Made by a program: the position numbers and the translations under genes
The notes under the pieces: model-generated
What the model was told of the DNA's origin: nothing
What the model saw: the letters and a program-made list of their open reading frames with translations, nothing else
The model's database searches: none
DNA from: Sthenelais limicola
Taxonomy: Eukaryota > Annelida > Polychaeta > Phyllodocida > Sigalionidae
Direction of reading: 5' to 3'
Length of the DNA: 64,000 nt
Assembly (NCBI GenBank): GCA_942159475.1
Contig: OW804096.1
Span: forward strand, 133,166,941-133,230,940
Shown: one piece after another, positions 1-64,000 of the stretch
Layout of the letters: each line of letters opens with the position of its first letter
Numbering within the stretch: position 1 is the first letter of the stretch

Positions 1-2
1 AC

Positions 3-2102
3 TGGACCCTCTATTATAACACACAGGACCCAAACCTCTGTTGGACCATAATGATTGATTACATCATACGTTTCCTTGACAGAATGTGTCCAATTCAGAA
101 ATTCCACCGTGTAAGAAAGAAACCAGAATGGATGACCCCAGACATTACGGCCGTAATGAATGAGAGAGATAAGAAATTTTCCAAATCAATTAGAACTAAA
201 AACAAAGACCTGTTGATTGAATCGAGAGAGCTAAGAAATAAGGTCACCTCCCTATGCAAAAATAGGAAAGGGGATCTAGTCAAAGAAAAACTAATGAATA
301 ATAGTAACAACCCTCGAATAGTCTGGAACACTATCAGGTCGGTAATTAGTCCTGAAAAAATTAAAATTAACACTGAAATACACTTAAAGGGCACCTCAGA
401 CGATAAGCCTAGTAATGACCAAGTTCCAAACGATTTTAACAAATTTTTTCTAGAAATCGGCCCGACCCTTGCTAAGAACATACCTGAACCACAGGATGAA
501 GCCTATGCACGGATGACCGACCTGCAAGGGGAAAAAGGTAACAGAGACTATCCTAACTTTATCTTTAAGCCAGTTACCCCCCTAGAAGTCAGGAAAATCC
601 TAAAAAATCTAGACCCCAACAAAAACTCAGGAATACCAACGATTCCTGGCAAAATCCTGAAAAATTGTCTCCTAGCACTTATTTTTCAGTTTACGCACCT
701 CCTTAATTTGTCTTTCTCGACATCAGTGGTCCCTGAAGCTTTTAAGAAGGCTGTTGTAACCCCGCTCCACAAGAGTGGCCCCAAAGATACACCTAACAAC
801 TACCGACCCATCTCAGGTATAACCATGCCTGCGAAGGTCATGGAAAAAGTGGTCCAAGCCCAACTGTCTTCCTTTATGGAAGAAAACTCAATCTATTATG
901 AAAAACAATACGGTTTCCGACAAGGCAGGTCGGTTAACCATGCCCATATTGATCTTATGAAACCTATTTATGAAAGCTTAAATCAAGGCAACACTACTAC
1001 GGCAGTGTTCCTTGATTTTAAAAAAGCGTTTGATACGGTCCACCATAGCAAACTGCTTGAGAAATTAAGAAATATTGGAATATGTGACAAAGAAAACAGA
1101 TGGTTCCAGCACTACTTGAGTGAAAGAACCCAATGCGTCAAGGTGAATGGTTCCCTCTCTACCCAGGGTAAGATAACTTTCGGCGTACCACAAGGAACTA
1201 TTTTAGGACCCATACTATTCACTATCTATATTAACGACATGCACCAGGTGGTCAAAAATTCAAAAATACAGCACTATGCGGACGACACTGTCCTATTTTG
1301 CAGTGACAAACATAACAAAAACATTAACAAACTCCTACAAATAGATCTACAAATGCTAGACACCTGGTGCAAATCCAACAAAATTTCGATGAATGTCTCT
1401 AAGACCAAATACATGACCCTAAATCCAAACAAAACCAACAGAACTACTCATAAGACAAATGAATACGACCTTACCCTGGGTAGTGAAACGATCAGCGAGA
1501 CTGAAGAGTATTGTTACCTAGGTCTCATAATTGATCGCAAACTATCATTTAAGTCGCAGATCTCGAAAACAATCAATAATGTAAAATGGAAAGTTAAGCT
1601 ATTATCTGATGCCAGAAACATGCTTACAAAAAGAGTTAAAACTGATATTACGAAGATGCTGGTTATCCCAAACATAGACTATGGTGACATATTTTATGCA
1701 AGCTCCAATAAATGCCTGATCAATCGCCTGCAATCACTCCTTCATGCAGCGGTGAGAGCAACATTCAATTTGAGTAAAAGGACTAATGTCCAAAATGAAC
1801 TAGCTACCTTGAAGATCTTACCTAATGAAAAACGTAGAGAGGTTCATATCATGGAAGGTGCCTTCTACCTGGCCCAAAATAATTCAAACATTGACAAAAG
1901 AGTCCTTCCCACTAGAAGCCATGCTATAGGAAGAAAAAATCTTATACTAATTGCTCCAAAATTCGCCATTTTTCAAAACAGTTTTCTTTACAAAGCTGTG
2001 AAAAAGTGGAATGCCCTTCCTACAGATCTTCAAAATTCAGACTGTAGAAAAACTTTCAGAAGAAAAATTGAGCCTTTCTTGGCTAAAGTTGGTGAAGGAT
2101 AG
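3..2102 (+). CDS. Non-LTR retrotransposon reverse transcriptase, C-terminal part of ORF2 (5' end outside window)
   Basis: An open frame runs from the window edge (position 3) to the TAG at 2100-2102; the first ATG in the window is at 51, but the frame is open upstream, so this is an interior part of a longer ORF2 and any endonuclease domain lies to the left. RT motifs are intact: YGFRQGRS; FLDFKKAFDTV (motif A, about 1008-1040); GVPQGTILGPILFTIYINDM (motif B, about 1180-1240); YADD (motif C, about 1275-1286); YLGLIID (motif E). The C-terminal tail ends with a WNALP segment typical of CR1/Jockey-group elements. No stop or frameshift interrupts the frame, so the copy is probably young. Such proteins reverse-transcribe their own RNA at a nicked target. 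It probably sits in an intron or 3' flank of the minus-strand LOTUS gene. Clade assignment beyond CR1/Jockey-like is uncertain. Confidence 0.93.
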   Translation, partial: WTLYYNTQDPNLCWTIMIDYIIRFLDRMCPIQKFHRVRKKPEWMTPDITAVMNERDKKFSKSIRTKNKDLLIESRELRNKVTSLCKNRKGDLVKEKLMNNSNNPRIVWNTIRSVISPEKIKINTEIHLKGTSDDKPSNDQVPNDFNKFFLEIGPTLAKNIPEPQDEAYARMTDLQGEKGNRDYPNFIFKPVTPLEVRKILKNLDPNKNSGIPTIPGKILKNCLLALIFQFTHLLNLSFSTSVVPEAFKKAVVTPLHKSGPKDTPNNYRPISGITMPAKVMEKVVQAQLSSFMEENSIYYEKQYGFRQGRSVNHAHIDLMKPIYESLNQGNTTTAVFLDFKKAFDTVHHSKLLEKLRNIGICDKENRWFQHYLSERTQCVKVNGSLSTQGKITFGVPQGTILGPILFTIYINDMHQVVKNSKIQHYADDTVLFCSDKHNKNINKLLQIDLQMLDTWCKSNKISMNVSKTKYMTLNPNKTNRTTHKTNEYDLTLGSETISETEEYCYLGLIIDRKLSFKSQISKTINNVKWKVKLLSDARNMLTKRVKTDITKMLVIPNIDYGDIFYASSNKCLINRLQSLLHAAVRATFNLSKRTNVQNELATLKILPNEKRREVHIMEGAFYLAQNNSNIDKRVLPTRSHAIGRKNLILIAPKFAIFQNSFLYKAVKKWNALPTDLQNSDCRKTFRRKIEPFLAKVGEG

Positions 2103-2766
2103 GACTTACCAACCATGATAAACACCTACAACCCATTACTATCAGTATCAGCGTGATAATTACATTTTGTTAACTATCATCTATATAAAACCCGCATGTA
2201 CAGTCTGAAGTATATTAGACTCCAACTAAATCATGTTTGAAATAACCTGCAATATGCATACCCGGATACTCGTTGCGTTGTCATAAAACCCTAAATTAAA
2301 CAGCCTGAAGTATATCAGACTATCAGAGGGACCGTATTACAATACAATTACTAACCACATTGAAACAAGTGTGAATCTCCTCAGTTCGAAGTATATCGTA
2401 CTAGATCAAAAGCCTGTCTCAAAACTATCATACTGTCACTCTAAAATGCTAGTATATATTGTGATAATGTAACATATGATAATGTACTTTATCATATGAA
2501 AACGGGAAAATACCCCTATTTTTTGACTCTCTGTCTCACTGCTATTTTTTATGTATCTATGTATTTTCATGTATAACTAGTCACTCGACTTTTCAACCGC
2601 CATGTTTAGCCAAAGGTAGAACCCTAGATATTATTCCAAATTAAGGTAACCGCTGGAAGATATGCGTCGGACATAAATCTGATGCATAAGCATGTCGACC
2701 TATTTGTCTGCAACCGACTGTAACTGAACTTAATTTGGACAAATAAAAGATTATCTATTCTATTCT
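2103..2766 (+). mobile_element. 3' UTR of the non-LTR retrotransposon with three hairpin repeats
   Basis: The tail of the element follows the RT stop. Three related 20-bp imperfect palindromes of the type AGTCTGAAGTATATTAGACT lie at 2202-2221, 2302-2321 and 2383-2402, each able to form a short stem with the GAAGTATAT-like core in the loop. An AATAAA lies near 2741, and the element appears to end in short TATTC-type repeats at about 2750-2766, as usual for CR1-group 3' ends. The exact end and the target-site duplication cannot be set because the 5' end is outside the window. Confidence 0.6.
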
Positions 2767-3263
2767 AATACCGGGTGTAATAGCATATATGATCTGCTCG
2801 GGTAATGATAGTGGAGCAATAATGAGCATACGTGACATAACAGGAATAATTGACAAAAGGAAAGAGAACTATGTGTACATCTATTTACACCCCTGATGTG
2901 TTTGTATATATAGGAACTCAATTAAGCTGTTTCTAGAATATCTCAAAGAATATTATTAGGTCCCCAACATGGATGGGAGTAGTAGACGGACACATTAATT
3001 CACAAATTGTCCAAATCAACTTATGACATCAAGTCTTATGAGTGTAAAAATGACGGGCCTACAGTCCTATCAGTTTCAATACTGACGTGTATGCTATCCG
3101 CATTTTTCTAAGCATATTCATTTATTCTTGCCAATCTTGAAGACATGGAACTTTCCCTTACCTCAAATGAAATTTGTATTTAGAATTCAATGTGAATGAT
3201 AAATTTTAATTTATCAAAAATACGGTTTCTTACATTGAAGATTGAAGATTGAAGATTACTTAC
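2767..3263. other. Probable host intron, no gene seen
   Basis: AT-rich sequence between the retroelement end and the LOTUS gene exon that ends at 3264. Only a short ATTGAAG triplication near 3234-3254 stands out. I see no exon, RNA gene or long repeat. Confidence 0.5.
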
Positions 3264-5144
3264 CTCCCGTGAGATGCCTGGTGATTTGAAGAAGCAGAGG
3301 GCATACTGGCCCCGCAGATTGGGGGTTAGCAACGCCTCCCATTGTTGTCGCTGGGTCATTTGTTCAAAAGGTACTGCATGAAAGCATATTAATGATTAAG
3401 CCATAACCCATGACTTAGAATTTATCCTATTGTTGTGTATTATGACATTTCGGGAATATGTATCTGAAGAATTCAAGATGATCTTGAACATGGAGGACCA
3501 ATTTAAATGGAGGACCAATAAGTAGATACCGTGTTATTGAGAACCATTTCATGGTACATGATACTCTCATGGAGCTCAAGTGAAACTGTTTACAGAATCA
3601 ATTATAATGATAGTCAAGATTTGTAATTTAACTCATATCTATTTACACAATGATAGATAATGGGTTGTCTAACCAACTCACCTTTGTTTTTTACCACACT
3701 TGTCTGTTGCCGCACTCCTTTCTTCAGTGCCGATGGTAGGAAAAGCTCACTGTCGGCTACAGCAAAACATTTCTGACCTTTTGTCTTAGGATCGTGTTCA
3801 AGCCTGGTATTAACACAAGAAATAACTTAATACAGAATAAAAACATAATAGGTAGACGAGGCTGAGTGAAAAAAAGAAATGTTTTCCCTGTTTGGACGTT
3901 TAGTGAGGTGACTAAGAAATTAAATGTTAAGAAAACAAAATCGAAACATGTTAAATTGCAGACATTTTTCAACGAGATTTTAATTAGGAGGCTAGCGGAG
4001 GTAACAAGTTTTGTTACATGAGAATATATTGAATTGAATTGAATTGATCTCTGGACTGGATCTTAGAAGTCTAGCGGAGGTAGTACGGTAGCCAGTTTCA
4101 CTATAGTCATTTTCAGTAGTAGAACTTTCAATAAAAATGTTTCACTATATATATACATGAATTTGCACCAGATTTGAGTAGAGTACAAATGCATTAAATA
4201 TCCAAGCATGTCTATCTTATTGTCTTAAAGCTGCATTCCCAGCTAATTTCTATACAAATCTCAAATTTCACTTATTTAGGGAGCAAATACCCTACCCCAC
4301 CTTATCCCAAGAGTTTGGGTCTCTTTCTTAATATATTTGAGAAGAAATACACCTCCAAATCTACTGGTGTCCACCGTAACTCGGCATGTCTGTTTGTCAG
4401 TCCCAGAGTCCCCAAGTGCGCATGGGCAACCAGGGTCAGTTAGTGCGGATTGAGAGAGAAACATGGTGCTGGGCGTGGCACAGAGGTGCCACCTCGTGTC
4501 AATTCAGGGCATCTAGAACACTACAATGGTGGACTGAACGCACTTCCCTGTTTCCCCCCGATCGTAAAATCACAGAATTTAGACATTTATCTTACTTTTC
4601 ATTAAGTGAGAGATTGATATTATTGAGTTTTGGAACTAATATGAATGTAATTCCTGAAGAACCACTCAGTCGTACTACCTGGGAATGCAGCTTTAACATT
4701 GTATGATATATAAATATTATTTCTACTGATATTCTTAATCGTCGCTAGTATCCTATTGTAATGTATTTTGACAGGTCTGAAACAATTCACCGAAATAATG
4801 TCTGAATAATATGTATGCTTATTTTTTGTATTCCCCCCCCCCCCCCCCCCCCCCCCCACACACACACAAAATTCCCATCATGTCTTTTTGACTGTCCTAA
4901 AATTATACGTGAACGAGAGAGAGGCAGAAAGAGAAGAGAAAGAGAAAGATATTCCCTACCTAGCCACATCGGGCATTGCTTCAAAGAATGCTCCCAATGA
5001 GAAGTAGCCCAACTTTGTGTAAGGGACTGGTTTACCGAGGAGGTTCCAATAATCCTTTGTGAATTCCTTAAATGGCACGCCCTTGGGGTTTGAGATAAGG
5101 ACGCTTCGAACGTCCTTCTTCACTTCCTCTGGTATCTCCTTCAT
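3264..5144 (-). CDS. LOTUS (OST-HTH) domain protein, three exons, 3' part outside window
   Basis: Three minus-strand exons with matching phases: 5144-4960, 3803-3682 and 3373-3264, with acceptors ending TTTGCAG, ATACCAG and ATGCAG and donors GTAGGG, GTGAGT and GTAAGT. The first begins with ATG (MKEIPEEVKKDVRSV), which follows an acceptor-like AG directly, so a 5' UTR or earlier coding exon may exist at higher coordinates. It carries the LOTUS signature: KGVPFKEF, a DYWNLLGKPVPY segment, LGYFSLGAF and MPDV. The next exon continues with CFAVAD and ends in a basic Q-rich stretch; the third has QYALCFFK. LOTUS domains occur in TDRD5, TDRD7, Oskar and MARF1, germ-granule proteins that bind Vasa helicase or G-rich RNA. 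The gene runs on to the left, past or through the retroelement. TDRD5/7 or MARF1 cannot be told apart from these exons. Confidence 0.8.
4834..4870. repeat. Poly-C tract followed by CA repeat
   Basis: A run of about 25 C followed by a short (CA)n, inside the LOTUS gene region just downstream of its first coding exon. Similar C or G runs recur at about 5683, 5735, 7023, 8790, 15200, 25706, 52266, 55011, 55154 and 60278. Open frames across these tracts are artefacts. Confidence 0.9.
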
Positions 5145-6350
5145 CTGCAAAGATAAGTTCTCAAGGTTCACAACATATCTATTATGTATAGAGAATACCA
5201 AGCGAATCCATATTTTCATCTTGATTTGTATTTGTCCTATGAATCAATGTGTCGGCCTGTGCGTAAAGGTGGCTTTCTTTAGGGACAAATTATGGCTTTA
5301 TGTTCTGTCTTGGTTTTATCAACTCTCGTTGGTTTTATATATTAAAGATGTTTCCAAGTAACTTAGGTATCAAAAAACAATTTGGTGAGTGAGTGAAACC
5401 GTAAAAAAAAACTAACAACAAATGAACTAGGACACTCTCCAAGAGTGGAACGCTTCCCCCACCTCCTCTTCCCTTACTCCCACTATTATAAGTGGGGGTA
5501 AGGGAAGAGAAATAAGATAAAGAGCTACATGTATACATTCATAGTTTGAGCCACCATAGTCTAACATAGAGCCTCCCAGACCATCTGAATGTGGACGTCA
5601 CAATCATGATTGTGTTGACCAATCTGCCCAAATTGTTCTAGTAGTTCCAACATTTACACCTTAGCTGTTGAGGTTCAATATGCCCCCCCCCCCCCCCCCT
5701 AAATTGAGGGTCCCCAGCCCCTACGGTCTTAGCCGCCCCCCCCCCCCCCCCGCTGGGATGATCGTTGTCCACTCGGGCCAAAATTGTTATTCTTCAGACC
5801 TATTTGAACTAAAGAACTAAACTTTTACACGAATTTGAAGTGAAAATCAACTTTTGCATTAGCCAGGAACCCCACTAATAGGTTGTGAATCCACGGCGCG
5901 GAGAACCTCTACGTTAGCAGCACAACGCCTTGACCGGTACGCCATCCAGATTGCAAGTTTTAAGGGATAGGAGAATTACTTTACTTTTGCTCAACGGACG
6001 ACGGCATTAGTGGATTTGGTTTCAGATTAAAACTAGAGAAATTGGCATGGAAATCAATGTCTAGACTCTTCCGTGACCACCGCTTCTGAAAGAAGCTGCC
6101 AATCTGGCAGGATCACTACCCATTACAACGTCACACCCGCCATTACGGGTCCACACGCAAATAGAGAGAGATTGATACTTATCCCCCTGTCTGCCAACGA
6201 AATAAATGCTCATTCAGCTTTCTTACCTAGCTTACTCCTACCGTATATTAGTAAGCAACGATAGTAGCTAGTGATTACTGGAACAATATTGTCTAGAAAA
6301 GAAGATATAATCAGATTTAGCCACCAGCAAGGCCTGTGATAAGATTCGAA
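5145..6350. other. Intergenic host sequence upstream of the LOTUS gene
   Basis: No exon is supported here. There is an inverted pair of short CT/AG-rich segments near 5460-5515 (TCTTCCCTTACCCCCAC-like arms), and C runs at about 5683 and 5735. The segment at about 5890-5965 could be a decayed repeat. Promoter or first non-coding exon of the LOTUS gene could lie here, but I cannot identify it. Confidence 0.4.
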
Positions 6351-6355
6351 TTGAC

Positions 6356-6422
6356 GGCCATTGCCGCGAAATATAACAACAAGCGCCGAAAATGGTGTCT
6401 CCCAATACCGCCGCTAGCGCCA
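6356..6422 (-). repeat. Dispersed repeat copy shared with 23.9 kb
   Basis: Read on the minus strand, this segment (GGCGGTATTGGGAGACACC, then ATTTTCGGCGCTTGTTG and ATATTTCGC) matches plus-strand sequence at about 23914-23965 with few differences. One copy is outside and one inside the mobile island, so it is an independent dispersed repeat. Its type is unknown; the matching segment is short. Confidence 0.6.
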
Positions 6423-7508
6423 CTGCATAGGCCGCTGCTCAGAAATGGATAGCGCTGTTTATTGACTGAATAAACAGCGCCGAGGCCCGGGTGGGACGTG
6501 GGGTGACGCGACGGGTGGGTGGAGGGTAATTCGTCGGAAATTTAAATATAAAAACAATCTAAAAGCGTTGAAATATAACCCATTTACTTCCTACAAATAA
6601 ATACCTTGTGCGGATACTTTCTAGACGAGAGGCGACCAATGACCGCCTTAAGAAGGCGGTGCGCAAGCAGGCATATTTCGAACCTTTCTGTCGCCCCGGG
6701 CCTTCACAGCAATGTCTCAGTACATTCCACAACTCAACCTGGCAGCGTCGTTTTCTTATTAAACATACCGATAGCCGACATCCTTACCCAGAAATCGCAA
6801 TGATAGGATGTCCTCTGCAAGTTTTGTCCGAAGAAATAATCGATCTACGCTGTAAAATAGATTTTCGAGTTTTCTATACTAATCCTATGGGGATGCGTTG
6901 GGACTGCCGACCGCCATTTGCGCCACCCCCGTTGGAGCCCTAAGGGCACCCAGGCCAGGCTTATAGCATTGAGCGTGCTCCCCGCACACACGGTGGTGTG
7001 TGCGGGGACGGGGCAGGAGAGGTGGGGGGGGGGGGGGGGATCATTCAACAATCTGTAAGGTAAACGTCAGTCACAAGCACCTCATTTATCACAGGAAAAA
7101 ACATATTATGGGCGGTTTGATACTTCTGGACCCCGCCCGCCCGCCCCTGAGGTATGGTATGGACTTATCGTAGTAGCGTGTATACTTGACCTTGCAGTAC
7201 TCCTGGTACAGTAAGGTGTCGGTCAGATCGATTTTAGACCAAGGTCAGATGGTTAAGGATTAAAAGGGCAAAAATGAATATGCTTTCTCACCAAAATTAG
7301 CGCTGCATGCGTTGGAAGAAGGGCACTTCTATTTTGCACGATAACATATAATATTATATGTAAAATTTATACAGATTTATCTTATCTTGTGACTTATCTT
7401 AATGACCTGGAGTCACCTTGGTTGGCTGGCTTAACCTAGATTAATTTTTGCAGACAGGGAATCATGCCGGTTTATCTGAGTGCACCTCTGATTTTAATGT
7501 ATCCTTAG

Positions 7509-7552
7509 AGCAACGAGATTATATTAACACGTGTTAATATAATCTCGTTGCT
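7509..7552. repeat. Perfect 44-bp palindrome
   Basis: I checked each base pair around the centre between 7530 and 7531; all 22 pairs match, from GCAACGAGATTATATTAACAC to its complement. The hexamer TTAGAG occurs at both edges (7505-7510 and 7552-7557), overlapping the palindrome, and could be a target-site duplication. The half-site GTTAATATAATCTCGTTG recurs singly near 46000, and the core GCAACGAG/CTCGTTGC is shared with other inverted repeats here (8551-8579 and 63528-63566). It may be a tiny fold-back element or a cruciform-forming site. Confidence 0.9.
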
Positions 7553-8157
7553 TAGAGTAAAGCAGATTCTAAGATTTATCACGCCGCTATCACGTCACTT
7601 GAGTCGGCGTTTTCTTCCCTATTGTTCATTCTGAAGAGCTCAACATGTGCAGAATTTAAACTGAATTGCTGCTTAGATTCTAAGGCTACTTTGGGAGTTT
7701 GGGGGTAGAAAATAGCATCCATTTTTGCTGTTTCAGGTATATGGGCTCATAGTACTGGCAGAGTATGGCTACTGTGTGCTAAATTTTGGGGGAAACATCC
7801 CGATAATAGTGTTATGTTGGGTACTGTGGGTATCAGACTCCCAACTCGTGATATATCAAGTGCACAGTAAACTTGTTCCCAGATTTTCCCAGATGGCTTA
7901 CATAAAACAGTATCTAGCAGTAAGAATAGGTTCATCTAGGCTAATTAGAGGCTTTCAAAATGTGTACCGTACACATCTACCGTTAATAACTTTATTAGTA
8001 TGGAGAAAACCAGTACCACATTTCCCCACCTTATCTCACTAGTCTTTATTGCGGTCGTTTAAATATGACCCGAACTGGTTGTCAGCGGCGGCATTTAATC
8101 ACTCACTCCAGGACTCTCTCACTCCTGAGCAGCACTAGTCTCTTTCACAAACCTACT

Positions 8158-8392
8158 GGGTCAGATTTTCAAAAAGTGTACAATTCACCTTCACCAATCC
8201 TCTCAAACAACCCAAATTTCAGGCGAAAATAAAGTTCAAAATTCAGTTAAACTTAACCAAACAGATTGCTAGAATCAATGCAATGCCAAATATACTCGAA
8301 TTTACCTAGTATTGACCAAATTGCAGCTTAATTTAGCAGAAATTACTAAATGCGTACAGCTGCTAATTGTACTTTTTCTGAAAATCTGACCC
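8158..8392. mobile_element. 235-bp MITE-like element, copy 1
   Basis: Terminal inverted repeats of the form GGGTCAGATTTTCA...TGTACAATT at both ends, with the right end CTGACCC. The flanking tetranucleotide TACT at 8154-8157 and 8393-8396 is a likely target-site duplication. It has no coding capacity. Copies of the same family lie at 58592-58826 and about 61333-61561, with fragments at about 14628-14683 and 36564-36597. These are non-autonomous DNA transposons; the superfamily is not determined. Confidence 0.8.
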
Positions 8393-8550
8393 TACTATTC
8401 ATGGACTAGAGCAGCACAACAGTCCCCCAGACGCACTTTCAGTCTCAGATTCAGGAAGGAGCCTCCTTGACATGAACTGAACTGAAGCTGATACTATTTA
8501 ATCCTCAAGAAAGGTTGCCGGTGATGTGAATGGATATAGACCTCAGTATA

Positions 8551-8579
8551 AGCAACGAGCACACAGTATGCTCGTTGCT
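8551..8579. repeat. Inverted repeat with GCAACGAG core
   Basis: Arms AGCAACGAGCA (8551-8561) and TGCTCGTTGCT (8569-8579) are perfect over 11 bp with a 7-nt loop. The arm core is the same as in the 44-bp palindrome at 7509-7552. Confidence 0.85.
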
Positions 8580-8689
8580 CTAAGCATAGCTCTAACGATA
8601 GACGGACTGGGAAGTTATAAAAAGAGGCACTAACAACTATATTTATTATATACAGGATAGTGAAGTGCATGAAGCATTTAGGTTACAAG

Positions 8690-8925
8690 GCCAAGGCAAG
8701 GGTGTTACAGGGCCTAGGCTTTTTCCGGGCCATTTTCAATGATTTTCCAGACCCATTTGAGTGATTTTCTACACCCCTAATGACAGGATCGGGGGGGGGG
8801 GGGGGTGTATAGTTTAATATTGCTGTACGTAAGCCAAGGATATATATTTTTTTTATTTTTACGTACACATTTTCAACCTTTTTAATTAGTTGGTAGCCTA
8901 ATCGGGGAGGCTTTTCCAGGCCCAT
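8690..8925. repeat. Dispersed repeat, copy 1 of a pair with 10.08-10.31 kb
   Basis: Segments such as CATTTGAGTGATTTTCTACA, ATGACAGGATCGG, TTTAATATTG, GCCAAGGAT and AATTAGTTGGTAGCCTAATC occur in the same order at 10080-10305. The two copies differ by substitutions and a G-run. No coding potential is seen. Confidence 0.8.
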
Positions 8926-9605
8926 ATCTTGAGTAAAAGGGAGAGTAAAAGGAAGACAGAGATAAGACTAGGAATTTTATGGCCGATCTCCTGCTGATTC
9001 CCGGCCCAAAGATGAGGGGGGACCACCTGTGGTGCAGAGGGGCTTCGTGCACCATGATGGTCACCGCCGATGCCCACCCCTCTCCAGTACTTCATGGCCT
9101 AATTCAGAGTATAATTGAGATCTGATCAAGCTGGAGATCAATTATTGGTCAATGATTAATACTAACTATTATTCATACACACTGCACCTTCCTAAATTAT
9201 GTTGCCCATGTTGCAAGCATTTGAGTATGTGATTCTTGAGAAATGCAGCTTTCCTGTGGTATATGTGGTTAAGGTGTCTCACAATGTAGCATGGGGGAAA
9301 AATGCAAGTACAAATGATGAATTTTGTGTAGTTGGTACTTGATATCTTTACTTGTACTGCATGTATTTGAACCGGGGAAGGACAGTTTTTCTGCTCTTTA
9401 CTATCTACTTGATGTTGTATTGAAATAATTCTGCTACAGGTAACCAAAACTCAAAAGTTTTAAATGATATTTTAAAATCGCAAATAAGTCGTTTAGAAAT
9501 GGTCAGGTGCACCCCACTGCTAATGACCAGATAAGAGCTAATCACCCTGCTGGGCGGCGGAGATGATGGGACCCTTCATCTCTCTCAGTCTCCCTTTTAC
9601 TCTTA

Positions 9606-9772
9606 TGATAGTACCGCACGAGTAGGTGGTCTGGCATCAAGGATCGCATGGACCCAAGATGATTCTTTTCACGTGGCCCACAAGCCGATAGGCGAGTGGG
9701 TTATTATTGAAAAGAATCGTCGAGGGTCCATGCAATCCTTGTTGCCAGACCACCTACGAGATGCGGTACTAT
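9606..9772. mobile_element. Long imperfect fold-back (MITE-like) element
   Basis: The left arm (about 9607-9672) starts ATAGTACCGCACGAGTAGG and ends in GATTCTTTT. It is mirrored by the right arm (about 9712-9772), AAAAGAATC to CGAGATGCGGTACTAT. The arms are about 60 bp with a few mismatches and enclose a central segment of about 40 bp. Short CTTTTACTC/ACTCC segments continue outside. It looks like a fold-back DNA transposon; I could not define a target-site duplication. Confidence 0.7.
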
Positions 9773-10079
9773 TTTTACTCCACGGTGGCAATAAATTAAT
9801 TATAAATTACCACAAAAAGTCCTTTATTTACTTACGAAGTTTCTGCCATTCTTCTCTCACTGATGCCGGCGACGACGCAATATTGTACATCGTAATGTCG
9901 CAACGTTAGTAAGAGTCGTTGACATTTTCCCGCATGGACGGGAACCAATCAAATGAGTTTATTTTGCGTTTATCATTAGGCCCTGCCCATGTGGTACAAA
10001 ACAATGTACCACACGGTATGTACCACACGCCTCTACATACAAATGTTATGTGATACACATTTCACCGTGGAGTAAAAGC

Positions 10080-10305
10080 CCATATTCAATGATTTACCAG
10101 GCCCATTTGAGTGATTTTCTACACCCCTAATCAGTAATGACAGGATCGGTGGGGGGCGGAGGTGTTTAGTTTAGTATCAGTTTAATATTGTCGTACGTAG
10201 GCCAAGGATGTATTTGTTTCAAGTTTAACATGTATATTTTCAGCTTTTTCAATTAGTTGGTAGCCTAATCGGAAAGGCATCTGCATGTCCAGGCCAGGGG
10301 AAAAA
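10080..10305. repeat. Dispersed repeat, copy 2 of the 8.69 kb repeat
   Basis: Same order of blocks as the copy at 8690-8925, without the long G-run. The two copies lie about 1.4 kb apart in the same orientation, separated by the fold-back element at 9.6 kb. Confidence 0.8.
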
Positions 10306-10579
10306 GTGGGTTCCAGGTCCCGGTCAAGGAAGACCATTTGTCAAGGATGTTTCACTACCTGTTCTAATGTAATATTGTATTGATAGGTGACATCCCACAG
10401 ATCGTGATAGGGGATTGCTTGCTGGTAATATAATTCAAACTCTTTTCTTGTTTTACTACACTGTGACTTTTTCAAGATCCCATATAGTACCGGTATGAGA
10501 AAGACAGTAATATTAATGTATTACCGTATAGCCTACTATTGATAGGAGAGGTTATTTTATTAGCTTATCAAGTTATGTT

Positions 10580-10619
10580 TTAGAGTAATATCACATCATA
10601 TAGCTTGATATTACTCTAA
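10580..10619. repeat. Inverted repeat with 14-bp arms
   Basis: Arms TTAGAGTAATATCA (10580-10593) and TGATATTACTCTAA (10606-10619) are perfect, with a 12-nt loop. It lies just outside the proposed left end of the island. TTAGAG here recalls the flank of the palindrome at 7509. Confidence 0.85.
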
Positions 10620-11042
10620 GCTTATGTATATTGGGTTTTGGACGGAGTGAAACGTATCACATTTTTGTGTAATTCTTCGGCCAAAACAATTGTTTTAAAA
10701 AATATATAACATCATAAGTATCACATGCATAGAACACCCCTATTTGACTCACGACTTATTTACTTTTGTACAAGTATTCACACCTATTTTGGCTTGAGCA
10801 GTTTAGCAGTGCATATAAAAGCCTAGCCTTAGGCTTTAATTTTAAAGGAGCGAGTTAAAGCGGACCTTGGCCGTTAATGGTACTAATTGGTAAACAAAAT
10901 GAAACCACCAACGATGTCATTAGAAGTCAAGTTCTTGGGTCATAAAAAATGATTAAATATAACATGAAAATTACATTCCCCATGAGGCATTAAGAGGACC
11001 GGATAACTTGTCAAAAAAACCCAGTATACTATACCTCCAAGT

Positions 11043-11110
11043 GGTCATGACAGGGCGGTCACGCCAGTGCATACCGCGCTACTCACGCGATTATGGTTAC
11101 GGTGGGTCTC
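11043..11110. repeat. Candidate left terminal inverted repeat of the large mobile island
   Basis: The blocks GGTCA, GGGCGGTCAC and GGTTACGGTGG occur in the same order and with similar spacing as in the reverse complement of 53141-53204 (GGTCA, GGGCCGGTCAC, GGTTACGGTGG). The sequence between the blocks is diverged. Just inside lies a short GAGTAACGCGG tandem repeat (11124-11210). No target-site duplication is visible, so this boundary is a hypothesis. Confidence 0.35.
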
Positions 11111-11123
11111 ACACACAACTCTA

Positions 11124-12035
11124 CTGAGTAACGCGGCGCTGATCAACTCACTGAGTAACGCGGAGCGCTGAGTAACGCGGAGCGCTGAGTAACGCGGCGC
11201 TGATCAACTCCTCTTTTCGTCTAGCTAACAAATCATTAAAAAAGTCATTAAAAAAGTCATTAAAAAAGTCATTAAAAAAGTTTGAATCACCTATCTTCAC
11301 CTATCTTCTACCCCGTCGCATTACTTTATATCTATATCGATATTTTCTACTATATGAAAACACTATAGACCAACTTAGGTCTTGAATCACCTATCTTCTA
11401 CCCCTTCCCATTACTTTATATCTATATCGACTCCTAATCACCCATCTTCTACCCATTCGATACTTTATATCTATATCGACTCCAACTTATGTCTTGAATC
11501 ACCTATCTTCTACCCATTCGCATTACTTTATATCTATATCGACTCCTACTATAGTGATTTTTCATTTTATTACTACTCATAATACTTTTACCTATAATCT
11601 TGTACATTTTTGGACAACTGGCAATTCAGAGCCTACTAATAAATGGCGCTGTTGGTTGCACCACCATAACCACCATACTCACTCAGACATGCACTCTTAT
11701 GACCAACTGGTTTACTTCCGATCGTGCCCGCCTGCTAATAAATGGCGCTTTTGGTTGCACCACCATAACCACCATACTCACTCCGACATGCACTCGTATG
11801 ACCAACTTGTTTACTTCCGATCGTGCCCGCCTTCTAATAAATGGCGCTTTTCGTTCGCTCCCCTAAAAATTTAATTCTTTCCTTTCACACCAGCTGACAC
11901 TACGACCCCATCCTCTTCCTGCCGATCGTGCCCGCCTTCTAATAAATGGCGCTTTTGGTTCGCTCCCCTAAAAATGTAATTCTTTCCTTTCACACCAGCT
12001 GACACTACGACCCCATCCTCTTCCTGCACCAAAAT
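11124..12035. repeat. Cluster of short tandem arrays at the left edge of the island
   Basis: Several arrays follow each other. The GAGTAACGCGG(AG)CGCT motif is repeated about four times at 11124-11210. A 12-bp ATTAAAAAAGTC unit is repeated four times at about 11234-11282. A unit of about 100 bp containing CACCTATCTTCTACC and TTTATATCTATATCGACTCC is repeated to about 11545. A 97-bp unit with AATAAATGGCGCT and GGTTGCACCACCATAACCAC occurs at about 11636-11850, and a related unit of about 100 bp at about 11850-12030. The block GCCCGC-TGCTA-TA-ATGGCGC-GGTTGC-CCACC-TAACC also appears diverged at 53127-53160, the other edge of the island. Open frames across these arrays look spurious. Confidence 0.85.
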
Positions 12036-13940
12036 AGCGACTTCTGACGATATATAAATACAACATCGTCGCACTTTCTCTAAAAATATATTTATCATTT
12101 TTATATATCTAATTGTGACCATCATTTTTTTCTAATATGTTTTGTAGTTAACCCTTAATTACATTTTTGTCCATTTTATTTATTGCATTTTCGACGATGA
12201 AATGAAATGAAATGCCATTTTGACTGGCTCATAATTATCCCTTATTTATCGCCAGCAGACGACTACATATTGCGAATAGGACAAAATTGTTATTCTTATG
12301 AATAAGAGAACGTATCTTATGACCAGACATACGCTATATTATATTAGGGCGATATCCATAATTTTGAAAAAGTTCTGATTGCCATCCAAATAATATTGCG
12401 CTATGCAACAGTCTTCTCACCTTTATATTGCCTACCGCTATTTGTTGTATAAATCAAAGCGACACAAATGGTGTCAGATATACCCACTATTCATCATTTT
12501 CTCTGCCTGATTTAGCAAGATTTCTCAAGTGTGTAGAGTTGGCAATCGTAAATTTTCTGACGGATTGACACCATCCTACACTCGACATTCAGAATGAACA
12601 ACATGATGAATTATATTTCTAAAAAAGCCTTTACGGACTGTACTAATGAAAAAACACTCCCATATATAGGCACTTCTGTATCATATGCTCGGACCTGAGC
12701 CCCCATAGTGTCCAAGGGAAATTGTAGAAAATCCAAAATCGATCAAAACTCCCTTTGATACCAACAAAATCAATATCTCCGACATACTGCAGAAATCACA
12801 TCTACCTCCTTCCACTTACGAACAAATGGCGCATCCTATGACTGTCATCACAATGTCCAGGAAAACAAACAAGTGATGACAACCCTTAATCCCCTCTGAT
12901 CCGGCTAAGCCCTTTGAAATTTGTCTACCAATCATCAAACGTACAAATACCTACAATAATAATCTTTGCAATCATGTCGCAATTCGGACGTCTGCCAGCC
13001 ATTTTTTTCTCTGCAATACATGCCCAAATGGCGCTGTTGGTTGCACTCAGAACATGCACTCTCTCCAATCAACTATCCAGAATCACAGTTATTCGGCTGA
13101 ACTTTTATAAAAATCAATTGCCGCGATTGGGGCCTACTTAAAAATGAAATTAGGGACGTGGGCCGGTATTCTCCTTTCTTGGATTGACTTTCACATGATT
13201 TTGGACTGAAACTGGCCCGGTCATATTATGTTGTACACGGGGCGGGGGTTAATTGACATGCAATTTCTTATTGCAATATCCCTATTATCTATTATTACCA
13301 GCTATATATTGGTAATTAGAATAGCTAAAAAATGTTTTTGATGCAAAACCTGCCAATTTGAAAAATATTTTGTTGAATGAAACCTCCACTAATTATTTTC
13401 ATATCGACAAGTGAGAATCACGAATATTCATTCGCATTACTGAAAAAAATTTCACTTGGCTAATAATGAAAACACCATCCAAGATATTAGATCTATTAGA
13501 TATCGAGAAGCGCATCTCTGTCAGAAATCAAATAAGCTTTCGACTTAATTAGCTGCTCAACTGCACGACTTTGATAAACATCGAAGCTTGTCATGACACT
13601 CATATGGAGATGCGAGGCAAGCATAGATGCCAATATGCCAATTCAAACTTTACCATCGACTAATTGATTATTTCACATGTCCCTTAAATTTCGCCATGCA
13701 ACAATCATAATTCATTACATGAGAGAGACATAGGAGAGAGACCGCCTCCTTTATTATTAAATGAGTGAAACCCTTAATTTGGCATATTTAATTGTCTTAA
13801 TTCGCTTAGGCGCGCAGACTATGCTATGTTCATCATACATATATTATTCTGGTGAAATTTTAAAAAGGACGCGAACTAAATTTATACGTTTTAAACGAAT
13901 TAATCTATTTGAGACAATGGGTATGTCGGGTCTCCTTTGG
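12036..13940. other. Island sequence between repeat arrays, no gene supported
   Basis: AT-rich sequence. At 13023-13070 another diverged copy of the AAATGGCGCTGTTGGTTGCAC motif of the 11.6 kb array is seen. Short frames such as the one at 12914-13141 have no recognisable domain. I find no splice-consistent exon. Confidence 0.5.
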
Positions 13941-14041
13941 TAGGTGGGTGGGTGGGTGGGTGCGCATAGATCCTGCACAGACTGTCGCTTGGTGCTGGGT
14001 GGGTGGGTGGGTGCGCATAGATCCTGCACAGACTGTCGCTT
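13941..14041. repeat. Tandem duplication with GGGT runs
   Basis: The unit (GGGT)n TGCGCATAGATCCTGCACAG ACTGTCGCTTGGT occurs twice head to tail. The (GGGT)n part could form a G-quadruplex on the plus strand. It lies about 300 bp upstream of the first coding exon of the large plus-strand gene. Confidence 0.85.
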
Positions 14042-14194
14042 GGTCGTTTGGCTGCGTTATTTCCACATCTGTAATTGGTTAAAATTTTCCCTCAGCATCC
14101 ATTATGACGTCTATATAAACCTATCGTGTTTCAATTTACCTATTATATGCGCTCCGTGCACATACCTTCTGATCTAACATATCGTAAGAGATAC

Positions 14195-14285
14195 TCTAAC
14201 GTAAAAATATATTACTCTACATATACTATATACTATATATATTATATATATATATACTATATACTATATATACTCTACACCTTTT
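14195..14285. promoter_or_regulatory. TA-rich microsatellite just upstream of the large gene's start
   Basis: Repeated ACTATATACTATATAT segments immediately precede the ATG at 14323, by roughly 40-120 bp. Several TATATA boxes are present, so the core promoter of the USP-transposase gene could lie here; this is inference only. Confidence 0.35.
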
Positions 14286-14322
14286 TCTACATTTTGTATA
14301 TTTTGATACATTGGTTGTCACA

Positions 14323-17300
14323 ATGAGCGGAATCATCAACCAATCGAGCAACTGCTTCATCAATTCGGCCCTTCAACTCCTGTCAAATGTGCCGCTCTTT
14401 TCCGATCGCTGCATCGCTACAAAAATATCGCATGACTCCCATCATCACTATAACAGTGGTAGGTAACATTAAATTAAGTCTCTCTCACTTTTGAAATGGA
14501 TTACCTACCATGGATTACATACAATGGATTACATTTACATCTTACCTACACTTCGGTAGTAATTTATATTACTGAAGAGAATGGGGGACTTAAATTATAA
14601 ATGGGAGACTCTAAATTATGACAATTTCATCAATGTGTACAGCCACCCGCTCTTTGTACATTTTCTGAAATCTGACCCCTTACATCTACACACTACCATA
14701 CACTATGCATTCATTCTCCCCTCCCACTCAAACTGATTCTTATGGTAAAACTAATCCCTCGGCCTTTCCTATATATAATGAACATTCCCCCAAAGACATT
14801 TCTGGATCAATTGATTTCGCCTTACTCTAGCATTATGAAATGCCACTTGAATTTATTTATCCTCATATAATCGTGCATGAGTGGGTGCTCTAACTAATGT
14901 AGCAGTATGACTGACAACACGCAAGTCAATCATACCTATCGGATTAGTAATAGCCTCTCACCCGTCATCTTACGTGAGTCAGACGTGACACCAATCAGTC
15001 CATTCACAGTTGCCCGAGCTGTTTAAGACAATGTTCCCATACTATCTATTTTTATAACTAATCCATCCTGCTGCCAAACATGACTCTGCACGCACAGCCG
15101 CCCGAGCCGATCTTATTACAATCTCCCCTTACAATATATTATTGCAACTAATCGATCCTGCTGCCCAACACCCTAACCTTTCAATTATTTTGCGTCTATA
15201 TTTGGGGGGGGGGGGGGGGTGCTACTGCTAAACACTTTAATATGTGACTAGTTATACCTACTTTTTATCGGTCGGGAAATTTATTCATTACTTCTGCACA
15301 AATTTGCTCATTTGAACGACCATCTTATTTCACTCTGTGCCTTTCGTAGCACCTTCCTTCACCAGCATTGACTAGCATATCTTACGAACCGATCTAACTA
15401 TATCCTTGCAATACCCAAAAGGCTATTACTTGTAGTCATTATTTGCGCTATTACTTGATCAATTCATATTCCCACCTAACCAACCGCACATAACATTAGT
15501 CATTTAGCACCAAAATAATAGCCTTTTTTCCACAATCATTAATTAAAATTAGTTTCCTTTTAGCTAACTATAACAATTTGCCATCGTCAAATTCCTTATT
15601 ACCCATTTGAGACACTATTGAGAGAATCAAACACACAACGAAACAGCTATTTTTGTATTTTTTGTATTTATAACTGTCAGTGCGAACATCTAAATTGTAG
15701 CATAAACATCCTGCAATCTTACCCCCGCGCAAGCGATGGTATCGCTTTGATCTATCCTGTCGTTAATCTGTTGACACTTCTGACACTCTCATTATCTGGC
15801 ATCCCCGCATTTACACCCAATGAGCATCAGCCAATCGCATGTGCCCGCCCCCACTGCCCATCCATCCTCTCACTTTCATCATATATAATGTGGCATTGCG
15901 TCCACTTCAATTAGTTCGCAACTGGTAAGCATGGAGTGATTTCCATATCGACCTTTTCTATATTATCTTTTTTCTCCTGATAGGTTTCAACCTATTGCCA
16001 CTCGTGTGATGGCATCTTTTGCATTGTCCATGTTGGACATTGGATCAATTTCTGCAACCTTTCACTCATTCTTTCTTGGCACAAATGTTCCGACACTCTC
16101 GGCGATCTGCCTTTGAAACTTTCTTCCTTCCATGTCATTTCATCAAATCGATAGGGTCTTGTACAATAATACATCTCTACCCCCCCTTCTTTGTAACTGC
16201 AATCCCTCACTATGAATTGACCCTTTTCGAAAATTGGGCTTAGAACTGTTGATTCCAACGATTGAGTGCGATATGACAATATCAAAATCTTATATTCTGT
16301 CGACCATCGACCATATTTTGTTTAAATAGATTGTGCTCCCAGTGCACATTAATAGCTGCACGGACCTTTTGACAGGTCACACACAACATACTACATTAGA
16401 AATGACCTATAGTTACAAATCTACACATTCCCTCTATATCAATCTACATCCTCTCATTCCTTTGATGACGTCAAACATTTGTCAGTAGCATTGCATTTGC
16501 CTTTTTTCCTTTTCAATGCGAAACATTCCCTCATTTTCCCTCTAGTAATGTGGGAGTACATTGATTGCTCCTTTTGTTTTGTCTCGCTCTGCTGGTTGGC
16601 GCGCTTGCGTGCTTAAAACGCCCGATAAACACAACACAATCTTGGTCTTTTGACAAGTATTTATCTCCTAGAGTATACGATCCATGAGCAATAGTATCTA
16701 ACAAATCAACAATACAGAGAAGGGCTAATTCAAAGAGATGTCAGTATTGATAATGACAAATGCTGATCATTTGAATCCAAATAAATGAGGGGAAACCTCT
16801 TTCTCTTCTCTCCTTGAAATCTTTTGCATGGAGGGCTCTTTCCTTTTCACTACTCGGGTCGGCAGGCAGGTCAAAGTCTTTTTTAATTTTTGATAAATTC
16901 AGAGTAGGTCGATTATTGTTCAGGTTAATGCCTATATTTGGACAGGTCACATTTTGAGAAATCATAATTGTCCACTTGAAAATTGAACATGTCAAACTTA
17001 CATCTCTTCGTATGATATGCTAGTCAATGCTGGTGCCGCCATTACGTTCCTTATGGCTTTTACAAAACAAATTTGTCTCCAAACGCTTCCTGAGCCTTTG
17101 CTTATCGCTCTCGAGTTCGAGAGCATTACACATTTGTTGACATTTGGTCTCATGTTCTTTCTTCTTTCCTCATAATTTTTTTATGGGCTTTCACATCCAA
17201 TCTTTTTAGGCTTTTTCCTCTTTGTATGGGTCGATACTGGCCCCCCCATGACCCCTTAAAATGTCCCCTGAGCCCCCTAACTAACTCAGAGGGGCAGACG

Positions 17301-20300
17301 GGTCTTGAGAGTTTTCCTTTTCACTACTCGGGTCGGCAGGCAGGTCAAAGTCTTTTTTAACTGTTGATAAATTCAGAGTATGTTGATTATTGTTCAGGTT
17401 AATGCCTATATTTTGACAGGTCACATTTTGAGAAATCATAATTGTCCAATTCAAAATTGAACATGTCAATCGTCCACGTAGCTCTTCTTTTCATATCGGC
17501 TATAACGGCTATTTTGTTGTTGTAGTACAATTCGATAGTCATTACCATATGAGGGGCTTAGGAGGTTGCTCCAGTGCAGATTAACACCTGCAGGGAGGCC
17601 ACATTTCGTTTGGGGTAACCAAGGGTTACCAACGGCTATCCTTGGCGGGCATGTGTTGGCCATCTTCCCCTGGGCATCGTCACGGCCTAAGCACAATTTA
17701 CATGGAGTGGTCTGTTATACAATCCATTGAAATCTTTTAATACCTGAAGTCCCCAAAGTCTAATCTGTGGCCGTAGTGTTAATAGCATATATTGAAATAC
17801 TACATTATCTGAATACTTATATTTCCTGATATAAACTTACATCTCTTCCTACGATATGCTAGTCAATGCTGGTGCCGCCATTACTTTCCTTATGGCTTTT
17901 AAACTGGAATTGTTAGTATGAGGGCAAACAATATGTGGACATCTTGTCCTATATAAAGTTACATCCGTTTTGCTTCTTTGTGCTGCTGCTCGAGCCACAT
18001 AGCGTTTTTGGTCTTTTTGCTGCTGCTAGAACGACCTAGTCTGTTTGGTCTTGTATACCATAATTACTAATCGCCATATATAATAAGACATATATAAAGT
18101 TACAACATCTTTGACTCAATCATCTCCTTTTTTGATTTGTTGTCTTGCTGCTGCTGCTCGAGCGACTTACATCTCTTTATACCATGTGCTAGTCACTGCT
18201 GGTGCCGCCCTTACTTTCTTATTCATTAGAGATCAAGATTAAGATCAGCCCAATGTTAGACTTATTGTGACCAACATCTCTATGATCAGAAATATAGTAG
18301 CCGAGTAGAGTTAACTGATCATTAAGAACATTTATTATTATGTACCATACACATGCGTCAGTAGTCATGGCTCAATAGGGGCCATACCTAGGGTCGTACT
18401 GTTGTTGCGGATTATGGAGCATATTTAAAATATTTTGTAATCTGGCTAAGTTAGCATTTAAGTTTGAAATCTTTTAATACCTGAAGTCCCCAAAGTCTAA
18501 TCTGTGGCCGTAGTGTTAATAGCATATATTGAAATACTACATTATCTGAATACTAATATTTCCTGATATAAACTTACATCTCTTCCTACGATATGCTAGT
18601 CAATGCTGGTGCCGCCATTACTTTCCTTATGGCTTTTAAACTGGAATTGTTAGTATGAGGGCAAACAATATGTGGACATCTCGTCCTATATAAAGTTACA
18701 TCCGTTTTGCTTCTTTGTGCTGCTGCTCGAGCCACATAGCGTTTTTGGTCTTTTTGCTGCTGCTAGAACGACCTAGTCTGTTTGGTCTTGTATACCATAA
18801 TTACTAATCGCCATATATAATAAGACATATATAAAGTTACAACATCTTTGACTCAATCATCTCCTTTTTTGATTTGTTGTCTTGCTGCTGCTGCTCGAGC
18901 GACTTACATCTCTTTATACCATATGCTAGTCACTGCTGGTGCCGCCCTTACTTTCTTATTCATTAGAGATCAAGATTAAGATCAGCCCAATGTTAGACTT
19001 ATTGTGACCAACATCTCTATGATCAGAAATATAGTAGCCGAGTAGAGTTAACTGATCATTAAGAACAGCCTTTCATATTATGTACCATACACATGCGTCA
19101 GTAGTCATGGCTCAATAGGGGCCATACCTAGGGTCGTACTGTTGTTGCGGATTATGGAGCATATTTAAAATATTTTGTAATCTGGCTAAGTTAGCATTTA
19201 AGTTAACATTCATCTGTTCAAAAGCTGGGTTGGGGAATGGATAGATATCATTTCTTGTTATGATGATTTAAATGATGGCCCTGGTGGTTGTGTCTATGGT
19301 CATGATGCTTCTTTGAAAGACATGATGGTTATTCTGTTATCACGATGGTTGCGCCTACGATCACGGTTTTCAGGTCTTGGGTGTGGCTGCTGGTTTTGCC
19401 TTGCTGGTTTTGCTTTGCTGCTGGTTTGCAAGTCTTGCGTTTTGCAGCTGGTCCTGCCGTTGCTGAATCCTAGCAGTCTGGTACAAAAAGACATGTCTAC
19501 CCGCCTTCTTCAAGTGGAATAATATTACATATATAAACTTACACCATCTTTGACTCCAGCGTGTCCTCTTGACATTTGTTTGGTCTCATGTTCTCTCTCT
19601 TTCCCTCATAATTTGTTTATGCGCTTTCACTCACATCGCAAATCAGATCATCGAATTTGGCTTGTTCCTCTTTGTATGGGTAGACACTCTTGCCCATCTG
19701 ACCTAAGCGCTTGTCTTTATCTTTGAAACTTTCCTTACCTCTCATTTCATTTAATCCTAGCAGTCTGGTACAAAAAGACATGTCTACCCGCCTTCTTCAA
19801 GTGGAATAATATTACATATATAAACTTACACCATCTTTGACTCCAGCGTGTCCTCTTGACATTTGTTTGGTCTCATGTTCTCTCTCTTTCCCTCATAATT
19901 TGTTTATGCGCTTTCACTCACATCGCAAATCAGATCATCGAATTTGGCTTGTTCCTCTTTGTATGGGTAGACACTCTTGCCCATCTGACCTAAGCGCTTG
20001 TCTTTATCTTTGAAACTTTCCTTACCTCTCATTTCATTTAATCCTAGCAGTCTGGTACAAAAAGACATGTCTACCCGCCTTCTTCAAGTGGAATAATATT
20101 ACATATATAAACTTACACCATCTTTGACTCCAGCGTGTCCTCTTGACATTTGTTTGGTCTCATGTTCTCTCTCTTTCCCTCATAATTTGTTTATGCGCTT
20201 TCACTCACATCGCAAATCAGATCATCGAATTTGGCTTGTTCCTCTTTGTATGGGTAGACACTCTTGCCCATCTGACCTAAGCGCTTGTCTTTATCTTTGA

Positions 20301-23300
20301 AACTTTCCTTACCTCTCATTTCATTTAATCCTAGCAGTCTGGTACAAAAAGACATGTCTACCCGCCTTCTTCAAGTGGAATAATATTACATATATAAACT
20401 TACACCATCTTTGACTCCAGCGTGTCCTCTTGACATTTGTTTGGTCTCATGTTCTCTCTCTTTCCCTCATAATTTGTTTATGCGCTTTCACTCACATCGC
20501 AAATCAGATCATCGAATTTGGCTTGTTCCTCTTTGTATGGGTAGACACTCTTGCCCATCTGACCTAAGCGCTTGTCTTTATCTTTGAAACTTTCCTTAAA
20601 TTAATATTACATATATAAACTTACACCATTTTTGACTCCAGCATCTAAAAAGCAACAACTAACACATGCTGTCTCCTATTCATTCCTTGTAATACTATAT
20701 ACCTCAGCCACAGCTCACGCTCACAATTCAGATATAACGTATATGATCTCCTTATATTGCAATCGTTCCGATTTTCCATATTTTTTCATTATTTCATACT
20801 GCTTGTGCTTCAAACATGACATCAATTTTGTCAGTGTGAACATTACCCATGTGGGTTATGGCTCATGCTCATTCCTTTATAATAGACTTGCGCTTCAAAC
20901 ATGACATCAGTTTTGTCAGTGTGAAAGCATGACTAAATATAACATCACATGAAAACGTACAGCATTTTCTTACTTACTGTGACCACTTTCATTATGGCCT
21001 TTCCCAAAGTCTTTTCACAAGCATAAGATGTGCACAATCTGTCTTCTCTAATGTGAAATAAGATACAGATATACCGATATACCAAAAAAGCAATAGTGTA
21101 AGGTGTTTCGTTGCGTTGCTGTACGATTTTTCACAAGGAGTAATTTGATAGTGCCATATTAAGACATATTAGAACGCCATACTACATTATTTGCATATTT
21201 CCCAGATGCTTTCTACCCAAACCGTAAACAGTTACACAATAGTCTCAACAAGCAAAAAGCAAGAGACCAAATGCATGCGAAATCACATACAGTACAATCA
21301 AACATCTCTGTAAACAAATGTGGTATTGTCATCCAATCGAACTTACTTCTTTATTCCATTTGACATATGCTTTAGCTCGTCAATGTGTTTCTATTTGGTT
21401 TTGTTGAACTGAAGTATCAGTCCTGCTCAAGCTCATTCGGTTATAGTACACTTGCGATTCGAACATGACTTTTGTCAGTGTGATCATTAACGATTCCATA
21501 TTGAAATCTTTAGTATCGCACATATAGGCTATTATCTAAAAAATACTGAAAGATTTTCAATTCCTTTTTCTTTCTGCCAACTATGGCTATTAGCTCTGGT
21601 CCAATTTTCTGTCGGCTTGTTGGAATAATATAAACGTCACTCTACAGACTAATTTCACATATTCAATCCCTCTGTGATGCCATATAAAATCAGCCCCCAC
21701 CCAACCTATGCTTTACCGCCGCCGATATAACCATTTCAAACTCTTTATATAAAGGGCGTAAAGCTCAACACTAGTTAGTCCATAAACCCTCGCTGGTGGG
21801 GCTGTAGTAGTGCTAACCACTAGTGTTCGGGCGACCTTGACCTTCTTCACATTCCTCGTGTCGGGCGACCACTTCCTGATTCTACGCGCCAATAGGAAAA
21901 ACGGCCACCCCGACACTCGTGCGGCCCCACAATCATTCTTCAGGCCACTGGGATGTCGCTCTACTCACAATCATGGATACATGCAATGATTTCAATTGTG
22001 AACTGGATACCTTTCTACCTAATATGATTTGTCATATTATTTCTACAAATCGTGCATATGCTATAACAATCGAAGGAAGCCAGACTGCCACTTCGCCACT
22101 GTAAGTAACAACCGTCGTCTGCCTCGCTAGCTCTCCATAACTCCCTGTCACCTTCCTCCTTCTCTTTACTACGTCCAGCGCCTACCAAGGAACTGATGCC
22201 TAGTCGGCTAACTTATGAAATTCTGTTCTATATGAACCATGAGACAATTTACCTACAATAATACCTATCTACTCTTTGATCACTCGATAATATTCGCAAG
22301 TGGACATACTCATTATTCTTTGCTTCTACGCCTTGACCTACTTTAAATCCTATAGCTACGTGTCGGCCCGAAAAATGGCGTCCTTCTCTAAGGCGCCTAT
22401 ATGCCTATAAATATATATCCACTACCATTTGTTCATTCTATCTATATTGCTTAAATCTGACCGCCTATGCATTCACATAATTATTATCAACATTTTCTTC
22501 CCCATCTTCAGGCCACTTCCACCCAATGACTAAACTAAACGGGCGGCACAGCCACCCCGACGACACTCGTGCGGCCCCAATACACATTCCTTCTTCAGGC
22601 CACTGGGATGTCGCTCTACTCACAATCATGGATATATGCAATGATTGGAATTGTGAAAATGGATACCTTTCTACCTAATGTGACAAGTCGTAAATTATGA
22701 ACTGGATACCTTTCTACCTAATATGACTTGTCATATTATTTCTACAAATCGTGCATATGCTATAACAACGGAAAGAAGCCAGACTGCCACTTCGCCACTG
22801 TAAGTAGCAACCGTCTGCCTCGCTAGCTCTCCATAACTCCCTGTCACCTTCCTCCTTCTTTTTACTACGTCCAGCGCCTACCAAGGAACTGATGCCTAGT
22901 CGGCTAACTTATGAAATTCTGTTCTATATGAACCATGAGACAATTTACCTACAATAATACCTTTCTACTCTTTGATCACTCGATAATATTCGCAAGTGGA
23001 CATACTCATTATTCTTTGCTTCTACGCCTTGACCTACTTTAAATCCTATAGCTACGTGTCGGCCCGAAAAATGGCGTCCTTCTCTAAGGCGCCTATATGC
23101 CTATAAATATATATCCACTACCATTTGTTCATTCTATCTATATTGCTTAAATCTGACCGCCTATGCATTCACATAATTATTATCAACACTTTCTTCCCCA
23201 TCTTCAGGCCACTTCCACCCAATGACTAAACTAAACGGGCGGCACAGCCACCCCGACGACACTCGTGCGGCCCCAATACACATTCCTTCTTCAGGCCACT

Positions 23301-26300
23301 GGGATGTCGCTCTACTCACAATCATGGATATATGCAATGATTGGAATTGTGAAAATGGATACCTTTCTACCTAATGTGACAAGTCGTAAATTATGAACTG
23401 GATACCTTTCTACCTAATATGACTGCCATTTCGCAACTGTAAGTAGCAACGTTCCTCATTCTCTTTACTACGTCCATGGCCAATCAACTGATGCCTATTG
23501 GGCTAATTTTTATATGAGAGATAATTTTATATCAACCCTGTACCCAATGTACCTAGAATAATACCTATCTACGTGTTCACTCGTCAACATTCACAAGCGG
23601 ACATACCCTGGGTACATACTCTTTATTTTTTTTCCTACGCCTTGACCTACTTTGAAGCCTGCACCTACATTTCGACCAAAATCAAAAATGGCGTCCTTTT
23701 ATCGCGCGCCTATTTTAACTAGTTTGTCCAGACTATTACCGCTATATTAATTTTGGTGTGTCTTAGGCTATGTGCTACTATCATATAAGTATGGAATCTT
23801 GTTTCTCCTTTTCATCCCCCCCCTCCCCTCCTACGTTTTGCTTTTGCTGTCTAATAATAGACATCCTCGCACAGGCTGTGCGAGGCAGCAGGAGTGTGTA
23901 TGCAGGTGCGCTTGGGGCGGTATTGGGAGATACCATTTTCGGCGCTTGTTGATATATTTCGTAGTGGCTTGTCTGGGAACTAAAACGCGGAAATGGCGCT
24001 CCATTCAAATCATATTTCATGAGTCGGTGGTGGTTAATGGGCTTATATCTTCTTTTCTTGACAATATTCTTCCAGTAATGACTAGCTGATTATGGGGTAA
24101 ACTATAGCCGCTGTGCAGTGTCTAGCGCCTACTTTATTGACGACTGCGTAGTGCGGTAGTTTATGCATGCGAAATATACGCCAATTTACCTGTACATTCA
24201 TAATACTATTTTCCTTTTTCATATTAGCCGTTCATTCTATGCCTTGATCTATAGGTACTAAATTCGAACCTAAATGAATTTTCACTGAAACTACTAATAC
24301 TACTTATATATCTATTTTCTCGTGACAGAGAGTCGCACATGTTGGAACCTAAATGAATTTTCACTGAAAGTACTACAATATCACTATAGACATTCTATAC
24401 ACATTGTCTACTGACAATCGCACATGTTGGTACATAAAACTTTCGCATGTTCAACAGTTGAACATAAATTAATGTCACTATAGACATTCATTCTATACCT
24501 TCTTTCTCTCACTAAAGACACTATCACACTTAATTATCATTGAAACATCGCTAAAAATAATCACTTTAAAATAAACGAAAATATGACTATATATATAATA
24601 TAATATATTCATTTTATATTTGCTTTGGGCACGCTATATACAACAACACGGGAAAGTAAGTGTGTGTGACGAGGGGGGGGGTTGTGGGACGGAATATACA
24701 ATGCTCTTGAGACATTTGGGTGGCCCTGAAAAGGGCCTTTTTTTTTGGCCCTGAAAAGGGCCTTTTTTTTGCTCCACTAGGTCTTCTTGGCCGATGGTGG
24801 CTTCACTCGGCGGCCTTTGGGCATACCTGGCAGAAAACAATTAGATAATTTAGTATACATAATCACAATTGTAATAAACGAATATATAATAAAATTATCT
24901 AAGTCATAGCTAATGACTTGTACAGACAGATCTACCTACACTAATTGACCGATTAACCTAATTACTTAATTACAAGCTTAATTTTCCTTAGTTGAATCAC
25001 AGTAGCATACACTTCAATCCAATCTCGTTATTCTTACTTACGTGCATTTTCCGCGGCAATGCGGTTATTCCTCTTCCGTCTTTTCTCCATGTCGGCATAC
25101 GTATCTTTGAGAAGTATTGCGTCTCTTCTCTCAGTCTCGTTCTCAAGTGTTCTATAAACGAATTGTAGATATGATATTAATTGAGAATTTTTTTTCTCCA
25201 TAATTCAACAGTATATATCGAATTTTTCGGTGTGAATTTTTCGGGGTAATGAAATTTGGGTTATTAGAGACGATTGGTGAAGTTGCATTCAATGCAACCT
25301 GTATTTCAATCTTATGTTGATCACATTGGAGTTGTTGAGGAAATGTACAATATACAGACTACTCTGTAAAGGTTACTCTGTAGACAGGATACTTTCCTAT
25401 CACAGAGATAATGTACAAAATGTTTAGTCGAAATACAAAGTCCCTCAACAATGATAAATGTCCTGTGGTTTTCGGAAAAACAGTAACTGAAGTAACTATA
25501 TACTGCCGACAATATTTACTCACTGAAACGGTTGTCTCTTAAATAACTATTACACCGTTCGAAATAAGAGCTTCTTGCCCAGGCAATTTGTCAAGTGAAT
25601 AACATATCATAGAACTCATTCTAAGCATTTTATCCGATGTGACGTCTTGATCTTATGTATCAATTTGATACATATATCTATACTGTAATACCATTGGCCG
25701 TACCAGGGGGGGGGGGGGGGCTGTTGTTGTTGCCTTGTTGTCTCAGGGCTTCTATTCAAAATGCATTTTTAGACTCAACGGGGCCTTAAATTTAAGACGG
25801 TCTCAAAATTGGTATTCAAACAACAATCAGTGATTGTTAACTTAATTTGTGGGGCTTTATTTGATTATTATCATTAAGGCAAACTAGCTGTTATGCATTG
25901 CAATGACATTCCAAACAGGCAAATCCAGAAGATTTCGACCACAAGTGTGCCCCCCCCCTAGACCTGCCCCTGGTATATCGATATACAATGTTCTAACCAG
26001 ACTTTTTTGCCACATCGGGGGCATGTTGACATCCAAACCAAATTCTGCCAACAATTTTCGTGGCTAAAGGATTCCCCCCTTCCCTTGAAATCTTTTGAAC
26101 ACTACACTTAAAATTTAGCCCCTATTAGAGGGTGCATTCTGGTGCATTTGATATAATCGGCAGGGTGCGACGAGATCGCCTCCCGAACGCCCGAGACGTG
26201 TTGATTTTGGCGTCGGGCAGGTAGATTTTTAATCTACCCGTCTTTGGACGGGTAGGTTTTTGGACTAACATTAGCGTACCATTTCAGTCTTCCTGAATAG

Positions 26301-29300
26301 ACGTTGGCAACGTCACCTCAAGTGTAATATTTGTTATGTGTTACAGAAAAAAAAGTCGCAAAATAATGCAATTTGAGATATCAATTTCAATGATGGTAAA
26401 CATTAGGTCACGTAATAAGTATTTCTAGATTTTAAGTTAGAACACCAACTCATACACCCAATTTTGTACTCTCTTGTATTTAACTATTTTTATTTAGCCA
26501 AACATTACGCGGTTACACATTTTTCTCAGATGTAGCTGTGGGAAACAATTAGATAAAAAAAAACAATAAAGAATATGTATACTACATCTTTTAGAAAAAA
26601 AACATAGATCAATACTAAGTATTCCTAGCTAATCAATAGTTGAAGAAGATAAAAAGCATGGAATCACACATTGTAATATGTAACATTTGATGGTCGCACA
26701 ATGCAAACCGGCATTCTCATACTATTTCATGACAGTCCCAATTACGGTGATAATTATGTTCAACAATAATAATATACCTCCTAGTCTAATACAGGAGGCA
26801 GTGATTAGTACAGTCAAAATCATGAAAAAATTCGCATCTATCATTCAGCTGAGGTCAGGGGGACACTACGCTGTCAAATATTTCTTGCAAGAACCCTGAT
26901 CAGAGGTCTTATCATTTCAATTTCTTGGTGTTCTTTATAATCATTATATCCATGTAAAATAACTACTTTGGTGCTTGCTGTTGTGCATTTTGAGACTGCT
27001 CAAAAATCTATTTTGTTTGTAAAAAGTGAACTCATATTCCTGTCCCAACCAATTATAATAAATACCGTATGCCAGTTTTTATCGTGGTTGAAACAAGATC
27101 TTTTTTTAGGGTATGCGCCGTATTAAGTTAATTACCACCTTCTTGAGTGCTCAATAACTCAGGACACAATGATTCAACTTCCAAATAAAAACTACTTCCT
27201 TATACGGATTCAATGTATCTACATTGATCTGTACTGGTCAATGCAAAATGATTACAAACTATTATATCTGTTATCTAACAATTGTCGAAGTAAAATATAT
27301 TTTTTACTCTACAACCCCCAGAAGACTCTTACCGAACTCATACGAAATGGTATCGACATTGATCTGTACTGGTCAATAAATAATTATTCGCGAAGCGAAT
27401 TTAAAGTCTGGCTTTTGAGAAAAAGACATGCATAGAATAACCTATTGCGTACGTTTGGTGACCTAGTACATGCATTTCTTTTCAAGCTATTTCTTTCATG
27501 TTTGGTAGATGGCTCAGGAAAACGGATTGTAGTTGAATAGGGCGATTTTAATTTGTAAATTGTTTTTCTTAAAAGATTTATTTCCAAAAGCGGTAAACCA
27601 CCTTCCAGGGTTTTTGTTAAGGTTTCGAGTAGGGGGGATTTGCATGGTAGTAGGGGGGGCCATTTCTGGTGTGAGGCCCTTTGTGCTTCGTGGGGGAGGG
27701 TGTGGGAGGGGGTTTGAGGGGGCTTCTGGTGTATTATCATCATAATTTCCACTAAAGATTTCAGTGTCAAGATTTTATACATTTTCCACTTCATGTTCAT
27801 ATATAAAACCTTTTCCTCATATTTTGAAACAAGCAATCAAAATTGTGGCTAGGCCTGGGAAGCCCATCTCTGGCAACCACTCAGAACATAGGCTCAATGA
27901 ATATATTTTGTGGAGGAGTCTTCTCACCTGAAATATTTAACAGCGTAACAGGGGCACACACAAGCTAAGGGGGTCTGGGCATGCACCCCCAGGAAAATTT
28001 TGAGGAAAATGAACCTGTTTTAGCGTTCTGCTGATTTTAAGGACCATCAGGGCAACCCCTTAAACATTAAAAGTTAAGCTCATAGCATACATTAAACTTT
28101 TATTTTCCTAGTCACCCTAACAATATTTTAGAGATATAGTTTTTCTAATAGGTAGCATAGTGTCATTGCACAATTAAATAATTTGAAAAAGAAGAAAATA
28201 GCATGCTTATTACCATCTCATGTCGAATGCATTAAAATCTTACGAGATATTGGCCTTACTACTTTACATTGAGTCTACTAACTACACACTTGCATCAATC
28301 ATTAGGCCGACCTTTGACATTCCCAAATTAAATTTTTATGGTTTCTGGAAATGATGAGGTAATGAGTAAATCATGATAGTCAGAAAGATTGACTTTTCTC
28401 AAATGCATTGATGAAATCAAGATTCGGAACGACAGGCTTTTTAATGTCAAAGGCATATTAGACTACTAGACCAGTAGTTCAGAAACTTGTGAAAAATGTA
28501 TAAATCTTACTGATACTAAATATATATCATCACATTCCCGATAGTGCATATCATATACATTACGCGAATTGAGAACATGTAAAAGAGCCCCAGCTATAGG
28601 GCGCCCCTATCCCCACCCCACCCCGCCTCCCTTCTCCCCATTGAAGTGTTGAGTTTTTTCAACAATATTTTATTATTATAATCATAGAATGATATTCACA
28701 TCTTACAAATGTTTTCAGAAATGACAGAAATGAGTTTAAAAGCAAGAATAAATGACGATTTATGTAATGATATCTCATTAGCAGGCTATATAGTATACTG
28801 GTACTCCATGAATGGAAACATAGTAGGCGAGGATTTTTCCTCGGGTCCCGGCTACTAACACAAACCCTGAGCCTTCGTATGCTTTGAAGTAAGATATTTA
28901 TCTCACCCTGACTTGGGTCTTTTAGTAGGCTGACTTGGCTGTCTTCTGGCTAGTACTGTATAGCCTGTCACCTTAGCTGCCTTATACCCTGGCCTGATAC
29001 CCTGACCTGATACTGCTTGACCCCTTCCAGCTAAGGAATGTGAGGATGGGCTAATGGGGTTAATGGACCTCCCCCCTAGTGACCTGTCCTCCCTTATCTG
29101 GTAATTAAGAGATCGCATATCAAATCGTATCGACATTGATCTGTACTGGTCAATTCAGAATGATTATAAATTATTATATTTTTTATCTAACCTTTGTCGT
29201 AAGTATAATATATTTTTTACTGTACAACCCCCAAAAGACATGTAACTCTAAATATGCCGCCCTTAAAACTAGAAGGGAAATGCATATGCTAGGGAGAGCT

Positions 29301-32300
29301 TTTTCCAGGGTAAAAACTGGGAAAAATATTGACACCCGAGGCATTGGTCTTAGAAATCTTACCAAAGGGAGAAAAATGGTAGTACCTCATCCCAAAAATG
29401 AAATGTTTAAAAAATCCTACATCTACAATATGGCAGTCTTATGGAATAAATTGCCGGACAAAACCCAGATTTTACAATCAAACAAGGAATTTAACCGATA
29501 TTTGAAGCAAATGTATCCATCTGAATACGACCAATATCTTAGCGAACCTATTACTGAAATAATTGATTGAACATTTGTGACCAGTTGTTTGTACCGAGTA
29601 TGTATGTATTTTATCCATGCTAAATTTACAGAGTAGTGAGTTGACCGATGTATGTATTTATCCATACTAAATTTACAGAGTAGTGAATTGACATAAACCA
29701 GATTTCGGGTATAGAACTGAGGTACATAATACCTAATTTTTAAAGATCGAGACATCGATGGGTAGGATGGCGGGGTGATCTTTGTTTAAGGATCTTATCA
29801 ATAATATCAATTGTATGTTAATGATGTTTTATTGCTCTAAAAATACTGTGACGATGCCTAGTAAATAATGGCAACGACTAAATTCCGTCCATATAGATTG
29901 TAGTACATAATATGTAGCCATATCATATTATAGGGATATCCCCCAGTAACTACTTCGGATATGTTGTTAATAATGAATTATGATATACCTGTTGTAAAAA
30001 TGTATGAACATAAATGGAAAGGTCTTAGAGTATACTAAGACTTAACTATTGCCAAAGTACTCACTGTATGTAAATTAGAACCAATAGAGCGTAACTCAGA
30101 TATAATTGTATATGTAAATCTCGAGACATGTAAGATATTTTATTTTATTTATTTTTGGACTCGGTGGAAGACCTACTCTGTAGAATTGTACGCCCATTTC
30201 ATGATTATGTAACTGTTGACAAACCATGAATAAAAATTCAATATATATATATATATATAAAGACCCTTACCGAACTGATAAAAAATGGTATCGATATTCA
30301 TCTCTACTGGTCAATTCAAAAACATTATGAGGGCTGAGAGACAGTTAATTTTGTTAATGCTGTGAATACCAGTCATTTATGTTTTTCTGTAATATCTTTC
30401 TATGTTTCGTATGTCAACATCGAGATTGTTCCATAATAACGCACTTTGCCTGGGGGACTCCATAATTAAGACTATCACTCAAGATTCAGTATCATTGCGA
30501 ACTGTTGTTTGTGTTCTCCCTGAGGGGTAGACTAAGTTACGCAACAAGCAAGCAAGTTGCCCTTAATAGCATATTTAGCTAAAAGTACTGATAACAAATC
30601 GTATCCATATTGATCTGTACTGGTCAATTATAACACACCTCGATTATGCCGGTATTTCCTGATATAGCATTGACTTTTAAATTATTTTTTCATGAGATTA
30701 TTCTCACTCTCCAGAAGTAGTTTCAATGTAATTTTCTTAAATGGTGTTTTTGGTTGTTTTCCCGAACTCTTTGGTGAATAGTAACACAAATAGCTTTCTT
30801 GGAGTCTTAACCTGCCATAACTCCCAACCCTTTAATGCCCCCTGTCCTAACCCTTTTTGAGGAATCCACTGCACAACCGTCTAGCCTCCGCGTTCACTAA
30901 AGTATATTGTTGGCGCCAAAGGCGCAGTGTATAGCGGTGCAAGCAAGGGGTGACATAAATATGGGGGTGGGGGTGGGGGTGGGCGGGGGTGTATAGGCTA
31001 CCAACAGACGAAGGGTTGACCTAGATCTTGGATTAGCATCACTTAAAAAAGCATGACCCGGGCAAGCCTTTACGTGCGAATATAAATTTCCGGAAAAATA
31101 TTCGTACACCATTTTAAACACTGCTCGAAATATATTGACGATTCATTTATTATATCATAGAATGCACCATTCCCCTCCTGCCGGCGTGCTAATGTTTAGT
31201 CACACGATAGAACTACTGTCTTTAAACCGAAGAGCGATCACTTTCAGATTTAGATGCAGGGCTCGAAAAAAACCTACCAACTTCAGCCCAAGATTTACTT
31301 GCCCGACCGAATTTGCACGATTATAAACTAAGGTTGTGTACATTTGCACGGGAATTTCATTGTAAGTAGACATCACAACAGGGGTTTGAAATCGGCGCCG
31401 TAGATATTTTCACTTGCCCACTCGGGCAAGTAACTTTAAATTTTAGTTGCCCGGAGCTATTTTTGCGAGACCTGCGATGTGATATAATGTTTCATAATGT
31501 TTCATCTAGCTCTATGAAATATTGCTGCCTGTGGAGGGCGACAGCCACACAGCGGGAGAGAGTTGAATAGTGCTATAAGTATGAATATGACCGGTATCGG
31601 CGTTATCTGAATCGGATAGAAACGACGGACACATGTATAAACAAATTGTCCTTGCTGTCAGTCAATTGAGGTGTCTTTGAAGCCCAGACTAGGAAGCGAT
31701 CCGTAATGCTCCGTAATTGAGTCCGGGACCCCGATGACTTTCGCTTAAATCATTACCTATGTTGACTCTTGCGTTTTTTCACCAAGTAGGCAAACACTTG
31801 TAAACACCAATCAATTAATTACTATGTTTTGTCACCTTCGCGCGACCGACTCGTGAGCGGGCCGTTTTAACCACTGTCTTAACTATTGTCATCAAGGGGA
31901 TATTGTTTCAAGCTTGTACACCTACCTAACGTTATCCTCCAGTTCGGGCTGATCTCGCTCGGCTTCTGCGAGACGCCGCTTCAAATAGTCGATTTCCTCC
32001 TGTCCTTCCTTCGCTGCCGTTTTTGCCTCTCTCGTTTTCTCTTCCAGCTCTCTGTTCGTCAAAAGCGAGATGTGGTCCTGACCGATCATCTCGCTGGAAT
32101 GAATGCTCTTTCGGATGTATCCCATAATTTTCAGTGTAGGCCTACGCCTACTGCTACTACTGCCTCTGCCGCCTCGCTTACCTGGTCACGTGACAGTGTA
32201 TCCACAAGTCTATGAACGAACTGATTTTGTGCAATTTTGAACAATTAATCATATATAATATTAAAATCCATATCACGAAATATATTCATCATGAACATGG

Positions 32301-35300
32301 ACAACATTCCGCAAGATTTATTCCCTATAATCGAAAGTAATGCTGAGATTTCACCGATTGTTTACTTTCACCACACTGCCGGATAGTCGGTATTGGGTGT
32401 GCCGTGACTTGGGGGACTCTCGCCCTTGACGACCATAGCAACCAAGCTTAAAAATCTCCAACTTTCCCCCTCGATTTCTTAAATTTTAAACAATTGTTGA
32501 AAAAACGGGACGAGTGACTGCAATGTATGAACAAGACTTGATATATCCATGTAAGATGATATAATTTTGACTCGTTTATGTATGGTTTCAAAGTGGTTGA
32601 AAAAATGTATTTTAGCGTTAGCGTCTATGGAACTGAGTTGGTGTATTAACCCCTCTCTCTCTGTCTCTCTCTTTCTCTCTGTCTCTGTCTCTCTCTCTCG
32701 CTGTCTCTCACTCTGTCTCTCACTCTGTCTCTCTCTCTCTCTCTCTCTGACTAAGAGAGTGAGTGAGTGAATGAGGGAGTGAGTGAGTGAGAGAGAGTTA
32801 GTGAGTGAGAGAGAGTTAGTGAGTGACAGAGTGAGGGAGGGAGTGAATCGGTGAGAGACAGTGAGTGAGTGAGTGACATACTTATACAATGACTACGAGA
32901 GTGAGTGAATGAATGAGGGAAGGAGGGAGTGATTGAGAGAGAGTTACTTAGTGAGTGAGAGAGAGAGGGAGGGAGTGAGTGAGGGAGAGTGAGTTAGTGT
33001 GACAGTCATTGAGTGAGTGAGTGAGATACTTAGATAATCACTACGTGAATCAGTTAGTGAGGGAGGGAGTGAGTGAGATAGAGTGAGTGAGTGAGAGTGA
33101 GTAATTGATGGAGGGAGTGAGTGAGTGAGACTTAGTGAGTGAGACTTAGTGAGTGAGATTTAGTGAGGGAGGGAGAGAGTGAGTTAGTGTGATTGTGAGT
33201 GAGTGAGTGAGTGAGATACTTAGATAATCACTACGAGAGTGAGTGAGTGAGTGAATGAGTTAGTGAGGGAGGGAGTGAGTGAGATAAGAGTTAGTGAGTT
33301 TTAGACGCGATTTGGTCTGATTCTGGGGGGTATTTTTTACCTTATAGACCACTCCAACGCCACTTCCTCACCTAGACACGGACACAGCAGTTTGTTGACG
33401 TGCGGGTCACTTTCGAATGAAATCCTCCGTGCGCTATATAGGCCACCGTACACAATGCAACGCCAAGTGAATGTGCACATGAGTGGCTATGCCGAAGGGT
33501 CTCCACATCTCTTCCGGTCGCACGTATAGGTTCTGAACTCGCCATTCATTTATTGCTTGATTCCCGTCGACTAAATCTTCGCTATCGGGCTCAAACACTA
33601 TTTAAATCATTTCTACCGATTCAAATGTTTTATTTATTTCTTTTTTAAGTCCCTAGACACACGCAACACGGCATTCGAGTACCGGAAGTGTCCGATGCTT
33701 TGGATAGCAAGCAGCGGAACCTTGCGAAAACAGGCCGGCTGGCTGAACATAAATAATTCGTCAACATTAGCGAATACGCACCTCTGATTGGCTGTTTCTC
33801 CGCTAAGCCCCGCCCACTTCACTTGGCCAGCCGTCGCGGTATCATTTAGATTTCGACTAACGCGGTGTGCGATTCTTTGGATAGCTCTGTCTCTCTCTCT
33901 CTATCTATATATATATCCGTCTCTATCGTCTCTCTCTCTCTTTCCCCCTGTCGCATTCTCCCTCTCTGTCCATCTCTCTCTATATCTCTCCGTCTCTATC
34001 AATAATACAGAGACATTTTTTATTTTATATCTTTCAGATCGGCCTTATGTGCAGTATCACTTCTCCACAATCCCTCTACCTCATTGTGCAAAATAATGGC
34101 AATTTGATGAGAGGCAGTCAGTCTGTCTCTGCCAAAACAGTGGACACCGCAAACATTTTACACACACAGACCAAGAAAAGGTCATAGATAGGTTGCCCGT
34201 GGTGCAGAAAATAGTGAACATTTTATCAATTCGATACGTCATTTGAGTCGATATGTGTGGCACTAATTATTGATAAGGAATATTTGTTTACAAACCTTCA
34301 ATTGTATAATGACATAAAGAGATACTGACATAACACAATACCTATTCCGCGTAATCTGACTTACATTCCCAAACATATATGTCATTTTATACACCTCATA
34401 TCACTTCGGATCACTTTTTTCTGCTCGTCAATCTGCTCGTGTATCTGTACTCTTTTGAATAAAAATACAAACAACAAATTACTCATTCCTTCCCTTTAAT
34501 CTTTTGATTGCCGTTCACTGTACTCCTCCTTTGATCTAGGCGACACTAAGTCAAGTATGTTAATAATATTTATGGAAATTATCATTAATTCAGGCATATA
34601 TATATTGGCTGTTTAATGTACAGTACAGTGCAAGTTTGCAAAAAAGCTTCGAAATGCTTAAGAATTCCATAATAAATAGTAATGGTTTGCCCTAATATTT
34701 GTGGAAATAGACCGTTGTATAATGTCTGATGATGTGTTCCAGATGGCGCTGATTGTGTCATATGCACACTGGGCGAGTTTTTCCAGGAACTGGCAGAAGC
34801 ACAGGGGTCGATTAACCCGCAGAAGGTCATAGACATGTACGCAGGTGAGAAAGCATTGGTAAAATCATAATGTGCCAATCTCTAAAATATAACGTACATT
34901 TCTACTTTCATACTAACATATATTGGTATGTACGCAACGCACATTTACTTTTTTTTTTACAGTGTAATAATATAATATATTTATAACTTTAAAGCAATCG
35001 ACAAGGACTACAACGTCGGGACGTTCCATGACCCCAAATTCTTCATGATGAAAGTTGGTGGTGCTTACAGAGAGGCTATTCAAACGTATGTATAGTTATA
35101 TTGCACATATATTTATTTCCCTCATATTTTAAAATAGGCAACACATATATTTGACGTTTGCAGCTAAATAAAATAATACTGATACCACATTTTGTTGTGT
35201 TTTTTATGCAAATGTTATAATTTTTTGACAGCTTTCCTGGTGCAGGCGACCACCCGTTTGGAATGTTCAGCATAATTGTCGAGCAAAAACGTACGTATTT

Positions 35301-38300
35301 TATATAATACATTTCTTTTTGAAATTTTTTATTGGCAATAGTTTCAGCTTCATTCACTACACCTCTACATATAGCTATACGCGTGTGGTTCCATCTGTCA
35401 CTTTCATTAACCAATAAATACGCCATAGATTACTTGTAAATAGCAATACGCCATACATTACATCTATTTATAAGTAACTGCGGCTGTCTCACCCTACCTA
35501 CAATCTAATCGATAGTCACTATTAATTAATTAATTGCACGATTTAAAATAGAATAATACAAGTCGGCGATTAGGTGAATTCTATTTGCTGTCTTTTACAG
35601 TCGAATGTACAACATGCGCAACGCAAAGTAAGAAATCGCACTTGAGTGAGATGCTCCATGTCCCCCTCGCTGTAAGTTTATGTTCATCAAAGTTTGACAT
35701 TACCTTACCGTCATTATCAATGTACAAAAAATAAATATTCATTCACGTACGCCAGTTATTCTGCTGATAGTGATCAACTTATGATGAATATCATGTTCTT
35801 CACATGCATGTCTTGCTTGAACTAATGCAATTATTATTTATTAATAGGGAAGCGTTGAGAGGTCGATAAAAGCCCACCTACTACCGGAGTATGTCCAATT
35901 TAATTGCGAGAAGTAAGTTAACAGAAATAAATAGAAGTGCGACTTATATTTTATATTTTAAAGTAAACTAGCGAATAATAATGATAATTTATACACGGTA
36001 TCAATTTAAAAACCAACATAAACAAACAAAATGTGTTAAAATCGCTATTTGATATAAATTTGGCATAATGAATCGTCACTGAAATTTTTCAAATATTCAT
36101 TTCATTATTGTGTAGGTGTGCCAAGGAAATGTGCCACGTAAGGACACAGACAATCACGAAACATCCAGCCGCACTATGTATTGAATTACAGGAGTATGTT
36201 GACCATTTAATACATTCTATATACCGTATTTCCTTTAATAGAACGGGGCGTTCAGTAAGATTCAGTTCGAGTTTACTCAACAAAGTATCTTTCTTATCTG
36301 CCTCTAATGCCCGCCCTTGGCCTCGCTGCTTGACCGCCCTCACTCATCTCATTAAGTGATAACAGCCATACAGTAGACAGGCGTCATAACAGAGCTAGAG
36401 TGCAGGCATCTATTTTTTTTTCTTTCTGACGATTGTATGACATATTATTGCCACTCACGTGTAAATATATTCTCGTTAACATAACAGTACTTTTCGTCTT
36501 TTCCCCATCATTGTGAGATGCTTATAAGCCAAGATAATGTTTTATACATTAACATTTCTGATATATGGGTCGGACTTTCATAAAGTGTACAATTGGCAGT
36601 GATTATATGGCCAAATGGATAAATAGTGCAAATATTTATTTATTACAGTTATGCTTTGGATTCTACTGGACAACCAACAGGAGATGGAAGAACAAGTGGA
36701 CGGACATGTCGATTGCCCAACGAAATAAAAGTTCAAGATGTAAGTAAATTTATAGATGAAAAGAATGATTTTAAAGTCTCTGTAGTAAAAAGATATTTCA
36801 CAGCTATTTATCCATTTTTAGCATATGTCATGTATTGGAAATGAGGGTGCATTGTATGCTATATTTTAATTTAAGGTGACGTATGATATCTGTGGTGCAA
36901 TATGCGAGAGCGGGCTATCGGATAGTGACAGACATTACTTTGCGATCACCAGGGGAAAAATTGTGGACGGAGAGTGGTTTAAGTTCAATGACACACGCGT
37001 AAGTCATTTACTATTTATTTATGTATATTTAATATGACTGTATTATATGAAATTATAATTAGTATGAAATTTTAATGAAATGATCTACATTAATTAAATT
37101 AAATGATTTTTTTTCGAAAAGTACTATTTTGATGCAAAAGTATGTCATTTAATATTTAATTATATACACTTAATATGACTATTATATGAAATTAAAATTA
37201 TGAAAGTTAGGACGCAGAAATGATGTAAATTAATTTTTATTTTCATTTTTTTTTATAATTTTTTATGACAGATTGACATTTTGCAACATGACTCTACGGG
37301 AATTTCGAAACAACGACCAGTTATTGTTATTTATTCGAAAAGGGCTGCTGTTGAGGGGGAAAGAAAAGAAGTTGGGGTGGAGACAGTAGTGCAGTCAGTC
37401 GGTGAACATAATAGTAGGAAAAGGCATGCAGAAATTAGTTCCGAAAAGTGGACATTTGTTGAAAAGAGAAGAAAGGGGCAAAAGATAGTTGACAACCAAA
37501 AGAACATAAATGGTGTGCGCAACGAGGGGCAGAAGGAAGTAAGTTCGCAAGAGGGAAAGTCGGCAAATGGGCAGAAGATAAATTATGTGGACGTGGAGAG
37601 GGCGGACAAACGAACTAACAAAAGTAAGGGAAGTGGGCCAAAGAGCAACAAAGCAAGTGGTAGGAACAGAAGGCATGCGCACGAACAGACGGTGAACCAA
37701 CTAGCTAACAAAAGTAATGGAAGTGGGCAGAAAAATGTGCCACGTAATAAGATCAGCAATCAGAAAATAACCGATTATGTCGCAAAGACGGTTGAAACGA
37801 TTTTGCCACAAAGTTTTGATACAAATGAAATTCCAAAAATGGATGTGTTGTTACAGGAAAGGAGTGCAGATGAAATAAAAAATGAACGAGATGTTAGTGA
37901 TGGAAAAGAGGGCAGGACCGAAATAGTGAAGTTATCTCACAGTAATGAAAACAAACAAATAAATGGACGCGATGGGAAAAAAATTGGGTATGAAGTCAAA
38001 GATGAAGGAAGAAATGTTGAAAATGGACAAAGTGGAGAGGGTGGAAAAGTAGGGACTAAAGATTACATTGGGTGTGAAACAATTGAAGAAAAAGGTGACG
38101 GAACAAATGCTGGCGAAGGTAGTGGTGAAAATGGACAAAGTGGAGAGGGTGGAAAAGTAGGGACTAAAGAATATATTCAGTGTGCAACAATTGAAGAAAA
38201 AGGTGACGGAACAAATGCTGGCGAAAGTAGTGGTGAAAATGGACAAAGTGTAGAGGGTGGAAAAGTAGGGACTAAAGAATATATTCAGTGTGCAACAATT

Positions 38301-41300
38301 GAAGAAAAAGGTGACGGAACAAATGCTGGCGAAAGTAGTGGTGAAAATGGACAAAGTGTAGAGGGTGGTAAACTAGGGACTAAACAATATATTCTAAGCC
38401 AATCAAATAAAGAGAAAGATGACCGAACCAATGTTTTTGTTGAAAGTAGTGGTGAATTAATTGAAGGTAGACATTTATCTATTATCGAGAAACAGAGTGA
38501 AACTGAAAATATTCTGAAACAATGTATTGCTGCGGAGAAGTGTTTATTATGCGAAGAACAACCGGCTAGTATAATAACAGAAAACAGAATGATCAGGCAC
38601 ATATCGGCCGCTCATTTCAAGCATATAATCCCATGTCTTGAATATTTAGTTATTATGTGCAAATGTAGCAGAACGTCTACTGCACATTACCATTGTGGAC
38701 ACTGTGACAATGTTTACAATAAACAAAAGTTCGAAAGGCACGTGAAAAGTGTGGAACAGAAAGTCAGTAAAAAAGTAGTCTCACTGAAACAAAGAGAGTA
38801 TGCTGTATGTAATAGGTGTAACACTTCCGTTCTAAAGAAAAATATTAAAAAACACATAGAGAGACATGACGTAAAAGAGAATAATGTCATACTAGCGCAC
38901 AACCTCGGCGGAATTTTAATTGATGCTAAAAATGGCACATTCATGGTTTCTAAATCAAAAGTAGGGAACCAATATCCGTTGCATGTGCGGATGAATATGT
39001 GTGGTGGGAAACAGGAATTAGTGTGCGAAGACAAAATGTGTCAGGAAGGAATGGCCATGGCATGTCGGAGTAATGATGTGACTAAATTGTGCACACATAT
39101 ACGGTCGACAAATTACATAAAAACTAAAAGTCCCACCGAGAAATTAGATGCAAAATATTTGCATGAACTCGTCGAAAGTAAAAGAATAAGTGAATCTAAT
39201 GTCAGCAAACACATAGAGAGAAATGACTTGGCAAATGCACAGGAAGAACCTGCAGTTGCGGCATATTTCCCGAATGGCGTGCAGTCTACAACTGTGTACT
39301 TATCAGTTTTCTGTCCAGAAAAAGAAAGTTATTCAACAATGGGGAGGGTTATCATTTGTTTGAATAAGGATGAAAACAGGTGGTCATGTGCCTGTGAGAG
39401 TAAAAAAATGAAAAGAGGCTGTAACCACAAAGCGATAGCAAAATGGTACTTGTTGCAGTATCACCGGTCCCTAATATCATATGCACCTGTTGAGAATGAG
39501 AATATGATCGATATGACAATTGGAAATGAAGAGAAATGTAGGGAAGAAGATATGAGAGGACAAAAAAGCGAAGTCAATTCGCCAGATGTGATTAAAATGG
39601 TGGAATACATATTTGAGCATAAAAGAATACCGTTAGAAATAGAACAAAATATATTAGAAAAGGATGTATCGAAAGTAGATCGAGTTATCCCTCTTGAGGA
39701 AAAGTGCGTATGTGGCAATTATATTGGACCAAATAGTTTGAAAATTATATCGAGAGGGGGCATACTGATTACAGAGAATAATAAAATAATAAACAATATT
39801 GAAGTGTACCACAAGGTATGTGATAGTTGTACCGCTGTATACAGACACCAAGATTATACTAGTAATATTATGAATTACAATGACCATATATTCTTGAGTG
39901 TTTCTCTGTGTGTATATTTGCGCCATGGGTTACAACATGGTAATGCACCGTCATCGCACTTCGAAGCATTGAGCGCTATGTATGACAAATATTTGCCAAT
40001 TCAAGAATTGAGGCAAGCATACATTTTCTTTGAGGCAATGACGATGTACAAAGAAAATAGCCTGTCCCAGAATTGTGTCACATGCGGGTTCCATCCTATA
40101 TGTTTAATATATGATGGCAACCAAAAGATATGCTTCAAACTTGATGAAGATCATATCAACGGTGAAATTAAACAAGCGAAGGAAGGGAAAGAGGCACACG
40201 CAAATGAAGAAAATTTCGTAAACACAGAAGAGTTTTGGGACAGGCTTGAAAAATCGTTAATATGGCAGGCAATAACAAATTGCAACAAGAAGGTACCTAA
40301 TAAATTCCAGGTGAAACAGTCGTATAAAACTATAGCTCCCTGGATAGCGCCTAAATCGAGAAAAGGTCGTGATAGTGTCAATACGGAAATGGCAAAAATT
40401 AAACCTGGTAGGGCCAAAACAGATGAGAAAGTACATGCTTGCGATTATGATGTTACAGAGGACATTGTGAACTATTTACATACAGTTGAAAAAAAAAGTG
40501 TAGTTTCGATTGCCCACGAGGCTGGGTTGCAAACAGAAGGAAGGACCAAGATGATTATTCTGAATGAGTTGATAGAACACGTGAAAAAAGGCAATACATG
40601 TGTTAAATTATTTGAACATTTCCCTAAAAGATCTGGTGGTTTAGTGATGCAAGTATGTACCCATGGAATTGTGAACGCAATGAAATTTTTAATTGGGTTT
40701 GAGAGTGCCAGGGACTACATTGATATACAGCGATCGTTGGCATTTAGACCAAACGTAACAATATGCGATATTCCCCATCGCGTCGCTTCACATGGCAATA
40801 CTAGGGGACCAATGTTCACTAAAAATACTGGCAGACTGTTCGAAAGCACAGCACAAAATATAGAAAAAGCAAAGGCAGGTGAATTGGTTTGTCAGTTGGA
40901 TTATATACAAAATTCAAAAGATAAGAGTGCGACTCCTTTGGAAAATGTGAAGGCAAATCACCATCCCATAACAAATAGTGACGATTATTTCGTCCTTTAT
41001 GATAGGCTGCACGAGAATAATAGTACAGTTGATGAGAATAGGTATCTAAGATCGGTAAAATTGGTGCCTCAACTGCGGGGCGAAATTGATACCCAAGCAG
41101 CAGAACAAAAGAATGCGTTCATATCGAAGGATAGGTACTTCTTGGATTTGTTAGGATATGAGAATCACTTAGTTCAAACGAGAGCAATTATAGCTCAGAA
41201 AAATGTGTCACTGAATAAGAAAATGCTAAAAAAATATAACAAATTCTTGCGCGAAGGTGATGTATTGGCATATGACAGTTATGGTCGTATAATGAAGAGA

Positions 41301-42734
41301 AGTGAAAGTAAAAAAAATGGGCACAATGCAGAAAAAAGTGTCTTGAATGAAAAGGCCAAAAAGACTATTTTAGTAGGTGATGCAGTCGATCATACGCAAA
41401 GTCTAAGAGAGAGAATAAATCTGTCTCGCAATTCAACTAAAGACAAACGTGAAATATTTGAAAATGAAATTCTCTCGTCGAAAGCAACATATAAAACAAG
41501 TGATATTGCTAATTGGGACGTAGAGATGTATAGGATAGCGACCATTAGTGACAAATTCTTAAGTGGGAATATTGAGATAGAGATAGAAAGAGAGAAAATA
41601 TTGTCCCAAGCAAGACTAAACGGAGATTCATATACGACGGAAGAAAGCCCGTTTAACATAAATTCGGAAAGTCTGGCGACATTAGTAAATGACGAGTGTT
41701 TACAAGGTGAAATATTGGATATTGCTTTAATGTCACTAATGTCACATGTTGTCGGTGACGATATTTTGATAATATTGCCAAATAACTTTTTAACTATCGC
41801 TACATCGGATAACTTCACTGAGTGGTTGCCCCAAGCAATAACTGATAGAAAAAAAGTTGATTATATAGTAATGGCAGCACATCACCCAAATCACTGGTGT
41901 GCTGTTGTAATATGTACAGCACAAAAAAATGTTTACTACATAGATTCGGCGCCAAGTAGTTCATGCCCCAAAATAAAAGAAAAACATTTGGACATGTTGA
42001 ATAATATATGTACGTTTATTGATAGCACTTACAAATGGAAGATACATAAAGATAATGAGGAAGTCCGTACGAACTTGGTAATGGATCAGGTACCACTACA
42101 AAGCAATGGTTATGACTGTGGAGTCTATTGTATATATTTTATTTGGTTTTGTGTCGTCACCTCCGCCAAGTCGAGTAAATCAACCGTCATCGAACATAAT
42201 TACGCCGCTATACGTACAATACTTTGGTGGGATATAACAAAAATGAGGCTTTGGTTGGCAATGCTGGCAATTATTTATTCAGGCAATGTCAATCAAATAC
42301 AAATTGCTCAAAATTCAGACACTGCCAAGTGGGTGGGTCCACAGTTATTCCCTAAAAAGAAAAAGAAAAAAAGAATTGCACAGAAAATATTAAATAAGAA
42401 CAAACAAGGGTTACTAAGTTTAGGTATAAAAATGGAATTCATGCGATGTTTCTACCCAGATGTTTGCGAAGTGATAACAATATTGACAGATTCGGGAAAT
42501 AACGAAAAAATTAGTCAGCCAAAAATAGATAGTTTATATTGGGAAGATATTTTTTCACTTTGCACACGGTATTTGAAATTTGAATCAATTGATAGCGAGA
42601 CGGAGGAGAAGTGGAAGGAGAAAAGCAAATTTGTATGTCGCGATGAGGAATCTTTTAACATTTTGTGGAAAATAGTTCACGACGGAAGACGCAAATTGGA
42701 GGTGGTGATTGAACAACAGCAGAAATTTGACTAA
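14323..42734 (+). CDS. Giant USP deubiquitinase - SWIM - KDZ/Zisupton-like transposase - Ulp1 protease fusion (10 exons)
   Basis: Exons: 14323-14458, 34743-34844, 34995-35085, 35232-35290, 35601-35671, 35848-35912, 36116-36193, 36649-36739, 36876-36998 and 37272-42734. All junctions are GT-AG, all phases agree, and the sum is 6,279 nt, giving 2,092 aa. The USP domain (residues 1-272) has the Cys box NQSSNCFINSALQ (Cys11), CxxC zinc-ribbon pairs (ECTTC, CEKC) and the His box DRHYFAI (His251) with WFKFND (Asp270). Next come a PIP-like NQKITDYV (about 435), four 36-residue repeats, C2H2-like fingers (from about 696), a SWIM finger (C978, C980, C989, H991) and a long domain with CGFHPICLIYDG, CTHGIVNAMKFL, ICDIPHRVASHGN and AAEQKNAF. 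I infer a DDE-like triad there (D1220, D1438, E1550). The end is an Ulp1/SENP protease: H1813, D1830, Q1882, C1888. A lysine-rich stretch (about 1966) is a likely nuclear signal. SWIM plus Ulp1 is known from Zisupton/KDZ transposons; an N-terminal USP is unusual. Weakest point: the 20-kb first intron. Confidence 0.82.
15992..16174 (-). pseudogene. Short minus-strand frame related to the 54-residue array ORF
   Basis: From the Met at 16174 the frame begins MYYCTR and contains DEM and KEESFK. This aligns with MSFCTR...NEM...KESFK encoded by each 287-bp unit at 19.5-20.6 kb, so it is a diverged single relative. The same frame is open upstream to 16285. No domain is recognised. It may be an exon or a remnant of a repeated island gene. 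Confidence 0.4.
16741..17470 (-). repeat. Duplicated minus-strand ORF segment (copies at 16741-16995 and 17281-17469)
   Basis: Two copies of a segment of about 165 bp encode on the minus strand MTCSIFKWTIMISQNVTC... and MTCSILNWTIMISQNVTC..., both continuing to KKDFDLPADPSSEKE and then diverging. Most differences are substitutions that keep the frame open, hinting at past coding. Just upstream of the first copy (about 17000-17040) is a minus-strand block ATGGCGGCACCAGCATTGAC followed by a GTAAGT donor-like site. The block recurs at about 17845, 18180, 18580 and 18910. Function unknown. Confidence 0.55.
17728..19204. repeat. 737-bp tandem duplication
   Basis: The segment from 17728 (TGAAATCTTTTAATACCTGA) is repeated almost identically from 18465, giving two head-to-tail copies of about 737 bp ending near 19204. 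Differences are rare (for example an insertion near 19066), so the duplication is recent or homogenised. Inside are CTGCTGCTGCTCGAGC modules and several minus-strand GTAAGT/GTAACT donor-like sites. Confidence 0.9.
19467..20600 (-). repeat. 287-bp tandem array, about four copies, each encoding a 54-residue ORF on the minus strand
   Basis: Copies start at 19467, 19754, 20041 and 20328, exactly 287 bp apart and nearly identical. On the minus strand each full unit pair encodes a 54-residue frame beginning MSFCTRLLG and containing KESFKDKDKRLGQMGK, VYPYKEEQAKFDDLICD and a stop; complete versions lie at 19617-19781, 19904-20068 and 20191-20355. The copy starting at 19494 shares MSFCTRLLG and then runs into unrelated arginine-rich sequence (to 19300). 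Frames are followed by GTGAGT and GTGTAAGT sites, so they may be repeated exons rather than separate genes. No known domain. Confidence 0.85.
20601..21905. other. Island sequence with short degenerate repeats
   Basis: The motif CTTCAAACATGACATCA...TTTTGTCAGTGTGA occurs at about 20808 and 20892, and a diverged form at about 21462. There is no supported gene. ORFs here have no recognisable domain. Confidence 0.5.
21906..23445. repeat. Tandem array of about 650-700-bp units (2.3 copies)
   Basis: Units start at 21906, about 22553 and about 23249, marked by CACCCCGAC-ACTCGTGCGGC and CTTCAGGCCACTGGGATGTC. Copies carry insertions of about 50 bp relative to the first. In the first copy a segment between an AG acceptor (CTTCAG at about 21943) and a GTAAGT donor (22101) has an open plus frame containing HWDVALLTIMD; the other copies break it, so I do not call an exon. 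Confidence 0.85.
23446..24715. other. Island sequence without a supported gene
   Basis: Contains a perfect 21-bp palindrome CCTCGCACAG-G-CTGTGCGAGG at 23865-23885, the dispersed repeat shared with 6.36 kb (about 23914-23965), and a short direct repeat AACCTAAATGAATTTTCACT at about 24268 and 24345. Downstream (in minus sense) of the stem-loops lies the 3' flank of the coiled-coil gene. Confidence 0.5.
24722..24762 (-). terminator. Double histone-type 3' stem-loop of the minus-strand coiled-coil gene
   Basis: Two copies of GGCCCTTTTCAGGGCC (minus sense) lie at 24747-24762 and 24722-24737, 14 nt after the stop codon. Each forms a perfect 6-bp stem with a TTTC loop, the geometry of the replication-dependent histone mRNA end bound by SLBP. 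The distal copy is followed by ACCCAAATGTCTCAAGAGC, which gives the ACCCA flank and a CAAGAG box like a U7 histone downstream element. The proximal copy is followed by an A-run only, so the distal one is probably the processed end. Confidence 0.85.
24777..32125 (-). CDS. Small coiled-coil, basic protein with histone-type mRNA end (3 exons)
   Basis: Minus-strand exons 32125-31926, 25151-25042 and 24826-24777 join in phase (donors GTAGGT and GTAAGT; acceptors TTTATAG and CTGCCAG), giving 360 nt and 119 residues. The first exon starts MGYIRKSIHSSEM and continues with a heptad-rich segment (LLTNRELEEKTREAK to LKRRLAEAERDQPELE). The second continues the coiled coil (LENETERRDAILLKDTYADM) and turns into a bZIP-like basic run EKRRKRNNRIAAENAR; the third is a short basic tail ending KKT. 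No bZIP family can be assigned because the basic part follows the coil. The stop is followed by two histone-type stem-loops. The gene lies inside intron 1 of the giant gene on the opposite strand. Possible roles are DNA packaging or a transposase cofactor; both are guesses. Confidence 0.7.
24845..25035 (-). other. Intron 2 of the coiled-coil gene, duplicated at 46.55-46.75 kb
   Basis: Blocks such as CTAATTGACC, AATTAC, CTTAATTTTC and GAATCACAGTAGCA recur in the same order at 46558-46700. This shows that the 46.4 kb region is a diverged duplicate of this gene end. Confidence 0.7.
25152..27165. other. Intron 1 of the coiled-coil gene, right part; no other gene seen
   Basis: AT-rich sequence with a G run at about 25706-25720. 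The stretch 26160-26260 carries a small inverted repeat around AATCTACCCGTCTTTGGACGGGTAGG. No exon or RNA gene is supported. Confidence 0.5.
27200..27385. repeat. Repeat family with CGACATTGATCTGTACTGGTC motif
   Basis: The sequence ATTGATCTGTACTGGTCAAT occurs at about 27223 and 27358, 135 bp apart, and again at about 29133, 30293 (variant) and 30608. The intervening sequence (TATCTAACAATTGTCG, TACAACCCCCAGAAGAC, CTTACCGAACTCATACG) is also shared. In one frame it would give a 45-residue repeat (GIDIDLYWSI...), but other copies break this frame, so I treat it as a non-coding repeat. Confidence 0.7.
29240..30256 (+). mobile_element. 5'-truncated CR1/Jockey-like retroelement insertion with AAAGAC target-site duplication
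   Basis: The insertion splits a copy of the 27.2 kb repeat: AAAGAC at 29234-29239 is repeated at 30257-30262, and the repeat continues with CCTTACCGAACTGAT. The insert begins inside the RT ORF2 C-terminus (about 109 residues, ending at 29570, with RREMHMLGRAFS, SYIYNMAVLWNKLPDK), has a long 3' UTR and ends after AATAAA in an (AT)n tail. This is typical target-primed reverse transcription with 5' truncation. The element differs from the one at 3-2102. Confidence 0.85.
30257..31925. other. Intron sequence with repeat remnants
   Basis: The first 60 bp complete the repeat interrupted by the RT insertion; another copy of its core lies at about 30600-30625. A GGGGGT microsatellite lies at 30961-30990. 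No exon is supported. Confidence 0.5.
32650..33305. repeat. Long CT then GAGT microsatellite
   Basis: (TCTC)n at about 32651-32748 changes to GAGTGAGT-type repeats up to about 33305, with interspersed GAGGGAGG and ACTTAGATAATCACTACG blocks. The long minus frame at 32479-32889 arises from this low complexity. A second CT/TA tract lies at 33885-34005. Confidence 0.95.
33306..34742. other. End of intron 1 of the giant gene
   Basis: No coding exon seen before the acceptor at 34741-34742. The region 33340-33860 is more GC-rich than its surroundings but shows no recognisable frame. Confidence 0.45.
38020..38451 (+). repeat. Four coding 108-bp repeats (36 residues) in the giant gene
   Basis: The unit ENGQSGEGGKVGTK...EEKGDGTNAGE(S/G)SG is repeated four times in frame; copies 1-3 differ at few positions and copy 4 is diverged. 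It lies in the hydrophilic linker between the USP domain and the zinc fingers, and is likely a flexible spacer. Confidence 0.95.
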
Positions 42735-42811
42735 TTGTAGATCGAAAAGAATTAAGTCATGCTATTTACAATTATTATATTGAATAAGACATGACTGACA
42801 TGACATTATTT
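42735..42811 (+). other. 3' flank of the giant gene
   Basis: Right after the TAA stop... region is AT-rich with a short inverted repeat (AAGTCATG / CATGACTGACATG). Unlike the island's small genes, no histone-type stem-loop is present. No canonical AATAAA is seen before the tandem array (only AATAAG at about 42783), so the polyadenylation site is unclear. Confidence 0.4.
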
Positions 42812-43790
42812 AGTAATCTCTGTAAGTAAAGAGTGGGAGAGATAGTTAAGAAAAGGAGAGGGGGTTGTGCATTCGTTATTTGGACTGCGATATATTTTGC
42901 AATGCCATGGTCTGTACATCATTACATATATATTATTTAGTAATCTCTGTAAGTGAAGAGTGTGAGAGATAGTTAAGAAAAGGAGAGGGGGGTTGTGCAT
43001 TCGTTATTTGGACTGCGATATATTTTGCAATGCCATGGTCTGTACATCATTACATATATATTATTTAGTAATCTCTGTAAGTCAAGAGTCAAGAGTGGGA
43101 GAGATAGTTAAGAAAAGGAGAGGGGGGTTGTGCATTCGTTATTTGGACTGCGATATATTTTGCAATGCCATGGTCTGTACATCATTACATATATATTATT
43201 TAGTAATCTCTGTAAGTGAAGAGTGTGAGAGATAGTTAAGAAAAGGAGAGGGGGGTTGTGCATTCGTTATTTGGACTGCGATATATTTTGCAATGCCATG
43301 GTCTGTACATCATTACATATATATTATTTAGTAATCTCTGTAAGTCAAGAGTCAAGAGTGGGAGAGATAGTTAAGAAAAGGAGAGGGGGGTTGTGCATTC
43401 GTTATTTGGACTGCGATATATTTTGCAATGCCATGGTCTGTACATCATTACATATATATTATTTAGTAATCTCTGTAAGTGAAGAGTGGGAGAGATAGTT
43501 AAGAAAAGGAGAGGGGGGTTGTGCATTCGTTATTTGGACTGCGATATATTTTGCAATGCCATGGTCTGTACATCATTACATATATATTATTTAGTAATCT
43601 CTGTAAGTCAAGAGTCAAGAGTGGGAGAGATAGTTAAGAAAAGGAGAGGGGGGTTGTGCATTCGTTATTTGGACTGCGATATATTTTGCAATGCCATGGT
43701 CTGTACATCATTACATATATATTATTTAGTAATCTCTGTAAGTCAAGAGTCAAGAGTGGGAGAGATAGTTAAGAAAAGGAGAGGGGGGTT
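42812..43790. repeat. Tandem array of alternating 128/135-bp units directly behind the giant gene
   Basis: AGTAATCTCTGTAAGT starts at 42812, 42939, 43067, 43202, 43330, 43465, 43593 and 43728, so spacings are 127, 128, 135, 128, 135, 128 and 135. The longer unit has an extra 7 bp (CAAGAGT), giving a higher-order dimer of 263 bp. Units are almost identical. Each carries a CTGTAAGT donor-like site and an ACATATATATTATT segment. The open frames (CIRYLDCDIFCN...) are an artefact of the repeat. Confidence 0.95.
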
Positions 43791-46193
43791 TTAGCGAATA
43801 GGATAGGAGGGAAAGAAGTATCGCAGGTAAGTATAAGGTTCCAATTATTTTCGTCGGGCACATTTATTTTCACTTTGTCTGGTGTGAGTTATGGCTTAGT
43901 TAAATTTTTTTCATATATAACTTGTTTAAATGTTATAGTGTGAGTCCGATTTATGGTTTGGGTTATAGCGGTCAAAACTGGCTACTTTTCCTAGCAGGAA
44001 ATATCTAAGTCCGAAGAGGAAAGAACATGGCAATATTTCCGCCTTAAATGATGTCAGATTATTTCAATTATTTCCAGTTTTCTCTTATCCATAGTTGTAC
44101 ATAATTATGCTTTCTCATTTCTAATTGTTACGCATTGGTATGTATTGTATTTGACCAAGTGATTGATTAATTCATTTCTGAAATTGATTGATGATTTCAA
44201 GATAAATACCAGTGTTGTCAGCACTGCAGCAGGCGGGAATTGCGATGTATTAGTCTATTAGTAGATTGCGATGTATTAGTCTATTAGTCAATTACTTTTA
44301 GACACAATTAGTTGTGTAGACAAGTTGATTAAAGCTCCATTCCCAGAAGTCTGGGATAAAAATGTCAAATGCCATTTCTTTAGCTACCTATTAACCTGCC
44401 TGAAACTTTTGATAATTTTTTGAAGATATTAAACAGAGGTTCAAATACGCTACATATGGTGGCAGATGGCAGCACTGAGTAGTGGTTGTTGCTCTATATT
44501 CTCTATTGTACAGACTCGACTGAGTGCTGCCACCTACCACCACCATGAAAAGCAAAACGGCCAAACAATTTTGAAATCGAAGGCAGGATAATCTAATAAA
44601 TACTTGAATTTACAGCTTTAGCAAGATTGTCATTATGTGAGAGACCCCTGAATGTGACTTTTGGTAACTAATTTGAAGGTAATTACAACAAAAAACAAAC
44701 AATTGTGTCAGGAATGGAGCTTTAAGTAGATAGAATAAGTGGCATTCAAGTGGAGGGAATAAAAGTAGTTTTAAGTAGATAGAATAAGTGGCATTCATCA
44801 TAAAATCTATCACGTCATGTGAAATATTGTCGAATAAACATTTATAAAACAGAATTTTTTGTGATATTATACGTAAGAATAAGATTGTTTTTAAGTCGGA
44901 AAAAATAGTGGCATTTTTGTGACAGTAGATTTATGGAAAAAAGTTTAGTTGAAAGCCACAAGCAGTCTCCATGTGTCAATATTGGATATTATTCGAAACA
45001 AATTTCCAGTCGACATAATTTGATTAATTACTATCAAGTGCATAAAAAATAAATTGTTCCTAAAAGTTGAATTGGAGACATTGTTATAGTATTATATAAT
45101 AGCATGAATACTGCTTAAAGCATGTTTTCTGCACTGCAAAATTGAAAGTACAATATTAAATTATTCATTTGATCATCTTTGCGATATATAATATTTGATG
45201 TGTGATATATAATATGAGATATACGAATATGTAACTGTGCATAGAACATGCTGCTAGGGCCCGATATTTGCTCTTAGCAAATGTCGTTTCTTCCAATGAA
45301 AGGGGAAGACGTGCTAATATCGTTTTAATGTATAGAAGTTATAATCAATATGTTGTTCATTGCAGAATGGTATGCTGGTGCGAAGGGAGATGAGAGTTAT
45401 TATTATGGAAATTATTATGGAAATTAAGTTAATAATAAGTTTATATTAGTCTATAATAACATTTATTTTGACCGTCTGTCATGGCGCCATGTGGGATGTA
45501 TAATATATTGGAGGGAAAAATACATTTCTCTAATCGATTTGTATGTATAGATTCAAAATGTGGTCGTGTAGAATTATTACAAATATCTGAAAAGAGTCCT
45601 GTTTTGAATATTTTATCAAAATGAAGAGATTAATATTTTTCATTATATAACGACCATATAATATGGAACGAATGTTCTTGCTAGTTAAGGATATGAACAT
45701 ATTGGGTGATGGTAGAAAGGGCCCTATGTCGCCTAAAAATACATAATTTAATGTACGAGTACTAATGTAAATTAGACATAATAAATCATGTAAGGTTGAT
45801 TTACCATTTTTATGGTTGAAATAAAGCATATTTATGATGATTATTTATGATGATTAAGATAGCAAACGGTAGTGATAGTCCACATTCAAAGGAATTATTT
45901 GATGTATGGCATGTCTTGTTACCAATTGGGTATGGGTAACTTCTAAAATAAAGCCTTTATGAGCCTCTTGCTGCTCTACTATTAACAAGATCGACCTATG
46001 GTTAATATAATCTCGTTGGTCCTATTGGTCAATGCCCGATGGACTGTACAAGGTAGGAGGGGAGAATGCGAAATTTGATCTGATCAGCAGTGGTCGAAAT
46101 AAGGAGAAAAATTAGCTTGCCCCTCGTGCTTGCCATTCCTTCAATAAAAGATCGTTTGTTCTAACACAAACTATTTTTTCATTTCAATTGCAG
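43791..46193. other. Island spacer without a supported gene
   Basis: AT-rich. An imperfect hairpin with arms GGTGGCAGATGGCAGCACTG / AGTGCTGCCACCTACCACC lies at 44458-44543. A short direct repeat TTTAAGTAGATAGAATAAGT lies at about 44720 and 44771. The half-palindrome GTTAATATAATCTCGTTG, shared with 7509-7552, lies at about 46002. Confidence 0.5.
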
Positions 46194-46339
46194 CACCAAC
46201 TACGACGTTGTCCCAGACCGCCTTCTACTTAAAGCAGATGAACTTTACTGGCAGCCCAACAACACATTTACAAACATTGACGCCATAAAGACGCGGGGAC
46301 CCGGTCACCACACCTCACCTGACAGCACGTGTTATTCAG
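46194..46339 (+). CDS. Orphan coding exon, function unknown
   Basis: A 146-nt segment between a strong acceptor (TTTCAATTGCAG) and donor (GTAAGT) is open in only one frame, reading NYDVVPDRLLLKADELYWQP...GPGHHTSPDSTCYS. It is GC-richer than its surroundings, as expected of coding sequence. It enters in phase 2 and leaves in phase 1, so it does not join the next exon-like segment at 46812 directly (that needs phase 2); an exon is missing or one of the two is dead. No domain recognised. Confidence 0.5.
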
Positions 46340-46437
46340 GTAAGTTAATTGCTCCAATGTAAGACCAAATGTATATTCGTTATAATAAATATTAATAGTT
46401 AAATAGGCACGTTATGTAAAGTAGTTAACATTTTAAT

Positions 46438-46750
46438 GGCCCTGAGGAGGGCCTTTCTTGTTGGCTTTCTTGGTTGGTCGTTGTCAGACATTTTGGTGGC
46501 CCTGATGAGGGCCTTTGTGACCTTTCTTGTCAGTCCTCGCCATACAATCATAATAAATGAGGAAATCATATAATTTATTTAACTTATAACCAATGACTTC
46601 TACTTGTACCTATACTAATTGACCCCTTAAACTAATTGTTCCATCAATTACCAACTTCATTTTCTTTAATTAAATCACAGTAGCAGTCACTTTTCAGTCA
46701 ATCAATTACAAACTTAGTTTCATATTGTTGCTTTTATTTGGGCGTTTCTT
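46438..46750 (-). pseudogene. Diverged duplicate of the 3' end of the coiled-coil gene, with decayed stem-loops
   Basis: In minus sense, GGCCCTCATCAGGGCCACCAAAATGTCTGAC at 46513-46483 matches the region at 24737-24707. The stem is intact, but the loop has become CATC, and the CAAGAG box is lost. A second stem-loop, GGCCCTCCTCAGGGCC at 46453-46438, is present 60 bp downstream. The upstream part (46558-46700) matches intron 2 of that gene. The basic last exon is not conserved. I read it as a dead duplicate; a fresh short frame MARTDKKGHKG overlaps the stem-loop by chance. Confidence 0.6.
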
Positions 46751-46811
46751 GCCATATATCTTCTCGACTACAGAAAAATTACGTTTAATTATTATCATTA
46801 TTTGTTTCAAG

Positions 46812-47052
46812 GAACGACTGCTGCAAACGAACATGTACATCGGTCCAAGTGGATCAACACCTGAGAAATGCCGTACAAGACATAGTCAGCACTAAAATCT
46901 CTGGAGAAACCCGAACACAAGCAGGAAATGAACGGTGGTTTGCAGAACGTAGGAACCGGATCACAGCCTCTAAATTTATAACTTTTATGATTACTGACAA
47001 ATATATTGAAACGGGTATCTGTTCCTGCCACCAAGTATTGAAAAAACAATGA
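46812..47052 (+). pseudogene. YqaJ-type exonuclease exon, truncated
   Basis: After the acceptor TTTCAAG the frame reads NDCCKRTCTS, VDQHLRNAVQDIV, GETRTQAGNERWFAERRNRI and TASKF. The N...WF.ERR.RITAS pattern is the start of YqaJ-like (lambda exonuclease-like) recombinase domains, which are often carried by eukaryotic mobile elements and DNA viruses. After SKF the frame changes to unrelated sequence and stops at 47052; the catalytic Asp/Glu-x-Lys part is absent here and I find no following exon. Probably a relic of an exonuclease gene of the island. Confidence 0.55.
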
Positions 47053-47930
47053 GAGGATTGCAAGAATGAAGTGTAAAGAATAAACAGCAGAATCTCCATA
47101 TCCTTGAGATTTTAGTGGTCTTACAATGTCCCTATTCAGCTCGAGATGTAACAAATTCCAATGCTATTAAATCATTCTGTCGTAAGAAAAGTGATTATTT
47201 GTAATGAATAAATATGATTTGAATGAAAATGCAACGTGTACTTACCTTTTTTCTGTTCCTTCATGTGAGTGAACTTCGTTACTATCGGTGTTTAATTAAA
47301 TTTTGAAATTCACACGGGGAGAGTCCGTTGGAAAAACATTTCTAGAAAATTGGGGCCCCGACACCCACATGTACGTTTGAGTTCGAGATTGGTGTGTTTG
47401 GGGAAATTTAAAAGCGCTGTGTACTTACGTATTTTCTGATCATTGATGATGGATGTGACTCAACTTCGTTGGTATGAGCTTGTATAGTATCGTGACGTAT
47501 AAATATTAGATTATTGCCCTTTATTAAAATTAGCCCGAATAGAAAATTGTTTAGAGAAAAATTCATGAGGAGAGGAGATGGGTTATGAATCATTAGCGCC
47601 CCCGCCCCCCTCCAACAAAACGCAAGAGACAAACATAACGAAAATTAATATATTAAAATTGCTATTATTTGCGCATCTAACTCACATTATTGTTTCGTGA
47701 CAATAATTGTAAAATATAAGATATATAGTAATATAATATTGGGGCCCCGAGATAAATATTAGTCTAATGGACACAAATACGTAACGAGTAACAATATTTC
47801 ATAACGAAATTGGCTATTATGTGAGTACTTAGTTGTATTTGTTGGTCGAACGCCGGATTTTTTTATTATACTAAGGCTTATGCTAGGTGGCGCCACTAGG
47901 CTTATTTAATGTATGAGTTGCATGTTGCTT
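47053..47930. other. Island spacer, no gene supported
   Basis: AT-rich with GGGGCCCCGA motifs at about 47352 and 47741. No exon or RNA gene seen. Confidence 0.45.
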
Positions 47931-47931
47931 G

Positions 47932-48498
47932 AGGGTTGACCCAGGTGGCGTTAGGAGTAGTATGAGGGTTGTTGTATGGTTCACCCAGGTGGCGTTAGGA
48001 GTAGGGTGGCGTAGGTGGCGCCACAAATAGTGGTAGTATGTGGGTTGAGAATGGATATTGATTAAATTGTAGGCATAATAAATTATTAATTGGTCTTGAC
48101 AAATTATGTATGCCGCATATTGAGGGTTGACCCAGGTGGCGTTAGGAGTAGTATGAGGGATGTCGTATGGTTCACCCAGGTGGCGTTAGGAGTAGGGTGG
48201 CGTAGGTGGCGCCACAAATAGTGGTAGTATGTGGGTTGAGAATGGATATTGATTAAATTGTAGGCATAATAAATTATTAATTGGTCTTGACAAATTATGT
48301 ATGCCGCATATTGAGGGTTGACCCAGGTGGCGTTAGGAGTAGTATGAGGGATGTCGTATGGTTCACCCAGGTGGCGTTAGGAGTAGTATGAGGGTTGTCG
48401 TATGGTTCACCCAGGTGGCGTTAGGAGTAGGGTGGCGTAGGTGGCGCCACAAATAGTGGTAGTATGTGGGTTGAGAATGGATATTGATTAAATTGTAG
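47932..48498. repeat. Tandem array of about 190-bp units with ACCCAGGTGGCGTTAGGAGT motif
   Basis: Three units start at about 47932, 48122 and 48313. Each holds two or three ACCCAGGTGGCGTTAGGAGTA copies, a GTGGCGCCAC palindrome and an AATGGATATTGATTAAATTG segment. It lies just beyond the 3' end of the NADAR gene. Confidence 0.9.
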
Positions 48499-48590
48499 TA
48501 TGAGTATTATAATATATTATTGGGCGTGACAAATTATTTGAACAATTACGTTGAGCGGTGGTTATTAATTAATATTGTGTAGTGTTAGGT

Positions 48591-48649
48591 GGGTGTGTGG
48601 AATAGAGTCAACTCTTTGTATAAATTGGTAGCCCTGAAAAGGACTGTTT
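48591..48649 (-). terminator. Histone-type 3' processing signal of the NADAR gene
   Basis: In minus sense, AGTCCTTTTCAGGGCT (48645-48630) forms a 6-bp stem (one G-U pair) with a TTTC loop, 25 nt after the stop. It is followed by ACCAATTTATACAAAGAG, giving the ACCA flank and a purine-rich box resembling a U7 histone downstream element. The whole 59-bp block, including the inverted repeat AGAGTCAACTCT, is identical to 49892-49950. Confidence 0.85.
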
Positions 48650-48670
48650 CGAAAGGAATCAAAAGGACTG

Positions 48671-49117
48671 TTAATTATTAGCGTTGATGGCACCAAGTCT
48701 CAGTCCAGTTCTCAATTCCATCAGGAGTTGACCAAAAATGTTTTGGCCTTCCCCATTTATACAACCCCAAAAATGATCGCGCACTGGATGTGTGATGAGG
48801 AGAGAGCCTGTAGACAACAAGCAGTGCCGAAATTCTGGCAGACATTGAGCCTTAGCCCAGAGCATGTCGCACATGATGTCTTCTTTGATTTTATCCCAAG
48901 CATGGGAGTTTGGCACGGAGAGACGTTTAGCATGTTTTCCCGATGTACAGGAAAGAATGAAGGCAGCATGCTCGAAGTACCCATGAAACAACGCTTTCTC
49001 GTACTGGTAGATAATTTCAAGTGACTTTGCTTGCACAGAACGAAAAAAAATAAAATCGTTCGAGCAGTAAAAATTAGAAAGTACGTTAGAGGCACCGCGA
49101 ACAGAGATTGATTCCAT
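48671..49117 (-). CDS. NADAR/YbiA-like domain protein (148 aa), probable ADP-ribose glycosidase
   Basis: A single-exon gene, ATG at 49117. The NADAR pattern runs the whole length: NVLSNFYCSNDFIF near the start, YQYEKALFHGYFEHAAFIL (helix with the usual E/YQ..KA), HAWDKIKEDIMCDML, CLLSTGSLLI, then DHFWGCINGEGQNIFGQLLM ending in ELR. Length matches the family (E. coli YbiA is about 160 aa), so it looks complete. NADAR proteins in bacteria remove ADP-ribose from guanosine in DarT/NADAR modules, or hydrolyse riboflavin intermediates. Here it could reverse ADP-ribosylation of element DNA; this is inference. The usual SxEH(Y/H) motif is altered (FFRSVQAKSLEIIYQYEKA, possibly a small insertion), so activity is not certain. 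It ends in a histone-type stem-loop and neighbours the SGNH gene in tandem orientation. Confidence 0.82.
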   Translation of the reverse strand: MESISVRGASNVLSNFYCSNDFIFFRSVQAKSLEIIYQYEKALFHGYFEHAAFILSCTSGKHAKRLSVPNSHAWDKIKEDIMCDMLWAKAQCLPEFRHCLLSTGSLLITHPVRDHFWGCINGEGQNIFGQLLMELRTGLRLGAINANN

Positions 49118-49891
49118 TCTCGAATATGTTACTATATGTGGCTATAGCTGTATGTAGGAGTGAAGTGAGAGTGAAAATGAGTGTGTAGGGTTTTATAGTG
49201 TTTGTCAGTCAGCCGCAAGTTTGTTAGACCCGCATCACATTACTAGTGGGAGTAAAAGTATATAAAGGGGAAATGATTGTAGACAATGGTTATGTCTAGA
49301 CAATAGGCAATAAAAGTGTTGTTTAGGATATGCATCAAAGAGGTATCGAAGCGTAAATAAAGCGCTGAAATATTTATTTCAAAGTGCAATCATTATGCAT
49401 CAAAGAGGTATATAAGCGGAAATAAAGGATGCTTTTAGTTCAAAGTATAAGTGCTCATTTTAGTCCCGCATCACATTAATTAATAAAACAACTTGTCTGA
49501 GGCATTGCGGGGAGGGGGGGGGGGGAGAGAATCGTTGGGTATAATTAGTGGAAGAAGTGTGATTGATATTAAATTCGTTTAGCAGGTTGGGAAATAAAGT
49601 AGACATATTGGAATTAAAGTTACAAATAAAAAAAATGAAGACTGCGGGACAGGCATTATGGCCTATTGCGTCACTGTAAATTGATTCGTTATATTTTAAA
49701 AAAGTATAAAATGAACAATTCAGAACAATTCAATTCATTGAGCACTTCAGATAAAGGGCCGAAGGTGGGTGTATGGTGGTTAGGGTTTTTAATTAATTGT
49801 ATAAATGAATAAAATAAAGTTATATATATAGGGATAATTGTTGATAATATAGTTATGGTTACGTTTGTGATTAATAGTTAGGGTTAAGTTA
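49118..49891. other. Spacer between NADAR and SGNH genes
   Basis: Contains ATGCATCAAAGAGGTAT repeated at about 49330 and 49395, a CCCGCATCACATTA repeat at about 49230 and 49464, and a G-run at 49512. The NADAR promoter should lie near 49120-49250 (TATAAA-like on the minus strand, not pinned down). Confidence 0.4.
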
Positions 49892-49950
49892 GGGTGTGTG
49901 GAATAGAGTCAACTCTTTGTATAAATTGGTAGCCCTGAAAAGGACTGTTT
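49892..49950 (-). terminator. Histone-type 3' processing signal of the SGNH gene
   Basis: Minus-sense AGTCCTTTTCAGGGCT at 49946-49931, 16 nt after the stop, followed by ACCAATTTATACAAAGAG. It is identical over 59 bp to the block behind the NADAR gene while the coding sequences are unrelated, so the 3' module itself was duplicated or conserved. Confidence 0.85.
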
Positions 49951-49962
49951 TGTTTTGCATAT

Positions 49963-50598
49963 TCAGTTTGAAAAGTTGGCGCTAATGGCACGAATCAGAT
50001 TTGATGTCCAGTTCATTTTACCCTCAAGGTTGAGGTGACATCCGTCTGGGAGCCGATCATATCGATGAGCAAATGTGCCTGACTTCCTTCTGCGATGGAC
50101 ATAGGTAGCTAGCCACGGGGTTATGCACGAATTGTCACGGTTGAACTGCGTGATGCGTGCATTGAGATCAAGCACAAGTTGATCGAGCTCATTTTGCCTC
50201 GAGTGTGGTTCGTTTAGCATGTTATAATTTTGGAGGTTGATACCGGTAACATGAGCAAAGGTGATTAGGGATGTGGGTGCAATTTTTTTGGTGAGGTGGT
50301 GTACATCTGTTATGTGCTGATAAATGTTGGTCAGTGCATAGTCAGAAGTACAATACCGTAGGTCGGTAAGGCGTGTTTCTCTGTCACGAATAGTCACTTC
50401 ACATACGCCTGTAGTGTATATGATGAGGTCTGGATTGTAGTGAAGAATGACATTTTTTGCTTGGAGGAATGCTGACAGATGGTTTGCTCCGGGATGAACA
50501 CTAACTTTTATCGATGACCTGGGTACAATAGATCGATGAAGGAGACGTTGTAAGCCTGTTCCCCTAGAGTCACTTATAACAAGTGTTTTCCGAGTCAT
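49963..50598 (-). CDS. SGNH/GDSL-hydrolase-like protein (211 aa)
   Basis: I chose the ATG at 50598 (MTRKTLVISDSRGTGL); the frame is open further upstream to an ATG at 50730, but that part is low-complexity Tyr/Asn/Leu-rich. Block I is ISDSRG (nucleophile Ser in D-S-x-G). The middle has PDLIIYTTGVCEVT (block III-like, with the usual G-x-N altered). The end has LPDGCHLNLEGK, a D-x-x-H block V. Such SGNH domains occur as accessory esterase-like domains in several retro- and DNA transposons and in Oskar. A role in the element is unknown; the changed block III makes catalysis uncertain. It is a single exon on the same strand as the NADAR gene and ends in the same histone-type signal. Confidence 0.72.
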   Translation of the reverse strand: MTRKTLVISDSRGTGLQRLLHRSIVPRSSIKVSVHPGANHLSAFLQAKNVILHYNPDLIIYTTGVCEVTIRDRETRLTDLRYCTSDYALTNIYQHITDVHHLTKKIAPTSLITFAHVTGINLQNYNMLNEPHSRQNELDQLVLDLNARITQFNRDNSCITPWLATYVHRRRKSGTFAHRYDRLPDGCHLNLEGKMNWTSNLIRAISANFSN

Positions 50599-50730
50599 GT
50601 TGTATTGTAGATGTAAGATGTAGATGTAGTTGTAATTGTCATTGTTAAGGTTATATATATGTAGTAGTTGAGTTGACTGGAGAAACATGAGTTGGTCAAT
50701 CATGTAATGACACAAGAGATGTTGCAACAA

Positions 50731-52402
50731 CCGACTCGTCTGTCGCTGATGATCATTTTTTTAAATAATATAGGGGGTGGGTGGGGGATGATAATGAGTG
50801 TGTAGGTCGCACAATGTAATGACACAACAGACTTGCCACATGGATAATGGCCAGCCAATATGCATTTGTATGATATGACACAAGCAACTCGTTGATGAGG
50901 CATTTTGTAATGATGTAGAGAATTTGAATTTGAATAGAGAATTTGTGGTTTGTTTGTAATTGGTAATAGGTAATCATTTTATTTTAAGAAATAAAATGAT
51001 CTATTGATCGCTCTTTTACGCGAGAAGTTAAAGTCTACCATACGTGTTTAGCTTAGGAGAGGTCTCTTTATTCAAAGGAAATGATCTGTTTAAAAGCCAT
51101 AATGATAATAAGTATTCAATTCGACTCCAGTAATGATTAAATAGTTTAGTAGCCAATAGAGGCAACCAAGAAGTAATTAGGTACGCTGTGTATAGGCGGA
51201 TAATTTATAATGATTGAAAGACGCTGTTGGTTTGATGCCGGGTCACCGCAGTCACATACAAAAATGACACGCATGCTCGTTCCCATTTCCACTGAGATAG
51301 TGGGTCTTTTACGGAAAGTTCGCATGTCCTCGAAAATCTGAAAAAGGGGTCTTCGCGGAAATGGAAAATAGGGATGTTAATTCAGTTGGTGAAGTGGAAA
51401 GTTGGTTTGTGACATTAAAGCTTGGTAAAGTTATGATAGAGATAATCCGGGGACCAAATTTGCTCTATTGTGTGGGTTTTGGTCATTTGATCGTGGGGTT
51501 TATAAAGCGCTCTTAGCACAGGAAACTCAGAGCATCTATGCTGTCATGTGGGCGCATGTGGGTTGGTCCCTTCTGTTTTAATTATCATTTGTGGGAAAGT
51601 AAATGAATGGGCACAGGGTCAAAGACTTTATGTAAATATTAATAAATGAGGGACTGAATGATTATACATATCTCTGTTTGCGTGTTTCATATAAACATCT
51701 CGAAATTTTACTTATTTCTCGCCAATTTTGTAACTTGATCATCATTCGCTGGACGGAAATACACGAATATTGAGAGTTATACATTGACAATTGTATTATA
51801 AATGATTAAAATCAGCTTTAAAGAGAGACAACTTAAAACAAAAAGTTGAAAAATTAAATCGAACAAAATCTAATAAATGTAAATTAATGAGCAATTGTGA
51901 GGGTTCATTGTTAATAGTAGGCATATGGATAGTGATTTTGGCTTGTAAGTTATAACATTGTGATGATGTCTTTCTTATTTATAATTCTCTATACATTAAA
52001 AATAAGAGTGAAAAAATGAAGGTTTACCATGCTACTTCATTTACTTGTGAGTAAAGTATATCAGCGATAAATGTTTAAAAGGGGTTAATTTTATGTCTTT
52101 CGAAATGTCAGCGTTCTAATGAAAAGGGGGTTAATTCTAAAAATGTCAGCGTTTTCATGGAAAAAAGGATACGTTTTCATGGAAAAAAGGATACTTTTTC
52201 ACCTCAAAATCCGTATGTTTTCTGAGAGGTGGAACAAGCCGATGTCCTACTTTTTGTATCTGAGTGGGGGGGGGGGGGGGGGGGGCGGGGTCGTTGCTCA
52301 ATTGTGATTGGCTACTGTCTACCGTACACTTGTTTGGAGAGTGTTTAAGTATAGAGTATTTAATATAGTGTAATTGGTAAAGGGGAGACATAAATATCCA
52401 AA
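50731..52402. other. Spacer upstream of the divergent SGNH and coiled-coil genes
   Basis: This is the intergenic region between the minus-strand SGNH gene and the plus-strand gene at 52403, so both promoters should lie in it. A short direct repeat TGGAAAAAAGGATAC lies at about 52157-52194, followed by a G-run at 52266. TTTAAGTATAGAG at about 52344, 60 bp before the ATG, could be a TATA element of the plus-strand gene. Confidence 0.4.
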
Positions 52403-52804
52403 ATGCCACATTGCGAAAGAACCAATCCGTGGGAAATGACAGCGGAAGAAATTGAGCACTTCTATATCCATAGAATGGAAGACACAGGCCTCACCACGGT
52501 TACCGCGGACGACAAGGACAAAATCATGCAATTCATTATTGCTGTTGCAGAGGAAAGGCGGTTGCAGAAGAAAGTGGCGGTACTGGAAGAAAAAATAACA
52601 AAATGTCGTCAAAAACAAGAACGGGCGATAAGGAAAAAGCGAGTCGAAGCAGTGGCTAAATACGGAGACCATATGCAAATGCTTCAGTGGTCAAGAAATA
52701 TTTTTACAAAACAACTGAACGACAATGTCATAGATAGGCTTAAGGCTGACATTGTGCTAGAGTCGAGGGGCATAAGATCAATTGACTTTGTATTCAAGAA
52801 GTGA
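52403..52804 (+). CDS. Small coiled-coil protein with histone-type mRNA end (133 aa)
   Basis: A single exon from ATG 52403 to TGA 52804. The N-terminus (CERTNPWEMTAEEIEHFYIH) is acidic. The middle is a strongly charged helix (AVAEERRLQKKVAVLEEKI, then QKQERAIRKKRVEAVAKYG) with heptad spacing and likely forms a coiled coil. The C-terminus is LESRGIRSIDFVFKK. No family is recognised. The start is supported by the long frame and the histone-type stem-loop 25 nt after the stop. It resembles in size and character the 119-residue protein at 24.8-32.1 kb, but I see no clear sequence homology. It may be a DNA-binding or structural accessory protein of the element. Confidence 0.72.
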   Translation: MPHCERTNPWEMTAEEIEHFYIHRMEDTGLTTVTADDKDKIMQFIIAVAEERRLQKKVAVLEEKITKCRQKQERAIRKKRVEAVAKYGDHMQMLQWSRNIFTKQLNDNVIDRLKADIVLESRGIRSIDFVFKK

Positions 52805-52828
52805 AAAGCCGAAAGTCGATAACCAAAA

Positions 52829-52866
52829 AGTCCTTTTCAGGGCTACCAAATAATATCAAGAGATGA
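52829..52866 (+). terminator. Histone-type 3' processing signal of the 133-aa gene
   Basis: AGTCCTTTTCAGGGCT at 52829-52844 (6-bp stem, TTTC loop), 25 nt after the stop, followed by ACCAAATAATATCAAGAGATGA. The A-rich 5' flank, ACCA 3' flank and CAAGAGA box all match the histone pre-mRNA pattern. Orientation agrees with the gene. Confidence 0.87.
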
Positions 52867-55569
52867 GTTTATTCCCAAAAGCCACAAGACAGTTCCCACA
52901 ACACAATCCCACAATTAAAGAAAGGAGAATAGCGGCACTTGCGTTTGCAGTGACCATTTGGAATAAGGCCAAAAGATGACAACGTCCATAATTTAATTTT
53001 TAAGTAGGCCCCAATAGCGGCAATTCATTTTTAACTATGCCCGAATCGAAGAATCGCGGCAACGTGGCAAGTGAAAAGTATTTTCTACACGATAGATAGG
53101 GATTGTGGATTGCGCCCGCATGCTAGTAGATGGCGCGCATGGTTGCTCCACCGTAACCAGAAATGCTGCTCCAGTAGACCCACGGTGACCGGCCCACGGT
53201 GACCTTTTGCGTGCATAGGCACTTCTTTTCATTTGAACAAATTGTTATGGGTAAATTAACGTTAGTCGTTACTCCATAGTCTAGTGTAGTATGGTCAGCC
53301 TGATTCTGCCTTTGCGTATGTCCCGATACTGGATACGGTAGCCTAAAGGCTAAACTCGAGAGATACAGATTTGTTTGCTGAGTAAGTGTAGCACTAGTAC
53401 TAACAACAGTAGTAGTGTTGCTTTATCCTTAATTATCACGATAGACTATCGTGCCGAATTAACAAAAGATTAAACACGAGAAAACAGGAGGGTTGATTGT
53501 AGTATACATGGCGCCACATTGAAATATGTATAAGAATGCATGCATGGTTATTTGCAGTAAAAGCAGTAGCTTGCATGGGATAACCATGGGATAACCATGG
53601 GATATCAAACGGTTGCAGCCTACGCATAGAAAGTATCGGTCGACCGCACATGGCCATAGATGCTAAGATGGAGTCGATCAACCTGGGTCAATGAAAATTC
53701 GATTGCAGGCACAGACAAAAACAGCCTGCATGAAAACAAGTGGTTGTCAATAATCTATTGATAGAAAGGTACAAGGGAGGTAAATCTCAGCTACTATCAT
53801 CCCTAAATTAAATAGAAAATGGGCAAAGATTCATCGCATGAACTTACCTTGGCGAAGCAAATTTGTGTGGCCGCCGCATGTGTTGACTTCCTGTTGACTG
53901 GCCACCGAGCGGTTGTTTTTCGCACTAAATGTTAGTAACAGAAACAGCCGGCAGTTGGCAGTAGCATACAGTTTCCCCGCCAACAAAATAGACCATAGGT
54001 TTCAGCAGCATATTAATATATACATCTTTAGGCCTGTTGTGTTTAACGGCACTGAGTGTATGTAGGGCTGTTTAGTTAGGTTTAACAAATTCATTGAGCA
54101 GATTGTAAAATGATGGCCTACATCATTTCGAATATAATATACTGCTCAAAACAATTGCACATTAACACCTCCATAGAAAATCTTTAAATCTAACGTCCCC
54201 TGCAGATCGTGGGACCCATGTCACGGAACAATTTTGTTATGCATGTTGCCGTTTTAGCTCGTTATGATATCATCGTATTTAGGCCAATGAAGACAGACCA
54301 TAAACTGCAGCATACCTGCTTTGTATAAGAATACATTCTGATGTCTTGCCTGATGCTGAGAAGAAGATTCAAGAGGGCAGTCATTAATGCAGGATATCGG
54401 ACACCATGACCCGGTCCTGATGATTTTTTGTTAACGTAATCATTCATTCGTTTATTCTATTTTTCATATTAACAACTTTTGTTATGACACATTGTATACA
54501 TAATCGGGCAATACCCTCTAAAGATAGATCTTCCTGGGTACCCTTGAAATGATATTGAAGCAAAGATACATAACAGAATATAAATTGTTTCGTTGGGAAC
54601 TATAGTTTCTAGAGTTCATTGCTAGATAATTAATGTTCTATATATATGTATTTTGTATTAATCATTTTAGGGCAAACCCTGGAAGACATGACCATTACAG
54701 TCGAAAGAGTTCCGCCCTGTTGTCTAATTATTATGACAATGAAATAATTCAAACCATTTTTTTTTCCTTTTTCAATAAATTAGTTTTATTGATACATGTA
54801 AAGTACAAAATCTCTTCACTTGACCATATCTTATTCTTTCACCCCAACATCCGATGATCAGTCGCACTGATCTACAATCCGACCTGACCACTCCCTTAGG
54901 GACTGTTCATAATTAACCAGTGGAGAATTTGCGAAAACCTCTTGTGCAAAATGTCCTGCCCCCGCCCCCTACATCATTGTAGTTCTGAGTCGGTGCAAAA
55001 CAAGATGCCCCCCCCCCCGCGCCGCACACCCACTTTTAGAGTCTGCGCACAAAAGGGGCTCGCATCCCCACCCCCTCTTTTAGAGTCTGTGCGCCAAAAA
55101 TGTGCCCCCTTCAGAGTCTGTCGGAAAAAAAAGAGTCTGCACAAAAAGGTGCCCCCCCCCCCAAAAAAAGACATAGTAACTGTCTCCCCAGGGATTGCTA
55201 TTATACTTGGTTCTCATATTTATGATAACATGTTTTAGTTTTGTGAATGCACTTTTTTACGTTTTGTGTACAAAAGAATCAAATGTTTCGCGCCACCTTA
55301 AATTGCAATCGTTATAATAATTATGTTGGAAAGCAAATCCAGACTGTTTCCAACATATAATATACATAATATGTAGGTATTCATGTTAACAAGAAATATG
55401 TGAAATATTTCGGCAAAAGCACACAGATATCCGCCTCACTAAAAGTCACTTCAATGTGTGGCCATGCATGGTGTCCTCGGAATGTTTCATTGAGAAGTAA
55501 TTTGTTGTCACTTATTACCTAATCAAAGCAACGAGTATAGCATGCAATTGTACATGTTGTAAAGTATCA
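52867..55569. other. Right edge of the island and host spacer, no gene supported
   Basis: The candidate right terminal repeat lies at 53141-53204. The host part shows a degenerate repeat with AGAGTCTG-GC--AAAA and C-runs at 54962-55170. No exon is supported between the proposed island end and the last TMIE exon. Confidence 0.45.
53141..53204. repeat. Candidate right terminal inverted repeat of the island
   Basis: The minus strand reads GGTCACC, GGGCCGGTCACC, then GGTTACGGTGG, paralleling 11043-11110. An adjacent segment, 53127-53160, also resembles (in direct orientation) the 97-bp array unit at 11.7 kb. Divergence between the pair is high, and no target-site duplication was found. Confidence 0.35.
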
Positions 55570-58500
55570 CTATAATCCAGTATTTGCTTGTTGATCTTGT
55601 ACTTCTAGAGACGCCAGAGTCTTTGCCGTCGCCCTGTTTCCCATTGGTAGTTGCATTGTTCCTGAATAATTAATTAGAGAGGTGTGGTTAATAGTCTAAG
55701 AGAGTCCTTCATTATGATGACATGCACCAAGTCAAAGCGATATATGCATAGAGATATGCATGTATACACAGGTTAATCAACACTCCTATAATATTATCTT
55801 GAAAAGCCAACATCAAAATTTATTCCCATCAGAATACACAGGCTGGAAATATTATGACATTAGTCTTTTTCTATGCAGGTTTTCCGGACTGCCCTTCAAC
55901 TCAACATCTTCTGATTAATTTTGTAATATAAGTTATTAAACAATGACATAAATTATACTCCAAACTTACCCAATGGTTTATTACTGACGTTATTCCTGGA
56001 GTCCTGGTTGCCCATCAGCATGGCTGAAGGGTGCTGAGCTAGGGGAGCCGGATCATCGCTTTCTGCCACCGGTGGTTCAGCTGCAGCAGCATCCTTGACT
56101 TTGGTAGAGTTTGAGTTACTGCTGGACTTTTTCGTACTTTGTTTGCCCTCCTCCATGGCCCAGTCACTCATTAACATAGCAGTACGCTGACGAGCTGAAG
56201 ATTGATCATGATCTAATATTAGTATTGAATTATAGAGCATATTAATTTGTTTGTCAAAACTATTTTTAAAACCATCATCGAAGCGTACGATTCGATTGTA
56301 CACGAAATGAAAACAATACCGTATTTACTTGAATGAGCGCAGGGCCTTGAATGAGCACATGACAGATATTGAACATGATTTTATTAAAAAGCGCAGGGCC
56401 TTGAAAAACCGACCAAATAAGATTATATTAATCCCAACGTGTGATGCAATACTATCGGGACATTTTATTATACTTAGCTCTATAGTGGCATAATAATTTG
56501 TCATTTTGTATCTCCAGCAGTGTCATATATATACTATTGGAGATATTAAGTCTCTTGACATTATTATTAAACAAACAATCTTGATTAGGATACCCGCCAG
56601 GCGACCTAAGCATCCAGTGCCAGCTGCTTGGGGTTAGCTCGAGTCTAGTGTTATAATAACAGTAAACCGAACACTGTCATAAGTTTACACTGTTTCTATA
56701 TTATTTTATGACGATCACTTGGGAAATAATTATGGCAAAATGAGACCAGTATCTTTCAGATGAAAGGCATGCAGAAACAATAGACTAGGTAATTATGATA
56801 AAAACATTTACCAAGTGGGTTCAGTTTGACTTCAGACCTAAAGGTAGGCCATTCCTGTCTATTCTACTAGGTCTTCTAGCAAAGATCAGCTCTCACAGCG
56901 GAAAACTAATCAAATCTTATAGCTTATGTTAACTTGGCTGTGGATCATGCTAAATTTAACAGAAATTAAGGATGATCATTCTGCCTTCTTTATAGAAAAG
57001 CGCCTGGCCTGGAATTAACGCCGGACCATGAAAGTACGCCTGGTAGAAAGTGTCTTGACTTAATTAGCGCCGGGTATTTGTTTTTAAAAAGAATAATTAT
57101 CATGAGTAAAGACAGGACAAATTATGGAGATGCAAGTCTCAGATTTAAAGGCACTAAATATAAATGACCATGGAAATATCTTATCCTAAGGTTTTACCTT
57201 GAGCAAAACGTGACTTTTTAGCTTGCATTGCCTTAATCTTGTTCTTGTAATGAAGGATAAGCTCCCGCCTCTCATGATCCTGCTCTATCTGCTGTTTGGT
57301 CCTGGGAATCCGACAGTCAAATATACAACACAATGCCACGACTGAAAAAAAGGCCACACAAATGAAAAGACTATTGCAAATTATAGGAATACAAATTTGC
57401 GTTCTACCCTCATGGATTGTAGATATATAGCATTTCAATTTAATCCATATGTGTTAACTAAAGTTGTATATGAAATGAAGAGAATGCCAGTGTTTCTATA
57501 ATCACTTTTCCTGTCTAGTTGGAACCACAAAGTTACTTTGTAGTACTATGGTAAAAGGACCAAAGACAACAGCGAAAATTGAAAAGAAATCATTGAGAGA
57601 TTACAAGAACTACAGATACCGTACATGTCATAATCGCAATCACATCTATAGGGAGGTTGAAACACTTTCTATAAGTAATTTCTAAGCCAACTGTTTTGTT
57701 CATTTCTGAAGATGCATATATTCTCCTGCACTAATATTTTGATGACAGTGCATGTTCATACAGCATACTGATCGACCAATTGTTCACTTACTGATGATTG
57801 TGAAGCCAAAGCCTACGAAGACTATGATCATCCATACTCTAAATCCTAGCACCTCCAGCTCCAGAATTGATTGTTGCGGCGGTGGCTCGGTGGACTCCTG
57901 AAAAAATAAATTGTTGCAATTTATTTAGGGGAAAAATAGATATTAGACCACTATATATATAGCATTCTCGGATTAACACAATTGGTTTTTTTGGCAATGA
58001 ACTTCCATGGGACTTGGTCAGAAATTCCGCGTGGTCCCGTCCTTCTCCTCGATCAGCAGGGAAGGCGAGGTCCTGCTCTCACTCTCCGGTTGTTCAATTT
58101 CGCTTTATTTTTTCTAACATGTTTTATTCAGGAATTTAGCAACAATAAATTACACTCTCACACAGGGGTGGTTTTCGTCGTGCCCTGTAGAAATCTATTT
58201 TTTACATCGAGATAATAATTATATTACTTTCACTCTAAGAATGTTTTTAGAAGTATTCCAGAAGAATTTTAACATATAAAAGAAATGTAGCTGTAAGTTA
58301 TAAATTTAACTCTAGGGTATATGATATCACATTATAAATCCAATAATAATTATTTGAGCGGGGGTGAAAGCGTTTTTTAGATAATATTTTATTTATTCAG
58401 GAAATACAAACAGTAGCTCGCTCGCCCTTACTATATAATATTGGATTATTACACAGGACAAAAATGGATAGCTTAATCAAACCGACACCTTACATAGAAC

Positions 58501-59448
58501 GGGTATGTGTATGGTGTCTCTAACATAAGATTAATTAAGGAGACAATTCTAATTGGTTTATGAACGCTTATTTATTGCCAGGAAGGTACGAGGGTAAGAT
58601 TTTCAGAAAATGTACAATTCGCCTTCAACAATCTTCTCAAATAACCCACATTTAAGACAAAAATGAGCTTCAAAATGCAGTTTAACATAACAGAACTGAT
58701 ACTTTGAATCAATGCGATACCAAATATACTCAGATATACCCGGTATTCTTCATTTTTCAGCCTAATTTAGGAGAATTTCCTAAATGTGTAGAGCGGCAAA
58801 TTGTACATTTTCTGAAAATCTGACCCACATGTGCATTTCTATATAATATACCTCGCGCTCCCTGGTAAAACGGATGTCTGGTGACTAGCAAATGTACCGG
58901 TTTTTCCCGAGTAACCCGATTATCTCTGATCTATTTTAAACGTCGATCAATCAGATAAATTACAATATATATATTAAGAACAATGGTGTGAAAATACAAT
59001 TAGCAATTCCTAATAAAACAGTGTTAGAAAGAATTCCTTTGCCGTTGAAATTTTCAAGCGTGAAATATCGCATCGATATCCGATAAAACAAGATGATCAG
59101 AATCTATGATTGTCTTATCCAAGGCACCAGTCGGTGATTTTGTGGAACTACAGTTCAAATGATGGATTTCACACTTTCAAAGATTAATATAGGAGGGACT
59201 TGTAAACCCTAATAGTAACTTTTAATGTGCAAGGTATCTAAGCTTTAGTGTTTTCAGGGTATGAAAAGCGAGCCATCCAAACAAAGTGAATTGAAAATGG
59301 CTAATATTACCTAGATAAATTAGATACTTACATGACGAATTCTAAAGCCAAAATGTCTTACCTGCTGGGCCGAGCTTAGGACCATTTGCAGAAATATAAT
59401 CAACGAAGAATATGCTCTAAATAGAGGACCACATCGTAATCCTTCCAT
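55570..59448 (-). CDS. TMIE: TMIE orthologue (transmembrane inner ear protein), 5 exons, 217 aa
   Basis: Minus-strand exons 59448-59362, 57897-57792, 57341-57198, 56194-55970 and 55661-55570. All junctions are GT-AG, phases agree, and the sum is 654 nt. Exon 1 encodes a signal peptide (MEGLRCGPLF, then SSLIIFLQMVLSSAQQ). Exon 2 holds the transmembrane helix (VWMIIVFVGFGFTII). Exon 3 has the family hallmark VALCCIFDCRIPRTKQQIE, corresponding to human TLCCVFNCRVPRTRKEIE, and a charged helix. Exon 4 is low-complexity Ser/Lys then Ala/Glu/Pro-rich; exon 5 is a short tail, the least certain part. TMIE is a small membrane protein that works with TMC channels and LHFPL5 in vertebrate hair-cell mechanotransduction and with TMC in nematodes. 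Vertebrate TMIE is about 150 aa with a Lys-rich tail, so this tail is longer and different. Confidence 0.85.
58592..58826. mobile_element. 235-bp MITE-like element, copy 2
   Basis: Same family and same length as 8158-8392. The left end GGGTAAGATTTTCAGAAAAT and right end ATTTTCTGAAAATCTGACCC are mirror images. It lies in TMIE intron 1. A target-site duplication is not obvious. Confidence 0.8.
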
Positions 59449-61332
59449 TTTTTCTAATCATAAATTACACGGAATAAGCTTGAGCAATGAGTGTGGACCA
59501 GGATATTGCTTTAGGAGCGCCTCGACGCCTGTACCTGCACTGCCTCAGCAGCTCGTTTGATTGTGGTGCATTGCACGCAGTGTCCCGGGCAGTTGTACAT
59601 AATTTGGGGATGGGAGGGGGACATGGGGGAGGGGGACGTGGGGGCGGGGGCGTGGGGGTGGGTCAGGGCAGGGTTGTAAATAAAGAATAAAAGGGGTGAC
59701 AGATTAGATGTAGACTCGGTGTGTCCCGGAACACCTGGATTAAAGGATAATATATCATTTTTGTCATTTTATGCAACAAATAACATGTATATTATATCAT
59801 TTTAAAGAGAATCTGACAGGAGGCAAAATTAAGCAATATGCATATGTACATGGATAAGGGAGGAAAGGGCGAATAAATCCCATAGTTGCAAGTATGGTTG
59901 ATCATTATACCTTTCTAGATTATATCTCTAGGCAGAAGCAGTTCTTCTTGGGCGATTCTGCATGGTAGATTTGACGTAAAGTGTGCAGCCCTATGTGTGG
60001 AGCCCATTATAAATATCGCATTTCAAATTCTTGTATACATTATATTTGTATTTTAATTAATAACAATGAATATGATTTCAAGCAGAAGTCCACCCAAAGT
60101 TTATAGAAAATTAAAATCAATGTTTTACAATTATTTTTTAAATAGGTCTACCTATTTAGCAAGGACTAAAAGCCCCGGAATGTACACCCCTGTAAAATAT
60201 CAGGGATTTATCTGGAACATACATGGTCATACATACATACATACATACATACATACATACATACATACATACATACCTCCCCCCCCCCCCCCCACACACA
60301 CACATCTCTCAGCTCTCCCGCCCTTGATATAATCATATTAAATGTGTTGATAAGGGCGTAAAGCAATCAATCTCACTCACTCACCCCCCTCCCCCTCCCC
60401 AACACACACTTTCTCTCTCTTATTGTCACGTGATCGCCATGTACCCACCTTCCCTACACTAGTGGTGTGGGACAGGTATGGGACTTCAGATGAACGCTCA
60501 CACATTTTATTGATTGGTTCTGGTGGCACTGGTAAAGGGAGCTATAGGCAGTCTGTCACGATTTTAAAAGCTTCCATTCTAAAGGCATTTGGCACGAAAC
60601 TTTGCGCATTAAGTGATTATAGATCTACATTAGAAAGTAAGGCAAAAATGATTTCCCCAACGGGTTTTGACAGTGACACATCATGCACAGCGCAGCGTAC
60701 GTAGACTTATTGATGAAGATGCAAAGGAATCTAGTGGAAAGCCTATAAGTATAACAATAATGTGAATAACAAATCAGGTTCTTGACTTGCGATACATCCT
60801 CACTATTTAAAATAGTTTGGCTTGATTGCACATTCACATCTTCTCCCTCGGTAGAAATTTAAACGCTGCATTGCACTGCACATATAATATATATGATTTA
60901 ATACCAAAGCATATCAATAAATACAATTTCTGAGTTGAACGTCGTCGTTGATACCTCATCCAGATGCATTTTAATAAAATTATTTAGAAATTCAGGAAAG
61001 AAACCATCGCATTTTAAAAATTGTTTCGGATTGTATCTATGAATATAATGGCTACATCCATAGAATCTACCATTTATGATGGTATTCTACAGGCGGCAGG
61101 GTTGAGGTTTTCAACTGGATATTTTGGTTGTTTTAAGGATGGCACACGCGATTGCAGTGCACCATTAATGGGTGTATTGGAATGGGACTAAATCACTTCC
61201 ATGGTTAATTGCATGCCACATAACAGAAAATGCAATGCAATACAATAGAAAAGGTAATGATTCATTTGACCAGGAAAGTATTTCATTGGCCCCATATTGA
61301 GTAACTTGGTAGGATATATTTATATAAGTAAG
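59449..61332. other. Upstream flank of TMIE, no gene supported
   Basis: Contains a GGGGGA/GGGGGC tract (59608-59660), an (ACAT)n microsatellite with C-run (60230-60300), and a plus frame at 60423-60704 with a P-loop-like HILLIGSGGTGKGSY that I do not accept as a gene. The TMIE promoter should lie near 59450-59700. Confidence 0.45.
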
Positions 61333-61561
61333 TGGAATTTGTCAGAAAATGTACAATTCGCTCTCACCAACCAACCCTCTCGAATAATCCAAATTTAAGA
61401 CAAAACTGAGTTTCAAAATATAGTTCAACGTAACCGAACAGATGCTTGGAACCAAGGCACTACCAAATATACCCCGATATACACAGCATTTATCATATCC
61501 ATCCTAATTTTAGCAGAATTTACTGAATGTGTAGAGCTGCCTATTCTAATTTCCTAACCCA
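61333..61561. mobile_element. MITE-like element, copy 3, degraded right end
   Basis: Matches the family of 8158-8392 (GTCAGAAAATGTACAATTCG, AACCGAACAGAT, CAAATATACC, GTGTAGAGCTGC), but the right terminal repeat is eroded. Confidence 0.7.
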
Positions 61562-64000
61562 TACCTTCCTTCATCCATACATGTTTCTCTTTTGAGACAG
61601 GGTTAGAGCTCTCGTTATGACCGACATACACTTGAACATTTACGATCTTCACAACTCATCAATAGTGTCGTAAGGTTTGCCAAATAAATGCATTAATCTG
61701 ATATCCTTGCAGCACATTAGGCTACTGTCATCCCACTACAGAAAGCATCAACCAAACATGTACTATCAAACCATCTTAATCTTTTTCAAACTGAGCTCTC
61801 ATGTATACATACAGAATGCTAACAAATATTAGAATAATAAAAATGTCCTGGTTGATGTAACTCATTATGTGAGTTTGTGTAGGCTGGATACAGAGAATGC
61901 AAAACTAAAACAACCTACGAAGCCATCAGATGGCGGCACATAAGGCTACTGCCCTGCCACCCACCCCAGAAAACATCAACCAAACAAATGTACTATCAAA
62001 CCATCTGCATCTTTTTCAAAGTGAGCTCCCTCAATATGCATACAAAATGATCTTTAGAAACATTCAATGTCCGATTAGGCGACTATACTCTTTAAAGTTC
62101 CATTGGCATCTGAAAGTGAATATTGATATTGCCTACGTCCAATAAGAGGATTGCCAACCTTCCTGAAGTTAAATTTTCTCTATTCTTACAAACTTTGTGT
62201 TTTTGTGAATTTTTAAGTACATTCCACCGGTTTGATCAGAATATGAGAAAGGGGAAACAAAGCAATTTGTATTTTTTATTTCCATTTCCGATTTCAATAT
62301 TTTACCCCAAATTCGATATTGAAGTCATTCGAACAAAACATTAATGTTCAAGAATGCTCAAGTGTGCTCTTTATGTGGATGATTAAATCATAGCGAAATC
62401 CATTCCTCTGCAAATCCTTCCAAGGGTATAGATGCCTGATTATTTGCACGTCACTGGTATAGTAATTCTAAATAGAACAACAATGATGCAATGATTTATA
62501 TTACATGCTACTTATGCACGCTCTGTTTGGTGGGCTGAGACATAAAACATAAAATATATACATGGAGCTCCAAGCCAACATTACCTAAATGGAAAACAAT
62601 TTCCTTTTCTTTCCCCTTGCTTTGGATTTACTTGGATTCGGAAATTGCTAACGACTAGTCCAAAACTATCCTCTTCGAAGAGTAAGTTATAAGAGTTTCA
62701 CCTTTCAGAATATAATATGAAGTGAGCAACATTAATTATTAATATAATAATAACTATATTATGGCATATATGACAATATTTAGTATCAATTTAGACTTGA
62801 TATTCACAACTGGATGGGTTGAAGAAAACTACTACGCAACATGAATACAGAATGGATTGTATATAAACAGATAATGAAGAATGAATCCACGAACCCCCTA
62901 CAAGCTATTATAATACAACCGGCAGGGTGCAGTGGACTGGGAATAGGGTTGGATTGTTGCCCCGGGGACTAGGAGATCCTCAAAGCAAGCGAAATTCATG
63001 ACCTGCCCTAGCAATTTCCCAATTGTCGAATTCTTAGGATACTGGCCCATGCATGTTTAAATGAAGTGATTGTCCCTCGGTGGGAAGAAGGAGCTAGAGG
63101 GGAAACTTCCCCGCTATAGATTTGTGCCTTAACGTACCGTTCAAATAATGAAATTACGCCTATAGTTCCCGGAATGACAAGTCTATACCTTTACAAATTA
63201 AAAAGTGTTATTACCATTTTTATAAAGAATAACCCGCCAACTAGGTGCAATGGAAACGTTTTGTGTGAGGAATTAAGCCACCGAACGTACGATATAGAAT
63301 TATTAGATATTGTTATACACGCATTGCTCTGAAAACAACGTATCTAGAGTGATTTACGCATAGTGCGTATTTCACTAGTGATTTATGTGGGGTTGTCATG
63401 GCAACGAATCTGTTTTTTACTAAGATTACCGGTGAAAATTCAAATTTATGACTCGATTTATTTTTCTATTTTCATGATTGAAAGCATACACGTATAATAA
63501 ATCTGACTCATTGGTTTCAGTCGCTTAGAATATTGCACTCGTTGCTACGCAACTCGTGCAATATTCACGCTCCTTCAACCAACTCGTTAGTTAACCTGTA
63601 TAAATTCGGTTAAATATTGTTTGATACTTCTGTTTTTTGTCCAATTACGGATACTTCGAAACGTAGCTGAAATATTCGACGATAATCCTAAACAGATAGT
63701 ACTAGTAAATCTATACGTTATTAGAAAAATTACCACACTTTGTGAAAGGGACCTGTAGTAAATATTTCCCAAATGTCCTCTCCGTACTAGAACCACCCCT
63801 TCACAGCTCGCCTCAGTCAGTTATCCCCGAGGGGAGGGTAGAAGAACAACTAATATAGTCAGCACTCCCCAATTACTAACCCATTTATATGCGCACTGCC
63901 TTGGGTTTCTTCACATCACCTTTCCCTATTCGCACGTACCCTATATTGTAATTCACGGGATACGGGGTTTTCAGTATCTTCAGCAGGTAAGTGCAATTAG
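61562..64000. other. Host flank, little structure
   Basis: A short direct repeat TACTATCAAACCATCT (about 61762 and 61990, with ATCAACCAAAC before it) marks a local duplication of about 230 bp. At 63528-63566 lies the hairpin GAATATTGCAC...GTGCAATATTC with an inner GTTGC/GCAAC stem. I support no exon; the window ends in a GTAAGT-like site (CAGCAGGTAAGT) that could be a donor of a gene outside. Confidence 0.5.

Follow-up and report, generated by a model that had tools for sequence, protein, structure and literature searches.

The CxC4 cluster is named for the transposases of the KDZ superfamily (Kyakuja, Dileera, Zisupton), and it is this cluster, together with an Ulp1 protease, that the transposase of the element described here has in common with that superfamily. 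Within the group, Kyakuja is reported to have no inverted repeats and 7-bp TSDs, and Zisupton is reported to have the 8-bp TSD that our element also displays (both according to PMC12730594); unlike Zisupton, our element is without clear terminal inverted repeats. Another counterpart is Teratorn, the giant piggyBac-herpesvirus element of medaka, likewise presented as a giant animal transposon with much cargo (PMC5601938). Here we describe a mobile DNA transposon of 42,204 bp in the window (the whole 64,000-nucleotide stretch of Sthenelais limicola DNA that was analysed), in which four non-histone genes end in signals resembling those of histone genes. The original prediction had taken these ends for complete histone 3' processing signals, borne by non-histone genes of a mobile island, a reading that our sequence comparisons support.

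A giant transposon and its tailed genes

The evidence that what had been called a mobile island does move is direct: its ends are exact, two copies are flanked by 8-bp TSDs, and near-identical copies exist. The ends were derived by comparison with the C2 and C8 copies and, for the right end only, with C7; the element begins CAGTATACTATACC and finishes GTGCATAGGCACTTC (Table 1). Perfect 8-bp TSDs are present at the C2 copy (GGAATACC) and the C8 copy (GTTTGTCT), that is, in two of the three copies with both ends visible, and are absent at the window copy, for which both ends were compared. The element ends do not pair as terminal inverted repeats, the best inverted repeat (52 nt, 92%) being subterminal. 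Blind TIR/TSD searches (left, 25-37.3 kb and 29-37.3 kb; right, 42.7-63.9 kb) came back empty because the left end sits at 11 kb. The transposase is KDZ-associated by its Pfam matches to CxC4 (28.5 bits, cut-off 26.9) and Ulp1 (58.8 bits, cut-off 20.7), with no catalytic core among the Pfam matches listed; its ORF length is preserved in four copies, a relative at 39% lies at C3:23783319, and a phage collection yielded no relatives of it.

The NADAR, SGNH-like and cc52 proteins are identical in four transposon copies, and cc52 occurs at six places in the genome. The products of the tailed genes are not histones: g24, SGNH and cc52 gave no histone match, and the NADAR gene encodes a NADAR domain. 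They had been described as unrelated to one another, which held as far as they were compared (g24 against cc52, no detectable similarity). For the SGNH protein, Pfam gave no support for the label and an AlphaFold model made without an alignment (pLDDT 36) offered no usable fold. The protein database contained no relatives of SGNH or NADAR; viral contigs contained no relative of either and no exact NADAR or SGNH tail, and the nine stretches in these contigs that fitted a general histone-hairpin pattern included none with CAAGAG or CAAAGAG within 40 nt.

Table 1 Features of the transposon, its tailed genes and their 3' signals (window positions)
Feature	Position	Strand	Basis
Transposon	11022..53225	.	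Ends by copy comparison; 8-bp TSDs at C2, C8
g24 downstream box CAAGAG, 12 nt past stem	24704..24709	-	Host H2B and H4 match in box and spacing
g24 histone-type hairpin GGCCCTTTTCAGGGCC	24722..24737	-	RF00032 40.7 bits, above gathering score
g24 first tandem hairpin, lacking ACC flank and box	24747..24762	-	Part of 25-bp duplication
g24 exon 3 with stop	24777..24826	-	Phases consistent
g24 exon 2	25042..25151	-	Splice sites in phase
g24 exon 1 (whole product 119 aa, apparently a coiled coil)	31926..32125	-	Open exon with splice donor; hand-built model
Transposase ORF (KDZ-associated; CxC4 and Ulp1), 1821 aa between stops	37269..42734	+	Pfam
Two relic hairpins, second diverged g24-type 3' end	46438..46513	-	Homology to 24.7-25.0 kb; R1 30.7 and 23.4 bits
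NADAR-gene downstream box CAAAGAG	48612..48618	-	CAAAGAGTTGA shared with one host H1 gene
NADAR-gene histone-type hairpin AGTCCTTTTCAGGGCT	48630..48645	-	RF00032 23.3 bits, under gathering score
NADAR gene, intronless	48671..49117	-	PF08719 65.9 bits
SGNH-gene downstream box CAAAGAG	49913..49919	-	Pattern search
SGNH-gene histone-type hairpin	49931..49946	-	RF00032 25.2 bits, under gathering score
SGNH-like gene, intronless, 211 aa	49963..50598	-	ORF; label from motifs by eye alone
cc52 gene (133 aa, no intron), apparent coiled coil	52403..52804	+	ORF
cc52 histone-type hairpin	52829..52844	+	RF00032 26.1 bits, under gathering score; unchanged in 93% copy
cc52 downstream box CAAGAG	52857..52862	+	Pattern search

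Histone-type 3' signals and their host counterparts

All four genes (g24, NADAR, SGNH-like and cc52) end in a 16-nt hairpin, an ACC flank and a CAAGAG or CAAAGAG box, at the positions originally proposed and in sense orientation. The distances proposed with them needed some revision: the hairpin follows the stop by 25 nt in NADAR, 16 nt in SGNH and 24 nt in cc52, within the predicted 14-25 nt, but the complete signal of g24 follows by 39 nt, and the boxes begin 11-12 nt past the stem rather than 8-10 nt. The g24 3' end consists of two tandem hairpins (24762-24747 and 24737-24722) inside a perfect 25-bp duplication, the first lying 14 nt past the stop and the second carrying ACCCA and CAAGAG. 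At the relic hairpins, 46513(-) and 46453(-), the box is missing at the usual spacing, and CAAGAAAG is found 25 nt past the first.

Chance had been judged a very unlikely source of these signals. A descriptor combining hairpin, ACC and CAAA?GA, composed after the sites were known, occurs four times in the window and never in 300 simulated 64-kb sequences (150 of Markov order 1 and 150 of order 3), and we reject a chance origin on this count. The hairpins fit the form of the RF00032 family (6-bp stem, 4-nt loop); the 24.7-kb site, at 40.7 bits, exceeds the gathering score of 34, whereas the other three fall under it with 26.1, 25.2 and 23.3 bits (E 0.0042-0.048). Overall, the proposed check with this model came out in favour of the reading. 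We also trained a model, R1, on ten element tails alone and ran it on 12 sources. It recovers host H2B (50.8 bits), H4 (36.1) and H3 (33.8), and gives the three sites under the Rfam gathering score 65-71 bits, these sites being R1 members themselves. Covariation of the hairpin arms, also predicted, holds when the host histones are included: in an alignment of 15 tails from element and host, all 90 of 90 cells pair, and two of the six stem pairs have changed on both sides. Of five measures, three exceeded a shuffle control; the two that did not were the number of both-side-changed pairs (246/500) and the number of pair types (454/500).

Comparison with the host's own histone genes revealed the same type of signal on H2B, H4, H3 and H1. 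The H2B end reads GGCCCTCATCAGGGCC plus TCTCAAGAG and has its stem, TCTCAAGAG box and spacing in common with g24; the H4 end reads GGCCCTGTTAAGGGCC plus CAAGAG; that of H3 carries TCTCAAGCA, its box reading CAAGCA; and two H1 genes have CAAAGAG, one of them reading CAAAGAGTTGA like NADAR and SGNH. The AAG core lies 13 nt past the stem in host H4, H2B and H3 as well as in g24, NADAR, SGNH and cc52, and 14 nt past it in the two H1 genes. Loops differ, being GTTA or CATC in the core host histones versus TTTC in the four element signals, and so do flanks, with CCC in H4 and H2B and CCT in H3 versus ACC in the element signals; the H1 flanks are ACC. The host possesses SLBP, judging from an exon match to PF15247 of 56.9 bits, over the cut-off and spanning positions 31-70 of 70. 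The U7 snRNA family model found no match in the host genome and none in controls. Pattern matches for U7 numbered 5 versus 11 in a reversed control, and 17 versus 16; no convincing U7 3' hairpin was present among those inspected (5/5 and 10/17), and the best candidate, pre-selected for the motif, reached 24.4 bits where the cut-off is 34.

Distribution of the tails and competing readings

A search for the same ends in related elements had been suggested, and g24-type copies and near copies do carry them. A genome search with RF00032, which scored the best candidates alone (75 of 198,962), gave at least 62 histone-hairpin places. The 36 inspected comprise two H1 genes and 34 places without a preceding histone ORF, of which 28 are g24-type ends and 6 lie behind three small ORFs. 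The ten best matches (40.7 bits, 10/10 inspected) are all g24-type ends of the element and its relatives and none a histone gene, which calls for caution in annotation. Three further small proteins (L036/L119/L120, L123 and L125/L126) thus have such tails, and two of their three ORFs recur on more than one chromosome. Box letters can differ (CTAAGAG, ATAAGAG), the AAG core then lying 10-14 nt past the stem (counted by eye for L123). It might be argued from such a distribution that the host puts histone-type ends on many ordinary genes and that the element is nothing special, the more so as 36 of 62 places were inspected among the best-scored candidates and L123 and L125/L126 may lie outside elements. 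Against this, no recognisable host gene besides H1 was seen among the 36 places, and we consider such a general host habit quite improbable.

That the tails are passengers, captured once from a histone gene, copied behind several genes and either unused or followed by polyadenylation of most mRNAs downstream, is a stronger competitor, if still an unlikely one. NADAR and SGNH have nearly identical tails, matching at 90% over 84 nt, as if recently copied. Of 29 other NADAR/SGNH places inspected, the tail is present at no more than 3, all near copies; it is absent in all 7 inspected NADAR relatives at 53-64% and all 17 inspected SGNH-protein relatives at 28-48%, and has been lost in one 95% NADAR copy and one 95% SGNH copy. 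The 95% copies and the tail-less relatives imply that the tail is not indispensable to these two genes. ATTAAA occurs 69 nt past the cc52 hairpin and 137 nt past that of SGNH. In favour of histone-type ends, AATAAA comes only 583 nt past the g24 and 552 nt past the SGNH hairpin; within 600 nt, neither motif follows the NADAR hairpin, and AATAAA is absent past that of cc52. The transposase gene, which has no histone-type hairpin tail, likewise shows no poly(A) signal over 600 nt, so a missing signal of this kind says little. What speaks against idle passengers is conservation: over seven diverged g24-type copies the stretch from loop to box is 93-98% identical, with most flanks at 39-76%, and stem changes are compensatory. 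Moreover, the signals stand on the correct side, in the correct orientation and at the correct spacing behind proteins without detectable similarity, even where box letters differ. Conservation near the g24 end is not confined to the signal, however, with other conserved blocks at -142 to -113, -22 to -8 and +98 to +142. In a cc52 copy at 93% amino acid identity, the sequence from hairpin to box is unchanged.

Finally, the hairpins might serve the structure of the transposon, as transposase-binding repeats in terminal or subterminal position whose likeness to histone ends is superficial. An inverted-repeat search does pair them, the outer ones face outwards, and a subterminal-type tandem repeat common to related copies lies just beyond g24. 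Yet the element ends (11022 and 53225) lie outside the hairpins, at a distance of 13.7 kb from that of g24 and 381 nt from that of cc52, and we thus reject a terminal-repeat identity; in addition, the signals come after stop codons, and the model of element tails recovers host histone ends. Taken as a whole, this structural reading appears very implausible.

Proposed function and relation to known systems

We therefore regard genuine 3' processing signals as very probable. The comparisons above show histone 3' signals of the host's type on the element's four non-histone genes, and host SLBP and U7 would likely cut their mRNAs past the hairpin and leave them without a poly(A) tail. SLBP would bind the hairpin, U7 snRNP would dock on CAAGAG or CAAAGAG, and cleavage would fall 4-5 nt past the stem. 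The mRNAs would then obey histone rules and be abundant in S phase, eggs and early embryos. The element could gain accessory proteins (small apparently coiled-coil, NADAR and SGNH-like) made during germline and embryonic DNA replication, presumably when transposition pays most. Because the g24-type gene carries the signal across diverged copies, it was probably the first to bear it, with the NADAR, SGNH and cc52 genes of this lineage acquiring it later.

On balance we lean towards the broader proposal that giant transposons in this genome disguise accessory genes, for a class of small element proteins as well as NADAR and SGNH-like proteins, as histone genes. Their products would be made when and where histones are, in S phase, eggs and cleaving embryos, outside poly(A)-based control, and SLBP and U7 would then have their first selfish use outside histones. 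Among the open-access PMC papers listed, no title or abstract opening reports that a transposon, or any non-histone gene, bears a 3' end of the histone type. If true, the histone 3'-end code would be portable and open to hijack by a selfish element, mobile DNA could couple the expression of its genes to DNA replication, and these tails would be a natural test of the requirements for hairpin, flank and box.

What sets the element apart from KDZ transposons is its 42 kb and the presence of histone-type ends on its NADAR, SGNH-like and coiled-coil genes. Teratorn has another transposase and viral cargo, and the opening of its abstract does not mention histone-type ends (PMC5601938). With replication-dependent histone genes the element shares the 16-nt hairpin, the flank and a purine box spaced as in the host, in the box letters of H2B, H4 and H1; it differs from them in that its proteins are not histones, g24 has introns, and the genes are borne on a transposon.

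Histone-type ends of element and host genes

Each of the four non-histone genes carries a 16-nt hairpin in sense orientation with its stop codon shortly upstream: GGCCCTTTTCAGGGCC with flank ACCCA behind g24 (the minus-strand gene near 24.7 kb), and AGTCCTTTTCAGGGCT with flank ACCAA behind the NADAR, SGNH-like and cc52 genes. The original prediction placed these signals where they are, apart from small corrections such as the spacing of the CAAGAG or CAAAGAG box, which begins 11–12 nt past the stem in all four rather than after about 8–10 nt. The Rfam histone 3′ stem-loop model (RF00032) scored the g24 site above threshold and the NADAR, SGNH and cc52 sites under it. That chance is a very unlikely explanation was upheld: simulation with Markov models of order 1 and 3 gave 300 sequences, and the full descriptor was absent from every one.

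For comparison with the species' own histone genes, typed human H4 gave ten identical full-length matches on contigs C9 and C94, mostly in one tandem array. In the regions surrounding these matches, the host ends read GGCCCTGTTAAGGGCC, CCCACATTTTCA and CAAGAG for H4, GGCCCTCATCAGGGCC, CCCACAATATCT and CAAGAG for H2B, and GGCCCTCATCAGGGCC, CCTATTATATCT and CAAGCA for H3. Two host H1 genes (linker-histone domain) have a GGTCCT/AGGACC hairpin, an ACC flank and CAAAGAG, followed in one of the two by TTGA, as in NADAR and SGNH. Given the box letters of host H2B and H1, the g24 box is therefore of H2B type and the NADAR/SGNH box of H1 type. A covariance model trained on ten element tails and run against 12 sources found host H2B (50.8 bits), H4 (36.1) and H3 (33.8), and also recovered its own members, a relic at 46.4–46.5 kb and the first g24 hairpin. 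Across 15 tails from element and host, 90/90 stem cells pair, with two pairs altered on both sides.

One host H1 gene (L121:450–490) has two tandem hairpins ahead of a single box, the same oddity as g24. Upstream, CCTACACACTCATT(T/A)TCA is common to NADAR (~49.18 kb) and SGNH (~50.80 kb), and ACACTATAAAA precedes both NADAR and host H4.

The transposon and its copies

The element ends in CAGTATACTATACC at 11022 and GTGCATAGGCACTTC at 53225, between host exons for an OST-HTH/LOTUS domain and TMIE, both indicative of an animal host. The window lies at C3:133166941–133230940 of the host genome (1.13 Gb, 161 contigs), in which six-kb stretches from the C2, C7 and C8 copies match 21.3–27.9 kb of the window with a rounded identity of 100%, small gaps apart. 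Fourteen of 20 probes of 250 nt from the C2 region match the window at 100%, spanning 11.9 to 53.05 kb; one matches 125 nt at 72% and five lack a match. The matches are colinear with the window, offset by up to 0.9 kb because tandem repeat number varies between copies, and the left repeats show a gap and differences between copies. Target-site duplications of 8 bp flank both ends of the C2 (GGAATACC) and C8 (GTTTGTCT) copies; the window copy has no 8-bp duplication of this type at 11022 and 53225, perhaps through recombination between copies, and of the C7 copy the right end alone is visible.

Queried with a 301-aa piece carrying the CxC4 and Ulp1 domains, the transposase appears as a 1821-aa ORF in four copies (100% identity after rounding, with a slightly lower score at C8). 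Frames on C6, C1 and C5 are shorter or interrupted (89–95% identity), and a relative at 39% lies in a 1987-aa ORF on C3, with further weaker fragments elsewhere. Comparison of the four copies gives 100% identity for the NADAR protein and likewise for the SGNH protein; cc52 reaches the same value in five copies. DNA resembling the possible YqaJ/alkaline-exonuclease-like exons also occurs at L032 and L041, two of the genome places inspected.

Features within and beside the element (window positions)
Feature	Position	Strand	Support
Start of ubiquitin-hydrolase-like (UCH) gene, within element	14200–14463	+	Pfam 24.2 bits, cut-off 23.9
Possible YqaJ/alkaline-exonuclease-like gene exons, within element	46200–47049	+	Pfam match under cut-off
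Host exons adjoining element (OST-HTH/LOTUS domain; TMIE)	4959–5243 and 57184–57453	- / -	

Distribution and conservation of the tail

RF00032 hits at least 62 host-genome places at E ≤ 0.001 among the best candidates scored. The 36 of these 62 that were inspected comprise two host H1 genes, 28 g24-type ends, classed by tail and flank sequence, and six places behind three other small ORFs. Ends of this kind occur in related elements, and none of the 28 has a histone ORF in front of its hairpin. The small ORFs encode 109 aa (L036/L119/L120), 148 aa (L123) and 118 aa (L125/L126), of which the latter two may or may not lie in elements; these three proteins, g24 and cc52 have no significant similarity to one another, and the three have no Pfam domain above cut-off. 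At C5:94409000–94428800 (L019, L020), near-identical units are repeated in tandem, and every unit contains a g24-type 3′ end.

In seven diverged g24-type copies (pairwise identity, 15-column bins), hairpin loop through box is 93–98% identical, the 5′-arm bin 83% and most flanks 39–76%, with three further blocks at 81–100% (-142 to -113, -22 to -8 and +98 to +142). The sequence CCCGTGTTGTTGTATAT, ~98 nt past the hairpins (window ~24640), is invariant in these copies. A cc52 copy at 93% is identical from hairpin through box.

Among nine other NADAR places inspected, the tail is present in one (98% copy) and absent from a 95% copy and seven relatives at 53–64%; among twenty other SGNH places, it is present in two (a 98% copy, and a 96% copy whose reading frame crosses it) and absent from a 95% copy and seventeen relatives at 28–48%. 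From its distribution at these 29 places, a small fraction of the at least 150 NADAR-like and at least 151 SGNH-like matches scored, the tail therefore appears, as far as these sequences have been read, to be a trait of the element family and not of NADAR or SGNH genes generally. Genome-wide, the family of SGNH-like ORFs occupies at least 150 places, and many of its members are ~230–250 aa long.

Predicted processing and precedent

Histone pre-mRNA is known to be bound by SLBP at the stem-loop and by U7 snRNP at the box, and is cut 4–5 nt past the stem (PMC7026596). Judging from their sequence, the element mRNAs would be processed by the same route. An SLBP domain exon is present in the host genome, and a search of that genome for U7 snRNA identified none. 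The element proteins may serve transposition at DNA replication. In the open-access literature we found no case of histone-type 3′ ends on a transposon or other non-histone gene; no record of the combination was found in open-access text, and its individual parts are already known.
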